Shown: piece after piece, positions 1 to 64,000 of the stretch
How positions within the stretch are numbered: position 1 is the first letter of the stretch
How the letters are laid out: each line of letters starts with the position of its first letter
DNA from: Tulasnella sp. 424
Lineage: Eukaryota; Basidiomycota; Agaricomycetes; Cantharellales; Tulasnellaceae
NCBI GenBank assembly: GCA_019633425.1
Contig: WSUB01000154.1
Coordinates: 32,870-96,869, forward strand
Direction of reading: 5' to 3'
DNA length: 64,000 nt
Notes under the pieces: generated by a model
Database searches by the model: none
What the model was told of the DNA's origin: nothing
Seen by the model: the letters and a program-made list of their open reading frames with translations, nothing else
Program-made: the position numbers and the translations under genes

Positions 1-100
1 CGGTGGGATTCTCTTGTTTAGTTTTGTAGACGTCCGGTAGAACTCCTCACAAGCAAGTTCTGACTGTCAGGTTAACCTTGCCTTCGGTCGCTGAGTGAGT
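1..100 (+). repeat. Direct repeat, copy a (cut by window start)
   Basis: This stretch resembles 4868-4997, 12928-13060 and 17717-17850. Shared landmarks are a GTTTAG..AGACGTCCGG core, a CAAG(T/C)AAGTT stretch and a CGACTGTCAGG-like stretch. It lies directly upstream of the gene A copy 1 promoter, as copy c does for gene A copy 2. The left end is lost at the window edge. Confidence 0.6.
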
Positions 101-267
101 GGGACGCGAGTTTGAGTTGCCGAAGTCGCCGCGTCGGATTTGTCGCGGGTGTCACGGCGACAACCGGGGACAAAACCTTTGCCCCGCTTCATTCAACCAA
201 CAACGCTCAAGGTGAAGTTTGGCTACACTCGGGCAGGACAAAGACGACGTTTTGTTCTGCCCCCAGT

Positions 268-557
268 GTATATATTGCCACCTCACTCCTCACCTGTCTC
301 TCTTACCTCGCGTCCCCCCCCTCTTCCCCTTCATCATCCACCGTCGACTCTATCAACCTTCAACGCAAAGACCTTATTTTCCTGAACGTTGGCGGCAGGT
401 AAATGATAAGCCATATTTACTTTTATCGAACTTATAGTCTAATTCATTATATTGACTTTTCTGTAGTTGTTTGTCTTCGGAATTTCTCTGCAAGCAGAGT
501 TGGATCGCCATCAATCGTCGAGCGTTCTACGGAGTCACCCCGAGTAACCTTTTCAAG
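268..557 (+). promoter_or_regulatory. Gene A copy 1 promoter and 5' UTR intron
   Basis: A TATA-like TGTATATATT lies at 268-277. It is followed by a pyrimidine-rich leader and a 68-nt intron-like segment at 399-466 (GTAAAT..CTGTAG) before the first in-frame ATG at 558. The same arrangement, with a 68-nt GTAAGT..CTGCAG segment at 13374-13441, precedes copy 2. That conservation supports a real spliced leader. Confidence 0.55.
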
Positions 558-3248
558 ATGGCGACGCCTTTACGTAGATGTCACGCAATTTTTATCTCTC
601 TCGAACCCACCAACACCAACACCAACCTCGCTCCTGCTCCTGCTCAAGCCACGTCATCGGCTGCACCCACCGTCCCCGCTACCCGTCCGCCTGTACCTTT
701 GCACAGGACTCACGCCACCTTCATCCCTCTCGAACCCGCCCCTACTAACACCGCCGTCCCTCATGCTCCCGCCCAAGCCTCGTCATCGACAGCAACCATC
801 GTCCCCGCCACCCGTCCACCTGCACCTTTACAAAGGACCCATGCGACCTTCATCCCTCTTGAACCCGCCTCTACCAACACCTCCCTCCCTGCTCCCGCTC
901 AAGCCTCGTCGTCGACTGCACCTAGCGTCGCCCCCACACCTTTACAGAGGACGCATGCCACTCTCATCCCTCTCGAACCCGCCCCTACCAACGCCTCCCT
1001 CCTTCCTCCTCCCGCCCAACCCACGTCGTCGACTACACCCAGCGTCGCCCCCCAACCATTAAGCAGGACTTATGCGACCCTGATCTCTCTTGCGCCTCCC
1101 CAACCCACCCCCGCCAGTCTCCCTCCTCCCCCCACCCAAGCGACGTCATCCACTACGCCCATCGTCCCCGCCGCTGTTCCAACGCCCACCCCTTCCGCGT
1201 CCACTTCCACCGCTCCCGTCGCCGAACTCCCCTTCCCTCTGCCCGAGGTGGACATGCTCTACGCATGCAACTACGCTTGCGGACCCCAGCTGTGCGACTG
1301 GTGCGCCAAGAACCGTCCTCCCATCGGCGACGCGAACCCCATCCCCCACTTCATTATCTCCACCATCATTCGACACACCATGCCGCATAGGTTCGAGTCG
1401 CTGGAGCGGATCAAGGACTGGGAGATCGCCACGGGCCTTGTGGACCCACCGAATGTCGGCGAAAGGGATGACGTTGAGTATCAGCCAGGGGGTGACTTCA
1501 AGCCGCCGGCATGGGGTTCGGACAGGGCTCGGCCTAAGAAGTCTTCTATGAAACGCGAAGTGAGTACTACCTGGAGTGATCACCGTGAAGTATGGTCACT
1601 GACTTCACGCTTTGTCCGAACAGTCTACCCGCTTCGCTCCTTACCCAGACCCATCCACCCGAAACGCCCTCGTCCGACGGTCGACGGAGGATATCAAGGC
1701 ATCTCTCGACGAAGCTCACGCCAACCGGATTCAGTCCAACTACGAAGGTCCGGTAGCCATCGGCATTCGGAACGAAATTTCCGATCTCAACATCCCGGGC
1801 GAAAAGCCTTTCAAGTGGGAGCCCGAGTATACTGGCCCACCATCCGACACACTCCCCGAAGATGATACCCTTACCAGCGATACCACCGCCGACGCCGACT
1901 CGATGGAAGAAGACCTTGAAGACGAGGCTGCTGTTGTCGAGCTCGTACTCCCAACTCAAAGCAAGGTAAGACTTTTGCACGTATACTGAGGCCTGGCCTA
2001 AATACTCATACGTTATCTGCTTCTTTCCTTGCACAGAAACGTCGATACGCGGAAGAAGACGACGATAACGACGCCACTATGAACTCATCTCCAACAAAAA
2101 AGCTTCGAACCACGAGAAGGCTCCCTGGCTCCAAGCTCGCTACATTCTCTCTCCCCTCGTTCAAGCTCCCCTCATTTACTCTCACGATCAGCTTCCCATC
2201 CTTCTCCGCCTCATTGGCATTTCCCTCTCCGAGCCGCTCCGCGTCTCCATCGCCAACCTCAACTGCCGTCGCGACCGACTCCTCGTCAGATGGCTCCGAC
2301 CTCGACTCCTCTTCACCTCGCAGGCAACGCTTCGGGAAGAAGAAGCTCCGCTTCCTACTCTCCGACCCATCCTCCCTCCACCCTAAGTTCGGCATCCCCG
2401 ACTCCATCTATTTCCATCACCGCCGACTTAATTCGACCTCCAAGAACGTGCGCAGCCAGAAGAAGAGCAAGGTGTACGTCCCGCAGGACGAGGAGACGTG
2501 GACTCCGGAAGAGATCGAATACGCGGCGCTGGGCAAGGAGGATTGGGATGAGACGCGGAAGACGTCGCTCGAGAGGAAGACCAGCCTCAAAAACCTCCAG
2601 GAGCGCGTCAAGAGGTCAGAGGCGATCGACGCCTCGGCCGAGCGGTTCCAGAAGCTGGTCGACCGATACGAAAGGGATTGCCGGGAGGTCGACCTGACTG
2701 GAGTGAGGGCGCGGTTCATCCGCCCGAGGAGGAACGAGGTGCCGCGGGAGAAGAATAAAGAGGCGATGCCGCGGCTCGGTCTTTGCGACGAGATGCGAAG
2801 GCACTACCCGGCCTTCGACCATCCTGCCTGGGACGGTGTCGATGCGGCCGCCATCGCGGCGTGGACCCGGAGCGACCACTACAAGTTGAGGGTCAACGAG
2901 GTGATGGCTGAGGTGGAGCGCAAGGAGAAGGGGAAGCAGAAGGCGAACGCCGAGCCGGATGAGGCTACGGAGATCGCAACTGTCGTGGACGAGGATGAGG
3001 AGAGGATGCGCCGGGAGTTCTTGGCGGCGGAGGTCGACGAGGTGGAGGCGCCTCGTAGAGGTGGTTCGGGGTCCGCTTGGGGGCCTGCGCCCGGTGAGGG
3101 TGAAGGCGGTCTCGGCAGGCAGATGGCCATGAGCGCTGTCGATTTCGACAGCCAGTGGTCCGCGCCTAGTGCGCCTCATCCCACTGGCTTCGACGACGGG
3201 TGGTCGACGCCGGGTGCTGGTCCCTCCAGTTGGGCCAGCGGATTCTAA
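558..3248 (+). CDS. Gene A copy 1: proline-rich repeat protein of unknown function
   Basis: I do not recognise the family. Exons 558-1559, 1624-1965 and 2037-3248 join in phase 0 and give 851 codons. The N-terminus (about residues 1-220) holds five imperfect repeats of roughly 40 residues built on RTHATFIPLEP followed by P/A/S/T-rich spacer. A Cys cluster C-x3-C-x4-C-x2-C follows near residue 235 and could bind metal. The middle is acidic and ends in a basic segment. The C-terminal half contains a conserved block (FLLSDPSSLHPKFGIPDSIY), charged helical sequence and a Gly/Trp-rich tail. The ATG at 558 is the first in-frame start after the 5' UTR intron. A paralogue at 13533-16127 is nearly identical apart from one fewer repeat. 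No function is proposed. Confidence 0.75.
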
Positions 3249-4440
3249 ATTCCTACCTTACCAACACCCCTCCCCAACATCCTCGACGACGACTAGCAAT
3301 CTTGGCGGAGAGTCAGATCGTCGTCGGGGACTAACTGGGGTGCCGGTGAGGTGGAGTGTGCTATGATGGAGGAAGGAATATCGAGACGGGTTGCAGAGTA
3401 TTTGAAGACCTTCCTTTCCTTTCATCTCTTCCTCCCTTGGCGACGACGGACAACTGTTTCTTTTTTCCTCGCGCTGCTCCCTCTGAATATGGGAGCAGGA
3501 TCGACGCCGCCTGTGAAAGGTAAAGCTCGGGTCTCCTTTTGCTTTCTACCTTGGGGCGCATGGCTGACGTTCTTGTTTCTTCTTTACTTTCAGGCGGCTT
3601 TTCCATACACTATTCCACATCTTTTTTCTTTATTCTATTTCCCTTTCATCATTTCTTCTCCCTATTCTCGCATCTCACATCACTAAGGACTTGCGGCTGG
3701 CCTCGGCTCTGTCGCCTGTTCTCCCCCTCCCCTTCCATCCGAGCTTCCCCAGGGCCCTGCACCAGCAATGCGCGCAGGCCGGGAAAGATCGCGAGCTCGT
3801 TGTCTTGGTACGTGATTTCCTTATGCTTTGGAGTTCGGCTGGTTATTGACCTGATCTGGTCTTTGTTCTCCCCTAATTTAGCTCGTTCGCAACAGCTCGG
3901 CTCCCCACCCCACATTTTCGTTATATTTCCATCACATCTTTTCCTTATTTCACATTTCACTTCATCGCTGTTTCGTTTCCACAATCCTCTGTTCTCTTCA
4001 TCATCCCATTCAACACCATTCCCATTTACCTTCAAGCATCCTTTGTCACTCCCAGTTCATTGTCGTCTGTAGTTGCACCATTTCGATTTTTCCTCTACAT
4101 TCTCAGCTGTTCCCTTAGTGCACTTCCATTTATCCGTATCACGTTCTGTTTTTCTGTTTGTTTCCCACTTCCTACCATCCCCCATCTCCTCGTGTGTTGG
4201 CTTCCTCCATGTATCGTTTCTCTCCCCCTTGTTCATTCTTCCTTCATCGCGTCTCAGCCGTCCCTAATCAACCACCACCGTCACAAAATGTCTTTGTTTC
4301 ATCTTCATTTCCTCTCTCGTCTTTGTGTTTCCTTGTTTCCTGTATTGCTTTGTCTCGTTTCCTTTTCTGGGTTGTCTGTCGTATTGTGTCTTGTGTGAAA
4401 TCCAATTGACTTGAAAATCGTGAACTCGGCCCGGGTCGAC
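3249..4440 (+). other. Pyrimidine-rich 3' region of gene A copy 1 with intron-like segments
   Basis: There is no convincing coding sequence here. The region is strongly C/T-rich. It contains GT..AG segments, for example 3520-3593 (GTAAAG..TTTCAG) and one from about 3808 (GTACGT) to about 3881 (TTTAG). Both are conserved at the equivalent places in the second copy (16128-17330). This suggests a long spliced 3' UTR or a separate non-coding transcript. Transcription is inferred, not seen. Confidence 0.35.
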
Positions 4441-4477
4441 TTTTGCGAGCGTCTAAGGGGGATAATTGATCCCTTCC

Positions 4478-4725
4478 CATACGAGAATCGGTACCTTTCA
4501 CTTTTGCAGGGAATTCAATCCAGCATGTCCGAAGAGGCAATGGTTCAGATTGCACTGAGCTACAGAAACATAAATACTTCCCTGCCCTCGGAGAGCAAGC
4601 CTAGGCCCCGGCCTCGTTATGATCTGGGGAGTGGGTCGACCACGGGCGCTGGATCCGTCGACCTGGGGGATTTCCGAAACGGTGGGTACAATTGGGATAC
4701 ATGTTTATCAAACTTTACTGTGTAT
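4478..4725 (-). pseudogene. Detached 5' remnant of NFS1 (exons 1-2 and promoter-proximal part)
   Basis: On the minus strand this aligns with the start of the intact NFS1 gene (about 28700-28895 plus 29020-29080). Shared features are the end of exon 1, the first intron, the exon 2 start coding [13 protein letters not shown] sequence, and the 5' flank. The presequence is deleted. The intron 1 donor GGTAAGT has become GGGAAGT and the acceptor TTCAG has become TTCGG, so it cannot splice normally. Homology stops inside exon 2 on the side facing gene A. Confidence 0.7.
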
Positions 4726-4867
4726 TTGAGCGTACGCAACAGAATTGTTTATCAGAGCGTCCCTCCACGCGTCTTCGGGCTCGGGGAGGTAATTATGAGC
4801 TGTGTCAGGCGGCCTAGAATCGCGTTGGAATATGGACCAACGTCCAGTATACATACGTTCCCATTAA

Positions 4868-4997
4868 CATCAGAGCGCCTTCCAAACCCACCCCTGCCCC
4901 CATCTGTCAGCTTCTCTAGTTTAGTTTCATAGACGTCCAGCAGCATTCCTCTCAAGTAAGTTCCGACTACTAGGTTGACCTACCTTCAAGAGTTCGT
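4868..4997 (+). repeat. Direct repeat, copy b
   Basis: About 130 bp similar to copies a, c and d, beginning ACATCAGAGCGCC and running through GACGTCCAGCAG to a CAAGTAAGTTCCGACT-like segment. Together with copy a it brackets gene A copy 1 and the NFS1 remnant. No coding potential was seen. Confidence 0.65.
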
Positions 4998-5009
4998 GGG
5001 CGGACTGGA

Positions 5010-5300
5010 AGAGCGCTTGAATGGTACGTCATACTTGGCGGGGTGTATCGAGATGCGAATCTCCGGGTCTTCTACTGAGCAGAGTACACGTCGCCTTGAG
5101 CTATGAGAGGAAGGATGGCCCTGAGCGCGGTATCGGGTGAAGAAGATGGTGGCATTGGATTCGGGCCACCAGTGGGTTTTGTTGATCCCCCAACTCCCTC
5201 AGCAACCCACCACTCAATGTCGACAGTCGCAGCCCCGCCCGTTCTCTGTTCTACAGCCACGAACTTCTAAGCTATTCCCGAATCTCAACCTCGTCCTCTC
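5010..5300. repeat. Segment shared with 17850-18160, possible acyltransferase/condensation relic
   Basis: About 290 bp are duplicated between the two units. On the minus strand, copy 2 encodes the short peptide ISIHHAKYDGVTI, which fits the HHxxxDG motif of condensation/acyltransferase domains. In this copy the motif has decayed to HPAKYD. No longer open frame supports the assignment, so this is at most a gene relic. Confidence 0.25.
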
Positions 5301-5549
5301 TTCCGTTCTTTAGACGTCCATATCGGCCAGCTTCTTACAACCTAAACAGAGAGTATCGGAGAACTCATTATTAGCACGCGGACAAACGGAGTCTACCGCC
5401 GTCTCGGAATTCCCCGGTCCGGTCATCCAGCTGCAGGGGTCCCTGCTCCAACTTGAAGCATCAATTGATGCTCGAGGTCGGGACACGCACACGTCGTATT
5501 CGCTGGGACAGTGGTTGAACTCGCTGACCTCATCGGAAAGAGCACGGGG

Positions 5550-5766
5550 CACAGATCCAGATTAACGTTTGTGACATTGAAGCCGTGAAGGCGAAAATAG
5601 AGAACGAAAAGGACAAGATTGCATTGGCACAGTATGTGTTCCTCGTGCAGTATATATTACGCCTTTCTAACGCTATCTCTCTCGCAGATATGCCATGGGC
5701 ACTGATAGCGTGAACTACTCGGACGACAATGTCAACGAGTTGGTCAACCAGAACGAGTCTCTCTGA
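5550..5766 (+). pseudogene. Orphan C-terminal gene fragment, unknown
   Basis: Two exon-like pieces join through a GTATGT..CGCAG intron (about 5630-5687). They read as a charged helical peptide (..IEAVKAKIENEKDKIALAQ) followed by YAMGTDSVNYSDDN.. and a stop near 5766. Upstream sequence from about 5444 is open in another frame (..SLGQWLNSLTSSER), so a frameshift or missing exon separates the pieces. I see no start and do not recognise the family. It is most likely the end of a broken gene. Confidence 0.35.
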
Positions 5767-6222
5767 ATGTGCATTCGATTCGATTCGAGGAGAGCGAACG
5801 AAGGGTTTGCCATCTGCCTGGGGTCGTACCAAGTGATCTGAAACGCAGTCTTTAGAATCGCCCTATCATCTGTCAATGAATTAAACTTACTCGTAGAGTC
5901 AGCGGCGGGTGAGGGGGCCGCGGCCACCTCGACATTGGTTCGGCGTGGGCTTGAAAAGTTCTGTGCGAGAAGACGATCGAGAGCCGTCACGAGCTCTCAG
6001 GGAATGAACGGATCGGGGGCGACCAACCAAAACAGAACTGCATATCAGGTTGTGTGTTTATAAGGCAGTGCTAAAGAGAGGGTGATTGAAGTGGAAAAGG
6101 GAATAAAGCATATTTCGGCATTTGCAAAAGCGTTACGACAACGGATAAAATGTCCAAAAACGGGTTAAGCGAAGGGGTATGAAGAAAGGCGGGGAAAAAC
6201 GAAAGACCGAGTGAGTGTGGCG

Positions 6223-9200
6223 CTACTCGACAACTTCGAAACGTGGCCGCTTGGTCTCCCTGTCGTCCTCCACCGCCTCGAGTGCCCTTTTGGCGGAGCC
6301 CGCAGGGTCGGTCATGACAATACCGACAGTAGGATCCAGCGACGGGAAGCCGTTCATCCCATCTGCTGACATACCAAGCAAGTTCAGCATTGCCGAATAC
6401 TGCTCGTCGGAAAGGACTTTGCTGGGCTCTTCCGCTACAGGTCGTGCCATCGTAATTGCTTTGAGGTGCATGAGATGTTTCTGCGATGGACAATCGTTGA
6501 ATTGTGCAGCGTTGGGGAGAGGAGTGGAGATAAAGCAGCGAGCAATCAGGTGACAAGAGCCAGGGATAAGGTAGAGATAAACCCTACCTCGAGCATCGTA
6601 AACAACGACTCCCGTGTGAAAGGCTTCGGTAAGATGTCGTTCATTCCACTTGAGTAGTAAGTGACGACATCGTTTGGCTTGGTGTTGCTCGTCATGGCAA
6701 TGATTGGGGTCATATGGTCAAACTGCCGGATGAGAGATGTTGCCGAGACGCCGTCGAGTTTCGGCATGACAATATCCTTAAGGAAAGGGTGGAAGTGATT
6801 AGATCTGAATGTACGAATTATAAGTGCAAGAGGGCCTGTCAAAGCCTACCATGAGGACGAGGTCGTACTTTTCCAAGTTCATTTTGTTCACTGCACCGGA
6901 ACCATCTACAGCAACGTCGATCGTACAACCTGAGACTTGCAGAAATTTGCTAAAAATCTCTCTGCTGACTTGATCGTCTTCGACCAGGAGTACGCGAGGT
7001 GGATCGGCCCAAGCTGGGGTGAAGGCCCCTTTGCGAATCCGAGGTCGAGAACCACCAGGAGATTCCAGGAGCTCGGTGTTGTCTATTAGATTGGCCGAGA
7101 GGCCGAGACCAGCTCTTGCGGCCGAAGGAGAATTAGAAGGCCTTGGTTCTAATGAACCTTCTTGAATGGTCGCTTTCTGCCTATGGGGATATGTCCATGC
7201 AGTTGCTGGTTGGGAACTGAGGGCCATATCTGGAGTTGCGGAAGGAGAAATAGACGCAGAAGCTTCTTCTTTTTCTCGTTTAGTCACTGGACGAGATCTA
7301 ACGTGGAGTACTCTCCTCGGCGGATTGTAATGTGAGACGATCTCGACACCGGGTTGACCACCTGGCGAAACAACTTGCGGAAGTCCTGATGCAGAGGCTC
7401 GTGTCGACGTCAGATAAGGCGTTATTCCGGGTATTGGGGTCGTTGATGATAGATCGGCAACAGCAGACGTAAGTGGTGCCTCCCGTGCCTGCTTTAACTC
7501 CTCCAAACGCTGCATCGACTCCTGTCTGGCCAAGATTGATCGCTCCATCGGGGACAGTTCAGCCAAAGAGTCATTAACAAGATTCGCGTTGGAGGCGAAT
7601 GATGGCGGACTGCTGTTATTTGTGCCAGCCATGCCGTTGAGATGAGGGAATGAGGAGACATCAGACGCAGGTTGTGCCGGTGCAACACGTTTCAGGTGGT
7701 TGAGGTGTTTCTGCGATGGGTAAATGATCGAGCCGGGCAAGGTTGAGAGGAAGAGCGGAGTTTAAAAGAGGCCAAGTGGTTAGGTGAGAAGAGTTGGGTA
7801 TTGGGTGAAGGTAACCTTACCTCGAGCATCGCAAACAATGACTCCCGTGTAAATGGCTTCGGTAAAATGTCGTTCATTCCGCTTGCGTAGTAAGTGACTA
7901 CATCGTTCGGCTTGCTTTTGCTCGTCATGGCAATAATTGGGGTCATATGGTCAAACTGTCGGATGAGAGATGTTGCCGAGACGCCGTCGAGTTTTGGCAT
8001 GACGATATCCTTAAGGAGAGGGGTGGAATTGATTAGGTCTGAATATGCCGATTGAATGGCAATGAGACCGGTTGAACTTACCATGAGGACGAGGTCGTAC
8101 TTTTCCAAGTTCATTTTATCCACCGCTAGGATACCATCGACAGCAACGTCGATCGTACACCCGGAGACTTGCAGAAATTTGCTAAAGATCTTTCTGCTGA
8201 CTTGATCGTCGTCGACCAGGAGTACGCGAGGTGGAACGACCCAAGCTGGGGTGAAGCGAATCCGAAGTCGAGAACCACCAGGAGATTCCAATAGCTCAGT
8301 ATCATCTGTTGGGTTGACCGTGACACTCGGACCAGCGCTGGTTAGGGGCTGGTTTCCACCAGTGAGCTGGTTCGACTGCCAGCCTTGTTGTGGATGAGGA
8401 GTTTGCGTCTGGAAGAAGATTTCAATAATGTGACTCAGAGAAAATGAGAGAAAATGGAAGGCGGAGAACGGGACGGCGAATAGTGCCAATGGCAATAGGC
8501 CAGTAGAGGGTAGAGGAGTAGCAGCAAGTACCTCGCCGCGAATATGACGATGAAGAGATCACAGTCACGTAAACGACTAAAGATCATGGGAGATCAATTG
8601 GCTCGGCAAAAAAGGATCTGTCTAGCGACAGGGCCAGGCATGAGGAGCCAACTGCCTCAGCAGTTCCGACCAGAACGAAACCGAAGAGACAGACAACAAT
8701 CGCTTACAGCGTTCTGGTTACGTTGTTGAGAGTGGAGAACCGTATCAAAAAACGTTTGCCGTTGTTCGTTCCGGAGAGTGCCGTTGGGCGTTGAGGTTAC
8801 ACCTGGAGGGTGATGCTGAGGTTGGTTGGGGTTGTGGTATTGGGTCGGAATACCGAAGTTGAGACCTTTCGGAGTGATAAAACCACTCATGTCGGCCATT
8901 CTGGTTGGAACGGAAGGTGAGGGGACCGAGGGTGTTGGCTGGCTGAAGGAATGTAATTTAACGACACTCGCAATCTCTTTCTACAGGTGTCGGCAGCTAA
9001 CCTAGGTAATGCAGATTCGACGGTGCGAAGACAGTCAACAGCTGTCGGTCGTTGACTTGGTTGACGGCTCCAACAATTCGCGAGCACAACCTTGAACTCC
9101 TGCGCGTATGACGAAAGGTTGGCTACATCGCTGGGGGATTTTCCTTGTACAATTGCAAGCATTAGCTGAGCATCGAGCTTGATATTGGCAAACGGGATCT

Positions 9201-10208
9201 CGTCTGTTAGTGCCTGAAATTGTGACGGGTCAGCGGGAGGCTGACAAAGAGGTGGCGTTTGACCTTGCAGACTTGCCTCCACCACGAGACAGCCCCAAGA
9301 CCATATATCGTTTGGTAACGATTCTGCAGCTCTCCCCTCAAGCAGGACTTCCGGACTCGAGTACCGTATCGTATACCTGGCGTCATTACCCGTAGTAAAA
9401 CCTGTGGGACCGGTATCTAGAGTTTTCGAGAGACCGAAATCCGCTAACAATGCACGACGATCGGAGTTCACAAGAACATTCCCCTTGCAAACATCGCAAC
9501 AAGGTCAATATCGTAAGACGATGCCTAACATTTGGTACAACGTACCGGTTTTAGGTCTCCGTGACGAATAGGGGCGTTTTGGGTGTGGAGATAAGCGAGG
9601 CCATCGGTTAGGTCACGGACCTAACGGCAAGCTGGATCAGGTCAGCCCGGCCAGAAAACACATTTCCGAACGCACTAAATATAGGCGCTCATTGCGAGAC
9701 GGCCCCGTCTTTGCAATAAAGTCTTTAAGATCGCCATGTTTCATGTACTCGGAGATCAGCAACGCTGTTTTATAGTCGTCCCCGAGGTGAAACCCCAGTA
9801 AGGGAAGGACGTGCGGGTGCCGGAGTCCCGCCCAGACCTTGAGTTCGCGTGCCAATCGCTTCAAAAAATAGGTATCAGAATCCGTCTCAATTCAATAAAA
9901 TACACCGTTTTACTGACAAAAGCAAGTCTGTTCGGTTCGAGAGCCCGAGCACCGAATCGGAGTTTTTTTGCCGCCACGAGTTTGGATGTAGATTTTCCAG
10001 AGTCCAACGTAGCCACCTTGAGTTCACAATAACCACCCACGATCTCTTCATATCCTTGTTCGTATGTGAGTCTCACGATATCTATGAAAAGGTGGTTTAG
10101 AGTGTCAAGGCACTGTTGCTGTGAGCGGGTCGGAGTTGTCAGTTGCAGGGGTCAAGTCAGCATGATGTTTCTTACCAGTGCAGAATGGTCAAGTCGAGAG
10201 TCGCTCAT
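6223..10208 (-). CDS. TKL-type protein kinase fused to two Skn7-type response-regulator receivers
   Basis: Twelve exons are predicted: 10208-10176, 10118-9918, 9858-9676, 9620-9546, 9483-9277, 9213-9002, 8942-8708, 8408-8082, 8009-7821, 7710-6850, 6776-6588 and 6480-6223. They sum to 2970 nt (989 aa) with consistent phases. The kinase module (about 1-303) has a degenerate glycine loop (VGGYCELKV), VAAK lysine, RELKVWAGL helix C, HGDLKPGNVL catalytic loop, DFG and SPE. After a Q/P-rich linker come receiver 1 (about 440-560) and receiver 2 (about 790-905). Both keep the acidic pair, the phosphoacceptor Asp (DIVMPKLDG; D492 and D842), MTS and PKPF. They resemble the Skn7/Prr1 receiver, but no HSF-type DNA-binding domain is encoded. 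A 200-residue linker with a short coiled-coil-like stretch separates the receivers. Intron 5 appears to use a GC donor. The join between kinase and receiver (8707-8409) is inferred from splice signals and frame; separate genes are the alternative. Confidence 0.72.
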
Positions 10209-10346
10209 CGCGGTGGCGGTGGTACGGTCGATGTTGAGATTCTGACGTGGACGGGCGGGTGTAAAGCCAAGGGGGATATGCTATGGGACGGCACTGGTCT
10301 GCATCGTAATCCATTTGTTCGTATTTAAGTGTTTCATTCGTGCCGT

Positions 10347-10354
10347 CTATATAG
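10347..10354 (-). promoter_or_regulatory. TATA element of the kinase-receiver gene
   Basis: CTATATAG is palindromic and lies about 140 nt upstream of the ATG at 10208. The same octamer stands at exactly the same distance upstream of the paralogue's ATG (21447-21454 versus 21308). Conservation of both sequence and spacing supports a core promoter. Confidence 0.55.
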
Positions 10355-10469
10355 AACGTCTCGCACTGCGGCGGAGTAGATGAACCGGCTCGCGGACATA
10401 GCGGAGTAGTTTTTGGTCCGAACCGGAACCTGGAAAGCCGCGAACGTGCAAGGCCTGGTCTGCGCAACG

Positions 10470-11400
10470 GTTCGGGAATTCGTGGTTGATCTCTTTATCT
10501 TCAATCAGTCAACAAAGAACAATACAGGCTAACAGCTACTAGTACTGTGCAGTGAGTGTGTTTACTAGGGAGATGAACGACGGAGCATCGTACTTGAGGC
10601 AGTAGCATTAAACGATACCATGCGGATACACCTTGATCGCTACCATTAATCTCAGGTGGCGCCTCAGGACCCTTTTTTATGCTAACCTTATTATGAGGTC
10701 ATGAAAGGGTCTGGATGGACCAGGACTTAATTCTTCCTGTTTTGGGGTCATGGACCCTGACGTCCTTGGCGTTGCTCGGGTTGTCCCCGAGGGAACGCTA
10801 TTGGCTGCCGGTCAAACGCCTGAGTCACTGCTGTGTTTCATACAAGCTTCCACAGCTCCCGACGAGGTCTCTTCCTGGCCATTGCCGTGGACCAGGTCTC
10901 CTCCCCGGATTATTTTTTGACCAACAGAGCTTCCTGCCACGATCTTCGGTCCTACGTCATAGCTCTTCGGTGATCACGCGTCTCGAGAGCCTGTGGTGTG
11001 TGATGGGTAGCGCTAGCGTAGCTGGGCAATTGCTTTCTGAACACGGGTGGATTACGGTAATAGAGTAGCAACTCCGATTGCATCAAAGACAACATTAGTA
11101 ATATGACAGTTTCCTTCACGGAAAATCGTTTGCTTATCTGACACCGTACTCAGAAGGGCGTTGCCGAAGTTGTGAATCTGACCTGTACTCCTTACTCCGA
11201 CCTCAGTACACCTTTTCCGCCCCCTCCCCGGATTTTAAATTCAAATTATCATAAAAGTATATAGAAAAGTTTGGAATGACCTCGGTTGAACAACCCCAAG
11301 AGTTGTCAGAGTCCCCACCTCTGGAGTCGTCACCTCGCACAACGAACAGGTACAAGCCAGCGGCGAAAGCGAAAGATCCGGATAAAGGAAGATGTTGACG
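10470..11400. other. Intergenic region without recognisable gene
   Basis: This separates the kinase-receiver gene from the NFS1 pseudogene end. An open stretch at 10715-11068 shows no family resemblance and no splice context. I see no RNA gene or repeat shared with other parts of the window. Confidence 0.4.
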
Positions 11401-11404
11401 ATTT

Positions 11405-12930
11405 TTAATGGTGAGACCAGTCAATTGTATTAATATCATTACCCTGCTGAGCCATCTCCCACAACGGGCTGAACAAAGAAGACCAATTCAGCACGGTCGC
11501 GATGGCGAAGTACAGCCACGGACTCGCTTTATCTCTCTCAATCGGTTGACGGTCGCAGTTATCCCGTCAATAACGTAGCCAACCTCTCCCTCCGTTGTTA
11601 CCCGACCCATGCCGAATCGTGGGGAAGAGTGGGCCATACCCTCAGCAGCACCTAGCGAACAAGGAAAGGTCAGTACCCCCAGTCGTGCACGACACGACAG
11701 CGAAGTTCCGCCGACTACCGAGTGCACGGAAAACGTAGGAGGGTTTCAAAGATGCGGAAGTGTGCGGTCCCAGGTGACAACGCGACATCCGAAAATGGGA
11801 TAAAGTCTTTTGCGTGAGATTCGTTCGAGTGTTTCGAGCCCAGCTATCTGACCTTGAGTGTCATCAACAAGGTTTCGCCCTCAACGTATAAGAAACTGAG
11901 GTTGACGCATCCGGGGAAGCCATTGACGTCGCCATTGCGAACGACATGCTCGACTCGCGAGTTGATGCCGTTGATGAGGCGTTTTGAAAGTTTCGAGATG
12001 TGGGCATTGTCGGCCTGGAAATGATAGCACGGTATCAGCACCACAGCAGGCGAGGCTGATACATATATTTCTCTCGGCTCAGTACCCCTGCACCGGGGCC
12101 ATAGCAAAGCCGACGCACACGAATGCTTTGCAGAGCAATGTAACGTCGCTCTACTCATTGTATGGCTTTTCGCCTAGGTGCGGATTTCATCAAATTCGAC
12201 CTTGTGAAGGAGCAAGGGCTTACCGCTATCTCCTGCTTTGCGATACGTGCGGCTGCTCCCAAGCCGACAACCAAAGGCCCAGGAAGCGTGCCACTCCTCA
12301 ACCCGCGCTCCTACCCGCCACCGTTGATAATCGGCTCTAGTCGGACACGTGGTTTCCGTCTGACATGGCAGGCTCCAATAAACTCATTCCATAAATCTTG
12401 TGACCTCTCAGCAAGTCGATCTTCATCTCGTTGACATAAATAGCGATATTGCCAAGGGCCTGAGCGGCATCGGTGTGGAAGAAGACGCCCTTCTTGCTGC
12501 TTGACTGTTTCAACAATATCTTTGAGGGGCTGGATAACACCGGTTTGGGTGTTGATGACAATTATAGAAACAAGAGACGTCGTTGGTCGGATGGCAGCCT
12601 TCAGGACCTCGAAATCGACGACGCCGTTCTTTTGAACGGGGAGGTAAGTAATTTCAAAGCCTTCTTCCGAGAATTTTCGGTACGAGTCGAGGAGCATTCG
12701 TGACCCGTTTGGATGGTGGTGATGTAGTTCGGTCGCGCTGGAGGTGACGACGATGTCCTTCGCGTCCGCCCCAACAGTCTGGAGGGAGACAACGTACGTT
12801 ACTATGGAGCTCTATGGGTGGATAATCTAGGTATAGCAAACCTTCTGGGAGGCTGCGGCATCCTTCCAACCGTATATTAGGGGTACAAGCATTCCCTTAC
12901 TGGTTTGTCGTGCGCGGCACCATTGCCTCG
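11405..12930 (-). pseudogene. NFS1 cysteine desulfurase pseudogene (body, exons 3-9)
   Basis: The minus strand aligns along the intact NFS1 gene (26996-28625) up to its C-terminal exon and the TAA at 11405. Lesions are visible. Exon 3 is degenerate, and the PLP-site region NNETG has become NTQTG. A frameshift after the ETVKQ segment moves the rest of exon 4 out of frame (a neighbouring frame resumes with [13 protein letters not shown]), and the residues before the PLP lysine (SISGHKIYG) are altered to LRGHKIYG. Exons 1-2 are absent; their remnant lies beyond gene A copy 2 at 17340-17580. It is non-functional as read. Confidence 0.85.
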
Positions 12931-13060
12931 ACATCAGGGCGCCTTACAAACCCACCTCTGCGCCCATCTGTAGACTTGTCTCGTTTAGACGTCCGGCAGA
13001 ATTCATCCCAAGTAAGTTTCGACTGTCAGGCTGACCCTACCTTCGAGAGTAGTGGTCGCT
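12928..13060 (+). repeat. Direct repeat, copy c
   Basis: Starts CGACATCAGGGCGCC, continues through a GTTTAGACGTCCGGCAG core and ends near CGACTGTCAGGCTGACC. It abuts the broken exon 3 of the NFS1 pseudogene on the left and the gene A copy 2 promoter on the right. It is most similar to copies b and d at its left end and to copy a at its right end. Confidence 0.65.
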
Positions 13061-13242
13061 GAGTGGCTGGATGAGTGGGACGCGAGTTTGAGTTGCCGAA
13101 GTCGCCGCGTCGGATTTGTCGTGGGTGTCACGGCGACAACCGGGGACAAAACCTTTGCCCCGCTTCCGTCAACCAACAACGCTCAAGGTGAAGTTTGGCT
13201 ACACTCGGGCAGGACAAAGACGACGTTTTGTTCTGCCCGCAG

Positions 13243-13532
13243 TGTATATATTGCCCCCTCAAACCTCACCTGTCTCTCTTACCTCGCGTCCCCCCCTCTT
13301 CCCCTTCATCATCCACCGTCGACTCTATCAACCTTCAGCGCAAAGACCTTATTTTTGTTGAACGTTGGACCAGGTAAGTGATAAGCCATATTTACTTTCA
13401 TCGAACTGATAGTCTAATTCATAATATTGACTTTTCTGCAGTTGTTTGTCCTCGAAATTTCTCTGCAAGCAGAGTTTGATCGCCATCAATCGTCGAGCGT
13501 TCTACGGAGTCACCCCGAGTAACCTTTTCAAG
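13243..13532 (+). promoter_or_regulatory. Gene A copy 2 promoter and 5' UTR intron
   Basis: TGTATATATT at 13243-13252 is followed by a C/T-rich leader and a 68-nt intron at 13374-13441 (GTAAGT..CTGCAG). The start ATG is at 13533. The layout is the same as for copy 1. Confidence 0.55.
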
Positions 13533-16127
13533 ATGGCGATGCCTTTACGTAGATGTCACGCAATTTTTATCTCTCTCGAACCCACCAACACCAACACCAA
13601 CCTCGCTCCTGCTCCTGCTCAAGCCACGTCATCGGCTGCACCAACTGTCCCCGCTACCCGTCCACCTGCACATTTAAGAAGGACCCATGCGACCTTCATC
13701 CCTCTCGAACCCGCCCCTACCAACACCGCCGTCCCTCCTCCTCCCGCCCAAGCCTCGTCATCGACTGCACCCAGCGTCCCCGCCACCCGTCCACCTGCAC
13801 CTTTACAAAGGACCCATGCGACCTTCATCCCTCTTGAACCCGCCTCTACCAACACCTCCCTCCCTCCTCCTCCCGCTCAGGCCTCGTCGTCGACTACACC
13901 CAGCGTCGCCCCCCAACCATTAAGCAGGACTTATGCGACCCTGATCTCTCTTGCGCCTCCCCAACCCACCCTCGCCAGTTTCCCTCCTCCCCCCACCCAA
14001 GCGACGTCATCCACTACGCCCATCGTCCCCGCCGCTGTTCCAACGCCCACCCCTTCCGCGTCCACTTCCACCGCTCCCGTCGCCGAACTCCCCTTCCCTC
14101 TGCCCGAGGTGGACATGCTCTACGCATGCAACTACGCTTGCGGACCCCAGCTGTGCGACTGGTGCGCCAAAAACCGTCCTCCCATCGGCGACGCGAACCC
14201 CATCCCCCACTTCATTATCTCCACCATCATTCGACACACCATGCCGCATAGGTTCGAGTCGCTGGAGCGGATCAAGGACTGGGAGATCGCCACGGGCCTT
14301 GTGGACCCACCGAATGTCGGCGAAAGGGATGACGTTGAGTATCAGCCAGGGGGTGACTTCAAGCCCCCGGCATGGGGTTCGGACAGGGCTCGGCCTAAGA
14401 AGTCTTCTATGAAACACAAAGTGAGTACTACCTGGAGTGATCACCGCGAAGTATAGTCACTGACTTCACGCTTTGTCCGAATAGTCTACCCGCTTCGCTC
14501 CTTACCCAGACCCATCCACCCGAAACGCCCTCGTCCGACGGTCGACTGAGGATATCAAGGCTTCTCTCGACGAAGCTCACGCCAACCGGATTCAGTCCAA
14601 CTACGAAGGTCCGGTGGCCATCGGCATTCGGAACGAAATTTCCGATCTCAACGTCCCGGGCGAAAAGCCTTTCAAGTGGGAGCCCGAGTATACTGGCCCA
14701 CCATCCGACACACTCCCCGAAGGTGATACCCTTACCAGCGATACCACCGCCGATGCTGAGCCATCTACGTCCAACTCGATGGAAGAAGACCTTGAAGACG
14801 AGGCTGCTGTGGTTGAGATCGTACTCCCAACTCAAAGCAAGGTAAGGTCGTTTCTTTATACTGAGCGGCGCGCCCAAATACTTATATTTTATCTACTTCT
14901 TTCTCGCAGAAACGTCGATTCGTGGAAGACGAGGAGTACGATGCCAATATCAACTCCACTACCACCGCCTCGCCTTCGAAGAAGCTTCGGACCACGAGAC
15001 GGCTTCCTGGTTCCAAGCTGGCTGCTTTCTCCATACCCTCATTCAAACTTCCCTCCTTCTCTATCACTATCAGCTTTCCATCTTTCTCTACCACAGTATC
15101 CTTTGCCTCCCCAAATCGTTCACCCTCTCCGTCGGCAGCCTCAACCGCGGTGGCCCCGGACTCTTCATCATCCGATGGGGAGTCCTCTTCCTCGCCTCGC
15201 AGGCAACGCGTCGAAAAGAAGAAGCTCCGCTTCTTACTCTCCGACCCTTCCTCCCTCCACCCTAAGTTCGGCATTCCCGATTCCATATACTTCCACCACC
15301 GCCGCTTGAATTCGACCTCCAAGAACGTGCGGAGCCAGAAGAAGAGCAAGGTCTACGTCCCGCAAGACAAGAAGACCTGGACTCCGGAGGAGATTGGATA
15401 CGCGGCGCTGGGCAAGGAGGACTGGGATGAGATGCGCAAGACCTCCCTCGAAAGGAAGACCTCGCTCAAGAAGCTTGAGGAACGCGTGAAGAAGAGCGAG
15501 GCGATCGACGCCGCCGCCGAGCGCTTCCAGAAGCTCGTCGACAAGTACGAAGAGGATTGTGGCGCGGTCGACCTGAAGGGAGTGAGGGCGCGGTTCATCC
15601 GCCCGAGGAGGAACGAGGTCCAGCGGGAGAAGAACAAGGAGGCGATGCCGCGGCTAGGTCCTCTCGACGAGATGAGGAGACACTACCCGGCGTTCGAGCA
15701 TCCCGCCTGGGATGGTGTCGATGCGGTCGCCATCGCGGCGTGGACCAGGAGCCCTCACTACAAGTTGAGGGTCAACGAGGTGATGGCTGAGGTGGAGCGC
15801 AAGGAGAAGGGGAAGCAGAAGGCGAACGCCGAGCCGGATGAGGCTACGGAGATCGCGACTGTCGTGGACGAGGATGAGGAGAGGATGCGCCGGGAGTTCT
15901 TGGCGGCGGAGGTCGACGAGGTGGAGGCGCCTCGTAGAGGTGGTTCGGGGTCCGCTTGGGGGCCTGCGTCCGGTGAGGGTGAAGGCGGTCTCGGCAGGCA
16001 GATGGCGTTGAGCGTTGTCGACTTCGACAGCCAGTGGTCCGCGCCTAGTGCGCCTCATCCCACTGGCTTCGACGACGAGTGGTCGACGCCGGGTGCTGGT
16101 CCCTCGGGTTGGGCCAGCTCGTTCTAA
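13533..16127 (+). CDS. Gene A copy 2: proline-rich repeat protein of unknown function
   Basis: This is the paralogue of 558-3248. Exons 13533-14420, 14485-14841 and 14910-16127 give 820 codons. The same layout is seen: N-terminal RTHATFIPLEP-type repeats, Cys cluster (CNYACGPQLCDWC), acidic middle, conserved FLLSDPSSLHPKF block and a charged C-terminal half with a Gly/Trp tail. It has four N-terminal repeats against five in copy 1, so one repeat unit was gained or lost in frame. It carries a four-residue insertion (EPST) in the acidic part. Both copies keep open frames and splice sites, which argues that both are still under selection or recently duplicated. It lies between the two halves of a broken NFS1 gene. 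Function unknown. Confidence 0.75.
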
Positions 16128-17330
16128 AATCTTACCTCACCAACACCCCTCCCAACGTCCTCCACGACGACTGACGATCTTGGCGGAGAGTTAGGTCGCC
16201 GTTGAGGACTAACTGGGGTGCAGGTGAGGTAGAGTGTGTTTTACTTAAGGAAGGAATTTGGAGATGGGTTGCAGAGTATTTGAAGACTTTCCTTTCCTTT
16301 CATCCCTTCCTCCCTTGGCGACGACGGACAACGTTTTCTTTTTCCTCGCGCTGCTCCCTGTGATGATGGGAGCGGGATCGACGCCGCCTGTAAAAGGTAA
16401 GTTCGGGTCTCTCTTTACTTTCTGCCTTGGGGCGTATGGCTGACGTTCTTGTTTCTTTACTTCCAGGCGGCTCTTCCATAAATTATTCCACATCTTTTTT
16501 CTCTTTATTATATTTTCCTTTCATCATTTCTCCCTTCCCATTCTCGCACTTCACATCACCATGGACTTGTGGCTGGCCTCGGCTCTGTCGCCTGTTCTCC
16601 CCCTTCCCCCTTCCATCCGAGCTTCCCCAGGGTCCTGCGCCTGCAATACCCGCAGGCCGGGGGAGGATCGCGAGTTCGTTGCCTTGGTACGTAATTCCCT
16701 GATGCTTTGGAGTTCGGCTGGCTACTGACCTGATCTGGTCTTTGTTCTTCCCAATTTAGCTCGTTCGCGACCGCTCAGCTCCCCACCCCACGTTTCGTTC
16801 CACCTCCATCACATCTTTTCCTCATTTCACATTTCACTTCATCACTGTTTCGTTTCCACCATCCTCTGTTCTCTTCACCATCCCATTCAACACCATTCCC
16901 ATTTACCTCCAAGCATCCTTTGTCACTCCCAGTTCATTGTCGTCTGTAGTTCCACCTTTTTGATTTTTCCTCTCCATTCTCCGTTGTTCCCTTAGTACAC
17001 TTCCATTTATCTGTATCACGTTCTGTTTTTCTGTTTGTTTCCCACTTCCTACTATCCCTCATCTCCTCGTCTGTTGTCTTCCTCCATGTATCTTTTCTCT
17101 CCCCCTTGTTCATTGTTCCTTCATCGCGTCTCAGCCGTCCCTAATCAACTACGACCGTTGCAAAACGTCCTTGTTTCATATCTATTTCCTCTCTCGCCTT
17201 CGTTTCCTTGTTTCCTGTATTTCTTTGTCTCGTTTCCTTTTCTGGGTAGCCTGTCGTATCGTGTCTTCTATGAAATTCGATTGACTTGAAATCGTGAACT
17301 CGGGCCGGGTCGACCCCTGCGAGCGTCTAA
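16128..17330 (+). other. Pyrimidine-rich 3' region of gene A copy 2
   Basis: Non-coding, C/T-rich and collinear with 3249-4440. Intron-like GT..AG segments are retained (for example GTAAGT at about 16398 to CAG near 16467, and GTACGT near 16688 to TTTAG near 16760). A long spliced 3' UTR or non-coding RNA is possible. No protein-coding signal was seen. Confidence 0.35.
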
Positions 17331-17339
17331 GGGGGATAA

Positions 17340-17580
17340 ATTGATCCCTTCCCATAATGGGAATGGGTGCCCTTCACTTTTGCAGGGAATTCAACCCAGC
17401 AAGTCCGAAGAGCCAATGGTTCAGATTGCACTGAACTACAGAAAGCTGAATACTTCCCTGCCTCGGAGAGCAAGCCTGGGCCCCGGCCTCGTTGACGACC
17501 ACAGACGCTCCTTCGACTTGGGGAATTTCCAAAACGGTGGGTACAATTGGGATCCAAGTTTACCAAACTTTACTTTGTAA
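17340..17580 (-). pseudogene. Detached 5' remnant of NFS1, second copy
   Basis: Counterpart of 4478-4725. It matches NFS1 exon 1 end, intron 1, exon 2 start (FPAKVKGT-like) and 5' flank on the minus strand, with the presequence region deleted. Read with the body pseudogene at 11405-12930, it supplies the missing 5' part in the correct orientation. Gene A copy 2 lies between the two pieces. Confidence 0.7.
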
Positions 17581-17716
17581 TTACATAAGCATGTGCCACA
17601 GAATTGTTTATCAGGGTGTCCCTCCGCGCGTCTTCAGACTCGGGAAGAGTAATGCGCTGTGTAAGGCGGCCTAGAATTGCGTTGGAATATGGACCAACGT
17701 CCAGGATACGTTCCTA

Positions 17717-17850
17717 TTGACATCAGCGCGCCTTACAAACCCAGCCCTGCTCCCATCTGTCGGCTTCTCTAGTTTAGTTTGGTAGAAGTCCGGCAGCATT
17801 CCTCCCAAGTAGGTTCCGACTACCAGGTTGACCTCCCTTCAATAGTTCAC
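17717..17850 (+). repeat. Direct repeat, copy d
   Basis: Closest to copy b: ATCAGCGCGCC start, CTAGTTTAGTTTGGTAGA middle, then CAAGTAGGTTCCGACT. With copy c it brackets gene A copy 2 plus the NFS1 5' remnant. Confidence 0.65.
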
Positions 17851-18590
17851 GAGCGGGCTGGAGGAGCGCTTGAATGGTGACTCCGTCATACTTGGCATGG
17901 TGTATCGAGATGCGAATCTCCAGGTCTTCTACTCAGCGGAGTATGCGTTCCCTTAAGCTATGAGAGGAATGATCGCCTTGAGCGCGGTATCGGGTGAAGA
18001 AGATGGTAGCATTGGATTCGGGCTATCAGTGGGGTCAGGTGGGAGTCCCGGGTGTGCCTCCAAGTCCCTCAGCAAACCACCACTCAATGCCGACAGTCGC
18101 AGCTCCGCCCGTTCTTTGGTTTACAGCGACCAACTTCCAGCTTATTGTCGACGTTCAACCTCGTCTTCTCTTTCGTTCTTCTGCTTTAGACGTTCATATG
18201 GATCGTCCCGCTTCTTCAACCCAAACGGAGAGATAGGAGAACTCATTATTAGCACACGGCAAACGGGGTTTCGGGGACGCTCCTTCGATTTGCGTGATGG
18301 ACCCTGAATAAGTTGAATGTCTGTGGAGGGAACTGCGTACTGATTTCAGGGGAGACCATAATAACCAAGAGGTCCAGTGACTATCGACTAAAAGGGACAG
18401 CATACGAAGGGGAGTGACGAGTTCTTGGTACAGCGTGAGTAACAAAGTGTACATTAAGGTGGAGAGGGCGTTAGCCCATGGGGTGACATTTGCAAAGCAT
18501 ATGGAGAGAGTAAAAAATCAGAAAATAAATTAACCGACGAGAGTCCATCAGAAAGGTGGAGAAAACAAAAGCCTTAGATGAGTTGAGTTA
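17851..18590. other. Duplicated intergenic segment with condensation-like motif
   Basis: The first 400 bp are collinear with 5010-5400. On the minus strand near 17880-17930 a short peptide reads ISIHHAKYDGVTI, matching the HHxxxDG signature of condensation/acyltransferase enzymes. The surrounding frame is not long enough for a domain. The rest, towards the 3' end of the kinase-receiver gene, holds nothing recognisable. Confidence 0.3.
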
Positions 18591-21308
18591 TCACACCGCT
18601 TCCAAATGTGGGCGCTTGCTCTCCCCCGCCGTGTTGAGTACCCCTTCAGCGGAGCCAGCAGGGTCCGCCACAACTAGTCCACCGATGGAGTCGAGCAGAC
18701 GGAGGCAGTTCATTCCATCCGTATCCGTGTCAAGCAAATTCGGTGTGGACGAACACCACTCTCCGGAGAGGTCCTGGCTGGGTTCTTTCGCGGCGGCCTG
18801 TGCCATTGTTGTGGCTTTCAGGTGCTCGAGGTGTTTCTACGACGGATAGATGGTCGAGTTAGGCAACATTGACAGGAATTGAAAAAGACCGAGCAAGCTG
18901 GCGACAAGAGCTGGACATTCAATAGAGGTAGACCTCACCTCGAGCATCGCAAACAGCTCCTTCTGTGTGAAGGGCTTCGGCAGGATGTCGTTCATTCCAT
19001 TTGTGTAGTAGACGAGGATATCGTTGGGCTTGCATTCACTTGTCATGGAAATAATTGGAGTCGAGTTGTCAAACTGCCGGATGAGGGAAGTTGCAGAGAT
19101 ACCGTCGAGGTTTGGCATGATGATATCCTGGAAGAACCAAGCCTTCAGTGGTTAGCTGGTAACATAAGGGCAAGTAGACCAGTCGACTTACCATCAGAAC
19201 GAGGTCGTAGTTATCCGATTCCATTTTACTCACGGCATCCAGACCATCGACAGCAACGTCGATCGTACAACCAGAGATCTCTAGGAATTTGATGAAAACC
19301 CTTCTACTGACTATATCATCGTCGACCAGAAGCACGTAGGGCGGAAAACTCCAAGCTGAGATAACAGCCTCTTTGGGAATCCGAAGCCGAGAACTGCTTT
19401 GAGATCCCAATAGCTCGGTATCGTCAGGTGGGTTGGCCGCAAGACTTGGGTCCGTCCTGGTTAGGAGCCCGTTTCCGTTGGTGAGTTGATTCGGTTGCTG
19501 CGAAATAACCTGCGCTTGATGAAGCATTTTGATCTAAACGTGTCCCGAAGAACAGAGAAGAGGAGACATGATGAGCGAAACGTGTGTAAGGCAAAGAACA
19601 AAAGGCCAGTAAAAAGTGGAAGGATGACAAGAAGATCCCAGGCATTTAATCTGTTAAACATCATCGGAGATAACCAGGATGATTGTTTGTATGTGATGAA
19701 GATGGCTCCCTTTGGGACAGGGTCAAAGCACGAGGAGCCACCTGCGTCACCAGTTCCCGCCGGAACGGTACCGAATACACGAACAAATTACTTACACCGT
19801 TCTGGTTAGGTTGTCGAGTATGGTCAACCTGAATGGCGTGTCGCTGCTGAAGATGATTCCAGCGAGCGCCGTTACGCGATGAGGTTACACCTGAGGGTCG
19901 ATGCCGAGGCTCCTTGAGGCTGTGTTGCCGGGTCGCGATACTGAGGTTTGACCCGTTCGGAGAGATGAAGCCACCCCTGGTGATCGCTCTGGCTGGAACT
20001 GCAGTGCAGGGTACAAAGGGAGGTGGCAGGCTGGGGGAAGGTAATTCAGCGATGCTATCAGCCTTCTGCTCGGGTGTCGGTATGGCACATTCAACGATGC
20101 GAAGACAATCAACCGCTGTCGGTCGTTTGCTTGGTTGACGGCTCCAACAATCAACGAGAAGAACCTTGAGCTCCTTGGCGTAGGACGAGAGGCTGCTTGC
20201 GTCGCTTGGGGATCGGCCTTGTACGATTGCGATAATCAGCTGCGGCTCAGACTTCGTTTCTGCAAACGGAATCTCGTCCGTCAATGTCTGCAATAGCGAC
20301 GGTTTAGCACGAGCCTAAGAGAAAAGGTGGCGTTCGGCCTTGCAGACTCTGACTTACCTCCATGGCGAGACAGCCCCAAGACCATATATCGTTCGATAAT
20401 GATTCTGCGGCAGTGCCTTGAAGCAGGATTTCTGGACTCGAGTACCGCACCGTGCCCCTGGCGTCATTACCAGTAGTAAAACCCGTGGGGCCGGTATCTA
20501 GGGTTTTCGAGAGGCCAAAGTCTGCTAACAATCCACGGCGATCGGAGTTTACGAGAACATTCCCCTTCCGAACATCACGGCGAGTTCAATATCCTAGGGG
20601 CGATATCTAATGGTTGTCTCAGCGTACCGTCTTCAGATCTCCATGGCGAATGGGTGGCTTTTGAGCGTGGAGATAGGCGAGGCCATCAGTCAGGTCACGA
20701 ACCTGCAGGTCCCCGAACGGAGTCAGCATCATGGTACTGCAAGCAGGAAGCAGTTTCAAAACGTACTAAATTAAGTCGCTCATTGCAAGATGGTTTCATC
20801 TTTGCGATAAAGTCCTTAAGATCGCCATATTTCATGTACTCAGAGATCAAGAGTGCTGTTTTGCAATCGTTGCTAAGGTAAAAACCGAGCAAGGGAAGGA
20901 TATGCGGGTGCCTGAGCCCCGCCCAGACCTTCAGTTCGCGAGCCAATCGCTATGAAAAAAGCGCATCAGAATACGGCTCAATCCAACGCAATATATCACT
21001 TCACTGACAAAGGCAAGTCTTTTAGGTTCGAGCGCCCGACTCCCAAGTCGTAGCTTTTTTGCTGCCACGAGTTTGGATGTAGATTTTCCAGAGTCCAACG
21101 TAGCGACTTTGAGTTCACAATAGCCGCCCACGATCTCTTCATATCCTTGCTCATATGTGAGCCTAGTAATGTCCACAAGAAGATGGTTTAGGGCTTGAAG
21201 GCACATGGCCTGTTAGGTGGTGCAACGTTGGGAGTGTCAGGAGCCAAGTCCGGCGCATACACAGAGCACTCTTACCAATGCAGAGTGGTTGAGAGGGAGG
21301 GCGTTCAT
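18591..21308 (-). CDS. TKL-type protein kinase fused to one Skn7-type receiver
   Basis: Nine exons are predicted: 21308-21276, 21209-21009, 20949-20767, 20702-20628, 20564-20358, 20287-19796, 19533-19192, 19127-18939 and 18836-18591. They sum to 1968 nt (655 aa). The first five exons have the same lengths as in 6223-10208. The kinase module has GGYCELKV, VAAK, RELKVWAGL, HGDLKTGNVL, DFG and SPE. The receiver (about 462-575) keeps the acidic pair (LLVDDD), phosphoacceptor D512 (DIIMPNLDG), MTS and LPKPF. No HSF DNA-binding domain is present. The intron that follows the kinase exon in the paralogue has lost its donor here, so that stretch is read as coding (exon 6). The kinase-to-receiver join (19795-19534) is phase 0 and lies at the same site as in the paralogue. 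Confidence 0.72.
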
Positions 21309-21446
21309 TGTGGTGTGGGTGTTGTGATTGTAGGTGGAGAGTATGACGTGGTGTCGCGTCGGAGGTGAAGCGAGAAACCAGCGGGATGGAATTGAACGAG
21401 TTCGTCACTCGTTGTCGTATTTATGTAACTCCTCTCCGCTTGGGAT

Positions 21447-21454
21447 CTATATAG
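21447..21454 (-). promoter_or_regulatory. TATA element of the single-receiver kinase gene
   Basis: CTATATAG lies about 140 nt upstream of the ATG at 21308, with sequence and spacing identical to the paralogue's element at 10347-10354. Confidence 0.55.
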
Positions 21455-21559
21455 AATCCTTCGAATACATGATTCAGCCTCATGTTGGCAAAGGGTACGT
21501 CCGGCTTTTTGTTCGACCATCCGTTGGTACACGACCATCCGCTCGATCAAGGGGTTGAC

Positions 21560-22905
21560 TACTCAACGCAGCTTGGGAAATTTGTCAAGGTCCTCGGGTT
21601 ACCCTTCCGTCCCACCAAGATGCAAAGTTGCTTATGAAATGATCCGTAAACGTATCTGGAACCTGATACGCTTGGCGCGGTCCTTTTTCCTCTTGTAATG
21701 CTCTGGCAATAGCCACATCTTGACGGCCCCCATTGGGTGACGCGGGCAACCTTATCCCCGCCGTGACAAACTTTCCATGGCGATATATCCCTCCCCCTCA
21801 CATATCTCTTATATCTCCGCCGACGTCCAGCGCTCATTGGTCAACCAACTCAGCTTCATGAAACCGTTAGGAAGGCGCTATTGCTGCGCGGGAGGGGGGA
21901 ACCGGCAGGATGTCGACTCGTCGATTCGCGACCCATCCCCCGTGTTTCTGACACTGCACGGCCTTGCGCCGCCATTGATGCCGTCACCCATAAGTACAGC
22001 GATTTGATGCCCCCTTCAGACAGCGTCCTAGTCTTGCTCTCCCTTGGCACTCCCACTCCCCAAGCGGTCTGTTCGCATAAAGGCGTTCTAAAATAAGAAT
22101 GATCATGAAATAATAGAACAATATTGTGATGCGACTGGGATAATTCCCAAGGCGTAGATATTACTTATTACTCAATTGAGCTCGAAGTTGAGAATGGAAT
22201 GTTCTCACCACGCGTTATACGCTTACGTGTTATGGCTGTGGCGTGCTGTTTAACATTGTTTTCATTGGAGGTTCGAGTGAGTGCTCAAGGACGACTTCTC
22301 GGACATCTCCCCAATTTGAGGGAACTTCACCAGGCTCCATCATAAGTGCTGAATTTGTACTTCCTTTCTTGCTGATGGACACCGCAGTGTCGGTACGCGT
22401 TCTCTAACGTGAATCAAATGCATTAGAAAGCCCTCGTCCGAGTCACTCGTGGCATGAGCTTCATGTTGCTTCTTCTGAGCGGGGGTGTCGGTCCCAGTTG
22501 GGCCTCCGCAGAGATACCCGTTGGTGGAAAATTGAATGCGAATGTCGGTGACGGTCCTTCGGGATAGTGTGTGACTTGAGCAAGGGACACAGATTCCTTG
22601 CTGTGGGTAGCGTCGTCATTGCAGTGGACGATAGTGGGTGAGTTTGGGGGCGCAAAGACTTACATGCGACTGTTTAGGCTCTGGACAGGGCGGTGATGCC
22701 GTGAAGCTCCGTGACTGATCGTTAATCGCCAATTCCTGAAGGCCCTTCGCGCCACTTAGGAAGAGACTTAGGTCACTCTTGAAACGGTTTAAGCTGTCTG
22801 GGGTAGAGGACGAAACGTTTCTCTAGGGGTTAGTTCTGGAGCATCTTGCGTTGGCCGTCGAGGAGGAGCACCGAGACAAAACACTAGGTTAGGAAAGCCG
22901 TCAAC
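21560..22905. other. Intergenic region without recognisable gene
   Basis: About 1.3 kb between the kinase-receiver gene promoter and the ARID relic. Short open stretches exist on both strands, but none shows a familiar domain, splice context or a match elsewhere in the window. Confidence 0.4.
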
Positions 22906-23160
22906 TTAGGAAATAGAGAAACGAAACGGACCATCCTGGAGACATGATTCAATTCTAGCTCTTCCTTGAGAGAGAGCCATTAATGAAACAAGGATTCCGG
23001 CATCATCTATCAGCAAACTTGGGATTTGTTGAATGCTTGGCTCCAGCAGAACTGCTTGCTCTCGAGTTAGGTTCACACGTTGATAATTAACCACGGAGGA
23101 CTTGGGTATGCCATAAGATACTCGTAACAAAGGAAGCGTACGTTGACGGCTAAAAGCGGC
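22906..23160 (-). pseudogene. Degenerate duplicate of an internal exon of the kinase-ARID gene
   Basis: The minus-strand peptide (..VNLTREQAVLLEPSIQQ.. followed by about 30 more residues) parallels exon 9 of the adjacent gene (INLSHEQRILLPHSIQQ.., 24167-24007). It sits just downstream of the gene's stop at 23180. It looks like a leftover from partial tandem duplication of the ARID gene. No complete frame remains. Confidence 0.55.
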
Positions 23161-23179
23161 TACGACTCCTTCTCCCAAC

Positions 23180-26100
23180 CTAACCTTGAGTTTCGCCGAC
23201 AGCTGGGTCCTCGGTTGCCCATTGAGAGGAATCAATTGCCCACAGCCAATCATCTCCTTCTTCCGGATTCACACCAGGTGCAGGAGCGTTCTGAGACGGG
23301 ACCGGAGCTGCTTCTTCCTCGGTTGCCCATTGAGTGGAATCAATAGCCCACGACCAATCTTCTTCTTCCTCCGGCTGCACACCAGTAGCAACCTTCTCGT
23401 CTTCCTTGGCCATCTTCGGCAGGAAGTGCAGACTGCCCTCGATCGTCAATTGTTTCGCAGCCGCCAGGTCTGCAGCACGCTTGGCGTCCAGGTCTTCCTG
23501 ACGATCCGTTCTCACACGCTTTGGTGGGCCATAGGGACCAGCAGACCCACCGAGACCGGTGACGTTATCCTCACGTTCCCTCTTTGATGATTGCGGGCGT
23601 TCCGGTTCGGGTCGGCTGATGCCACGAACCTCAGCCGGAGGAATCTTCGATGTCGGTTTGGTCGCTCCTCGCTTAGGGGGGAGCTTGCGTTTCGGGACAG
23701 GTTTCTTGCCAAGCGTGAACTGGGAATTGATCGTAGGGGGTTTCGGAGGTGGTGGGCCAGGTGGGAGAGCATCAGAGGCCTGCTGGCTCTGAAGACCCAT
23801 TGCCTGACTTTGAAGCCCCTTGACGCGCATGAGGAACCTCGTAAGGTGATTCCTGTACTGGTTCAAGTCATCGAGCCCGAAAATGAACCGATTCTCTGGA
23901 GGCTGCCTCAGGAGGATCTGAGCCTGATCGGAGAGCGTAACCACCTGACAGAGGATGTCAAGTTAGCAAGACGAAAACCGAATGAACGCGACAAATCCAA
24001 ACTTACCGTCTGAACGACCAGATTCAACTCACGCTCGTCGTTGGGAGCGAGAACAACAAACGCGACGAGGTTCTGCGCAACTTGTTTCAGCAGGCTTTGG
24101 GTTTGTTGAATGCTATGCGGCAACAGAATCCTTTGCTCGTGCGAGAGGTTGATCGACGAGTAGTCACCTAAAAATGAGTTGGGGAGGGTTAGAGCGAAGC
24201 CTCGGACGACTAGCAACGAACAGAACATACGCTTATTGGCCAAGAGGTTAAGAGCAGCTCTGACTTTCTCTCGCGCTTCAGAGAGCTGTTCAGGAGAGAC
24301 GTTCAGGCTGGCAATGGTGGCTGAGAGCTGAGCCGTTGGCCCACCATCTGGCGGTTGTTGGGGCCCTGCTCCCAAAGGACGTCGAGGCTGCTGGGGCTGC
24401 GGTAACAGGAACTGGATGGTCGTGAGCCTCCCGATTTCCGGATGAAGATACTGAAGTTGAGCTGGGAGAGGGAAGATGGAGTTCGGATCGAGAGGCCTGA
24501 GCGAGTTATGCCAGTGAACCTCGAAGTCGGCGAGAATCTTCTGATAGATCTTGGACAGCTGCTCAGCCACCTCCGGCTTCGAGTACGGGATGGCGCCATT
24601 GAAATAAGGGAACCCAATCTTCCCTCCAACGACCGGCCACAACTTCTTCTCAAACACCTGTATTCAAGTAGGAATTATCAGTCATGAGGTCGAACGAGTA
24701 GGAACGAGAACAGGTCGACGTACAGCGCGGCATCCGCCGAGGGCTCCGACCACAAGGAAAAGCTCATGCAGCGCGACCTCTTTCCCATCGACGAGGAGAG
24801 GATCCAACGTAAGCTGTCGCTGGGACAGCCACTGGTTGAACGCGATGGTGAAAAACTCGTGGAACTGCATCTGCCGGTTGGATGGACCAGGCTGAGACTG
24901 CTGCTGAGGTGATGTCTGAAGCGGCTGGTTTGAAGGGACTCGGGGAGGGGCTGAGGCTTGCTGCTGCTGCTGGAAGGCACGAGCATTGACCATAGTCTGA
25001 AGTCTCTCGCGGCCGATTTGCTGAGTCATCGGGGGAGTAAAGTTCGCCGGCGCCCAGGAAAGACCGTCCTGAGCAGCGAGGGACTCCTGAGGACCTTGGG
25101 TCATGCCAAGACGATTCTGAATAGCTGTCGGATTCGGACCAGGTTGGGATCCCATTGCCGGGGGCCAGCCACCATCCTCGTGTGGCCGATTAAAGGAGTA
25201 GTTTTCGTCGAAATTTGATGATTGCAGATAGCTGCCTTGATCTGAATCGCTGAAGCAGGCCGAATTTCAAGAATTAGCAGTCATTAATATTGTGTGTCAA
25301 CTGGTCATTACCACTGGATAGGTACAGGGAGCGCCTGACTCACCGACCGACCCCAGGGGTCATTTGCAGAGCCGATAATTCTGTATCAATTATGGCAAGA
25401 CAATGGTCCACCGACGGCCGTCCGTTTGGCTGGATGGTCCAGCACCTGGCTAAAAGATGCTTCACGGCTGGAACCGGAATGGGGAGGCTGGTCGTATCGC
25501 TCGGAGGTTCGTTATTCATGAGGGCCTTGATAATTGAATGTTCAGATTTCTTCCCAGCGTATGGGATTATGTCTGCCAACACCTGCGAGTCTCGCTGTTG
25601 ATATAGCCACACAGCAAATGCTTAACCTGCGGTACGCACCTCCAGAGCTAAACAAGCCCACGCCCAGATATCACTTGGTAACGAATGGCAATCCGCCGTC
25701 TCAGCCACGATCTCAGGGCTATAGTACCGAAGCGTTCCTTTGAGACCGTCGCTAGTAGTAAGTCCTGTTGGGCCCTCCTCCAGGGTTCTTGAGAGGCCGA
25801 AATCTGCCAGTACAGCCCGTCGTTCGGCGTTTATCAGAACGTTCCCCTTCGTGAGGTGCAATATAAGGGCTAGAGACTGTCTAGGCACAACGAGACATCG
25901 TACCGTTTTTAGGTCACCATGACGAATAGGTGGGTCCTGTCCATGTAAATATGCAAGCCCCGCTGTCGTGTCACGGATCTCCATACTTCGTCAGTGATGC
26001 ACGAGCAGATCAAGCTTAGGGGCTTACTAGATACAAGCGCGCATCCCAAGAAGGCTTCTCTTGCTCGATGTAGTCCTTCAGATCACCATGGGCCATATAC

Positions 26101-26555
26101 TCAGACATGAGGACAGCGATTCTGCAGTCTTTATCGAGATAATAGCCAACCACCGGCAGAACATGCGGGTGGTGAAGGCTCGCCCACACCTTGAGTTCAC
26201 GAGCCAAGCGCTATCCAACAGAAAGTTATTAGATGTTGGAAAGGATAGTTAAGTTTGACGAACAAATGCGAGTCTTTCGTGTTCCTTGTGTCGAGCTTTG
26301 AGATAAATTCTTTTCGCGGCGACCAACTTGGACCCAGCAGTTCCAGAATCCAATCTCGATACTTGAACTTCGCCATATCCACCTCGCTTTGTCTCATATC
26401 CTGCTTCGGCTTTGAGTCGGTTGATATCGATATAAAGGTGGTTGAGGGTCTTGAGACAATCCTCCTGTTGGGCGGTAATCGGATGAGTGCATGAACCGGG
26501 CAACATCGTATCGATTTACACATACCAGGGCAGCAAAGTCAAGCTGAGAGCTCAT
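23180..26555 (-). CDS. TKL-type protein kinase fused to an ARID (Swi1-like) protein
   Basis: Ten exons are predicted: 26555-26526, 26464-26264, 26210-26028, 25978-25904, 25846-25640, 25582-25344, 25249-24724, 24657-24231, 24167-24007 and 23944-23180. They total 2814 nt (937 aa) with every phase consistent. The kinase module (1-312) has GGYGEVQV, VAAK, RELKVWASL, HGDLKTGNVL, DFG and SPE. Its stop-looking end (25340) is avoided by a GTGAGT donor at 25343 and a TTCAG acceptor at 25250, joining phase 2 to phase 2. The C-terminal part contains an ARID/BRIGHT fold signature (about 435-540: FHEFF, LDPLLVDGKEV, LFLVVGALGG, then a W and a Y/FE helix). ARID is the DNA-binding domain of SWI/SNF subunits such as Swi1. 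It also has a Gln-rich N-terminal linker and a repeated acidic WxWAIDSxQWATE tail. If the splice at 25343 is not used, these are two adjacent genes 200 bp apart. Confidence 0.68.
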
Positions 26556-26664
26556 CTCTAGGACTATAGCCTTGAATATTAGGAGAAAGCGCCGGGAAGG
26601 CTAGGTGATGGAGGCAGTCTGGTTCAAAATGGATGGGAGGTAAGGCGATGAATGTGTGTCCTTT

Positions 26665-26673
26665 TCTATATGG
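26665..26673 (-). promoter_or_regulatory. TATA-like element of the kinase-ARID gene
   Basis: On the minus strand CCATATAGA stands about 115 nt upstream of the ATG at 26555. It is similar to, but not identical with, the CTATATAG of the two kinase-receiver genes. Confidence 0.4.
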
Positions 26674-26995
26674 AATTCCATCCTTTGTTCGCGGCGTCCA
26701 TCGGCCAGCACAGCCACTGCAATAATTGAACTCGCGACGAGAGACGCCGCACATTATGCGCTCAAAAGCTACGTCCAAGGGTAAGCCCTGGCTCCACTAG
26801 TATAATGGGACAATGATTGGTAAGCGAATCCACTTTGTCCAACGTAATCAATCCGCAAGTGGTCCCGTATCCCATACAAATTAGCTAACCAGCGCGCTGA
26901 GACGGCACTATAGCAGATAGTATAGGGAAAGAGAAACCAAGTACAAGCCAGTGGCCAAAGCGAAGAATGCAGATAAAGGAAACTGTTGACGATTT

Positions 26996-29003
26996 TTAAT
27001 GCTGAGACCAGTCAATGGTGTTAATATCGATACCCTCCTGAACCATCTCCCACAACGGACTGAACAAGGCAGACCAACTCAGCACGGTCACGACGGCGAT
27101 GTACTGCACACGAACTCACCTCATCTCTCTCAATCGGTTGACGGTAGCAGTTATTCTGTCAATAACGTAGTCAACCTCTGCCTCCGTCGTAAACCGACCC
27201 ATGCCGAATCGTAGGGAAGAGTGGGCCATGTCCTCAGCAGCACCTAGCGAACACGGAAACGTCAGTACCAGTAGCAACACGACAGCGTTCCGCATACGTA
27301 CCAAGTGCACGGAGAACGTAGGAGGGTTCCAAAGATGCGGAAGTACACGCGCTCCCAGATGACAACGCGACATCCTAGAATGGGGTAAATTCTTTAGGTG
27401 AGATTCGTTCGAGCATTACGAGCCCAGCTATCTGACCTTGAGTGCCATCAACAAGCTTTCACCTTCAACGTATGAGAAACTGAGGTTGACGCATCCGGGG
27501 AAGCCATTAACATCGCCATTGCGAACGACATGCTCGACTCGCGAGTTGATGCCATCGATGAGGCGTTTTGAAAGGTTCGAGATATGGGCATGGTCGGCCT
27601 GGAAAATGATAGCACGTTATCAGCACCACAGCAAGCGAGGCTGACACATTTCTCTAAGCTCAGTACCCCTGCACCGGGGTCATAGCAAAGCCGACGCAGA
27701 CGAATGCTTCGCGGAGCAATGTAACGTCGCTCTGCTCATCGTATGGCTTTTCGCCAAGGTGCGGATTTCATCAAATTTCGACCTTGTGAAGGAACAAGAA
27801 CTCACCGCCATCTCCTGTTGTGCGATGCGCGCTGCCGCTCCCAAACCGACAACCAAAGGCGCGGGAAGCGTGCCACTCCTCAAACCGCGCTCCTGTCCGC
27901 CACCGTTGATGATCGGCTCTAGTCGGACACGCGGTCTGCGTCGGACATAGCAGGCTCCAATACCCTTCGGTCCATAAATCTTGTGGCCTGATATGCTCAG
28001 CAAGTCGATTTTCATGTCGTTAACATCAATAGCGATCTTGCCAACGGCCTGGGCCGCATCGGTATGGAAGAAGACGCCCTTGTGCTGCTTGACTATTTCG
28101 CCAATTTCTTTGAGGGGCTGGATAACACCGGTTTCGTTGTTGACGGCCATAATGGAAACGAGGGACGTCGTTGGTCGGATGGCAGCCTTCAGGACCTCGA
28201 GGTCGACGATGCCGTTCTTTTGAACAGGGAGGTAAGTGATCTCGAAGCCTTCTTCCGAGAGTTTTCGGCACGAATCGAGGACACATTTGTGTTCGGTCTG
28301 GACGGTGATGATGTGGTTCTTCTTCTCTTTGTAGAAGCGAGCAACACCCTTGATGACCATGTTATTTGATTCGGTCGCGCCGGAGGTGAAGACAATGTCC
28401 TTTGCGTCTGCCCCGATCAGGTCAGCGACGCTCTGCGAAGAGAAAGTAGGTTAACTTGGAGCTCTATGCAGTGGTAGAGCAAGTGTAGCGAACCTTCCGG
28501 GCTTCTTCGACACCCTCCTCAGCCTCCCATCCGTACGCATGGGTGCGACTGTGAGGATTGCCATACTGATTTGTCATGTAGGGCATCATTGCGTCCAGCA
28601 CTCGAGGATCCATCGGCGTGGTAGCCTTGAGTGGTTATCCTCTGTCAGCGTAAGCTATGGGACTTAACGGCTCTGGGAGAACTTGCCTGGAGGTCAAGGT
28701 AAATGGGTCTGTCCGTGCCTTTCACTTTTGCAGGGACTTCGAGCTTGAAGCCCAGGATGTCTGAAGAGGGGATGGTTCAGATTGTACAGAGCTACAGAAA
28801 GGATAATACTTACCTGCCCTTGGGGAGAAAGTCTGCACCTCGGCCTGTTTATGATCTAGGGGTGGGTCGACCACTGATGCTCGGCCGACGGGCGAGGGCT
28901 GAACGAAAGTCCTCGCAGAACTCGTCGAGGCTACAAGCCTTGAGGATGCAGCTCTTGGTATTGATTTCGGAAGACGACTGAGCATTATTGGATGAGTCTG
29001 CAA
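26996..29003 (-). CDS. NFS1: Mitochondrial cysteine desulfurase NFS1
   Basis: NFS1 removes sulfur from cysteine for Fe-S cluster assembly in mitochondria, working with Isu1, Isd11 and frataxin. Nine exons are predicted: 29003-28814, 28760-28687, 28625-28494, 28432-27806, 27746-27726, 27598-27437, 27374-27302, 27243-27120 and 27059-26996 (1467 nt, 488 aa). The N-terminus is rich in Arg, Ser and Ala, as expected of a presequence. Seen in order: [35 protein letters not shown], the PLP lysine in SGHKIYG (about residue 290), the catalytic cysteine loop [13 protein letters not shown] (about 412) and the conserved C-terminus ending [10 protein letters not shown]. Intron 2 uses a GC donor, and exon 5 is only 21 nt. 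The start could also be the Met six codons in. This is the intact copy of the NFS1 pieces scattered in the left half. Confidence 0.92.
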
Positions 29004-29141
29004 ATGAGCGAGATGAGGGGGGGATTTCCGAGACGGTGGTTGGAATTGAAATCCAACTTTACTAAACTCTACTTTGCTCGTGTTTGTTGGAAAGCGGAAC
29101 GGCCGCCCGTGATGCCGATGAACGCGTAAACGAACGGCGGG

Positions 29142-29151
29142 TTATATATAA
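29142..29151 (-). promoter_or_regulatory. TATA element of NFS1
   Basis: The palindromic TTATATATAA lies about 140 nt upstream of the NFS1 start. This is the same spacing as the TATA elements of the neighbouring kinase genes. Confidence 0.45.
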
Positions 29152-29439
29152 GATGTGATTAGTCTTCTTGCAAGCTCTTTGGCTGCACAGAGCCAATCGC
29201 CGGGAGGGCAATTGTAAATCGTCCACGATCTTGTTGGTTGTGCGATTAGAAGACTCGAAGGCAATTCTTATCAGATACAGAGATAAGGTTGTCCATCATT
29301 CACCATGGCAAGCTCCGATAACGACAGCTTAACAAGAGGAACCACTTGGATTTTTACTCTTCAGAACGAATCTTAGGGTGCGTGTCATGTCAAGCGAGTT
29401 CGCTGTAAAATACGCGACCAGCGATTGGATATAACAAGA

Positions 29440-31916
29440 CATGATTCCGAATGGGTCCGCCATCCAAAACTTCATCTCAAAGCCCCTAGATGGAAATTTA
29501 TGAAAACACAAATGACTAAATACACGACAGTCATTCTCAGAAAACAATCGTTCTCAGTCAAATCATGCGAAGAAGGAAAAAGAAATGAGAAATTATTCAA
29601 AGGCCTGGCGAATTAAATATTCAGCGATAGAGGGTAAGTACCGGAAAGATCCATCCAGGCGGGAGGGTGAGCCAAGCAAGGCCGTTGAAACCTTGCCGCC
29701 GGTACCTTTGCCGATCAAACCTCCCTTCACCCACTTGATCGGCGTTGCAGGGAGATAAATGCATTCAGAGGACAACAAACCTTTGCACAGAATTACCACT
29801 CAGGTCGAGGAGCAGGTCCCGTGGGCGACTCAGGAATGGTTGGTGGCGTTCCATCCTTAACTTGACCGGGTGTGTCCACTCTGATACTCCAAAGCTTCGC
29901 ACTCCTCTTCCTTCCTAAATCGGCCGCCGTTGGGGGCTCTCGCGCTGAGTCAACCCTCTTCAAATCTTTTCTCTTTCACGAACCGAATGCTCTTCCGGTG
30001 CGTGGACTTGGCCTCTCCGACACAGGTGCGGGGACGGGCGGGGGAAGAGCTTCACCGCCAAGCGACGAAGGCCCCTCTTTTACAATTTAGACTTAATAAA
30101 CTGCTTTCCAAGGTCGTGGTCCGGGGAAAAATCTTGGGAATTTTGTCACAGCGGATAATAGGGTGATTTTCTATAGGACCCCCGCGTTTGTTATATTTTC
30201 CCATGGAGAGACCCTTATTTTAGTGTATATAGCAGTTCAGTTATCAGTTGAAATTAAATACAATGGAATACTTGGGTCGCACGTGCCGTGCGTCGAGCAC
30301 CTTGCTCCAGGAACCCGTCGAAGCTGGGACAGGATATTAATCTTCGCTATAGTTTTGCGTGGACTCCTTTATTATTTTACTTAATGTATATAGCAAAAGT
30401 CAAGTAATGGGATAAGTCTAAACAAACCGAAACGCTTAGCGACATACCATCTGCAGCTTCCTTGCGGCAGAGGCTGTATTTTCTTCATGGTTGGGACTTC
30501 AACAACTTGGAGAGTCGAACTTAATATTGATCTGTTGCAGGCCTCCATGTACTCGGGTGGACCCGAAGCGCAGACTGCAGCAGTAATAAAGTAGAGCGAA
30601 ATGAGCTCAATACGCACTTCGAGACCGTTGTCGCTCTGGAAACTCAAGTTAGAGTGACTGGATGCTATCCTGAATCAGAACTAGCCTGAATAGAATCGAA
30701 AGCTGCGGAGGTCCACCTGCACATGCGTTGGTGTACTGCCGCTTGGGCATATTGAAGGTATCCAGGGCGGAATAGAACTGATAACCGATGCGGCGCCGGA
30801 GCTTCCAGATTTAACTCTCGCTTAATAGCAAAATCGTCGCGCCGTTTACACCGACATCACGTCCTCTTACTACCGCATATGACGCTAGTATTGCTTTTCC
30901 CGGTTGCTGAGCAGAACGGGCAAGTGATGATGGATGATTGGCAGATAACCAGATTAAACGCACATGCGGTGTTTTCAAAGTTCTGGTCAGGAAAGCAGAA
31001 CGCTTTTGCAGGAACTACTTTATATTCCCCAAACTTGCAAACTGGCTTGTAAAAGACTAGCTAACAATGCCAATATGTCAGAGTCACTCAGCACCAAGAC
31101 GCAAATGAGGCGGCAGAACCATAAGTAATGAACGAGTAGACGTAAGCGGGGGTGTTTGGGGACAGAGAAAAGGAAGAACCGACTAACCGCCGACGGGGGA
31201 CTAGGACCCTGCAGCTGGCACCGCGCACTGATTACGTAAATACGTTCATGAGAGAGACCTTGACGGAGCAAGGTGATTACTATTAAATATTCTCTCCCTC
31301 GGGCAACCGTCCTCCCCTCTCCAAGAAAAATTCCGACAAGAAATCCTGCAGATGGTCCTGCACGTCATCCTGAATCGGACTGGACGCCCCCGTGCCTCCG
31401 GGGGACGATGGGAGGCTGTTCATGACTCCACCTGTAAGAGTCAAACCGGGGCCAGAAGAAGGCGAGAGCGAGTTTTCTCTTGAAATTGGTGGGTAGGTTA
31501 CAGCAGTTGACGGCTTTGGCGAATCCTGGTCATCAACCAGGGGCAAGATAGTCGGTGTTAGATTGGGTCCTCTGGTTCGCCTCAATAGTCTTATGGCGAA
31601 GTTTCCTTCATCTTCAAGTCCGTTCGTTTTGACTTCTGGGGGAGTGGCAGTAGCCGACGGGGCAGATGACGTGTTCGAGAAACACTCATCGTCTTCATTT
31701 GAGTCGCTGTCGCAACCTCCCTCGTCCTCCCCCTCCGGCTGGGCATCGACATCACGATTGGATTGGGATGGAACTTCCCTTCGGATGGATTCCGCATGAG
31801 GGGACCGCATTGACGCACGCTTCGCCTTTGCAGTGATCACTGCCGGCGTAGCTTGACGAAAGGAGACTTGAGCGGTTCTGGGTTTCAGGGTCCCCGTCCC
31901 TGATACATCATCATCA
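29440..31916 (-). pseudogene. Relic of a BCK1-type MAPKKK 3' half, kinase domain deleted
   Basis: This continues the Bck1-like homology beyond the stop of the fused gene at 31917. A frameshift sits at about 31920-31930, where the paralogue runs through GDRERLL. Serine-rich sequence follows in another frame to 31283, then 30136-29790 matches paralogue 39000-38650. At about 29735-29660 the kinase start (IKWVKGGLIGKG, loop GKV) is joined directly to the kinase end (WLTLPPGWIF). Everything between, including the catalytic loop and DFG, is missing. The 3' flank 29440-29640 still matches 37195-37400 downstream of intact BCK1, so the whole gene was duplicated before it decayed. The relic is interrupted by about 1.2 kb of unrelated DNA. 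Confidence 0.75.
30137..31340. other. About 1.2-kb insertion inside the MAPKKK relic
   Basis: Homology to intact BCK1 breaks at a point coding [10 protein letters not shown] and resumes 1.2 kb later. The flanks carry similar 10-mers (about GAAAAATCTT and AAGAAATCCT), compatible with a diverged target-site duplication. The insert has a TATA-like GTATATAGC near 30220 and a short minus-strand open stretch at 30381-30647 with no family resemblance. No terminal inverted repeats or transposase were recognised. Confidence 0.4.
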
Positions 31917-34900
31917 TTATGGGAGCCGCTCTCGATCACCAGGTTTCAATGTGCCTTCATTACCATCATCGGTGAACTCGGTCGACGGCATCGCCGACAA
32001 CGTGGCAGCTGCAATGATCGGGTCTGGGTTGTCATACAGTTGAACACCGATAGTAGCTGAGGAGGGATCGATAGGAGAAGATAGTGTGACGACGGCCTTC
32101 GGAATCTGCATTCCCATTGTCGGAGGCGTCTCAGGATAAGGGCTAGCTAGAGGTGGAGCTGGCTCGACTGGCGGATCGACCACTGGAAGAGGTGGCCTCC
32201 TTGTTTCGAGCGTGCTAAGGACGTTCGTTGCGCTTTGCTCAATCGGCGATGAGTAAAACTGAGCCGATGAAGCGGCGAGTTGCTGTTGCCTTTCAAATTG
32301 CCTCATGCGCGGATCGAAAGCTTCAGGGGGGAGAACCACATGCCCCCTATGCTTAGTTCTATCTCGCTTCATGGCGGCGGTAACCGAGTCACGTCGTGAA
32401 CTGGGATACTTTACAGCCTGCGATCGTTGCAGGGTGTGGTTTGTGGCCGTGTAAGACGTGCTGCTCGCATGTGGGTAAGGTCGGCTTGCCGAAGGCGTTG
32501 TAGCGGAGGCTGGAGAGAATCGCGGACCATCGGAGGGTGGAGAACCAGCCCAATCGTTGACTGCGCCAGTAGTGTTCGACCGCCTATAAGACGGAGTTCG
32601 CTGACCCATGCCTTGGAGCCGTTTGGGTTCAGTAACACTGGTAGGAGTCGGGAATACTTCGTTCATCATTACCCATCCATGGGTAACACTTGAATCAACG
32701 TTTTCGCTCTGATGAGTTTTGTGACCCAAAGGATTTGACCCATCACCACTATGAGCCCGCTGTGCCCCACCCCCCTCAGCCTCTTCTTGGTTATATTGAG
32801 AATCATACTCCTTGTTCCGTGCCTCCTGATACCGCTGAGGCTCGAACGCCTGCTCTCGCTTCATGGCGGCGGTATCCCATTCACGTCGTTGGTGAGCCAC
32901 CGGGGTGTTCGGACTCCGATAAGCTCCAATTGCGGCGAAGCTGGAATGCCGAGAAGGTTGAGATCGTTGAGAAGACATCCCGGCCAACGGTGTAATAGGA
33001 CGGTCATAGGCTGGCGAGAACAAAGGCGGCAGAGGACTGGGTATAGCGGGAAGAGGTCGGACATATGGCGCAGTAGTGGCCTGAGTCGGTGATACGAGTT
33101 GCGGTTGAGGAGGGGGAGCAGCGGGATTGCGCTGGACGATAAACTTGAGCGTGCCTTTTGCATCCGCCCATGCCCCACAATAGATCATGAGCTGATCGTC
33201 GGTGACCGAGTCTCCGAGCGCGGCCTCTCCGAGCTCCGTGCGGTATAGTTGGTGATTCTTGTGGTCATCGTCAGGAATGCGCAGCTGAATGGAACAATGG
33301 GGCGTTGTTAGCAAGCGTATGTAATAAAGTGATTTAACACGATAGCAGTATTACCTGTGAGAACATACGTTCGCGAATGAAGGCGGCATCTTTTGCGCCA
33401 GTAATGTCAACAATAACATGATTTTTGGCATCGGCAGTCACCGTAATAATTAGCTTGTCGACTGCTTCTCGGCGATCGGGCTTGATTAGAGTCGGTGCCG
33501 GGCCGAGATTTACCACTTGCTGAGACTGTAGAATGCTCTTAGATCCTTGGGAAACGCTTGGCACCGGGAGAGGCTTTGGGATGAGCTGAGCGGTTGTCTG
33601 CAGTGTGTTGCGTTGGATGGGAACTGCATCCTCGTCGCTGCCGTTGTCAGGATTGAATATGGTGAGGCGTATCTTACGTCCCGCTGCGGAGCTTGAACTA
33701 GGCCTTGGCGAACTGGCATTGGTGGAGCGAGCCGTCACGGATGCTTGAGTTCCTTGTCTGGCTCCCCTTGGGGATTGAAAACCAGGTTGTGAGGAAAGAT
33801 GTGTGGTGATACATTGACGGCCACTACTAAAAGATCGTGGGGGATTATTAGATCACGAGTTCTTCGCAGGCGACGTTCCGCCATTGGAACAAGGGAAGCG
33901 ACCTTCCACTGACCTATCAGTAACGTCACCCAGCTCCGCATAAGATGTTTCACGATTCACTATTTGAAGACAATCCTGGGTGGATGATTGAGCTCCTTGC
34001 CTGGCTCCACTCGGGGACTGAAAACCAGGTTGTGAGGAAAGATATCGATGTGTGACGATAAATTGACGTCCACTACTAAAAGATCGCGGGGGATTATTAG
34101 ATCACGAGTTCTTCGCAGGCCCTGTTCCGCCATTGGAACAAGGGAAGCGACCTTCAACTAACCTATCAGTAACGTCATCCAGCTCCGCATAAGATGTTTC
34201 ACGATTCACTATATGGGGACAATTCTTGGTGGATGATTGAGCTCCTTGTCTGGCTCCACTTGGGGACTGAAAACCAGGTTGTGAGGAAATATGTGTGACG
34301 ATAAACTGACGTTCACTACTAAACGATCGTGGGGGATTATTAGATCATGAGTTCTTCGCAGGCCATGTTCCGCCATTGGAACAAGGGAAGCGACCTTCAA
34401 CTGACCTATCAATAACGTCATTCGGCTCCGCATGAGATGTTTCACTATTCAGTATACGAATACAATCCTTTGCCAACGGCCGCTTATGTGGCTGAAGGGA
34501 CCAGCAGCGTGCTAAAAGGCGTTTTATGGCTGGAGCCGGAATGGGCAAGGTTTCTACATCACTCGGTAGCTCATTTGTCACGAGGGCTACAAAGACGTGA
34601 TGTTCATGCATCTTCTCAGCATACGGAACCTTGTCCGTCAAGACCTGCATGTCTCAAGTTTAGCACCAAGGCACGGCGGGAATTTTGCATCGGACACATG
34701 CCTCCAGGACTAAACAGGCCCATGCCCAGATGTCACTTGACAGATTCTGTGCGGGATTCGTGTCTGTTACAAGCTCCGGACTGTAGTATCGAAGTGTCCC
34801 TTTAAGGCCTTCGCTGGTAGTAAGGCCCGTTGGCCGCTCCTCCAGGGCCTTCGAGAGGCCGAAGTCTGCCAGAACTGCCCGTTGCTCTGCGTTTACGAGA

Positions 34901-35619
34901 ACATTACCCTGATTAGCCCGAGATTAGAACCATAATTCCCTGTGAGGATTCAAAAATGATACCATTTTCAAGTCGCCGTGACGAACAGGCGGCTCTTGCG
35001 CGTGAAGATATGCGAGTCCGTCCGTGAGGTCTCGAACCTGCTTGCCAAGGTTAGCCTTGCACGAACAAAAATTTAAGCAGGAGGCTGACCAAGTTTAAGC
35101 GCGGAGCCCAAGAAGGCCTCGTTTGGTCGATATAGTTCCTGAGATCTCCATAGATCATGTACTCAGATATTAAGATGGCAATTGTCCATCCTTCATCAAG
35201 ATAGTAGCCGAACAAGGGCAAAATATGGGGGTGGTGAAGCCCTGCCCAGACCTTGAGCTCTCGAGCCAACCGCTATCGGGGAAAGGGATGTTAAAATTGC
35301 TTAGGGGCATCATTTTTCATACTTGACGGACAAACGCAAGTCTCTCAGGATCGTTGTCTGGCCCCCTGAGACTGATTCTTTTCGCAGCAACCAGCTTGGA
35401 GCTGGGGGTCCCTGGATCCAACGTGGATACCTGAACGTTCCCATATCCGCCCCTCTTCTCCGCGTATCCTGTTTCGACCACAATCCGAGTGAAGTCGATG
35501 AAAAGATGCTCGAGTGTTTGAAAGCACTGCACCTGTGATACCAAGATTAAAGTGCTAAAAATGATCAACAGATCAAGTCAGCTCACCAGAGCAGCGAAGT
35601 TTAGTTTACAGTTGCTCAT
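31917..35619 (-). CDS. TKL-type protein kinase fused to the N-terminal region of a Bck1-like MAPKKK
   Basis: Ten exons are predicted: 35619-35587, 35532-35332, 35272-35090, 35037-34963, 34908-34702, 34644-34406, 34318-34163, 34075-33914, 33826-33355 and 33284-31917. They sum to 3096 nt (1031 aa) with consistent phases. The kinase module (1-312) has GGYGNVQV, VAAK, RELKVWAGL, HGDLK, GNVLVN, DFG and SPE. It leaves through a phase-2 intron (34405-34319, GTCAGT..TTTAG, branch-like CTAAT) that removes in-frame stops. Three tandem exon repeats follow (SSQPGFQSPSGARQG-type), related to a Bck1 segment. Then come the Bck1 RA-like region (about 540-625: [33 protein letters not shown]) and a Ser/Pro-rich tail. 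The frame stops where the parent gene would continue to its kinase domain. Intron 5 uses a GC donor. Upstream and downstream parts could still be separate genes, though the Bck1-like part then has no ATG. Confidence 0.65.
33740..34440 (-). repeat. Three tandem 240-bp repeats, each an exon plus intron
   Basis: The units are about 33740-33960, 33960-34205 and 34205-34440. Each contains the end of an exon (ETSYAELDDVTD), an 86-87 nt intron with conserved donor (GTCAGT or GTTAGT), branch-like CTAAT and TTTAG acceptor, and a following exon with SSQPGFQSPSGARQG. Every unit keeps the coding frame and hides the same TGA inside the intron. They lie between the kinase module and the Bck1-like part. Confidence 0.8.
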
Positions 35620-36539
35620 TATCGAGGGTAAACCGGGTGATTAGGGTGTAGAGTTGAGATATGACCGGGGCGTCAAGTATGCAGAGCAGAAGTACAATGC
35701 AGTTGGTAATCGAATGCTGTGCAGGTTTTGGACGTGGAATTCGCCTCGTGGTTCAACTTGTCCTTGGGCACAGGCTTACATACATATGATACCGATACAT
35801 TCGTAGTAGGAGCCCACGTCGCCAGCACAGAGAAGTAATAAGTGGATCCCGTTTGGAGTTTATCGAGGTCTCGTGTTTTCCGAAGCTTATTTAATTCAAC
35901 ATGGAGGGCATAACGTCGTGGTTGCGGAAGGTGGGAGGCTGGAGGGCCAACTAATTCATTGGGTAATGGGGGAAAGGGTCCACCCCCCTACCACCGGTTT
36001 CCCTGTCACTGATAGGCAGATGGTTTGGACCAGAGTATACATATCTCGACTCTGGTACGGGTTTAGAAAGAAGTATACTATACGACGTTTCTGTCTATTC
36101 TACCTCTTGGAAACGCTGAGGCTGGAACCGTCTGAGCATTCTTCTTATCCTTTGCCAGCAAACTAGGACACCACGTCTTTACTGGTGGCAAAGGTGGACA
36201 TCATCGGAACGAAGCTGTTTACTCTTTGGCAGCATCTAGGGGTGCGGCATGTGTGGTTACCGTTTTGCTATACGTTGATGGCGACTAGCCCAGCGACCAG
36301 CTGTGGTGGTTTTCACTCTCCAGGTGCTTGTCGCGTCAATCAAGTCGTCTGTGAAATGTGCGATCGGTGATTGGATACACTAATTTTAAGAAACCAGCGC
36401 GCTCGGATCCGCGCCGTCCCGGCCACGGCAGTTTTTCCGGGTTTCCGCTTCACTAAAAAGCTCAGAGTTTCCTATTACAAAGGAATCCTTCACACACATC
36501 AGAACACGGATCCGTCCAGAAACAGATTGTACTACTAGT

Positions 36540-36899
36540 AGAACTGCTTGAATGCCAGAAAACCTACATATCTACGCAAGGGGCCGAGGTCGTCGTTGTC
36601 CTTAATCTGCGCTTGGGCTGTAAATACACCTGCCACAGACCCGACAATGGGAGTGGCCTGAGCGTGCCCCGACCGCGCTCGATGCCTGCGGGGACGAAGA
36701 AGATGGCTAGAAAAGCATGGTTGCGGCGGTCTAGAGATGAGCAGGGTTGCTTGATCTCAGTAGACACCAAGTATTACTCCCACAGATGATAGAACTCACG
36801 GCCATCCCAATGCGTGCTGCAGAGAGTAGCTGGGTAACCTCGCTCAGGAATAGATGGACCTGGGCCTGACGGCCAGTTTTCGTAACTTCGAGGCCCATA
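36540..36899 (-). CDS. Possible small multi-exon protein, unknown
   Basis: A minus-strand ATG at 36899 opens a 33-codon segment (MGLEVTKTGRQAQVHLFL..) ending at a GTGAGT donor near 36803. A later segment reads ..PIVGSVAGVFTAQAQIKDND.. to a stop near 36540 and has protein-like composition with a hydrophobic stretch. The acceptor that joins them in frame is unclear: the obvious CAG at about 36690 is out of phase. It may be a small membrane protein, a broken gene or chance. I do not recognise it. Confidence 0.25.
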
Positions 36900-37194
36900 C
36901 CAAATCGCTAACGCTGAAGTCTAAATGTCCGGCTGCTTTAAGAGATCCATCGTCTGGCCGCGCTGATAGGAAGCGAGGGGCGTCCACAAAGCGACAGGGT
37001 TGTGTCTTATCCTGAGCAGCAGCTTTTAAGGCAAGGGGACGAAGGAGGTGAAGGAAGAAAGGCAAAGGACAGAGCGTAGACTCAGAGGGAGACGGAGCAA
37101 AGACTTATACAGACAACCATGCCTGACGAAAATTGAATGGACAGAGATTTAGAGGAAGGAGACCTGGTCCACAGCCGTGGCCAGGAACACGATT

Positions 37195-37400
37195 CCGCAT
37201 TGGTCCGAGTCCGCCATCCAACACTTCATCTCAAAGCCCCTAGATGGAGATTTATGAAAACACATATAACTAGATACATGACGGTCATTCTCAGAAAGCA
37301 ATCGTTTTCAGTCAAATCATGCGAAAAAGGAAAAAAAGTAAATGAGAAATCATGAACCCTGGAGCACCCAAAAGGCGTGGCGAATTAAATAATCAGCGAT
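37195..37400. repeat. 3' flank duplicated with the MAPKKK relic
   Basis: About 200 bp are nearly identical to 29440-29640, including the shared stretch AAGCCCCTAGATGGA and a GGCGAATTAAAT end. It marks the right limit of the BCK1 duplication. Confidence 0.75.
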
Positions 37401-37505
37401 AGAACGTAAAGGAGGGGTTCCGAGAAGATGCGTGGTGAGTGAAAGTATATGTGCAGACGGTGAGAGGAAAGGTCCGATGAGAGATTGATATCATACAAGT
37501 GAGTT

Positions 37506-40500
37506 TCAATGGAAACCTGAGAAGATCCATCCAGGTGGAAGATCGAGCCAAGGATGGCCTTTGAGGCCTTCCGCTGTGGGACGTTCGTCCGGGTCCTGGG
37601 CGAAGCATTTGAGACGGAAGTCGTCTGCTTCTTCGGACAGATGAACGTCGCTCGGGACTGGTGGTGCCATCTTATTGCGGCCAACCTGAAAGCGCGTTTC
37701 GTTTCACAGCGATCCTCTCTTGTAAAGACAACGCAACCCACCTTGAACATGACCGATACGAAGTCGTCCTGCTCCCAAGGACGTCGTCCAGCGAACATCT
37801 CAATGAAGACACATCCCAAGCTCCAGATATCAATTTTGGCGTTGTAGCCTTTCTTGTCATTGTGGAGCATCTCTGGAGCCATCCAGAACAGCGAGCCTTG
37901 CATGGCCGTCATGGCAGCATTATTGTAGATCTCCTCTGTTTACAAATGTTATTAGCCAATTATACGATCAAGGCCGTAGGTCGGAATACCCACCACTCTG
38001 TTTCGAGATACCAAAATCGGAGATCTTGCAGTTGCCTGAAGGGTCGACGAGGACGTTGTCCGCTTTGATGTCCTATAATGATTCCTCATGAGTTACCGCA
38101 CTAAACCCGAGCCACCAGACACCTACTCGGTGAATGATCTTGTTCGCATGCAGGTACGCGAGCCCATCGATAATCTGGCCGGTGAACGACTTGATGATGT
38201 TTTCGTCAAACTTGCCTTGCCGCCTGAGACAGCTGCCGATAGATCCACCAGGCACGTATTCAAGGAAACTATAGATAGAGCATTGTTAGACGACCAGGTG
38301 ACACTGTCGAAGGTGGACATCACTTACACGCTGAAGAATTCCTTGGTCTTTTCAAAACCCAGGTATTGAACGATATTTGGATGGTCCAGCTTCTCTAGGG
38401 TCTGCTGCTCAGATTCAAGAGCCTTCACGATGTTGACCTGCCGCACGTCGTCCTGGTCGCTAATGGTTTGAGGCATCTCGACTTGCTTGACAGCCATCAT
38501 CTCTCCCGTGGTGACATTGAAAGCGAGGAAAACTTTGCCGTAGGTACCTCTACCAATCAACTCTCCCTTCACCCACTTGATCGTCGCTGAAGGGAGATAA
38601 AGGCATTAGAGGACAACAATCGCTGGGCACAGAATAAACACTCACGTCGAGGAGCAGGTCCCGTTGGCGATTCAGGAATGGTCGGCGGCACTCCACGCTT
38701 AACTTGACCGGGTGTGACTTCCTCCACCTTGCTACCCCAAAGCTTCGTGCTCTTCTTCCTTCCCAAATTGGCTGCCTTTGCCGAGGGCTCTCGCGCCGAG
38801 CCAACCCTCTCCAAAACCTTCTTCCTTTCCTCAGCCACAAACCGAATGCTCTTCCGGTGCTTGAACTTCGCCTCCTTCGACACAGGGGCGGGGACCGGAG
38901 CGGGAAGATAATCACCACCAGGTGACGGGAGACCGTCATTCGAAATTTGTACTTGGTCGATGAACGGCTTGTCGAGGTCATGATCCGGGAAGAAATCCTG
39001 CAGATGGTCCAGCACGTCCTCCTGAATAGGACGGAACGCCCACGTATCCCGACGGAACGATGCACGGCGATTGATTCCACTTGTAGGGGTCAAACCAGAG
39101 GCGGGTGAAGGCGAAGGCGAAGGCGAGTTTTCTCTTGAAGTGGGAAGGTTGGTCGCAGCAGTTGACGGCGTTGGCATGGGTGAACCCCGGTCATCAACCA
39201 GTGGCGAGATGGTCAGCGTTAGATTAGGTCCTCTTCCTCGGTTAGATGGCCCTAGGGTGGAGCTTCCGTCGTCATCAGGGCCGCTGGTCTTGATTGCCGG
39301 GGGAGTGGCAGTAGCCGACGGGGCAGATGACGCGTTCCAGAATCGCTCATCGTCCTCACTAGAGTCGCTGTCGGAATAGTACTCCTCTTCTTCTTCCGCT
39401 CCATTTAGCTGGGCATCTTCACCAACATTTGATTGAGGTGGAAGTCCCCTTTGAATAGACTTCGCATGAGCGTTCCGCAATGATATACGCTTTGCCTTTG
39501 CGGTGATTACGGCTGGGATAGCAGCTTGACTAAAGGAGATTCGAGCGGCCCCGGGCCTCATAGTGCCCATCTCTTCTTCATCTGCATCATTATCAGAACC
39601 GGCCATCGATAATAGCCGTTCTCGATCACCGGGTTTCAATGTGCCTTCACTCCCGTCATCGGTGAACTCGGTCGACGACATAGCGGACAACGCTGGAGAG
39701 GTCGCAGTTGCAAAGATCGGGCTTGGGTTGTCGTATAGTTGAACACCGATGGTAGCTGAAGAGGGATCGATAGGAGAAGATGGTGTGACGACTGCCTTCG
39801 GAATCTGCATTGTCATTGTCGGAGGGGTCTCAGAATAAGGACTAGCCAGACGTGGAGTTGGGTCGACTGGCGATGGAACGACTGGCGATGGAGCGACATT
39901 GACCAATGGAAGAGATGGCCTCCGTGTATCGAGCATGGTAAGGACGTTCGTTGCGCTCTGCTCGATGGGCGATGGGCGGTTGAAATCTCCACTATCGACA
40001 TCACCACTGTTTGGTCTTGAAGGAGCAGGGGAGGTGTTATTCGACATCCAGCCAGGCCTGTACGTAGACGAAGCACTAGGGTTCGGATGCGGTGGACCTT
40101 GTAATGAAGGAGTATGATCCCAGCTCTGAGGTTGGGCATGGGCTGCCATAGTCCGATCGAGAACGTTCATCCGATCATTACTTGGCTTCGGCCGCAAACC
40201 TGGATTCCTGTTCAGAGGGCCATCGGTGAAGATACCCCCAGAGAACAGACTAGCCCCATTGCCAAGGCTCCTTGCTAAACCGTTGCCATAATCTTGTGGC
40301 GCACCAGGGATTCGAGCATTGCCGCCGGATGAACCCGTGTAGAGTAAAGTTGGATTAGTGATTGGGCGGCTTGGTGACGTGGGGAGTCGGATGGGAGAAG
40401 TTGGGGGGCGAGAAGGATTGTATAAACTATCGCTGGGCGTCGAGTTCGAGGGAACGGCATTCGATTTTCTCGCCAGTGTCGGGATCTGGTTGCTACTTTG

Positions 40501-42922
40501 TGATGTAGGCGGAGACATAGCAGAGTTTATGGCGTTTCGCTTGCCCAAATCGGACATGGATCTCGGCGAACGAAGAGTTCCTCGACCACTTCCAGTTGCC
40601 TCAGCACCGGAATGACTACCGTTAGGCTGTAACATACGGCTGGATGGTGGCGTAGATTGCTGTGGGGGATTATACGCAGCCGGGGGAGGATTGTATGAAG
40701 CAACAGAAGGAGAGTAAAACTGAGCCGATGAAGCGGCGGGTTGCTGTTGCCTTTCAATTTGCCTCATCCGCGGATCGACAGCTCCAGGAGGGAGAAGCGC
40801 ATGCCCCCTATGCTCAGTTCTAGGATGTGGGTGCGGGTGCTGGTGCGAGTTGGAATACTTTACAGCTTGGGATCGTTGCAGGGTAGGGGTTGTGGCCGTG
40901 TAAGACGTGTTGGTCGCATGTGGGTAAGGTCGGCTTGCCGAAGGCGTTGTAGCAGAGGCGGGAGAGAACCGCGGACCGTCGGAGGGCGGAGAACCTGCCC
41001 ATTCGTTGACTGCGCCAGTAGTGTTCGAGCGCCCATAAGACGGAGTTCGCTGAGCCATGTTTTGGAACCGTTCTGGTCCGGTAGCACTGGTAGGAGTCGG
41101 GAATACTTCGTTCACCATTACCCATCCATGAGGAACACTTGAATCGACGCTTTCGCTCCGATTAGCCCTGTGTCCCGAAGGAGCCGATCCCTCGCTACCA
41201 TGCTGATGTTGCCTCTTGTTTTGCCTATCCTTCTCAGCCCGAGCTTTGTTATATTGAGAATCAAACTCCTTGTTTTGTGCCTCCCGATATCGCTCCGCCG
41301 CCTCGAACGCTTGCTCTCGCTCCATCGCGGCAGTCTCCGATTCACGCCGCCGATGAGACGCCGGGGTGTTGGGGTTGAGATAAGCTCCAGCTGCGGCGAC
41401 GGTAGTGAGCTGAGCAGGCTGAGGTCGTCGAGAAGGAATCCCGACCAACGGGGTCATGCTTGATGGAGGGCCACTAGGTGAAGTAGGAGAGAAGCTCGAC
41501 ATGTCCGACCCCGATGCAGAAGGTTCGCGTCTCCGACGAGATGTATCAATGGGCGCTGGCGACTGATGTCTCCGGCGGTGACTTCCATCCACATCGCCAT
41601 CATAGCCATTAGACATATCCCACGGAGGTCGATCCCGATCCCGTTCGGTGGCACTTGCTAGGCCGCCTGCCGCATTGTCAGCCCTTCGACGATCATAGGA
41701 TGGCGAGAACAAAGGCGGCGTAGGATTGGGTATAGCGGGAGGAGTTTGGACATGTGGCGTAGTAGGAGCCTGAGACGCTGGTGCGAATTGCAGCTGAGGA
41801 GGGGGTGCGGCGGAATTGCGCTGGACCAGGAACTTGAGCGTGCCTTTTGCATCCGCCCATGCCTCGCAATAGATCATGAGCTGATCGTCCGTGACCGGGT
41901 CTCCAAGCGCGGCTTCTCCGAGCTCCGTGCGGTATATTTGGTAATTCTTGTGGTCATCGTCAGGGATGCGCAGCTGGATGGAACAATGGGGCGTTGTTAG
42001 CGTATGTATGTAATAAAGTGACTTGACACGATAGCAATATTACCTTTGAGAACATACGTTCGCGAATGAAAGCGGCATCTTTTGCGCCAGTAATGTCCAC
42101 AATAACATGATTTTCGGCATCGGCAGTGACCGTAATGATTAGCTTGTCGACTGGTTCTCGGGGCTTGATTAGAGGCGGCGTCGGGCCTGAATTTACCGCT
42201 TGCTGAGGCTGTGGAATGCCCTTAGGATGATCAGCGTACTATCAAAGCCAAAGTTGGTGTCAGTTCAGCGTCGGAACGACATGGCAGTGACTCTGCCGGC
42301 GACTAACCAGGCCATTCCGAGCATCAGGCCGCGGCTGGGTGGATGAAGACGGGGTAGGGTAGTCCACCTCTGCAGCAACATCGAGGCCTAGCCCATCCCA
42401 GTTCCTGTCATCCGTAACGCCACCAGCAAAGCTTACAGGAGGGAGGTTGTTGCTTGGTGTTGTTGGAGGGGGTGTTGTGTCCATAGCCGGCGAGCTCCTG
42501 GAGCTCGAACTTGACCCCACATAATTTAATGGACTGGCGTTAGCATGTCTAGACGTCGGGGATGATTGCGCTGCTGCTTGTCGAGCCCCGATGGGGAACT
42601 GAAAGGCAGGTGAGGAAACCGATGTGGAGATAGAGATGGAGGAGGTCGACGAGGAAGCCGAGTGGATTGGATGAGAGGGTTGCCGCTGGACTGGACGAGC
42701 GGTGTACGGTGATTGGAGTTGCTGAAGAGGAGCCTGCTGAGGGAAGTAAGATCCCTGGGGAACGCCTGGCACCGGGAGAGGTTTTGGGAGGAGCTGAGCG
42801 GTCGTCTGCGGTGTGTTGCGCTGGACGGGGACTGCATCGTCGTCGCTGCTGTTGTCCGGGTTGAATACGCTGAGCCCCAAGTTGCGCATCTTACGTGCCG
42901 TTACGGTCGACTCGGCCTGCAT
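37506..42922 (-). CDS. BCK1: Bck1-type MAP kinase kinase kinase (cell wall integrity pathway)
   Basis: In fungi Bck1 relays Pkc1 signals to Mkk1/2 and Slt2. Eight exons are predicted: 42922-42308, 42238-42044, 41973-38646, 38586-38328, 38268-38127, 38072-37990, 37934-37742 and 37685-37506 (4995 nt, 1664 aa). An RA-like region lies at about 235-325 ([37 protein letters not shown]). It is followed by about 1000 residues of Ser/Pro/Gln-rich linker with acidic patches. The C-terminal kinase (about 1385-1655) shows [70 protein letters not shown] and [14 protein letters not shown], all typical of this family. The catalytic residues are intact. The start at 42922 follows an upstream in-frame stop. 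The paralogue is the fused gene at 31917-35619 with its relic. Confidence 0.9.
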
Positions 42923-44982
42923 CGATGGGAGGGATGGTGGAAGTAGGTCGTTGTCGTTGATGATCAGTCGTAATTAGAATTTCCCTGCTCCTGCTGCGGC
43001 TTTGAACGGGCTTGACTAGCCACCTGGGCTGCTGATCGAGCAGGTGGGAGAGATGGGATTTCCGATGATGGAGATGCGAGAGTAGGTGAGTCGGATTGGG
43101 GGTCGTGGGTCGTATGTGTTGGAGGGGCCACGAGCGAAAAGCAGCAAGGCTGCCGCAAGGGAATGGAGGAAGAACAGGAACAGACCAAACACGGTCTCAA
43201 ACGGGAGTAACGGGCAATTGCAAAAGCCCCCCCGTCTGTCTTCCCCTCATCACAGATTATTTAACAATTCGTGCAACGAAAATCTCCAATTTTTTCTCGA
43301 CAAATCGTCTTGGGTGGTCATTGAACCATATCCATCGTTCCGCACGCAGAAGTCGACGTCCCATCCACTCTGACTGTTCTCGTTTGCACATCCCGCGGAC
43401 GAATCCGGGGCAGTATCACCCCCAAATCGCCTTGAATTTTTCATTCATCCGAACCATGAGAGGTGCAAGTGAATGAACGCCGTTCATCCGTATCGACAAG
43501 CCCCATTGAGCTACCAAGCTTCGCATATCACCGATCGCGCTTTCTGGAACGCAACTCTCCACTGGCGACCAGAACAATCTCGCAACGAAACCACTCAGTA
43601 CCTATGGGAAACGCCACCTCAGGTTATATGGGCCTCCGCAATAAACGTCATACGTACCCCACTACAGCTGCCACACTCGTTGCGTTTTCTGCTTCACGAG
43701 AAAGTCTGCTGCCAGCTGGACATGCCTCCATGCCGTGAGGCGCCCAAAGAGACGCTCGAGAAGCCTATCGGACGAAGCTGCATTTCTCCACGAACGGAGT
43801 GCTGTATCGATATCACCAACTATATCCCCTCATACTTAGACATTGAAGCCGTCAGCGACCTTCTTTGGTTCTTTGGGGGGCTCCCATGTTATCACTCACG
43901 CGGGTGCTTTTCACCAATCGGAAGACCTCTGAACTGCTCTAGGCTTGGACTCCTTGCATGCGTCCCGCTCCTGATTACCCCTGAATTTTCAGGCTTCTGG
44001 TGGCGGAGGAAAGTGGGTTGCAAGACCGGGCACGTGCCAACCTTGCGGCACTGAACTTTGATCAACCTCCTCTTCCCTGGGACCACTCTCAGACGAAGTT
44101 TTCCAGACGGAGGAAGAATCTGGGAAATTATGTCATCAATCGACGGTGCGGAGCATGTCAGTCCTCGGGATCTCTTCCTGCAACGAGGAACAAAAGCGAA
44201 AGGCCTTCGTCATTAGGCAACTTGAAATAGGAGTCCATGCGAGTTCAGAGGTCTTGAACCATCTCACCAGACCTCGAAAGCCTTACTTACTCGAAATTCG
44301 GAATGCTTTTGAGACAGTCGTCTGCAGTTGCAACAGTGATCGCCGCCACTCAGACTGTCCCTTTCTCTAACATCGATCGCTCTGTCGGTACCTGCACAGC
44401 CTACCCGAGCCACTCTCTAAAGCGATCTTCATCATACCCCTGAGCCATTCCTCTTTAATCGACTCTGATCCTCTCGTGAAGGCCTTAGCATCGCGGCCAC
44501 GACAGGTCGACTATGTTTGGGAGTGTGGCGCATCTTCATTGAAATCCGTTTCCGGCAAAGGCTTCTCACCGTTCCGATTCTCCTGCCGAACACGGCTGAC
44601 CGCTTGCTCATCCTTCTTGATTTACACGATCAGTAGGTGAGTCATTTGTTCGGATTTCCAGCGTCATTTTGAGCGGGTCTGGCGGGTCAATGGCTAATAT
44701 GCCTCTTAGTCCGGAGTGCCACGTTGTCCGAGCCCTCCGACTACTAAACAGAAAGCCGAAGCTGTTCACAAGTGTGTCACCACCCAAACATTAATGACTC
44801 ACGGAGAGGAATCGTCCACTTAGAAACCTGATGCGATGTCAGCTCCCCATACACATACACCGGAGGTCCCTGCACGCACCGCAGGCATGTGGTCTCCTTT
44901 TCTCCCTTCCCATAGTACAATAAACCGTCATCCTCACCTTCCTCCGCCTCCCTTCCTTCTCTTTTGAACCTCAGAACTGAAT
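42923..44982. other. Upstream region of BCK1 and intergenic DNA
   Basis: The first 300 bp are the BCK1 leader (Pro/Ser-coding-like but stopped before the ATG). A 193-codon plus-strand ORF with a true ATG (43473-44054) shows no domain and no splice context and is not annotated as a gene. The region 44500-44980 holds the promoter of the NYN-domain gene. Nothing else was recognised. Confidence 0.35.
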
Positions 44983-46379
44983 ATGTCATCACCTCCAACT
45001 TCAATAAACAACTTCGCGGTTGAGCCTCGCGTGGGTATCTTTTGGGACTACGAGGTGCGTTCCGGAACGGTTCGGGTGAACTTTGTTCGTACACCGCAAC
45101 GCCACTCACTACCCCTATTCTCAGAACTGCGCTGCACCAGCCGGGGTACCAGGATACATAGTCGCAGAGTACATTCGGAATGCCGCTCACAAATTTGGAC
45201 CTGTGACGGTGTTCAAAGCATATCTTGAACTGTCGACCGTTAACATCACACCGAAGATGATTAACCTCCGTTCAGAGCTACAGAGCTCCGGTGTATCCGT
45301 GAGTAATACTGATGAATTACCCACTCACGTCTCATCGTTGATTGACTGGTCTCATGGCGGTAGCTTACGGACTGTCCTCGTGCATCCAACCGCAAGGACG
45401 TAGTGGACAAAATGCTCCTCGTCGATATGCTAGCCTTCGCCATGGATAACCCAGCGCCAGCCGTCATAATGCTGATATCAGGGGACCGAGACTTCGTCTA
45501 CGCCGTCTCAGTTCTTCGTCATCGCAAATATGACGTCGTGCTCGTTATCCCTCCACAAGGTGCCCATATCACCCTACGTTCCCAAGCTACTGTTGCGTTG
45601 GACTGGAGGTTCGATATCTTCAGCGAGGACAACATACTCGTAAACGGAAGCACTCCGGATTCTGCAAGCATCAGTTCAAATACGAGACCAGAATTCCCGA
45701 ATAGATCCACGTTGAACGACCTGGGAAGACCGAGCTCTGCATCACACCGTCGGAGGCTGAGCCAAGTTTCGAGCGACGCGGGTGCGGCTCTCACGTTCAA
45801 CAGTCCCCCACCGGAGCCAAGCACACCGCCACCGCGCAATTTCTCCGTCAGCGAAGCGTACCGTAGCCCTTTGTCAGGCGGACCGCCCCCCGAAGTCATC
45901 GACGTTGGTGAACCCCTTCCTCCCCCACCTGTATCCCCAACCGCTTATCTCAGTCCACGGGTCAAGCGTGCCCCGGCGGACGCCGCATGGCCAAACTCCT
46001 ATGGTTTTGGAACATCCAGTACTAGTAGTTCGGGATCCACGCCGGACCCAACAAGGATGTTCGGCAATTTGATAGAGGTGCTAGAAGAATGGCGCCTTAT
46101 GGGGAATGACAGGCCACTAAGGTCAAAGCTCGGGACCGAGTTGGTCAAGAAGAATCCTCTCCTGTACCAGAGGGTCGGCGTAAAGTGAGGGATAACCCCT
46201 CACAAAGTATGAATGCGCAGGCTAACATATTTTTCCTTGATTCGAATAGGAACTTCACGGAGTACGTTAACCTCGCAGAGAAGGCGGGAGTCGTGAAGAC
46301 TGGAGCCGCGGATACGCCTGGGCGCGAGTGGATTGCCCTTTCGGAAGCCTACAAAGGGAAAATATTCCCCGTCCTATAA
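44983..46379 (+). CDS. NYN-domain (MARF1-like) putative RNase
   Basis: NYN domains are PIN-like metal-dependent nucleases; MARF1/limkain-b1 relatives act in RNA control. Exons 44983-45054, 45125-45298, 45364-46184 and 46250-46379 give 398 aa. The N-terminal NYN domain (about 15-150) shows FWDYENC, KAYLELS, the acidic centre LTDCPRASNRKDVVDKMLL split by intron 2, and ISGDRDFVYAV. The aspartates expected at the active site are present. A Ser/Pro-rich linker follows. The C-terminal 90 residues (LIEVLEEWRLMGND.. to IALSEAYKGKIFPVL) look like a winged-helix OST-HTH/LOTUS-type RNA-binding module, which I assign from pattern only. It stands alone between BCK1 and the F-box array. Confidence 0.82.
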
Positions 46380-47057
46380 TGGGCCTCATTTTGGCCACGA
46401 AGGAGGCAAGCTGCAACTCATTGTACCTATCTACTCATGATATCACTGGAGGTTTCGTCACGAATTCAGCAACCGGATCTGTAGCATTACATTTGTTATA
46501 GGATAGGAGGGTACTTTAACGGGAATGTAAAGTTTCACCGCTTGTCGAGGGCTATTAAGTTGCAGAGCCGATACACAACTGCAAGCACCTATTTAGAGTC
46601 AAACGAAAGCTGTTGCAGACACAGCGACGCAAGACAGTTTCAGAGCAGAATGAACCCCATTTTACATTCTTAGTGTGACACTTTCTTGCTTCTCCGTCAT
46701 GCTTCAAACTGGTCCGATGTAAGGCTAAAAGTATATACGTAGGCACCAACCATCGCAGCGCGAATCAGCGCAGTTTGCCCAAATAACCTCGGCTATGCCT
46801 TCTAACACCTTCTCTAGCATTTACCTCCAGCTTTTCCATGCCTTGAGGTGATAGCTACCTTGCTTAAGCATGTCCGAGTGCCTACCTTGCGACCTAGCAG
46901 GTCGGATGCAACCCGTTAAGTCCGCACAGATGGCCGAGGTCAACTGGGCATCCACCACCTCCAATCGAAAGCCGGCGCCTTTAGCCGCACCAGACCTAAA
47001 GAGCGAGGAATCCGTCACACGCATTCGTCTCGAATAATTTTCCTCCAGCGGGCAACA
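46380..47057 (+). repeat. Upstream region of F-box gene 1, repeated upstream of copies 2 and 3
   Basis: Segments such as GCAGTTTGCCCAAATAA and CCGTTAAGTCCGCACAGATG recur at about 49087-49290 and 51526-51720, ahead of the two next F-box copies. The promoter was therefore duplicated with the gene. No coding sequence was seen. Confidence 0.55.
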
Positions 47058-48583
47058 ATGACGTTAAAGGATGGTGCGATTCTGCCGTTTTCTGGCCCTC
47101 CCCAGCAAAGAGGTGAGAGTCCCGAGCATGGACCCAAGCTGGGATTCGCTCCCTCTAATATGCTGAACACCTCAGTAGACGGAGTGCCACACCGTCTGCT
47201 GGGTGTGCCGGAGCTATTGATGACTATATTCGGTCCGTTGAAACAAGGAGAACTCGCCAGGCTAGCCCGCGTCTGTCGGGTTTGGAGTTCCATAGCCCTG
47301 GATCTATTATGGAGGGAGATACCAAACCTCTTCACTCTAATAAGTACAGGTTTTTTACTTCGGTATGATGAAGATGCCGAAGTAAGTCCTCGCTCTTTCT
47401 TGTCTGTAATCACTAGTGCCGACCACCCATTGTGATTTCTTAGGTCTCGGACTTCGTAGAGTCTCCAGTTGATCGAATGTGGGACGTGCTTGCAGGATAT
47501 GCACAGAGAGTTCGCATTGTAGAGTTGTGTGGAGGAGGATATGGCCCTGCTGTCATCTCGTTCCTTCGGTCAAGGCTCGAATCAGGCTGCGGCAGTCCGT
47601 ATCTCCTCCCAAATCTACGCGGGATTCGGTTTATCGTGTCGAGTGGTGGCATATCCCTCCTCCCAGTCATTCGGATGATGCCACCTGGTCTACAGGCACT
47701 CGATGTGGATTGTTTCAGGTCCGCTGAGCCAGGAATCTTCACTCAAATTCTCAAAACCATCCTGGAAACCCCTTTGCTCCGCCTCACCAGTATCAGCATA
47801 TCCGATTACTTCCACCCGCCAGACGTCCAGACCCTGGCTTCCGTACTACGACCCCAGTCAAATCTTGAGAAGCTAGAACTGTGTGGCTTTCGGATAACTA
47901 CAGAATCGTTGGCTACATTCGGTTGCCACGCTCGGCTCACAGACCTCAACATGAAGCACAGCGGAGAATCGTTACAAACGGTGGTGGAGCTGTTTGGGAT
48001 TATCGGATCGTTGTTTCCTAAACTGAGACGACTAAAAGTTCAGTTGGACAGAAACCTCGAGGACGAAGTTGGAATCTCAGCCCTAGCCGGGATCGGCTCA
48101 TGTTCCGAAATACGGCGCCTAGTAGTCTCCTGCTCGCGCTCGGAGAATCTCACCTCGCGAATGGTGTCAGACATGGGTCGTTGGTGGCCCTCTATGGAGC
48201 GGTTTGGGCTTGAGCTTAGCCAAGGCTGGGATCCGGCAAGGGCGGGAACCCCGCTTAGCATCTTGAATGACATTGCGCGGGTTTGGGCAACTACACTCCA
48301 GTATCTTGGTATCGCATTCGGTCCTGGGGATCAGCTGCTACCAGTCCCCGAATCGCCTCGGTTCAAGTTCCAGGGCCTCCAAGCCATCCAAATCCCCCCA
48401 GCCCCATTATCCGACGACAGACTTGTCAATATGGCGGAGTTTTTGGCGGCAATAACCACTCACCCTCTCGTTGTCCAGGAACATCAATGGATTAGAACAG
48501 ACGGGTGGGCAAAGGTGAACCGGCTAATCCGGGAGATCCATCAACAACACGAGTCCAAGGCTGAAAAATCGTCCCCGCTCTAA
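47058..48583 (+). CDS. F-box/leucine-rich protein, array copy 1
   Basis: F-box proteins recruit substrates to SCF ubiquitin ligases through Skp1. Exons 47058-47381 and 47444-48583 join in phase 0 (487 aa). The F-box lies at about 42-95 (PHRLLGVPELLMTIFGPL.., LARLARVCRVWSSIALDLLW, then IPNL). The rest is made of irregular leucine-rich segments (for example LEKLELCGF, LPNLRGI) of the kind common in expanded agaricomycete F-box families. Substrate unknown. It is followed in tandem by a broken copy (49755) and an intact one (51810). Confidence 0.82.
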
Positions 48584-49296
48584 TGGTGAGAGGCTCTCCA
48601 AAAACGTTTATAATCACTTACACTCGGTCTTTCTATAAGTATTTGCATTTCGCAAGATCTGCTGTCCTTTATGGCCCAGAGTTAAAACCCAAGGCTTTTG
48701 TCCAGATTGTTAGGATGAAAGGTTACCAATTTAAACTCCTTTTTGCGGTACCCTCGCTGCAGTGGCTGTTTTCATTGATCAAGTGGGATTTCGTCAAGAA
48801 TTTGACAACCGGATCTGTCGCATTATATTCGCTGTAACGTATAAGATAGCAGGTTACTTCTACGAGAATGTGAAGTTTCACAGCTCATCCAGGCTATTCG
48901 GCTACAAAACCGACGCACCTTGATGGCCGCCGCGGCCGGGGTCTATTTGGAGTCAAATGAGGCTGATGCAGGCAAAGCGACAGTTTCGCACCAGTGCAAA
49001 ATTACTTTATATTCTTTGTGTGCCGCTTGCCTTTCTTCTCCCTTATGCTTCAAACTAGCCCGGCGTAAAGCTAAAACCAGGCACTAACCATCGCAGCGGG
49101 AATCAATACAGTTTGCACATTTAATTAGTCCCAGCTATGAGGACCGATGTCCACCGCAGAATCTACCTCCAGCGCCGCGATGCCTTTATAAAATAGGTTA
49201 GCTTCCTTGCCTTGCTTGGCCCGGGGTGTGTCTAGCGGCACACCTTACGTCCCAGTGGGACTGCAGCCCGTTAAATCCGCAGAGAAGGCCGAGGTA
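48584..49296. other. Intergenic region between F-box copies 1 and 2
   Basis: It carries the 3' flank of copy 1, including a GAATTTGACAACCGGATCTG-type stretch that also occurs near 46460, and the duplicated promoter pieces of copy 2. No coding sequence was recognised. Confidence 0.4.
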
Positions 49297-49648
49297 CACA
49301 CCGGAAGTATATCACAAATTTTGCTGGCCGAAACAGTGAGAACACTGATATTATGACAGCCTTGCCCTTTGTCCGATTGCTCGAAAGGGTGGCGGAAATG
49401 AAACCAGGTTTTCGCAATGGCGGAAACGGGGTGAAAGGTGAAAGGCGAAAATGGCGCCATAACTCCGTTTTCACCCACCCCTTTTCACGCTACGTTTTCG
49501 ACAAGGCGAAAACCGCATCATACTTTCGCCGCACCTTTCGTCGATTGAAAGACTGGCGAAACACGCACAATATTACTGTTTCCTCGCCCCGTTCTCGCCA
49601 GCGAAAAAGCTCAAGTACGCCTGGTAACCCCGGACAAACGGACAAAGC
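49297..49648. mobile_element. Possible short insertion in the promoter of F-box copy 2
   Basis: Compared with the matching upstream regions of copies 1 and 3, about 350 bp are extra here. The segment is full of GGCGAAA/TTTCGCC motifs on both strands (for example near 49446, 49511, 49529, 49555 and 49597). This gives it palindromic potential like a non-autonomous MITE. No clear terminal repeats, target duplication or protein are visible, so the class is unproven. Confidence 0.4.
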
Positions 49649-49754
49649 ATCCACCACATCCCATTGAGACCGGCTCCTTTCGCAGTGCCAGACCAAAACA
49701 GCGGGGAAGGTACTACACGCTCTCGTCTCGAATAATTTCTCCCAACGAGCAACG

Positions 49755-51277
49755 ATGACATCGAAGGATGGCGCGATTCTGCCGTTTTCTGGACCTTGCC
49801 AGCAAAGAGGTGAGAGTCCCGAACGTGGACCCAAACTGAAATCCGCTTTGTCTAATACACTGAACACCTTAGAAAACCGAGTTCAACACCGTCTACTGGA
49901 TTTGCCGGAGCTACTGATGACCATATTCGGTCCACTGAAAAAAGGAGAGCTTGCTAGGCTAGCCCGCGTCTGTCGGGTTTGGAGTTCTATAGCCCTGGAT
50001 CTATTATGGAGGGAGATACCGAACCTTGTAACTCTACTGAGGACTGGCTATTCTCTTAGGTACGACCCATACGCCGACGTGAGTCTTTGCTCTTCCTCGT
50101 CTGTGATCATTAGTGTCGACCACACACGGCGATTCCGCTTCTCAGGCCTGGGATTTCGTCGAATCTCCAACTGATAGAAGCTGGGACGTGATTAAAGGAT
50201 ATGCGCAGAGGGTTCGCACAGTGGATGCCTTTGTCGGAGAATTTTCTCCTGCGGTCATCTCACACCTTTCATCGCGGCTCGAATCGGGGCGGGGCAGCCC
50301 ATACCTCCTCCCAAATCTTCGCGGGATTGGTGGTCTCGGGGTGGGCGATGACATGGGCCTTCTCTCACTCATTCGGATGATACCACGTGGTTTGCAGACT
50401 TTCCGCTTGGGATGCCTCATCGACGCGTCGCCAGCAATCTTCACCCAAGTTCTCAAAACCATTCAAGACACCCCATTCGATTGCCTTACCAGTATCACCA
50501 TCTGCAACTCCCCCAACCCAAACGAGACTCCGAGATCGTGGTTTCCATAATGCGACTCCAGTCAAACCTTGAGAAGCTAGATCTGACTGGCTTCCAGTTA
50601 ACTGCGACATCCTTGGCAACATTCGGTTACCACGCTCGGCTCACAAAACTCTATATCAAGCACCACGGAGAATCTTTGCAAGCGGTGGTAGAGCTGTTTG
50701 GGGTTATTGGAGCTTCGTTCTCTAAACTGAGGCATCTGAACGTTTGGTTGGACGACGACCCCACGGACGAAGCTCAGGTCTCGTCCCTTGCCGGTATAAG
50801 TTCATGTTCTGAACTCCGGCGCCTTAGGGTCTACTGCGGTCGCTCAGAGAATCTCACCTCGCGAATGGTGCTAGAAATGGGTCGTTGGTGGCCCTCGATG
50901 GAAGTGTTTCAGATTGGGGGTGACCCTCATTCGGCAGGCAAGGCGTGTGCCCTGCTTAGCCTCTTGCGTGACATCGTGCAGGTCTGGGCAAGCACACTCC
51001 AGTCGCTTTTCATTGCATTCAGTCTTGGGGATCAGCTGCCACCAGTCCTCGAATCGAATCATTTAAAGTTCCACAACCTCAAATTTATCGGGTTCGCTGG
51101 TCCTATCCCCCTCACAGACGAGTGAAGACGGCGGAATTTTTGGCAAGCCTAACTAATCAACCCTTCCGCGTTCGGGAAGATGGAAGGCTTTCTCGGGAAT
51201 CAGGCAGATGGAATGAGGTCAGCCGGTTGATCCAGAAGATGCATCAGAAACACGAGTCCGAGGCTCGGAGGGACTAA
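49755..51277 (+). pseudogene. F-box/leucine-rich protein, array copy 2 (frameshifted)
   Basis: It has the same layout as copies 1 and 3: exon 1 at 49755-50078 (intact F-box), exon 2 from 50146. A frameshift at about 50515-50530, where copy 3 reads TPNPTQGLAIVVS, leads to a stop at 50550. A second lesion at about 51110-51125, a short deletion relative to copy 3, gives a stop before the conserved C-terminus, whose remains run to 51277. A truncated product of about 240 aa keeping the F-box is still possible. Sequencing error cannot be excluded for the first lesion. Confidence 0.75.
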
Positions 51278-51809
51278 GAACTGGGATCCAGTCTAATGGC
51301 AAGAGGTTTTTCACTGACGCTGGAAGTATAATCACTAACTCTCGGCTCTCTATCCGTTAGAGCATGCGTTTGATAAGATCCCTTATCCTTTTGGATGAGC
51401 GGCGCAGCGTTGAAACCTAAGGCCTTTATCCATATTGTTTGGGTGACACGTTACCGATTTAAACTTTCGCTTCGATGTACACTGGGCGCATGTATATAAG
51501 GCTAAAGTATTTACCTAGGCACCAGCCACCACAGCGTGAACCAGTGCAGTTTGCCCAAATAATCTGAGTTATGCCGTCTGACGCCTTCTGCAGCATCTAC
51601 CTCCATCGTTGCGATCTCTTTATAGGATAGCTCCCTTGCTTAAGCATGTCCGAGTTCCCATCTTACGACCTAGCAGGTCGGATGCAACCCGTTAAATCCG
51701 CACAGATGGCCGAGTTCAGCTGCAACGTATCCACCACCTCCAATTGAAGCTGCCGCCCTGAGCAGCAGCATCAGACCTAACAGCGAGGATTTCTCCCCAA
51801 CGAGCAACG
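51278..51809. other. Intergenic region before F-box copy 3
   Basis: Flanking sequence duplicated from the other array members, including GACCTAGCAGGTCGGATGCA near 51664 which also occurs near 46885. No gene was seen. Confidence 0.45.
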
Positions 51810-53337
51810 ATGGCATTAAAGAATGGCGAGATTCTGCCGGTTTCTGGACCTTGCCAGCAAGGAGGTGAGAGTCCCGAACATGAACCTAAACTGAAATATA
51901 CTCCGTCTAACACACTGAACACATTAGAGAACCGAGTTCCACACCGTTTACTGGATGTGCCGGAGCTATTGATGGCCATATTCGGTCCATTGAAAAAAGG
52001 AGAGCTCGCTAGGCTAGCCCGCGTCTGTCGGGTTTGGAGTTCCATAGCCCTGGACCTGTTATGGAGGGACATACCAAACCTCGCAGTCCTGCTGAGGACA
52101 GGCTACTCACTTAGGCTTGATCAATTTGGCGTAGTAAGTATTCACTCTTTCTCGTCTGTGATCATTAATGTCGACCACACAGGGCTCTCAGGCCTGGGAT
52201 TTCGTCGAACCTCCATCTGATAGAGGCTGGGACGTGGTTAAAGAATATGCACAAAGGGTTCGCACAGTGGATACCTTTGTCGGAGAATTTCTCCCTGCGG
52301 TCATCTCACACCTTTCATCGCGGCTTGACTCGGGGCGGGGCAGCCCATATCTCCTCCCAAATCTTCGCGGGATTGGTGGTCTCAGGGTGGGCCAAGACAC
52401 GGGCCTTCTCTCACTCATTCGGATGATACCATGTGGTTTGCAGACTTTCCTCTTGGGATGTCTCATCAACGCGTCGCCAGCAATCTTCACCCAAGTTCTC
52501 AAAACCATTCAAGACACCCCATTCGACTGCCTTACCAGTATCACGATCTCTAACACCCCCAACCCGACTCAAGGCCTCGCGATCGTGGTTTCCATAGTGC
52601 GACGCCAGTCAAATCTTGAGGAGCTAAACCTGCCAAGCTTCCGATTAACTGCTACATCCCTAGCAACATTCGGCTACCACGCGCGGCTCACAAAACTCAA
52701 CATCAGGCACCATGGAAAAACTTTACAAACGGTGGTAGAGCTGTTTAGGGTCATTGGACCTTTGTTTCCTAAACTGAGGCATCTGACAGTTCGGTTGGAT
52801 GACGACCTCACAGACGAAGTTCAAGTCTCGTCCCTCGCCGGTATCAGTTCATGTTATGAACTCCGGCACCTTGAGGTCTACTGCGACCGCTCGGAGAATC
52901 TCACCTCGCAAATGTTGTTAGAAATGGGTCGTTGGTGGCCCTCGATGGAAGTGTTTCAGATTGGGGGAGACCCTTATTCGGTAGACGATGCGTGTGGTCC
53001 GCTTAGCCTCTTGCGTGACATTGCGCAGGTCTGGGCAACCACACTCAAGCTGCTTCGGATTACATTCAATCTTGGAGATCAGCCGCTACTAGTCCCCGAA
53101 TCAAATCATTCAAAGTTCCTGGACCTCGAATTTATCACCGTTGCAGATCCAATCCCAATCCCCGATCACAGATTTGTTAATACGGCGGAATTTTTGGCGA
53201 CCCTAACTAGGCAACCTTTCCATGTTCGGGATAATCGACGGCTTACTAGGAGTCGGACGTCAAGCGGCTGGGATCAGGTCAACCGGCTCATCAGGGGGAT
53301 GCATCAAAAACACGAGCCCGGGACTCGGAACGACTAA
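51810..53337 (+). CDS. F-box/leucine-rich protein, array copy 3
   Basis: Exons 51810-52133 and 52192-53337 (phase 0, 489 aa). The F-box (PHRLLDVPELLMAIFGPLKK, RVCRVWSSIALDLLW) is followed by leucine-rich segments such as LEELNLPSF and LTKLNIRHHG. It is close to the broken copy 2 and more distant from copy 1. The role as an SCF substrate receptor is inferred from the family. The C-terminus ends in a charged stretch. Confidence 0.82.
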
Positions 53338-53915
53338 GAACTGGGATCCAGTCTAATGGTGAGAGGTTCTTCACGTACGTTGGTAGTATAATCACTGACT
53401 TTCGGCTCTTGATACGTTATTTGTCGGTTTCACAAAATCCGCTATCCTTCGGGGTGAACGGTGCAGAGTTGAACCCAAGGCTTTTGTCCACATTGTTTGG
53501 GTGACAGGTTACCGATTTAAGCTCTCTTCGGTGTACACTGGGCAGAATGGCTGTCTTACATTGAACGGAGGCGACTTCCAAGATTGTTTGTTCTGTAGTT
53601 GCAATCCTGGGAGTTACCTTGGCCTCCTGCTCTTTCACCCCCAGTGACTTGTGAATTATATACCCTGTAGCTTACGTCCCTTCGTCACCGAAGAGCTGCG
53701 CGGAGTCCCTTTCGGGAGGTCCGGCCGATATCAGAAGGCGCGCGAATCTCCGCGTCATGTGAGTGCTGAATTATCCTTCCAGTCCAAATTTCAACCCACG
53801 ACCAGATCGCGCTCACCTTGGGGTCTTTCCACGTTCCCAACAACTTTTTTTCTCTCCCCGGCCGTCTTAGTCTCTCTTTCTAAAGTCCTCGGGAACTTTG
53901 TATCTTGGATCAAAC
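53338..53915. other. Intergenic region and promoter of isocitrate dehydrogenase
   Basis: The left part is F-box flank similar to that after copies 1 and 2. The right part, from about 53780, is C/T-rich and directly precedes the ATG at 53916, as expected for a fungal promoter. No TATA box was identified. Confidence 0.4.
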
Positions 53916-55777
53916 ATGCTTCGATCGAATCTCAGCGCGCTCAAGTCTGGAGCAACTTCCACTACTGCTGCACTGCGCCGGTCCGCAATGCGTCCAGCAA
54001 CGTCGACTTTGGCACGCTACGGTGAGCGCTATGTGTGACTACGGCCTGTATATCGAAGCTAAAGATAATGCGCCTCCTCAGCTAGTACGTATGATAAAGA
54101 CGGACGGATCGTTGTTGAGAACCCCGTGGTCGAGCTTGACGGCGACGAGATGACCAGGATCATATGGAAGAAGATCCGTGAGGAGGTCCGAATGATCCAA
54201 AACCTCGTTGGAATGCAACTCTCACTGACAAGACTGGTTACTCTTTGTAGCTCATTCTTCCTTACCTCAAGGTCGACCTCAAATATTATGACCTGGGCAT
54301 CGAGCACCGCGATGCGACGGACGACCGGGTGACCATCGAGTCTGCAGAGGCTATTCAAAAGTACAACGTCGGCGTGAAGGTGCGCTCCCAGCTGTGCTCC
54401 CTGATACGCTCCGACCTACACTAACACGCTGGCGATACCCACCAGTGCGCTACTATCACTCCCGACGAGGCCCGCGTGAAGGAGTTCCACCTCAAGCAGA
54501 TGTGGAAGTCTCCCAACGGTACCATCCGCAACATCCTCAACGGCACCGTCTTCCGCGAACCCATCTTGCTCGACAACTTCCCCAAACCGATCCCAGGGTG
54601 GGTCAAGCCGATCGTCATCGGTCGACATGCTTTTGGAGACCAGTACAAGAGCACCGACTTTATCGCTCCTGGTCCCGGAAAGCTGCAGCTGGTGTACACT
54701 CCCAAGGATGGTGGTCAGCCTGTCACGATGGAGGTGTATGATTTCAAGGGCCAGGGCGTGGCAATGGCGATGTACAACACTGACGACGTAAGCCCGAATT
54801 CCGACTTTGACGTATTTCTCTTACTGACCGGTATTCAATGCGCCTGTGCCTGTATAGTCTATTCGGGGCTTCGCGCACTCGTCGTTCAAGATGGCTCTTC
54901 AGAAGAACATGCCTCTCGTATGTGGAACCCTCACCTACGCGGTCACCCGGCTCTGACCCCTCGTGCCCCTCTGTAGTACATGACGACCAAGAACACCATC
55001 CTTAAGAAATACGACGGCCGCTTCAAGGACATCTTCCAAGAGATCTACGAGAGCGAGTACAAGTCTCAGTTCGAGGCAGCTGGCCTGTGGTACGAACACC
55101 GCTTGATCGACGACATGGTCGCGCAAGCCGTCAAGAGCCAAGGAGGGTTCGTGTGGGCCTGCAAGAACTACGATGGCGATGTTCAGGTCAGCTGTTCGAC
55201 GTGTCTCGTTCCTCGCCAAAAAAAAAAAAAAAAAAATTGCTGACGGGGTCGCCGGATTGCTTAGTCCGACATCCTCGCTCAAGGCTTTGGTTCTCTCGGG
55301 ATGATGACGTCGGAACTCATCACGCCAGACGGCAAGACCATCGAATCCGAAGCCGCGCACGGAACCGTCACCCGTCACTACCGAGAATGGCAAAAGGGCA
55401 AAGAGACGTCGACCAACCCCGTCGCGTCCATCTTTGCGTGGACTCGTGGGTTGGCGTTCCGCGCCAAGTTGGATGACAATGAGGCTCTTAAGCAGTTTGT
55501 GCAGGATTTGGAGACGAGTTGCTTGGACGTGATTAATAAGGATAGGATCATGACCAAGGACCTGGCGTTGGCCATCCACGGGAAGGACATGAAGAGGGAG
55601 CATTGGGTTGTGACCAACGTTTACATGGACGCCGTCAACGTATGTCATCCTTGCATTAGCCTCGCCGATTTCGGGCATCACTGACGCGTCTCTCGGCTGG
55701 GTATGTTCTAGGCCAAGCTCAAGGAGAAGCTCGCGGCTCGACAGGCACAAATACCCAAAACTGCACCTGGTTCATGA
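53916..55777 (+). CDS. IDP1: NADP-dependent isocitrate dehydrogenase, mitochondrial form
   Basis: It converts isocitrate and NADP+ to 2-oxoglutarate, CO2 and NADPH. Eight exons are predicted: 53916-54021, 54082-54185, 54251-54379, 54446-54787, 54858-54917, 54977-55186, 55265-55639 and 55712-55777 (1392 nt, 463 aa, usual for the dimeric eukaryotic enzyme). The first exon encodes an Arg/Ser/Ala-rich presequence ([12 protein letters not shown]..). Next come [44 protein letters not shown], the metal-binding acidic stretch around [17 protein letters not shown], and [12 protein letters not shown] near the cofactor site. Intron 2 has a GTCCGA donor, and intron 6 carries a run of about 19 A. The reading frame is intact. 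Confidence 0.94.
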
Positions 55778-55924
55778 ACAATAAGCATTTTTGACGGTTT
55801 ATAGAGGATCTTCGTAATATCAGGTTTCCAAATTATCAATCCAACTTTTCTTTTTGCCGATGAGGGGGAAAATAGCGCACACGCGGGAATTCCATACCGA
55901 AACAACTTGTGTATTGAAGACATC

Positions 55925-56030
55925 ATGCAGAGGAGAAGGGGAAAATGAAGACTACGATGAGAAGGAGACGGGGAAAATGAAGACTAGGCTGAGAAAAGGA
56001 GAAGGGGAAAATGAAGGATGACTAGGGATG
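55925..56030. repeat. Purine-rich short tandem repeats
   Basis: Three imperfect units of 35-45 bp built on GAGAAGGGGAAAATGAAG(A) lie between the convergent ends of isocitrate dehydrogenase and the next gene. They are a simple repeat; no function is suggested. Confidence 0.75.
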
Positions 56031-56167
56031 AGAACGAAGTAGGGAGAACATACGGTACGGGTAAACAGCTCATATGCGCGATGTTTTTACAGCGCCAAAC
56101 CAGGGCAAAAAGAGAGAAGAAAAAGCTATAAACATAAACGTCGAAAGTTGCAATCCCCGTCTTCTTA

Positions 56168-57502
56168 CTACCACGCGCGAATCATTGGCATTGGCGGCCG
56201 TCCATCACCTGCCATCGGGCCCGCCATTTCCTTCAACGGACCTGCCAAAGCGGTCTTGACTATCCGGCCCCAGTGCCTCATCGACGAGACTTCTTTACTC
56301 CTCGACTTGACGATAACGCCGTCAACCTCAACAGCCTCATCGCTGCTCGTGCTCTTCCGGCCCGCCGCCGACTTGGGAGATTGGTTTTCCCGTCCGCCGG
56401 TCGCCTCAAGCAGTCGCCGTTGCTCTTCCAAAAAGGCGATGCCAGCTTTCGCTCCACGGCGAAGGATCTCAGCGCCGTGGGGTGTGCGTTCGAATTCCTT
56501 CAAGATAACTTTTTGGAGGAGTGGACGTTTCTCCCATGCGGTTGGTTTCGCTTTACTTGGTTTCTTAGCCTTTGCGGGTGATGATGGGGCAGCAGCAGGG
56601 GAGGAGGAGGGAGCGCGGGAGGAGGAAGCGATGGGAAGGTCGGACGCCGAAAGAGGAGGGTTTCGGAGTGGGCTTGATGGCCGTTGAGTTTTCTCAACGC
56701 GACGGCGTTTCTTGAAAGGAGATTTACTGGAAGATGAGGATGGAGCAGGAGGAATTGGTGCGGAAGTACTTGGAGAGGTGCATTCGACTTCTACGCTCCG
56801 GACCGATGCAGCGGTATCTACTGCGATTGCTGACGCAGCAGTCGAGGATGACGATGACTGAGCAACACGTTGTCGAACAGCCCGCGATATCACCTTGACG
56901 GTCTCCATCTCCGCACTATTGACGTTGTTATTGCTACTAGTGGTTGCGTTTAAAGTTGTTGTTGTGCGTGCGGTGTCGCCATTTCGGACGCCGGTGATTG
57001 TTCCGTCAGCAGCTTTCGGGGACGTGCCCGGCGCAGTAGTAACCGCGGTTGACAAGGACGATGGCGACAGCGACCGCGCGGCTTGGAACCAGTGGCCCGT
57101 CGCGGCTGCCAAGAACGGCGACGAACGCATCTTGCGAGGCGTCTTGCGTTTGTTTCCCTTTTCGGAATCTGACGGTAAGGGACTTCGCTCCCTCTTTCGC
57201 GGGGCGGGCTCAGCAGGACCCTTGCCGTCCGCGTCTTCGGCCAGCATCACCACGTCTACTAGGTTGGAGGTGTTGGAGGGCATGAGCGGAATGGGTTTCT
57301 TCTGGTGGGGGAGCATGGTTGGGGAATTGAAGTAGTACAACGCAAGTTCTGGGCGCGATGACGACGGAGCAGCCGGTGTGGTACTCCCGAGAGCCATTGA
57401 TTTGTTGCTGTCGGTGTTGTTGCTGTTGCGTGGTGATGGAGGCAAGGTACTTGGAGGGGAAGGGAAGAGAGCGAGGGTGAGGCCAAAGTCCTGTGGGCTC
57501 AT
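56168..57502 (-). CDS. Low-complexity, probably nuclear protein, unknown
   Basis: A single-exon frame of 444 codons with a true ATG. It is rich in Ser, Pro, Ala and Thr, with basic clusters that look like nuclear localisation signals (KSPFKKRRRVEK, KRKTPRKMR). The C-terminal 110 residues are less repetitive (LLQKVILKEFERTPHGAEIL.. and RHWGRIVKTALAGPLKEM), suggesting a small conserved helical domain. This part resembles short uncharacterised proteins of basidiomycetes, but I cannot name a family. Codon pattern and absence of stops over 1.3 kb support coding. Confidence 0.7.
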   Translation of the reverse strand: MSPQDFGLTLALFPSPPSTLPPSPRNSNNTDSNKSMALGSTTPAAPSSSRPELALYYFNSPTMLPHQKKPIPLMPSNTSNLVDVVMLAEDADGKGPAEPAPRKRERSPLPSDSEKGNKRKTPRKMRSSPFLAAATGHWFQAARSLSPSSLSTAVTTAPGTSPKAADGTITGVRNGDTARTTTTLNATTSSNNNVNSAEMETVKVISRAVRQRVAQSSSSSTAASAIAVDTAASVRSVEVECTSPSTSAPIPPAPSSSSSKSPFKKRRRVEKTQRPSSPLRNPPLSASDLPIASSSRAPSSSPAAAPSSPAKAKKPSKAKPTAWEKRPLLQKVILKEFERTPHGAEILRRGAKAGIAFLEEQRRLLEATGGRENQSPKSAAGRKSTSSDEAVEVDGVIVKSRSKEVSSMRHWGRIVKTALAGPLKEMAGPMAGDGRPPMPMIRAW

Positions 57503-58451
57503 GGGTAAGAAGGAAGATTATTATATGTGTAAAAGAGTGGAGGAGGAGGTGAGGTGTTAAAGGAGAGCGGCCTCCGAGGGGGGCAGTGAGAGAGAGTCAG
57601 CAGAAAACCGTCTGTGGAGGTGTATCCCCGGCTTTTCTATGGCATTCTTCCACCCTGTTCGTTCAAATTTAAACGTGTCACGTCCTTTCAGTACAAGTAA
57701 GTGCAAGTCTGCGTGGCTGAACTTCCAGGGGGTTCCAGGGCACCTCGCACACACAAAGGCGAAATGCGCTCTAAACCAGACGAAAGAGGAAATATTCTCT
57801 CAATTGGGTGAGGCGTAACTCACAAAGAGCCCTTGAGAGAAATTTCATATATCATCATCAGTTTCTTGTTCGAGGTTGGAATGAGTTCAGATCGAGATAC
57901 AAAGGGGTTCGGGCTCCTGAAGGGTGCGCAGAGTCCGCAGACTCGCCAAATTTCAGGCGCCCGCAGTCAACGTAATCTTATCGGGGGCGGCCCGATAGAC
58001 CGGGATTCACACTCCATTGGCCCATCTCCCTCACACACCACACACGCTTAATCCTTTCAATCAAGAGAGTAGCAATTTAGAAAACAGGCAGTACAGCGAG
58101 ACCGATATAAGTAACTAAGAGAGAAGAGAGAGAGATAGTCCGACTGTTCATAACTCATGTCGTGAAACAAGGGAGGGAGGGGAAACAAGAATCAAACCGA
58201 GGGGAGTGAGTGAGTGAGTGAGTGGGTGAGAGGGGGAAAACAACAATACACAAAGTGAGACAAAAAAGAGAGAAAGCAAGACGACGCCTGGCTTGTCCGT
58301 CCCTCGATTCCTTCGAGTAAACTACAAAGGGCCGGGACAAGGGGAGAGAGGATAACAACATGAACTCTACACCCCCTGGCTAATCACCAACCTCTAAGCC
58401 GCCGGATGCCTTTCTACCCCGAGGGCCGGAAAAACGTGGCGCTTTAATTCG
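57503..58451. other. Intergenic region with a GAGT microsatellite
   Basis: It contains the upstream region of the 444-codon gene and the 3' region of the TVP38-like gene. A (GAGT)n tract lies at about 58205-58226. No further gene was recognised. Confidence 0.5.
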
Positions 58452-61094
58452 CTATCGCGTGTACGGAAGTCCTCCGCCGTTACCGTACTGCTGCTGAGGT
58501 GAGTAATAAGCACCTCCAAATCCGCCAGGGGGTGAAGGCGTCTGTTGCTGCCTCGACTCGGACGCCGGTAGAGGGAGCTGTCGTTGCGTCGCGCCGGCAT
58601 ACTGTGGGGAACCCATTGTGCCCTCCGCAGTGTGGTAGCTCGCTGCTGAGGCGTCCGTTTCTTCCCACCTGTGCCGGCCGACCGCCTGCTGCTGCTGTTG
58701 AGGTTGTTGTTGCTGTTGTTGCTGTGGGCGGTCGTAGGGGTTGTAGAATGCCATGTTATCGTACGGAGATGCCGGGGCAGCCGACCGCATCATCGCCGGC
58801 TGCGACGTAGACGACGTCATGATCTGCGGTGGCTGTGGCGGCTGCTGTTGTCGCTGTTGTTGTGCCGGGTACGAAGGAGAGGCCGACGAATGCATGTTCG
58901 CCGGCATGGATTGGCTCGATTGTAACCCCGCAGTCAACGGCACCGCAGCTTCAGCATCATCCTCTTTCCCGACTCCCGCAGCCCACTGTGGACCGCTTTC
59001 ACCGCTGTCTTCCGATGGTCCACGGGGTGCGTACATGCCTTGAGGGGGTGATTGAGATTGACCTCGTCTCGTCGGCGAAGTGGGTGGACTCCTCGACGAT
59101 GATGGCGACGTAGCTGAAGGAACTCCAGCGGAAACCGGCGGATAGTCATAAGGCAGCCTTCCAGGTGCCGACGTATTGGTGTTGGTCGAAGTTCCGCTAG
59201 CCCTGATCACTCTGATATCCGGAGGCGACGTCGGTCGACCCAACTGCTGAGTCTGCGTCCCACCTTGAACGACAGCCGGCATCTTCGCTCCAGCCGGTGG
59301 AGGTCTCCTACTCCAATCCTGGTCCTCCACGCTGCTATGATGGTGCGAACCATCACCAAAGTCGGTTTGGTTATCCAATACAGCCCGGCCGTCCGCGTCC
59401 CATCGCTGGGGCTTCACCGACAGCGGCAAGTTGACCGCGGATTCCGACGTGTTGAACGGTTTGCCAAAGTCGACGCTGCCGTTCCCTTTGCCCGGCCAGA
59501 GGTGGGCGTTGGAGTGGTTGTTGTTGAACTTGCCAACCGTCACCGTCGAAGCAGAGGACGCGGTGTCGTAAGGCGTGTTTTTGGCTGAGGGACCGGCGAC
59601 CAAGTTGACGTTCGAAGCGGATTCGAGGTCCGCATTCCGCATAGCGTACATCTTTTGATTATACAAAGCAAGTGCCCTGCAGGAAAAGAAAAAAAATGAT
59701 GGGAGGGGGTTCGAAAATAGGGTCAGCAAAAAGGGGGTTCGTGTGTGTTTCCAAAAATAGGAGGCAAATGCCAAGCACTAAAAATAAAATAAATTAGAAC
59801 TTACTTTGCCTTACGTCGCTCTGCAAGTACAGCGGGTTTGGCCGCGTTCATCTTCTTCCAGACCCACCAGGCGGCGAATATCGTGACTGCAGTGGTCAAA
59901 ACTAGGACACCTGCTGAGATGAGACGTTGTTGCGTCGTTTGAACGCCTGCGGATTGATGAAGAATGACTGAGGGGGAAAGCGAAAAAAAACGATTAGATT
60001 ATTGCTTCCTCTCCTGAGAGTGGTTACCGGGGCCGCTCACCTCCTATGTAGACCGTTGCGAACTGCTTTGGCAACGAAAGGATGGCACCCAACGAGAAGG
60101 AGATAATGCCCATGCCGCACGTTGAGAACACAGCGGTTGTAAAGTGGCCTGGAATAGCACTGAGACGGATGATAAGCGCAATCTAGTAAACCGAGGGCAG
60201 GCGAGCTGTCAGTCGAAGTCCTCGCGACGCGTCAGAAGCCGGGTCCGCATACCAAGAAGCCTCCTTCCCTCACGACCTTTGCCAAGCACGCATAACTGAG
60301 ACTGTTCTTCTCGAGCTTCTCCCCTCTCGATTTGCAGCAGTACCGGAAAGCGTAAAAGTTGCCGACTTCACCGAGGAACGTCCCAGCGCATACGATGCCA
60401 AAGCCTATCCAGATGCCCCAAACTATGCCGCACAGGACGTGGACGATTTCGTTTCCAAAGAGCGGTGGGAATGACAGGACGAACATGACACCTATTGGGA
60501 TGGACCATCCTCCGGGGAGACTGCGGGCAGGGGGGGAGGTAAGGTAGGGTAGGCGGTGCGAGGGAGGCGTCAGTCCAGAGTACGATTGTGTAGAGGGTCA
60601 AAGAGTAGGGACACGTACGTGCGTAGGTATTGTGAGGCCGGTGTTAAAGCGTCTACGATCTGCTTGTGGAATATGCTGATGAGCGCGACAACGACGGCGA
60701 AAAGTACGCCCGCGACGTAGTACCCTAACGAGGATGGGGGGCATTGCGTCACCACGGGTGTCAGCGTGTTTCGCCTCACTTCAAGCCGAACTTCCACAGA
60801 TAGTAATAGATACTCACAAAGGTATTTCCTTTGCAGCCAAGTCCTCCAATTCATCAACGCCTTGAAATCAATCGCTCCTTTCTTGAGCTCCTCTATATCG
60901 CTCGGGGTGGGACTAGGAGTCCGTGGAGGGCCGCCAGCAGCATATCCAGACATCATTGGTGGTTGTGGAGGTCTTCCTCCGGTATTTGGTAGAGAATACG
61001 AGTCCATGGGTATCGATTGGGCGGTGGTTGGGGGAGGGGAGGAAGGTTTGAGAGGGTGGTACTCCGCGGTATCTGTGGGATATGGAGACGCCAT
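58452..61094 (-). CDS. TVP38: TVP38-like Golgi membrane protein (SNARE-associated/VTT domain) with long Q-rich tail
   Basis: Tvp38 is a multi-pass membrane protein of the Tlg2-vesicle/Golgi compartment. Six exons are predicted: 61094-60818, 60724-60619, 60520-60253, 60182-60041, 59967-59805 and 59676-58452 (2181 nt, 726 aa). The cytosolic N-terminus (about 1-95) is Pro-rich. A membrane core follows (about 95-320) with the family signature FVLSFPPLFGNEIVH, GIWIGFGIVCAGTFLGE, FYAFRYCC, KVVREGGF and RLSAIPGHFTTAVFS, and a final hydrophobic helix ending in WWVWKKMN. The last 400 residues are Ser/Pro/Gln-rich with uninterrupted Gln runs, far longer than the short tail of yeast Tvp38. Predicted topology leaves this tail in the cytosol. 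Confidence 0.88.
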
Positions 61095-61829
61095 TCAAGT
61101 GACAACGGGGCGTAAGGGTCCGTAACAAAAAGGAAAAAGTTGACAACGCCCAGGGGCTGCGGTTTCAAAGTGGACTGCCAGTCGTCGTCTGCGCGTTTCG
61201 TTGCCTTTAGAGCGAGTTGATGACTTGCAAGAAGATGGAGAACACGAGGGGGATGGGAATACGATGACGGGCTTCTTAGATATCGGTCAGTGGTGGGTGT
61301 CCCCAAATAGCCGCTCAATCAGGCAGTGTCTCGCTTTTCCTCCACCCTCATTCGCGATCGCCCAAAGCGCGGCATACATTGGCTGCACAGCTTTCAGTGC
61401 CTTTTCACACCACCTCGGGCGGCTTCTCCGCTCCCTGCAGGGCTTTGCTGTTCATTTAGGAATTTACGTGTCCTCGGCGACTTGCAAGCGATATTTTTAT
61501 CGAGGCGCGCGCTATATGCTGCCCCTCCCAGCTACGGAGTGCTGTGCAAGTTTATTCCAAGTTTAGTCATTGCGTGCGCGGGGGCGGACTAAGGCTCCTT
61601 CATTCTGCTCCAAGTCACATAAATCGTCATCAAGCAACGCGCGCGCGGCCGGAAAGCGCCACCGTGCATGTCATTCATCGGGCTTGGTGTCCGGTTTGGA
61701 TCCCAAAGTTTTTATTACTTGTTTGAAAGTGGGTACTATGTGTGTTCCTTAATAAATTCAGATCATTGCTGGTGTACCCTACAGGCTAGTATTTACATTC
61801 ATGGTACAGTAACGCAGTCGTTCGTCTGG
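61095..61829. other. Intergenic region
   Basis: Upstream region of the TVP38-like gene and downstream region of F-box gene 4. From about 61715 onward the sequence is repeated at 63588-63725. No gene was seen. Confidence 0.45.
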
Positions 61830-61850
61830 TTATGCAGCCAAAGCTGCGTT
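61715..61850. repeat. 3' flank shared by F-box genes 4 and 5
   Basis: The stretch TTCCTTAATAAATTCAGATC and its surroundings, through the last codons of F-box gene 4, recur at 63588-63725 at the end of F-box gene 5. This shows a tandem duplication that included the 3' ends. Confidence 0.8.
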
Positions 61851-63184
61851 GACCCGGTCCTTCACTAACGCCCAACGGTCGCCCTTACCCCCCCAAATGT
61901 ACAATGGCCGCGTTGAAACCGCTTTCAGGAATTCGGCTACGTCGTCCATGTCCGGCTTGTGGAGGAGGGACCACCCGACCCCCAGTGTCTCCAGCTTGTC
62001 GAACTTGAACCCGGACAAGGGGGCTGCGGTATCAAACGTCATCGCAATCTTGCGGAGGGTTCGGGACCAAACTTGCGCGAAATCCGGTAATATTCCAAGG
62101 GGTGTCGCGACCTGGTCCGGATGGTATTTCGCCTGATCAAGGGAGAACTCCTCCATTCCTGGCCATCGACGCCCGAGCTCGCGGACGTTTTCCTCCGTAA
62201 GTGCTTTCCAGCGAGGGCTTGCCAAATAGATGCTTTGCAGCTCCCGACATGGCGCCAAGCCTTCAATAACAGATATCGCAACGTCGTCCTCAATTTCATC
62301 GTCCAACACAACCCTTATTGAGCGGAGGGAAGGGAACGAAGAGCCGATCACTTCGAAAAACTTGCTCAGCTGGATTGACGTCCCCCGTTGCTCCAAAGCT
62401 AGTTCTGTGACTCCTGGGAAACTTCCAATGTGCTCCAAGTCCTCGCTCGTAAGTGGGAAAATCGAGAGGTCGAGGTGCGCCAATGTCGAACGATTTTGTT
62501 GGAGGAATGTAGCGCGACAAATGGACAGGGAAGCATCGGAGTCGATGCGGCCGCCTCTACCGAAATCGACATCCGCCAGTTGATCCAAAGGAACAGCTGC
62601 CGTAAGGTGTTTGAATAATCTTTGGAGATTCGATGAATTGACGTTGTAATCGATAGTCACCCGAAGGGTACGAAGCCTCGCTGGGATGATTGGCAATGCC
62701 TCGACGATGTGAGGGCTATACCTTAAGAACCACATCGACAGAGAGCGGAGGTTCGGGAGTAGACTTGGACCACATGAGGACGCTTGCAGTTGGTGCTTCA
62801 AGTGGTCGATGTTCTTCCCAATGTAAACCGCCTCGCAAGCTTCAACCGTCCGAACGCGCTGGGCGTATGCCCAGAAGACATCCCATCGCCCACCACCTGA
62901 GATATCTCGAAACCTCCATACACCAAACTAAGTATGTTTGAGACGATTAGAGACTACGGCGGAAACTCCGATGACATTGGAAAAAAAAAAAACAAGCAAC
63001 TCACCCCGCCCATCACGCCCAACTTCACAAGCGGACTGTACGTGCCAATGAGATGATGAAGTTCTGGAATTTCCTCCCATATTATGTCCAAAGCAAAGGT
63101 GCTCCAAAACCGACAGACGCGGGCCACTCTAGTCAGATCGACCCGCGGTAGCCATATGAGAATCGCCGCGAGTAGCTCGGGCAC
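61830..63184 (-). CDS. F-box/leucine-rich protein, right-hand group, copy 4
   Basis: Exon 1 (to 63005) encodes an F-box core (VPELLAAILIWLP, RVARVCRFWSTFALDIIW, IPELHHL). Exon 2 (62927-61830) starts after a CTTAG acceptor with FGVWRFRDISGGGRWDVF.. and runs through leucine-rich segments to a stop at 61830. The parts join in phase 0. The WDVF..AYAQRVRTVE stretch parallels the left-hand array, so the two groups are related. No in-frame ATG precedes the F-box (an in-frame TAA lies just upstream), so the start codon must be in a missed upstream exon or is lost. The given start is only the limit of the open frame. Confidence 0.65.
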
Positions 63185-63587
63185 GCGGAGAGCTTTGGGA
63201 ACTGGGTCACAGGGAGCTTTAAATCGGATCGCTTAGACCATGATTGAATTTAAATAATTGCCGAGCAACGCTTACCAACTGACTTGGCTTCGAATCGGGC
63301 TTCAGGGATTATCAATGATTCGGTCTCCATCTCTGGGCGTCAATAGCTCCGCGGCCGTTTCAAGGAAGCCGCGGTGCCTGTGTAATCTCCGACCTCGAGA
63401 GTATCCGGGCTGGGTTATGTTGATACAGTGGGCCCCTGTCGTTCCGGTGGTTAGGGCTTGGTCGGGATGGTTATGGATGCAGGACCTTCACGTCATCAAA
63501 GTTTGGTTGAGCTTGGCAGCTGTGGCGCCGCATTCTGAGGTCATGTGCGGTCGCAATGGTCCACTTCTAAAGCTGGAAGGGTAGTTT
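63185..63587. other. Upstream region of F-box gene 4
   Basis: It should hold the promoter and possibly a first exon of F-box gene 4. A plus-strand open stretch at 63258-63584 has no recognisable domain. Confidence 0.35.
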
Positions 63588-63706
63588 AGATTCCACTACT
63601 TGTTTGAAAGTGGGCATTTTGTGTGTTCCTTAATAAATTCAGATCATTGCTGGTGTACCCCACAGGCTAGTATTTACGTTCATGGTACAGTAACGCAGTC
63701 GTCTGG

Positions 63707-64000
63707 TTATGCAGCCAAAGCTGCGTTGACCCGGTCCTTCACTACCCCCCAACTATAACCTGGGCTCCCATATCCCTCGTAGAATGACACAACATCCAAT
63801 GGCCGCGTTGAAACCGCTTTCAGGAACTCGGCTACGTCGTCCACGTTCCGCTCATGGAGAGAAGACCACCCGACAAACAACGTCTCCAGTTTGTCGAACT
63901 TGGACCCGACGTAGGAAGAGCCGGGCAAAGGCATTGTGGTGTCGAACAACATCACAGTCCTGTGAAGGGTTCGGGACCAAACTTGCGCAAGGTCCTCTAA
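63707..64000 (-). CDS. F-box/leucine-rich protein, copy 5 (C-terminal part, cut by window end)
   Basis: The minus-strand frame is open from the window edge to the stop at 63707. It reads DLAQVWSRTLHRT.., KFDKLETLFVGWSSLHE and VVKDRVNAALAA, closely matching the C-terminus of F-box gene 4 at 61830. The F-box part lies outside the window. An eleven-residue insertion relative to gene 4 lies near the end (SFYEGYGSPGY). Confidence 0.75.
   Translation of the reverse strand, partial: LEDLAQVWSRTLHRTVMLFDTTMPLPGSSYVGSKFDKLETLFVGWSSLHERNVDDVAEFLKAVSTRPLDVVSFYEGYGSPGYSWGVVKDRVNAALAA

Follow-up and report, generated by a model that had tools for sequence, protein, structure and literature searches.

How does one family of kinases in a fungal genome come to be read in frame with pieces of SKN7, BCK1 and ARID proteins, and what would such pieces be for? 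The question is raised by four paralogous genes, here called A to D, in a 64,000-nt stretch of contig WSUB01000154.1 from Tulasnella sp. 424 (the window):

6223..10208, minus strand: gene A, 12 exons, 2928 nt; kinase exons 10208-9002, ARID-gene N-terminal exon 8900-8708, then a SKN7 part with receiver 1 (8408-7821) and a linker, receiver 2 and the C-terminus (7710-6223)
18591..21308, minus strand: gene B, 9 exons, 1968 nt; kinase, coding bridge, ARID-gene N-terminal piece, one SKN7 receiver and the C-terminus
23180..26555, minus strand: gene C, 10 exons, 2814 nt; kinase exons 26555-25344, phase-2 intron 25343-25250, a short tail common to the family copy C101, then an ARID-gene piece that includes the ARID domain
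31283..35619, minus strand: gene D; kinase, tandem intron-exon copies, BCK1 N-terminal regulatory region
33914..34405, minus strand: the first two of the three tandem intron and exon copies in D

The initial annotation had placed the starts at 10208, 21308, 26555 and 35619, followed by exons of 30-33, 201, 183, 75 and 207 nt, and all of these are present in the sequence in phase 0. The 20 introns that separate the shared exons measure 49-70 nt; 18 are GT-AG and two are GC-AG (9276-9214 in A and 34701-34645 in D). The next exon ends in phase 2, as described, in A (at 9002), C (at 25344) and D (at 34406), and the intron said to have become coding in B does read as coding through 19796; this bridge is the counterpart of A's phase-2 intron together with the region around the ARID-gene ATG. 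Splice ends are acceptable at the four introns on which the joins depend (8707-8409, 19795-19534, 25343-25250 and 34405-34319). The exon sums given earlier were correct for B, C and D, and that of A needed revision from 2970 to 2928 nt, still a multiple of three. D measures 3096 nt with a stop at 31917; with an alternative 64-nt GT-AG intron (31963-31900), the BCK1 frame would end only at 31283, for a length of 3666 nt. Its tandem units are 243 and 249 nt long with exons of 156 and 162 nt, so that each copy preserves the reading frame.

Pfam matches in the four loci comprise the kinase, three receivers and ARID. The kinase match of A (PF07714/PF00069) has an E-value of 8e-21 and 74.9 bits against a curated cut-off of 23.1, and B, C and D match as well, the first piece of D on its own falling below the cut-off. 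The Pfam scan revealed no NLR module in the A-D loci and no HSF-type DNA-binding domain in those of A and B, which are therefore not SKN7 genes. A common promoter was considered and dropped, since none of the six pairs matched significantly over the 220 nt upstream of the starts. As read from these gene models, in each of A to D the reading frame of the kinase runs on into an unrelated domain of an exchangeable kind.

The partners derive from the fungus's own genes, as had been proposed, and the parents occur separately from the kinase: native SKN7 on contig C2, with both its HSF domain and its receiver, the native ARID gene, probably SWI1-like, on contig C412, and the parent of D's partner directly upstream of D, which we take to be BCK1, an assignment that its kinase domain fits. 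The SKN7, BCK1, ARID and KDM5-like parents had no joined kinase of this family in the stretches read. The partners named earlier stand for C (ARID), D (BCK1) and the SKN7 receivers of A and B; the A/B partner as a whole is not SKN7 alone but a mosaic of the start of the native ARID gene and the 3' half of SKN7. Likewise, the claim that the parent's output domain is absent is right for the SKN7 part of A and B and the BCK1 part of D, whereas the SKN7 parent retains its HSF domain and the BCK1 parent its kinase domain; it fails for C, where the ARID domain is retained, and a BCK1-like kinase domain follows two other family copies, against any general loss of output domains. The ARID piece of C begins within a long exon of the native gene, and the captured SKN7, ARID and BCK1 pieces retain introns.

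Among the 15 family copies assembled in this genome, all have the same exon blocks, no stop, the catalytic Lys, DFG and SPE (our APE-like motif), and 14 have HGD, with the HxD Asp, in the catalytic loop, where C412b reads RGD in the alignment. Kinase pairs gave dN/dS values of 0.14-0.19 (five of six pairs, with estimable dS). The receivers of A and B keep the domain match, the homology to the SKN7 receiver, and what we presume to be the acidic pair, phospho-Asp, Thr and Lys. Against native SKN7, the two receivers of A gave dN/dS values of 0.08 and 0.11 and that of B 0.31, with 0.29 between A receiver 1 and B, all at a dS of about 0.5-0.65. Pairwise values were 0.45-0.54 for the captured ARID piece in C and 0.51-0.59 for the BCK1 piece in D, and changes in C versus the native ARID gene numbered 35/5, 39/12, 29/9 and 28/1 with four outgroups. 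None of the seven captured pieces tested contains a stop; the neutral chance of this was 0.0035 for D, 0.0045 for the second piece of A, 0.012 for B and 0.02 to 0.29 for the other four, the result carrying little weight for the first receiver of A (0.07) and for two ARID pieces (0.15 and 0.29). Judged by these comparisons, the kinase and receiver parts are constrained, and the ARID and BCK1 parts are relaxed yet open.

Several intervals bear on how the fusions formed:

25187..26637, minus strand: block common to C and C101, ~1.45 kb, 84.6% identical
13..10250: segment with A, duplicated as the segment with B at 12975..21351
37209..42906, minus strand: native BCK1 with kinase domain, directly upstream of D on the same strand, parent of D's partner
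29455..30136, minus strand: downstream of D, what is left of the BCK1 linker and of the ends of the kinase domain, whose core is gone

Capture had been thought to occur through the conserved intron, a view that did not survive: the intron belongs to the kinase cassette, and common DNA runs past it to end ~62 nt inside the following exon (exon 7), both in C and C101 and in two genes of contig C35. In the latter pair the acceptor was read by eye in C35pp4; in C35arid, again by eye, the acceptor expected from its sister is missing, and this gene may be damaged. The C/C101 block has no match further on its 3' side. Exon shuffling via the phase-2 intron was rejected because the common DNA continues beyond the intron, and the breakpoints do not lie in introns of both partners; retroposition was ruled out by the introns kept in the captured parts. 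These introns, together with the segmental duplications that hold A and B as well as D and BCK1, point to duplication of DNA. The A/B duplication is not continuous, with 87-89% identity outside the fusion genes and 71-74% within them. A search of one cassette, that of C, for transposon-type terminal repeats found no direct or inverted match of at least 7 nt between its two ends. Two parents, BCK1 and the KDM5-like gene, adjoin their own chimeras. D lacks the BCK1 kinase core, and the ends of the kinase domain remain at the locus as the remnants at 29455..30136, which gave no Pfam kinase match in three frames, nor again in two. From this arrangement we read that D arose next to an intact BCK1, of which a segment was copied and the kinase core afterwards lost; this copy has possibly lost its own end too.

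A search of related genomes, suggested at the outset, did find the kinase module with other partners, both here and in other Tulasnella. The family (15 copies in this genome and 53 public relatives examined) has as partners the SKN7 receiver, ARID, KDM5-like, BCK1, PP4R3 EVH1, YTH, dsRBD, GYF, ZZ and a caspase-like domain. Four 'lgn' ORFs in the database lack introns and join the kinase to ARID, ZZ, a caspase-like domain and an unknown partner; they are probably transcripts. Rows labelled 'lgn' at a greater distance, among them P0135 and P0153, are excluded from this evidence. Fusion models from named strains come mostly from automatic annotation, with false joins possible: the three-part A/B mosaic recurs in P0126 and P0137 of Tulasnella sp. 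UAMH 9824, P0133 of Tulasnella sp. 408 is a kinase with a SKN7 receiver, the P0143 model of Tulasnella sp. 425 omits most of exons 1-5 and is identical to B once the end of exon 5 is reached, and several Tulasnella strains have kinases with BCK1-like parts. Within the database searches made, close members of the family are found only in Tulasnella. In the predicted structure of P0005 the kinase is good, the ARID helices are moderate and the linkers fall below 50 pLDDT (mean 70.2).

No partner was recognised in four of the 15 copies (C101, C179c, C412a, judged via the identical tail of P0019, and C412b, judged from ORFs only), nor on a scan of the more distant kinases C443 and C333, with C391, C290 and C66 lying outside that scan. 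Sister kinases differ in partner in the case of C and C101 (100/97) and of the C35 pair (94/87); C179b and C179c have DNA in common that reaches into the tail, which means that this pair shows no partner switch. The kinase tree, which leaves out 19 of the 53 relatives as having a partial or doubled kinase, covers 48 rows and needs no fewer than 24 changes of partner to account for 22 labels, and since 22 labels require at least 21 changes in any case, most partners were gained once. The idea that partners replaced a short tail, as seen in P0124 and P0152, kinases without a partner, found no support: of 5000 shuffles, 1296 and 520 reached the score for C and 3019 that for C101.

On balance we consider it probable that these genes form a TKL-like kinase fusion family which copies its cassette into frame with pieces of resident genes, the captured domain serving as a bait or adaptor. 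The cassette would be ~1.5 kb long, made up of the kinase exons with a short 5' stretch before them and, after them, one intron and ~20 codons of the following exon; it would be copied as DNA, in tandem segmental duplication and as dispersed copies, and where a copy landed in frame with pieces of a resident gene, kinase and partner would share a single spliced transcript, the end of which encodes an ARID, SKN7-receiver, BCK1 or other domain. That the fusion genes are expressed and were made by DNA duplication is highly probable. By likeness to the proposal for plant kinase fusion proteins, the captured domain may be an integrated bait or adaptor that takes the kinase to the parent's pathway or detects interference there, and in A and B the bait would be a receiver that could still accept phosphate; we offer a role as bait or sensor tentatively, as somewhat short of an even chance. 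A broader version, in which Tulasnella would possess a counterpart of the plant integrated-decoy repertoire, is doubtful: a rapidly evolving set of kinases, many of them with a copy of one of the fungus's own hubs of regulation (stress receiver, chromatin, cell-wall MAPKKK, phosphatase 4, m6A reader, dsRNA binder, caspase-like), would register when a parasite, a virus, a rival individual or the orchid partner interferes, and cassette duplication would generate new specificities.

The same genes might instead rewire signalling, with each partner an adaptor or competitor tuning stress, cell-wall or chromatin control, either by tethering the kinase to the parent's complex or as an orphan receiver competing with SKN7 for relay phosphate. 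The constrained receivers with their phosphorelay positions, the parental output missing from the partners of A, B and D, and the BCK1-like parts in several strains all suit this reading, which is nevertheless unlikely: YTH, dsRBD, GYF, EVH1 and KDM5-like partners come from unrelated processes, some sister kinases differ in partner, the variety exceeds what tuning two pathways would need, and the ARID and BCK1 pieces evolve fast. We give as little credence to the proposal that the chimeras are by-products of an unstable kinase cluster which repeatedly joins its copies to neighbours, most of them short-lived and only the kinase selected. The segmental duplications, the relaxed ARID and BCK1 pieces, the lost BCK1 kinase core, the parents adjoining chimeras and the copies without a recognised partner would all follow from it, but the low dN/dS of the receivers at their considerable dS, the frames of D, B and the second piece of A open against expectation, the A/B mosaic retained in another species and the probable fusion transcripts would not. 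Kinase and partner might, finally, be independent neighbours that are in phase by chance. In A the partner frame opens at 8899 with the ATG of the native ARID gene, ~100 nt past the kinase exon, and in-frame ATGs occur further along the partner parts of B and C; however, B has neither that first ATG nor a gap, in C a 94-nt intron precedes a piece whose start lies within a donor exon, and relatives have intron-free fusion ORFs, which together make this account highly improbable.

If the fusions of the preferred reading are sensors, fungi would have evolved integrated-domain surveillance on their own, with a kinase as the scaffold, and the captured domains would identify the fungal hubs that outsiders attack in this genus of orchid mycorrhizal fungi. 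Should they not be sensors, the family still documents chimeric genes with unusual completeness: the fusions differ in age, their parents survive, two parents lie beside their chimeras and sister copies have different partners, so that the making and survival of fusion genes become directly measurable.

The design has so far been best known from plant disease-resistance proteins, and our search of the literature, largely open-access papers, found no report of a fungal kinase family of this kind. The accessible part of an account of Triticeae kinase fusion proteins (Sr43, Lr9, Pm4, Yr36, Snn3 and the tandem kinases) puts forward the extra domain as an integrated decoy (PMC10260397). As that portion of the account describes them, they resemble the Tulasnella genes in that gene fusion, recurrent and particular to a lineage, has joined an apparently active kinase to domains unrelated to it (PMC10260397). 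In Tulasnella, unlike in the Triticeae, the TKL-like kinase is N-terminal and a single family has many partners, recognisable as SKN7, ARID, BCK1, KDM5-like and PP4R3 pieces of the same genome; the Tulasnella fusions are not known to confer resistance. TKL kinases are also greatly expanded in another mycorrhizal basidiomycete, Laccaria bicolor, where the account, in its accessible part, concerns numbers rather than capture of host regulators (PMC2838846). NLRs with integrated domains, known from plants and also discussed for fungal NLRs, likewise combine, in the portions of that literature available, a fixed signalling module with exchangeable pieces of host proteins; in Tulasnella, unlike in these, the fixed part is a kinase.

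The window covers positions 32870-96869 of contig C62 in a genome of 46.8 Mb. Pfam searches of three-frame translations at the loci of A, B, C and D, the four TKL-like kinase fusion genes, gave kinase plus receiver, ARID and kinase matches on minus-strand exons. Splice models with 12 (A), 10 (C) and 9 (B) exons reproduced the common phase-0 exons of 201, 183, 75 and 207 nt reported in the initial annotation; in A, C and D the exon that follows indeed ends in phase 2. Alignment bore out that the counterpart of A's phase-2 intron is coding in B, which is without the ATG that opens the partner frame in A. The earlier exon sum was recovered for D (3096 nt, stop at 31917), but A came to 2928 nt and its former 2970 nt was not obtained. 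In D, a unit made of one intron and one exon, about 245 nt long, occurs three times without loss of frame. A possible extra intron (31963-31900) would add some 205 codons, of which 199 align with BCK1, giving 1221 residues with it and 1031 without.

With the partner parts of A-D as queries, searches of this genome located the native genes from which the pieces derive:

Contig C2: native SKN7, HSF domain plus receiver
Contig C412: native ARID gene, matching the partner parts
Window 42906-37209, minus strand: native BCK1, kinase domain at E 1e-25

Over its opening 64 residues A's partner matches the ARID gene's start at 60%, and the next exon is SKN7; A and B are thus three-part mosaics whose partner begins as the ARID-gene start and then switches exon to SKN7. 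The Skn7-type receivers assigned previously are present, but the partner is not purely SKN7. In A, the first SKN7 part is followed by another SKN7 linker, receiver and C-terminus. The dS to native SKN7 is 0.08 for A's last SKN7 exon beside 0.5-0.65 for its receivers, which suggests later gene conversion.

Across the genome, 193 stretches match the kinase of C, counted exon by exon. The regions fetched held eight close copies plus further, mostly more distant ones, and 15 kinases (A-D and eleven others, named by contig) were assembled exon by exon. All 15 have identical exon blocks and zero stops, with these partners:

A, B: SKN7 with ARID start
C: ARID
C35arid: ARID, then a PLU-1/KDM5-like C-terminus
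D: BCK1 regulatory pieces
C62bckL: BCK1 regulatory pieces, by eye
C62bck1C: BCK1 linker and kinase domain
C179b: BCK1 linker and kinase domain, on a basis that includes the near-identical protein P0015 of sp. 425
C35pp4: PP4R3 EVH1, E 3e-15
C179a: SH3, E 5e-4, under the Pfam cut-off
C413 kinase (C413:15185-17600): long open region, then KN homeobox downstream (E 2e-10), a candidate partner

Open tails with no recognised partner follow the kinase in four of the 15 (C101, C179c, C412a and C412b); in C101 the sequence behind the kinase reads N from about 292930, hiding any partner there. Outside the window, two family kinases with BCK1-like pieces behind lie at C62:26570-28479 (plus strand) and C62:31297-29779 (minus strand), one of them with a kinase domain following that piece, and a BCK1 N-terminal fragment is found at C62:784-1279.

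Three protein searches returned the best 120 of 256 matches, 56 matches and 40 matches, and among the best 120 of 256 the closest relatives were Tulasnella proteins. Domains in the listed relatives include ARID, PLU-1 and PHD, receiver, YTH (P0131, P0154), dsRBD (P0129) and GYF (P0123), with WD40 in more distant listed matches. The tails of 53 relatives were inspected (49 named Tulasnella, 4 tagged 'lgn'); P0124 and P0152 proved to be kinases with no partner in their tails. Hmmscan of ten relatives found a ZZ domain in P0011, confirmed the receiver of P0133 and showed a caspase-like domain joined to the 'lgn' kinase P0007, its 21.3 bits falling slightly short of the 21.4 cut-off; this domain seems to keep the active-site His and Cys of caspases. 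By eye, a BCK1-like kinase domain lies behind the TKL kinase in P0006 and P0015, and BCK1-like sequence also precedes it in P0006. The partial proteins P0126 and P0137 of Tulasnella sp. UAMH 9824 match A and B in their order of kinase, ARID start and SKN7 linker (E 6e-20 and 7e-17, 6e-21 and 3e-19, compared with two native pieces only). From the last part of exon 5 through the stop, P0143 of sp. 425 is identical to B, so that public annotation links the last kinase exon with the receiver and omits most of exons 1-5. The four 'lgn' ORFs (P0005, P0007, P0008 and P0011) come from contigs 1676-2689 nt long, with 29-508 nt outside the ORF per contig, and align to C gap-free over the five kinase intron positions; the tag probably denotes assembled sequence reads, and these four would be transcripts.

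In a tree built from 53 kinase domains (15 from this genome, 34 relatives and 4 distant; 19 of the 53 inspected relatives were excluded as partial or doubled), kinases with different partners came out as sisters: C with C101 (100/97), C35arid with C35pp4 (94/87), and P0006 (BCK1) with P0131 (YTH; 96/88). At least 24 partner changes are needed over 48 labelled rows with 22 labels, which were assigned by hand, nine being 'unknown' kinds and several resting on automatic gene models. Since 22 labels call for 21 changes in any case, most partners were acquired a single time and passed on from there.

C and C101 have 1457 nt in common (84.6% identical), a block that starts 82 nt before the ATG and stops about 62 nt inside exon 7; weaker similarity may extend further on the 5' side, and none was found past the exon-7 break on the 3' side. 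For C35arid and C35pp4 the common stretch measures 1509 nt with 85.5% identity, and it runs to about 62 nt beyond the acceptor read in C35pp4. Since the shared DNA of both pairs ends about 62 nt inside exon 7, the intron moves with the kinase and the partners change behind it. Capture through a conserved phase-2 intron, as originally proposed, is therefore unneeded. Native BCK1 (42906-37209) is matched in colinear order, at 75-88% and with some deletions, by D's partner together with the sequence that follows it (33689-29455), in which the BCK1 kinase is reduced to its two ends; no kinase match was found behind D's partner in three frames of one scan and two of three frames of another. Native BCK1 lies just upstream of D on the same strand, and a native KDM5-like gene (ARID and PLU-1; C35:356220-359720) just upstream of C35arid. 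If 'parent then kinase' was duplicated in tandem and a single break fell within the parent, the outcome would be the parent followed by a kinase joined to a parent piece; this may account for both arrangements. A and B are members of an 8-10-kb duplication, and the C35pp4 kinase is flanked on both sides by PP4R3 EVH1 pieces.

Other features were seen around these loci. Within C35:349527-359720, where the KDM5-like gene lies upstream of the kinase-ARID-PLU-1 chimera, the chimera and its sister do not have the same exon-7 acceptor. Near the A/B duplication ends, short internal repeats occur several times over (581-1172 and 13556-14033) and are a possible recombination substrate. Two class-V aminotransferase copies, both on the minus strand (12102-12775, seemingly split over frames, and 27683-28450), sit between kinase genes in an 87% duplicated block (11347-12730 / 26938-28319), and a unit of roughly 1.8-2 kb is repeated in tandem at 46453-53564 with 69-84% identity.

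The kinase is constrained, with dN/dS of 0.14-0.19 in five of six pairs, the sixth being saturated. Pairwise values of captured against native pieces, which include the parent's constraint, were 0.08 (A1), 0.11 (A2) and 0.31 (B) for the receivers (A1 versus B, 0.29), 0.50 for A's linker, 0.45-0.54 for C's ARID pieces and 0.51 for D's BCK1, with 0.59 for the extension past the putative intron; one ARID piece cut to its well-aligned part gave 0.37. C changed at far more sites than the native ARID gene (35/5, 39/12, 29/9 and 28/1 with four outgroups, themselves fused copies), and its piece is thus relaxed or driven. None of seven captured pieces tested holds a stop; if the copy took half of the silent divergence, the neutral chance of this is 0.07, 0.0045 and 0.012 for the SKN7 pieces and 0.0035 for the BCK1 piece, while three ARID pieces have 0.15, 0.29 and 0.02. 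The receivers, which match the receiver domain and keep its conserved positions, are the best candidates for a working captured domain.

A TK/TKL fold is predicted in a relative, and kinase motifs are present here at the sequence level. The partner would set what the kinase meets; competing uses are tethering or a phosphate sink, or the fusions may have no use. Tulasnella is described as a genus forming orchid mycorrhiza. In a study of Tulasnella sp. SV6 (PMC11503967), the genes regulated in symbiosis include a large group of kinase-like ones, with 266 going up or down in the symbiotic state; this is consistent with such kinases being expressed but does not identify family members. Our search of the available literature found no description of this Tulasnella kinase family. 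The principle of a kinase with an integrated domain is already known in plants, and the plant kinase fused to an integrated decoy (PMC10260397) is the closest model for the fusions here. The new element is that the fusions are fungal, belong to a single family and draw on their own genome, where the parents can still be seen.
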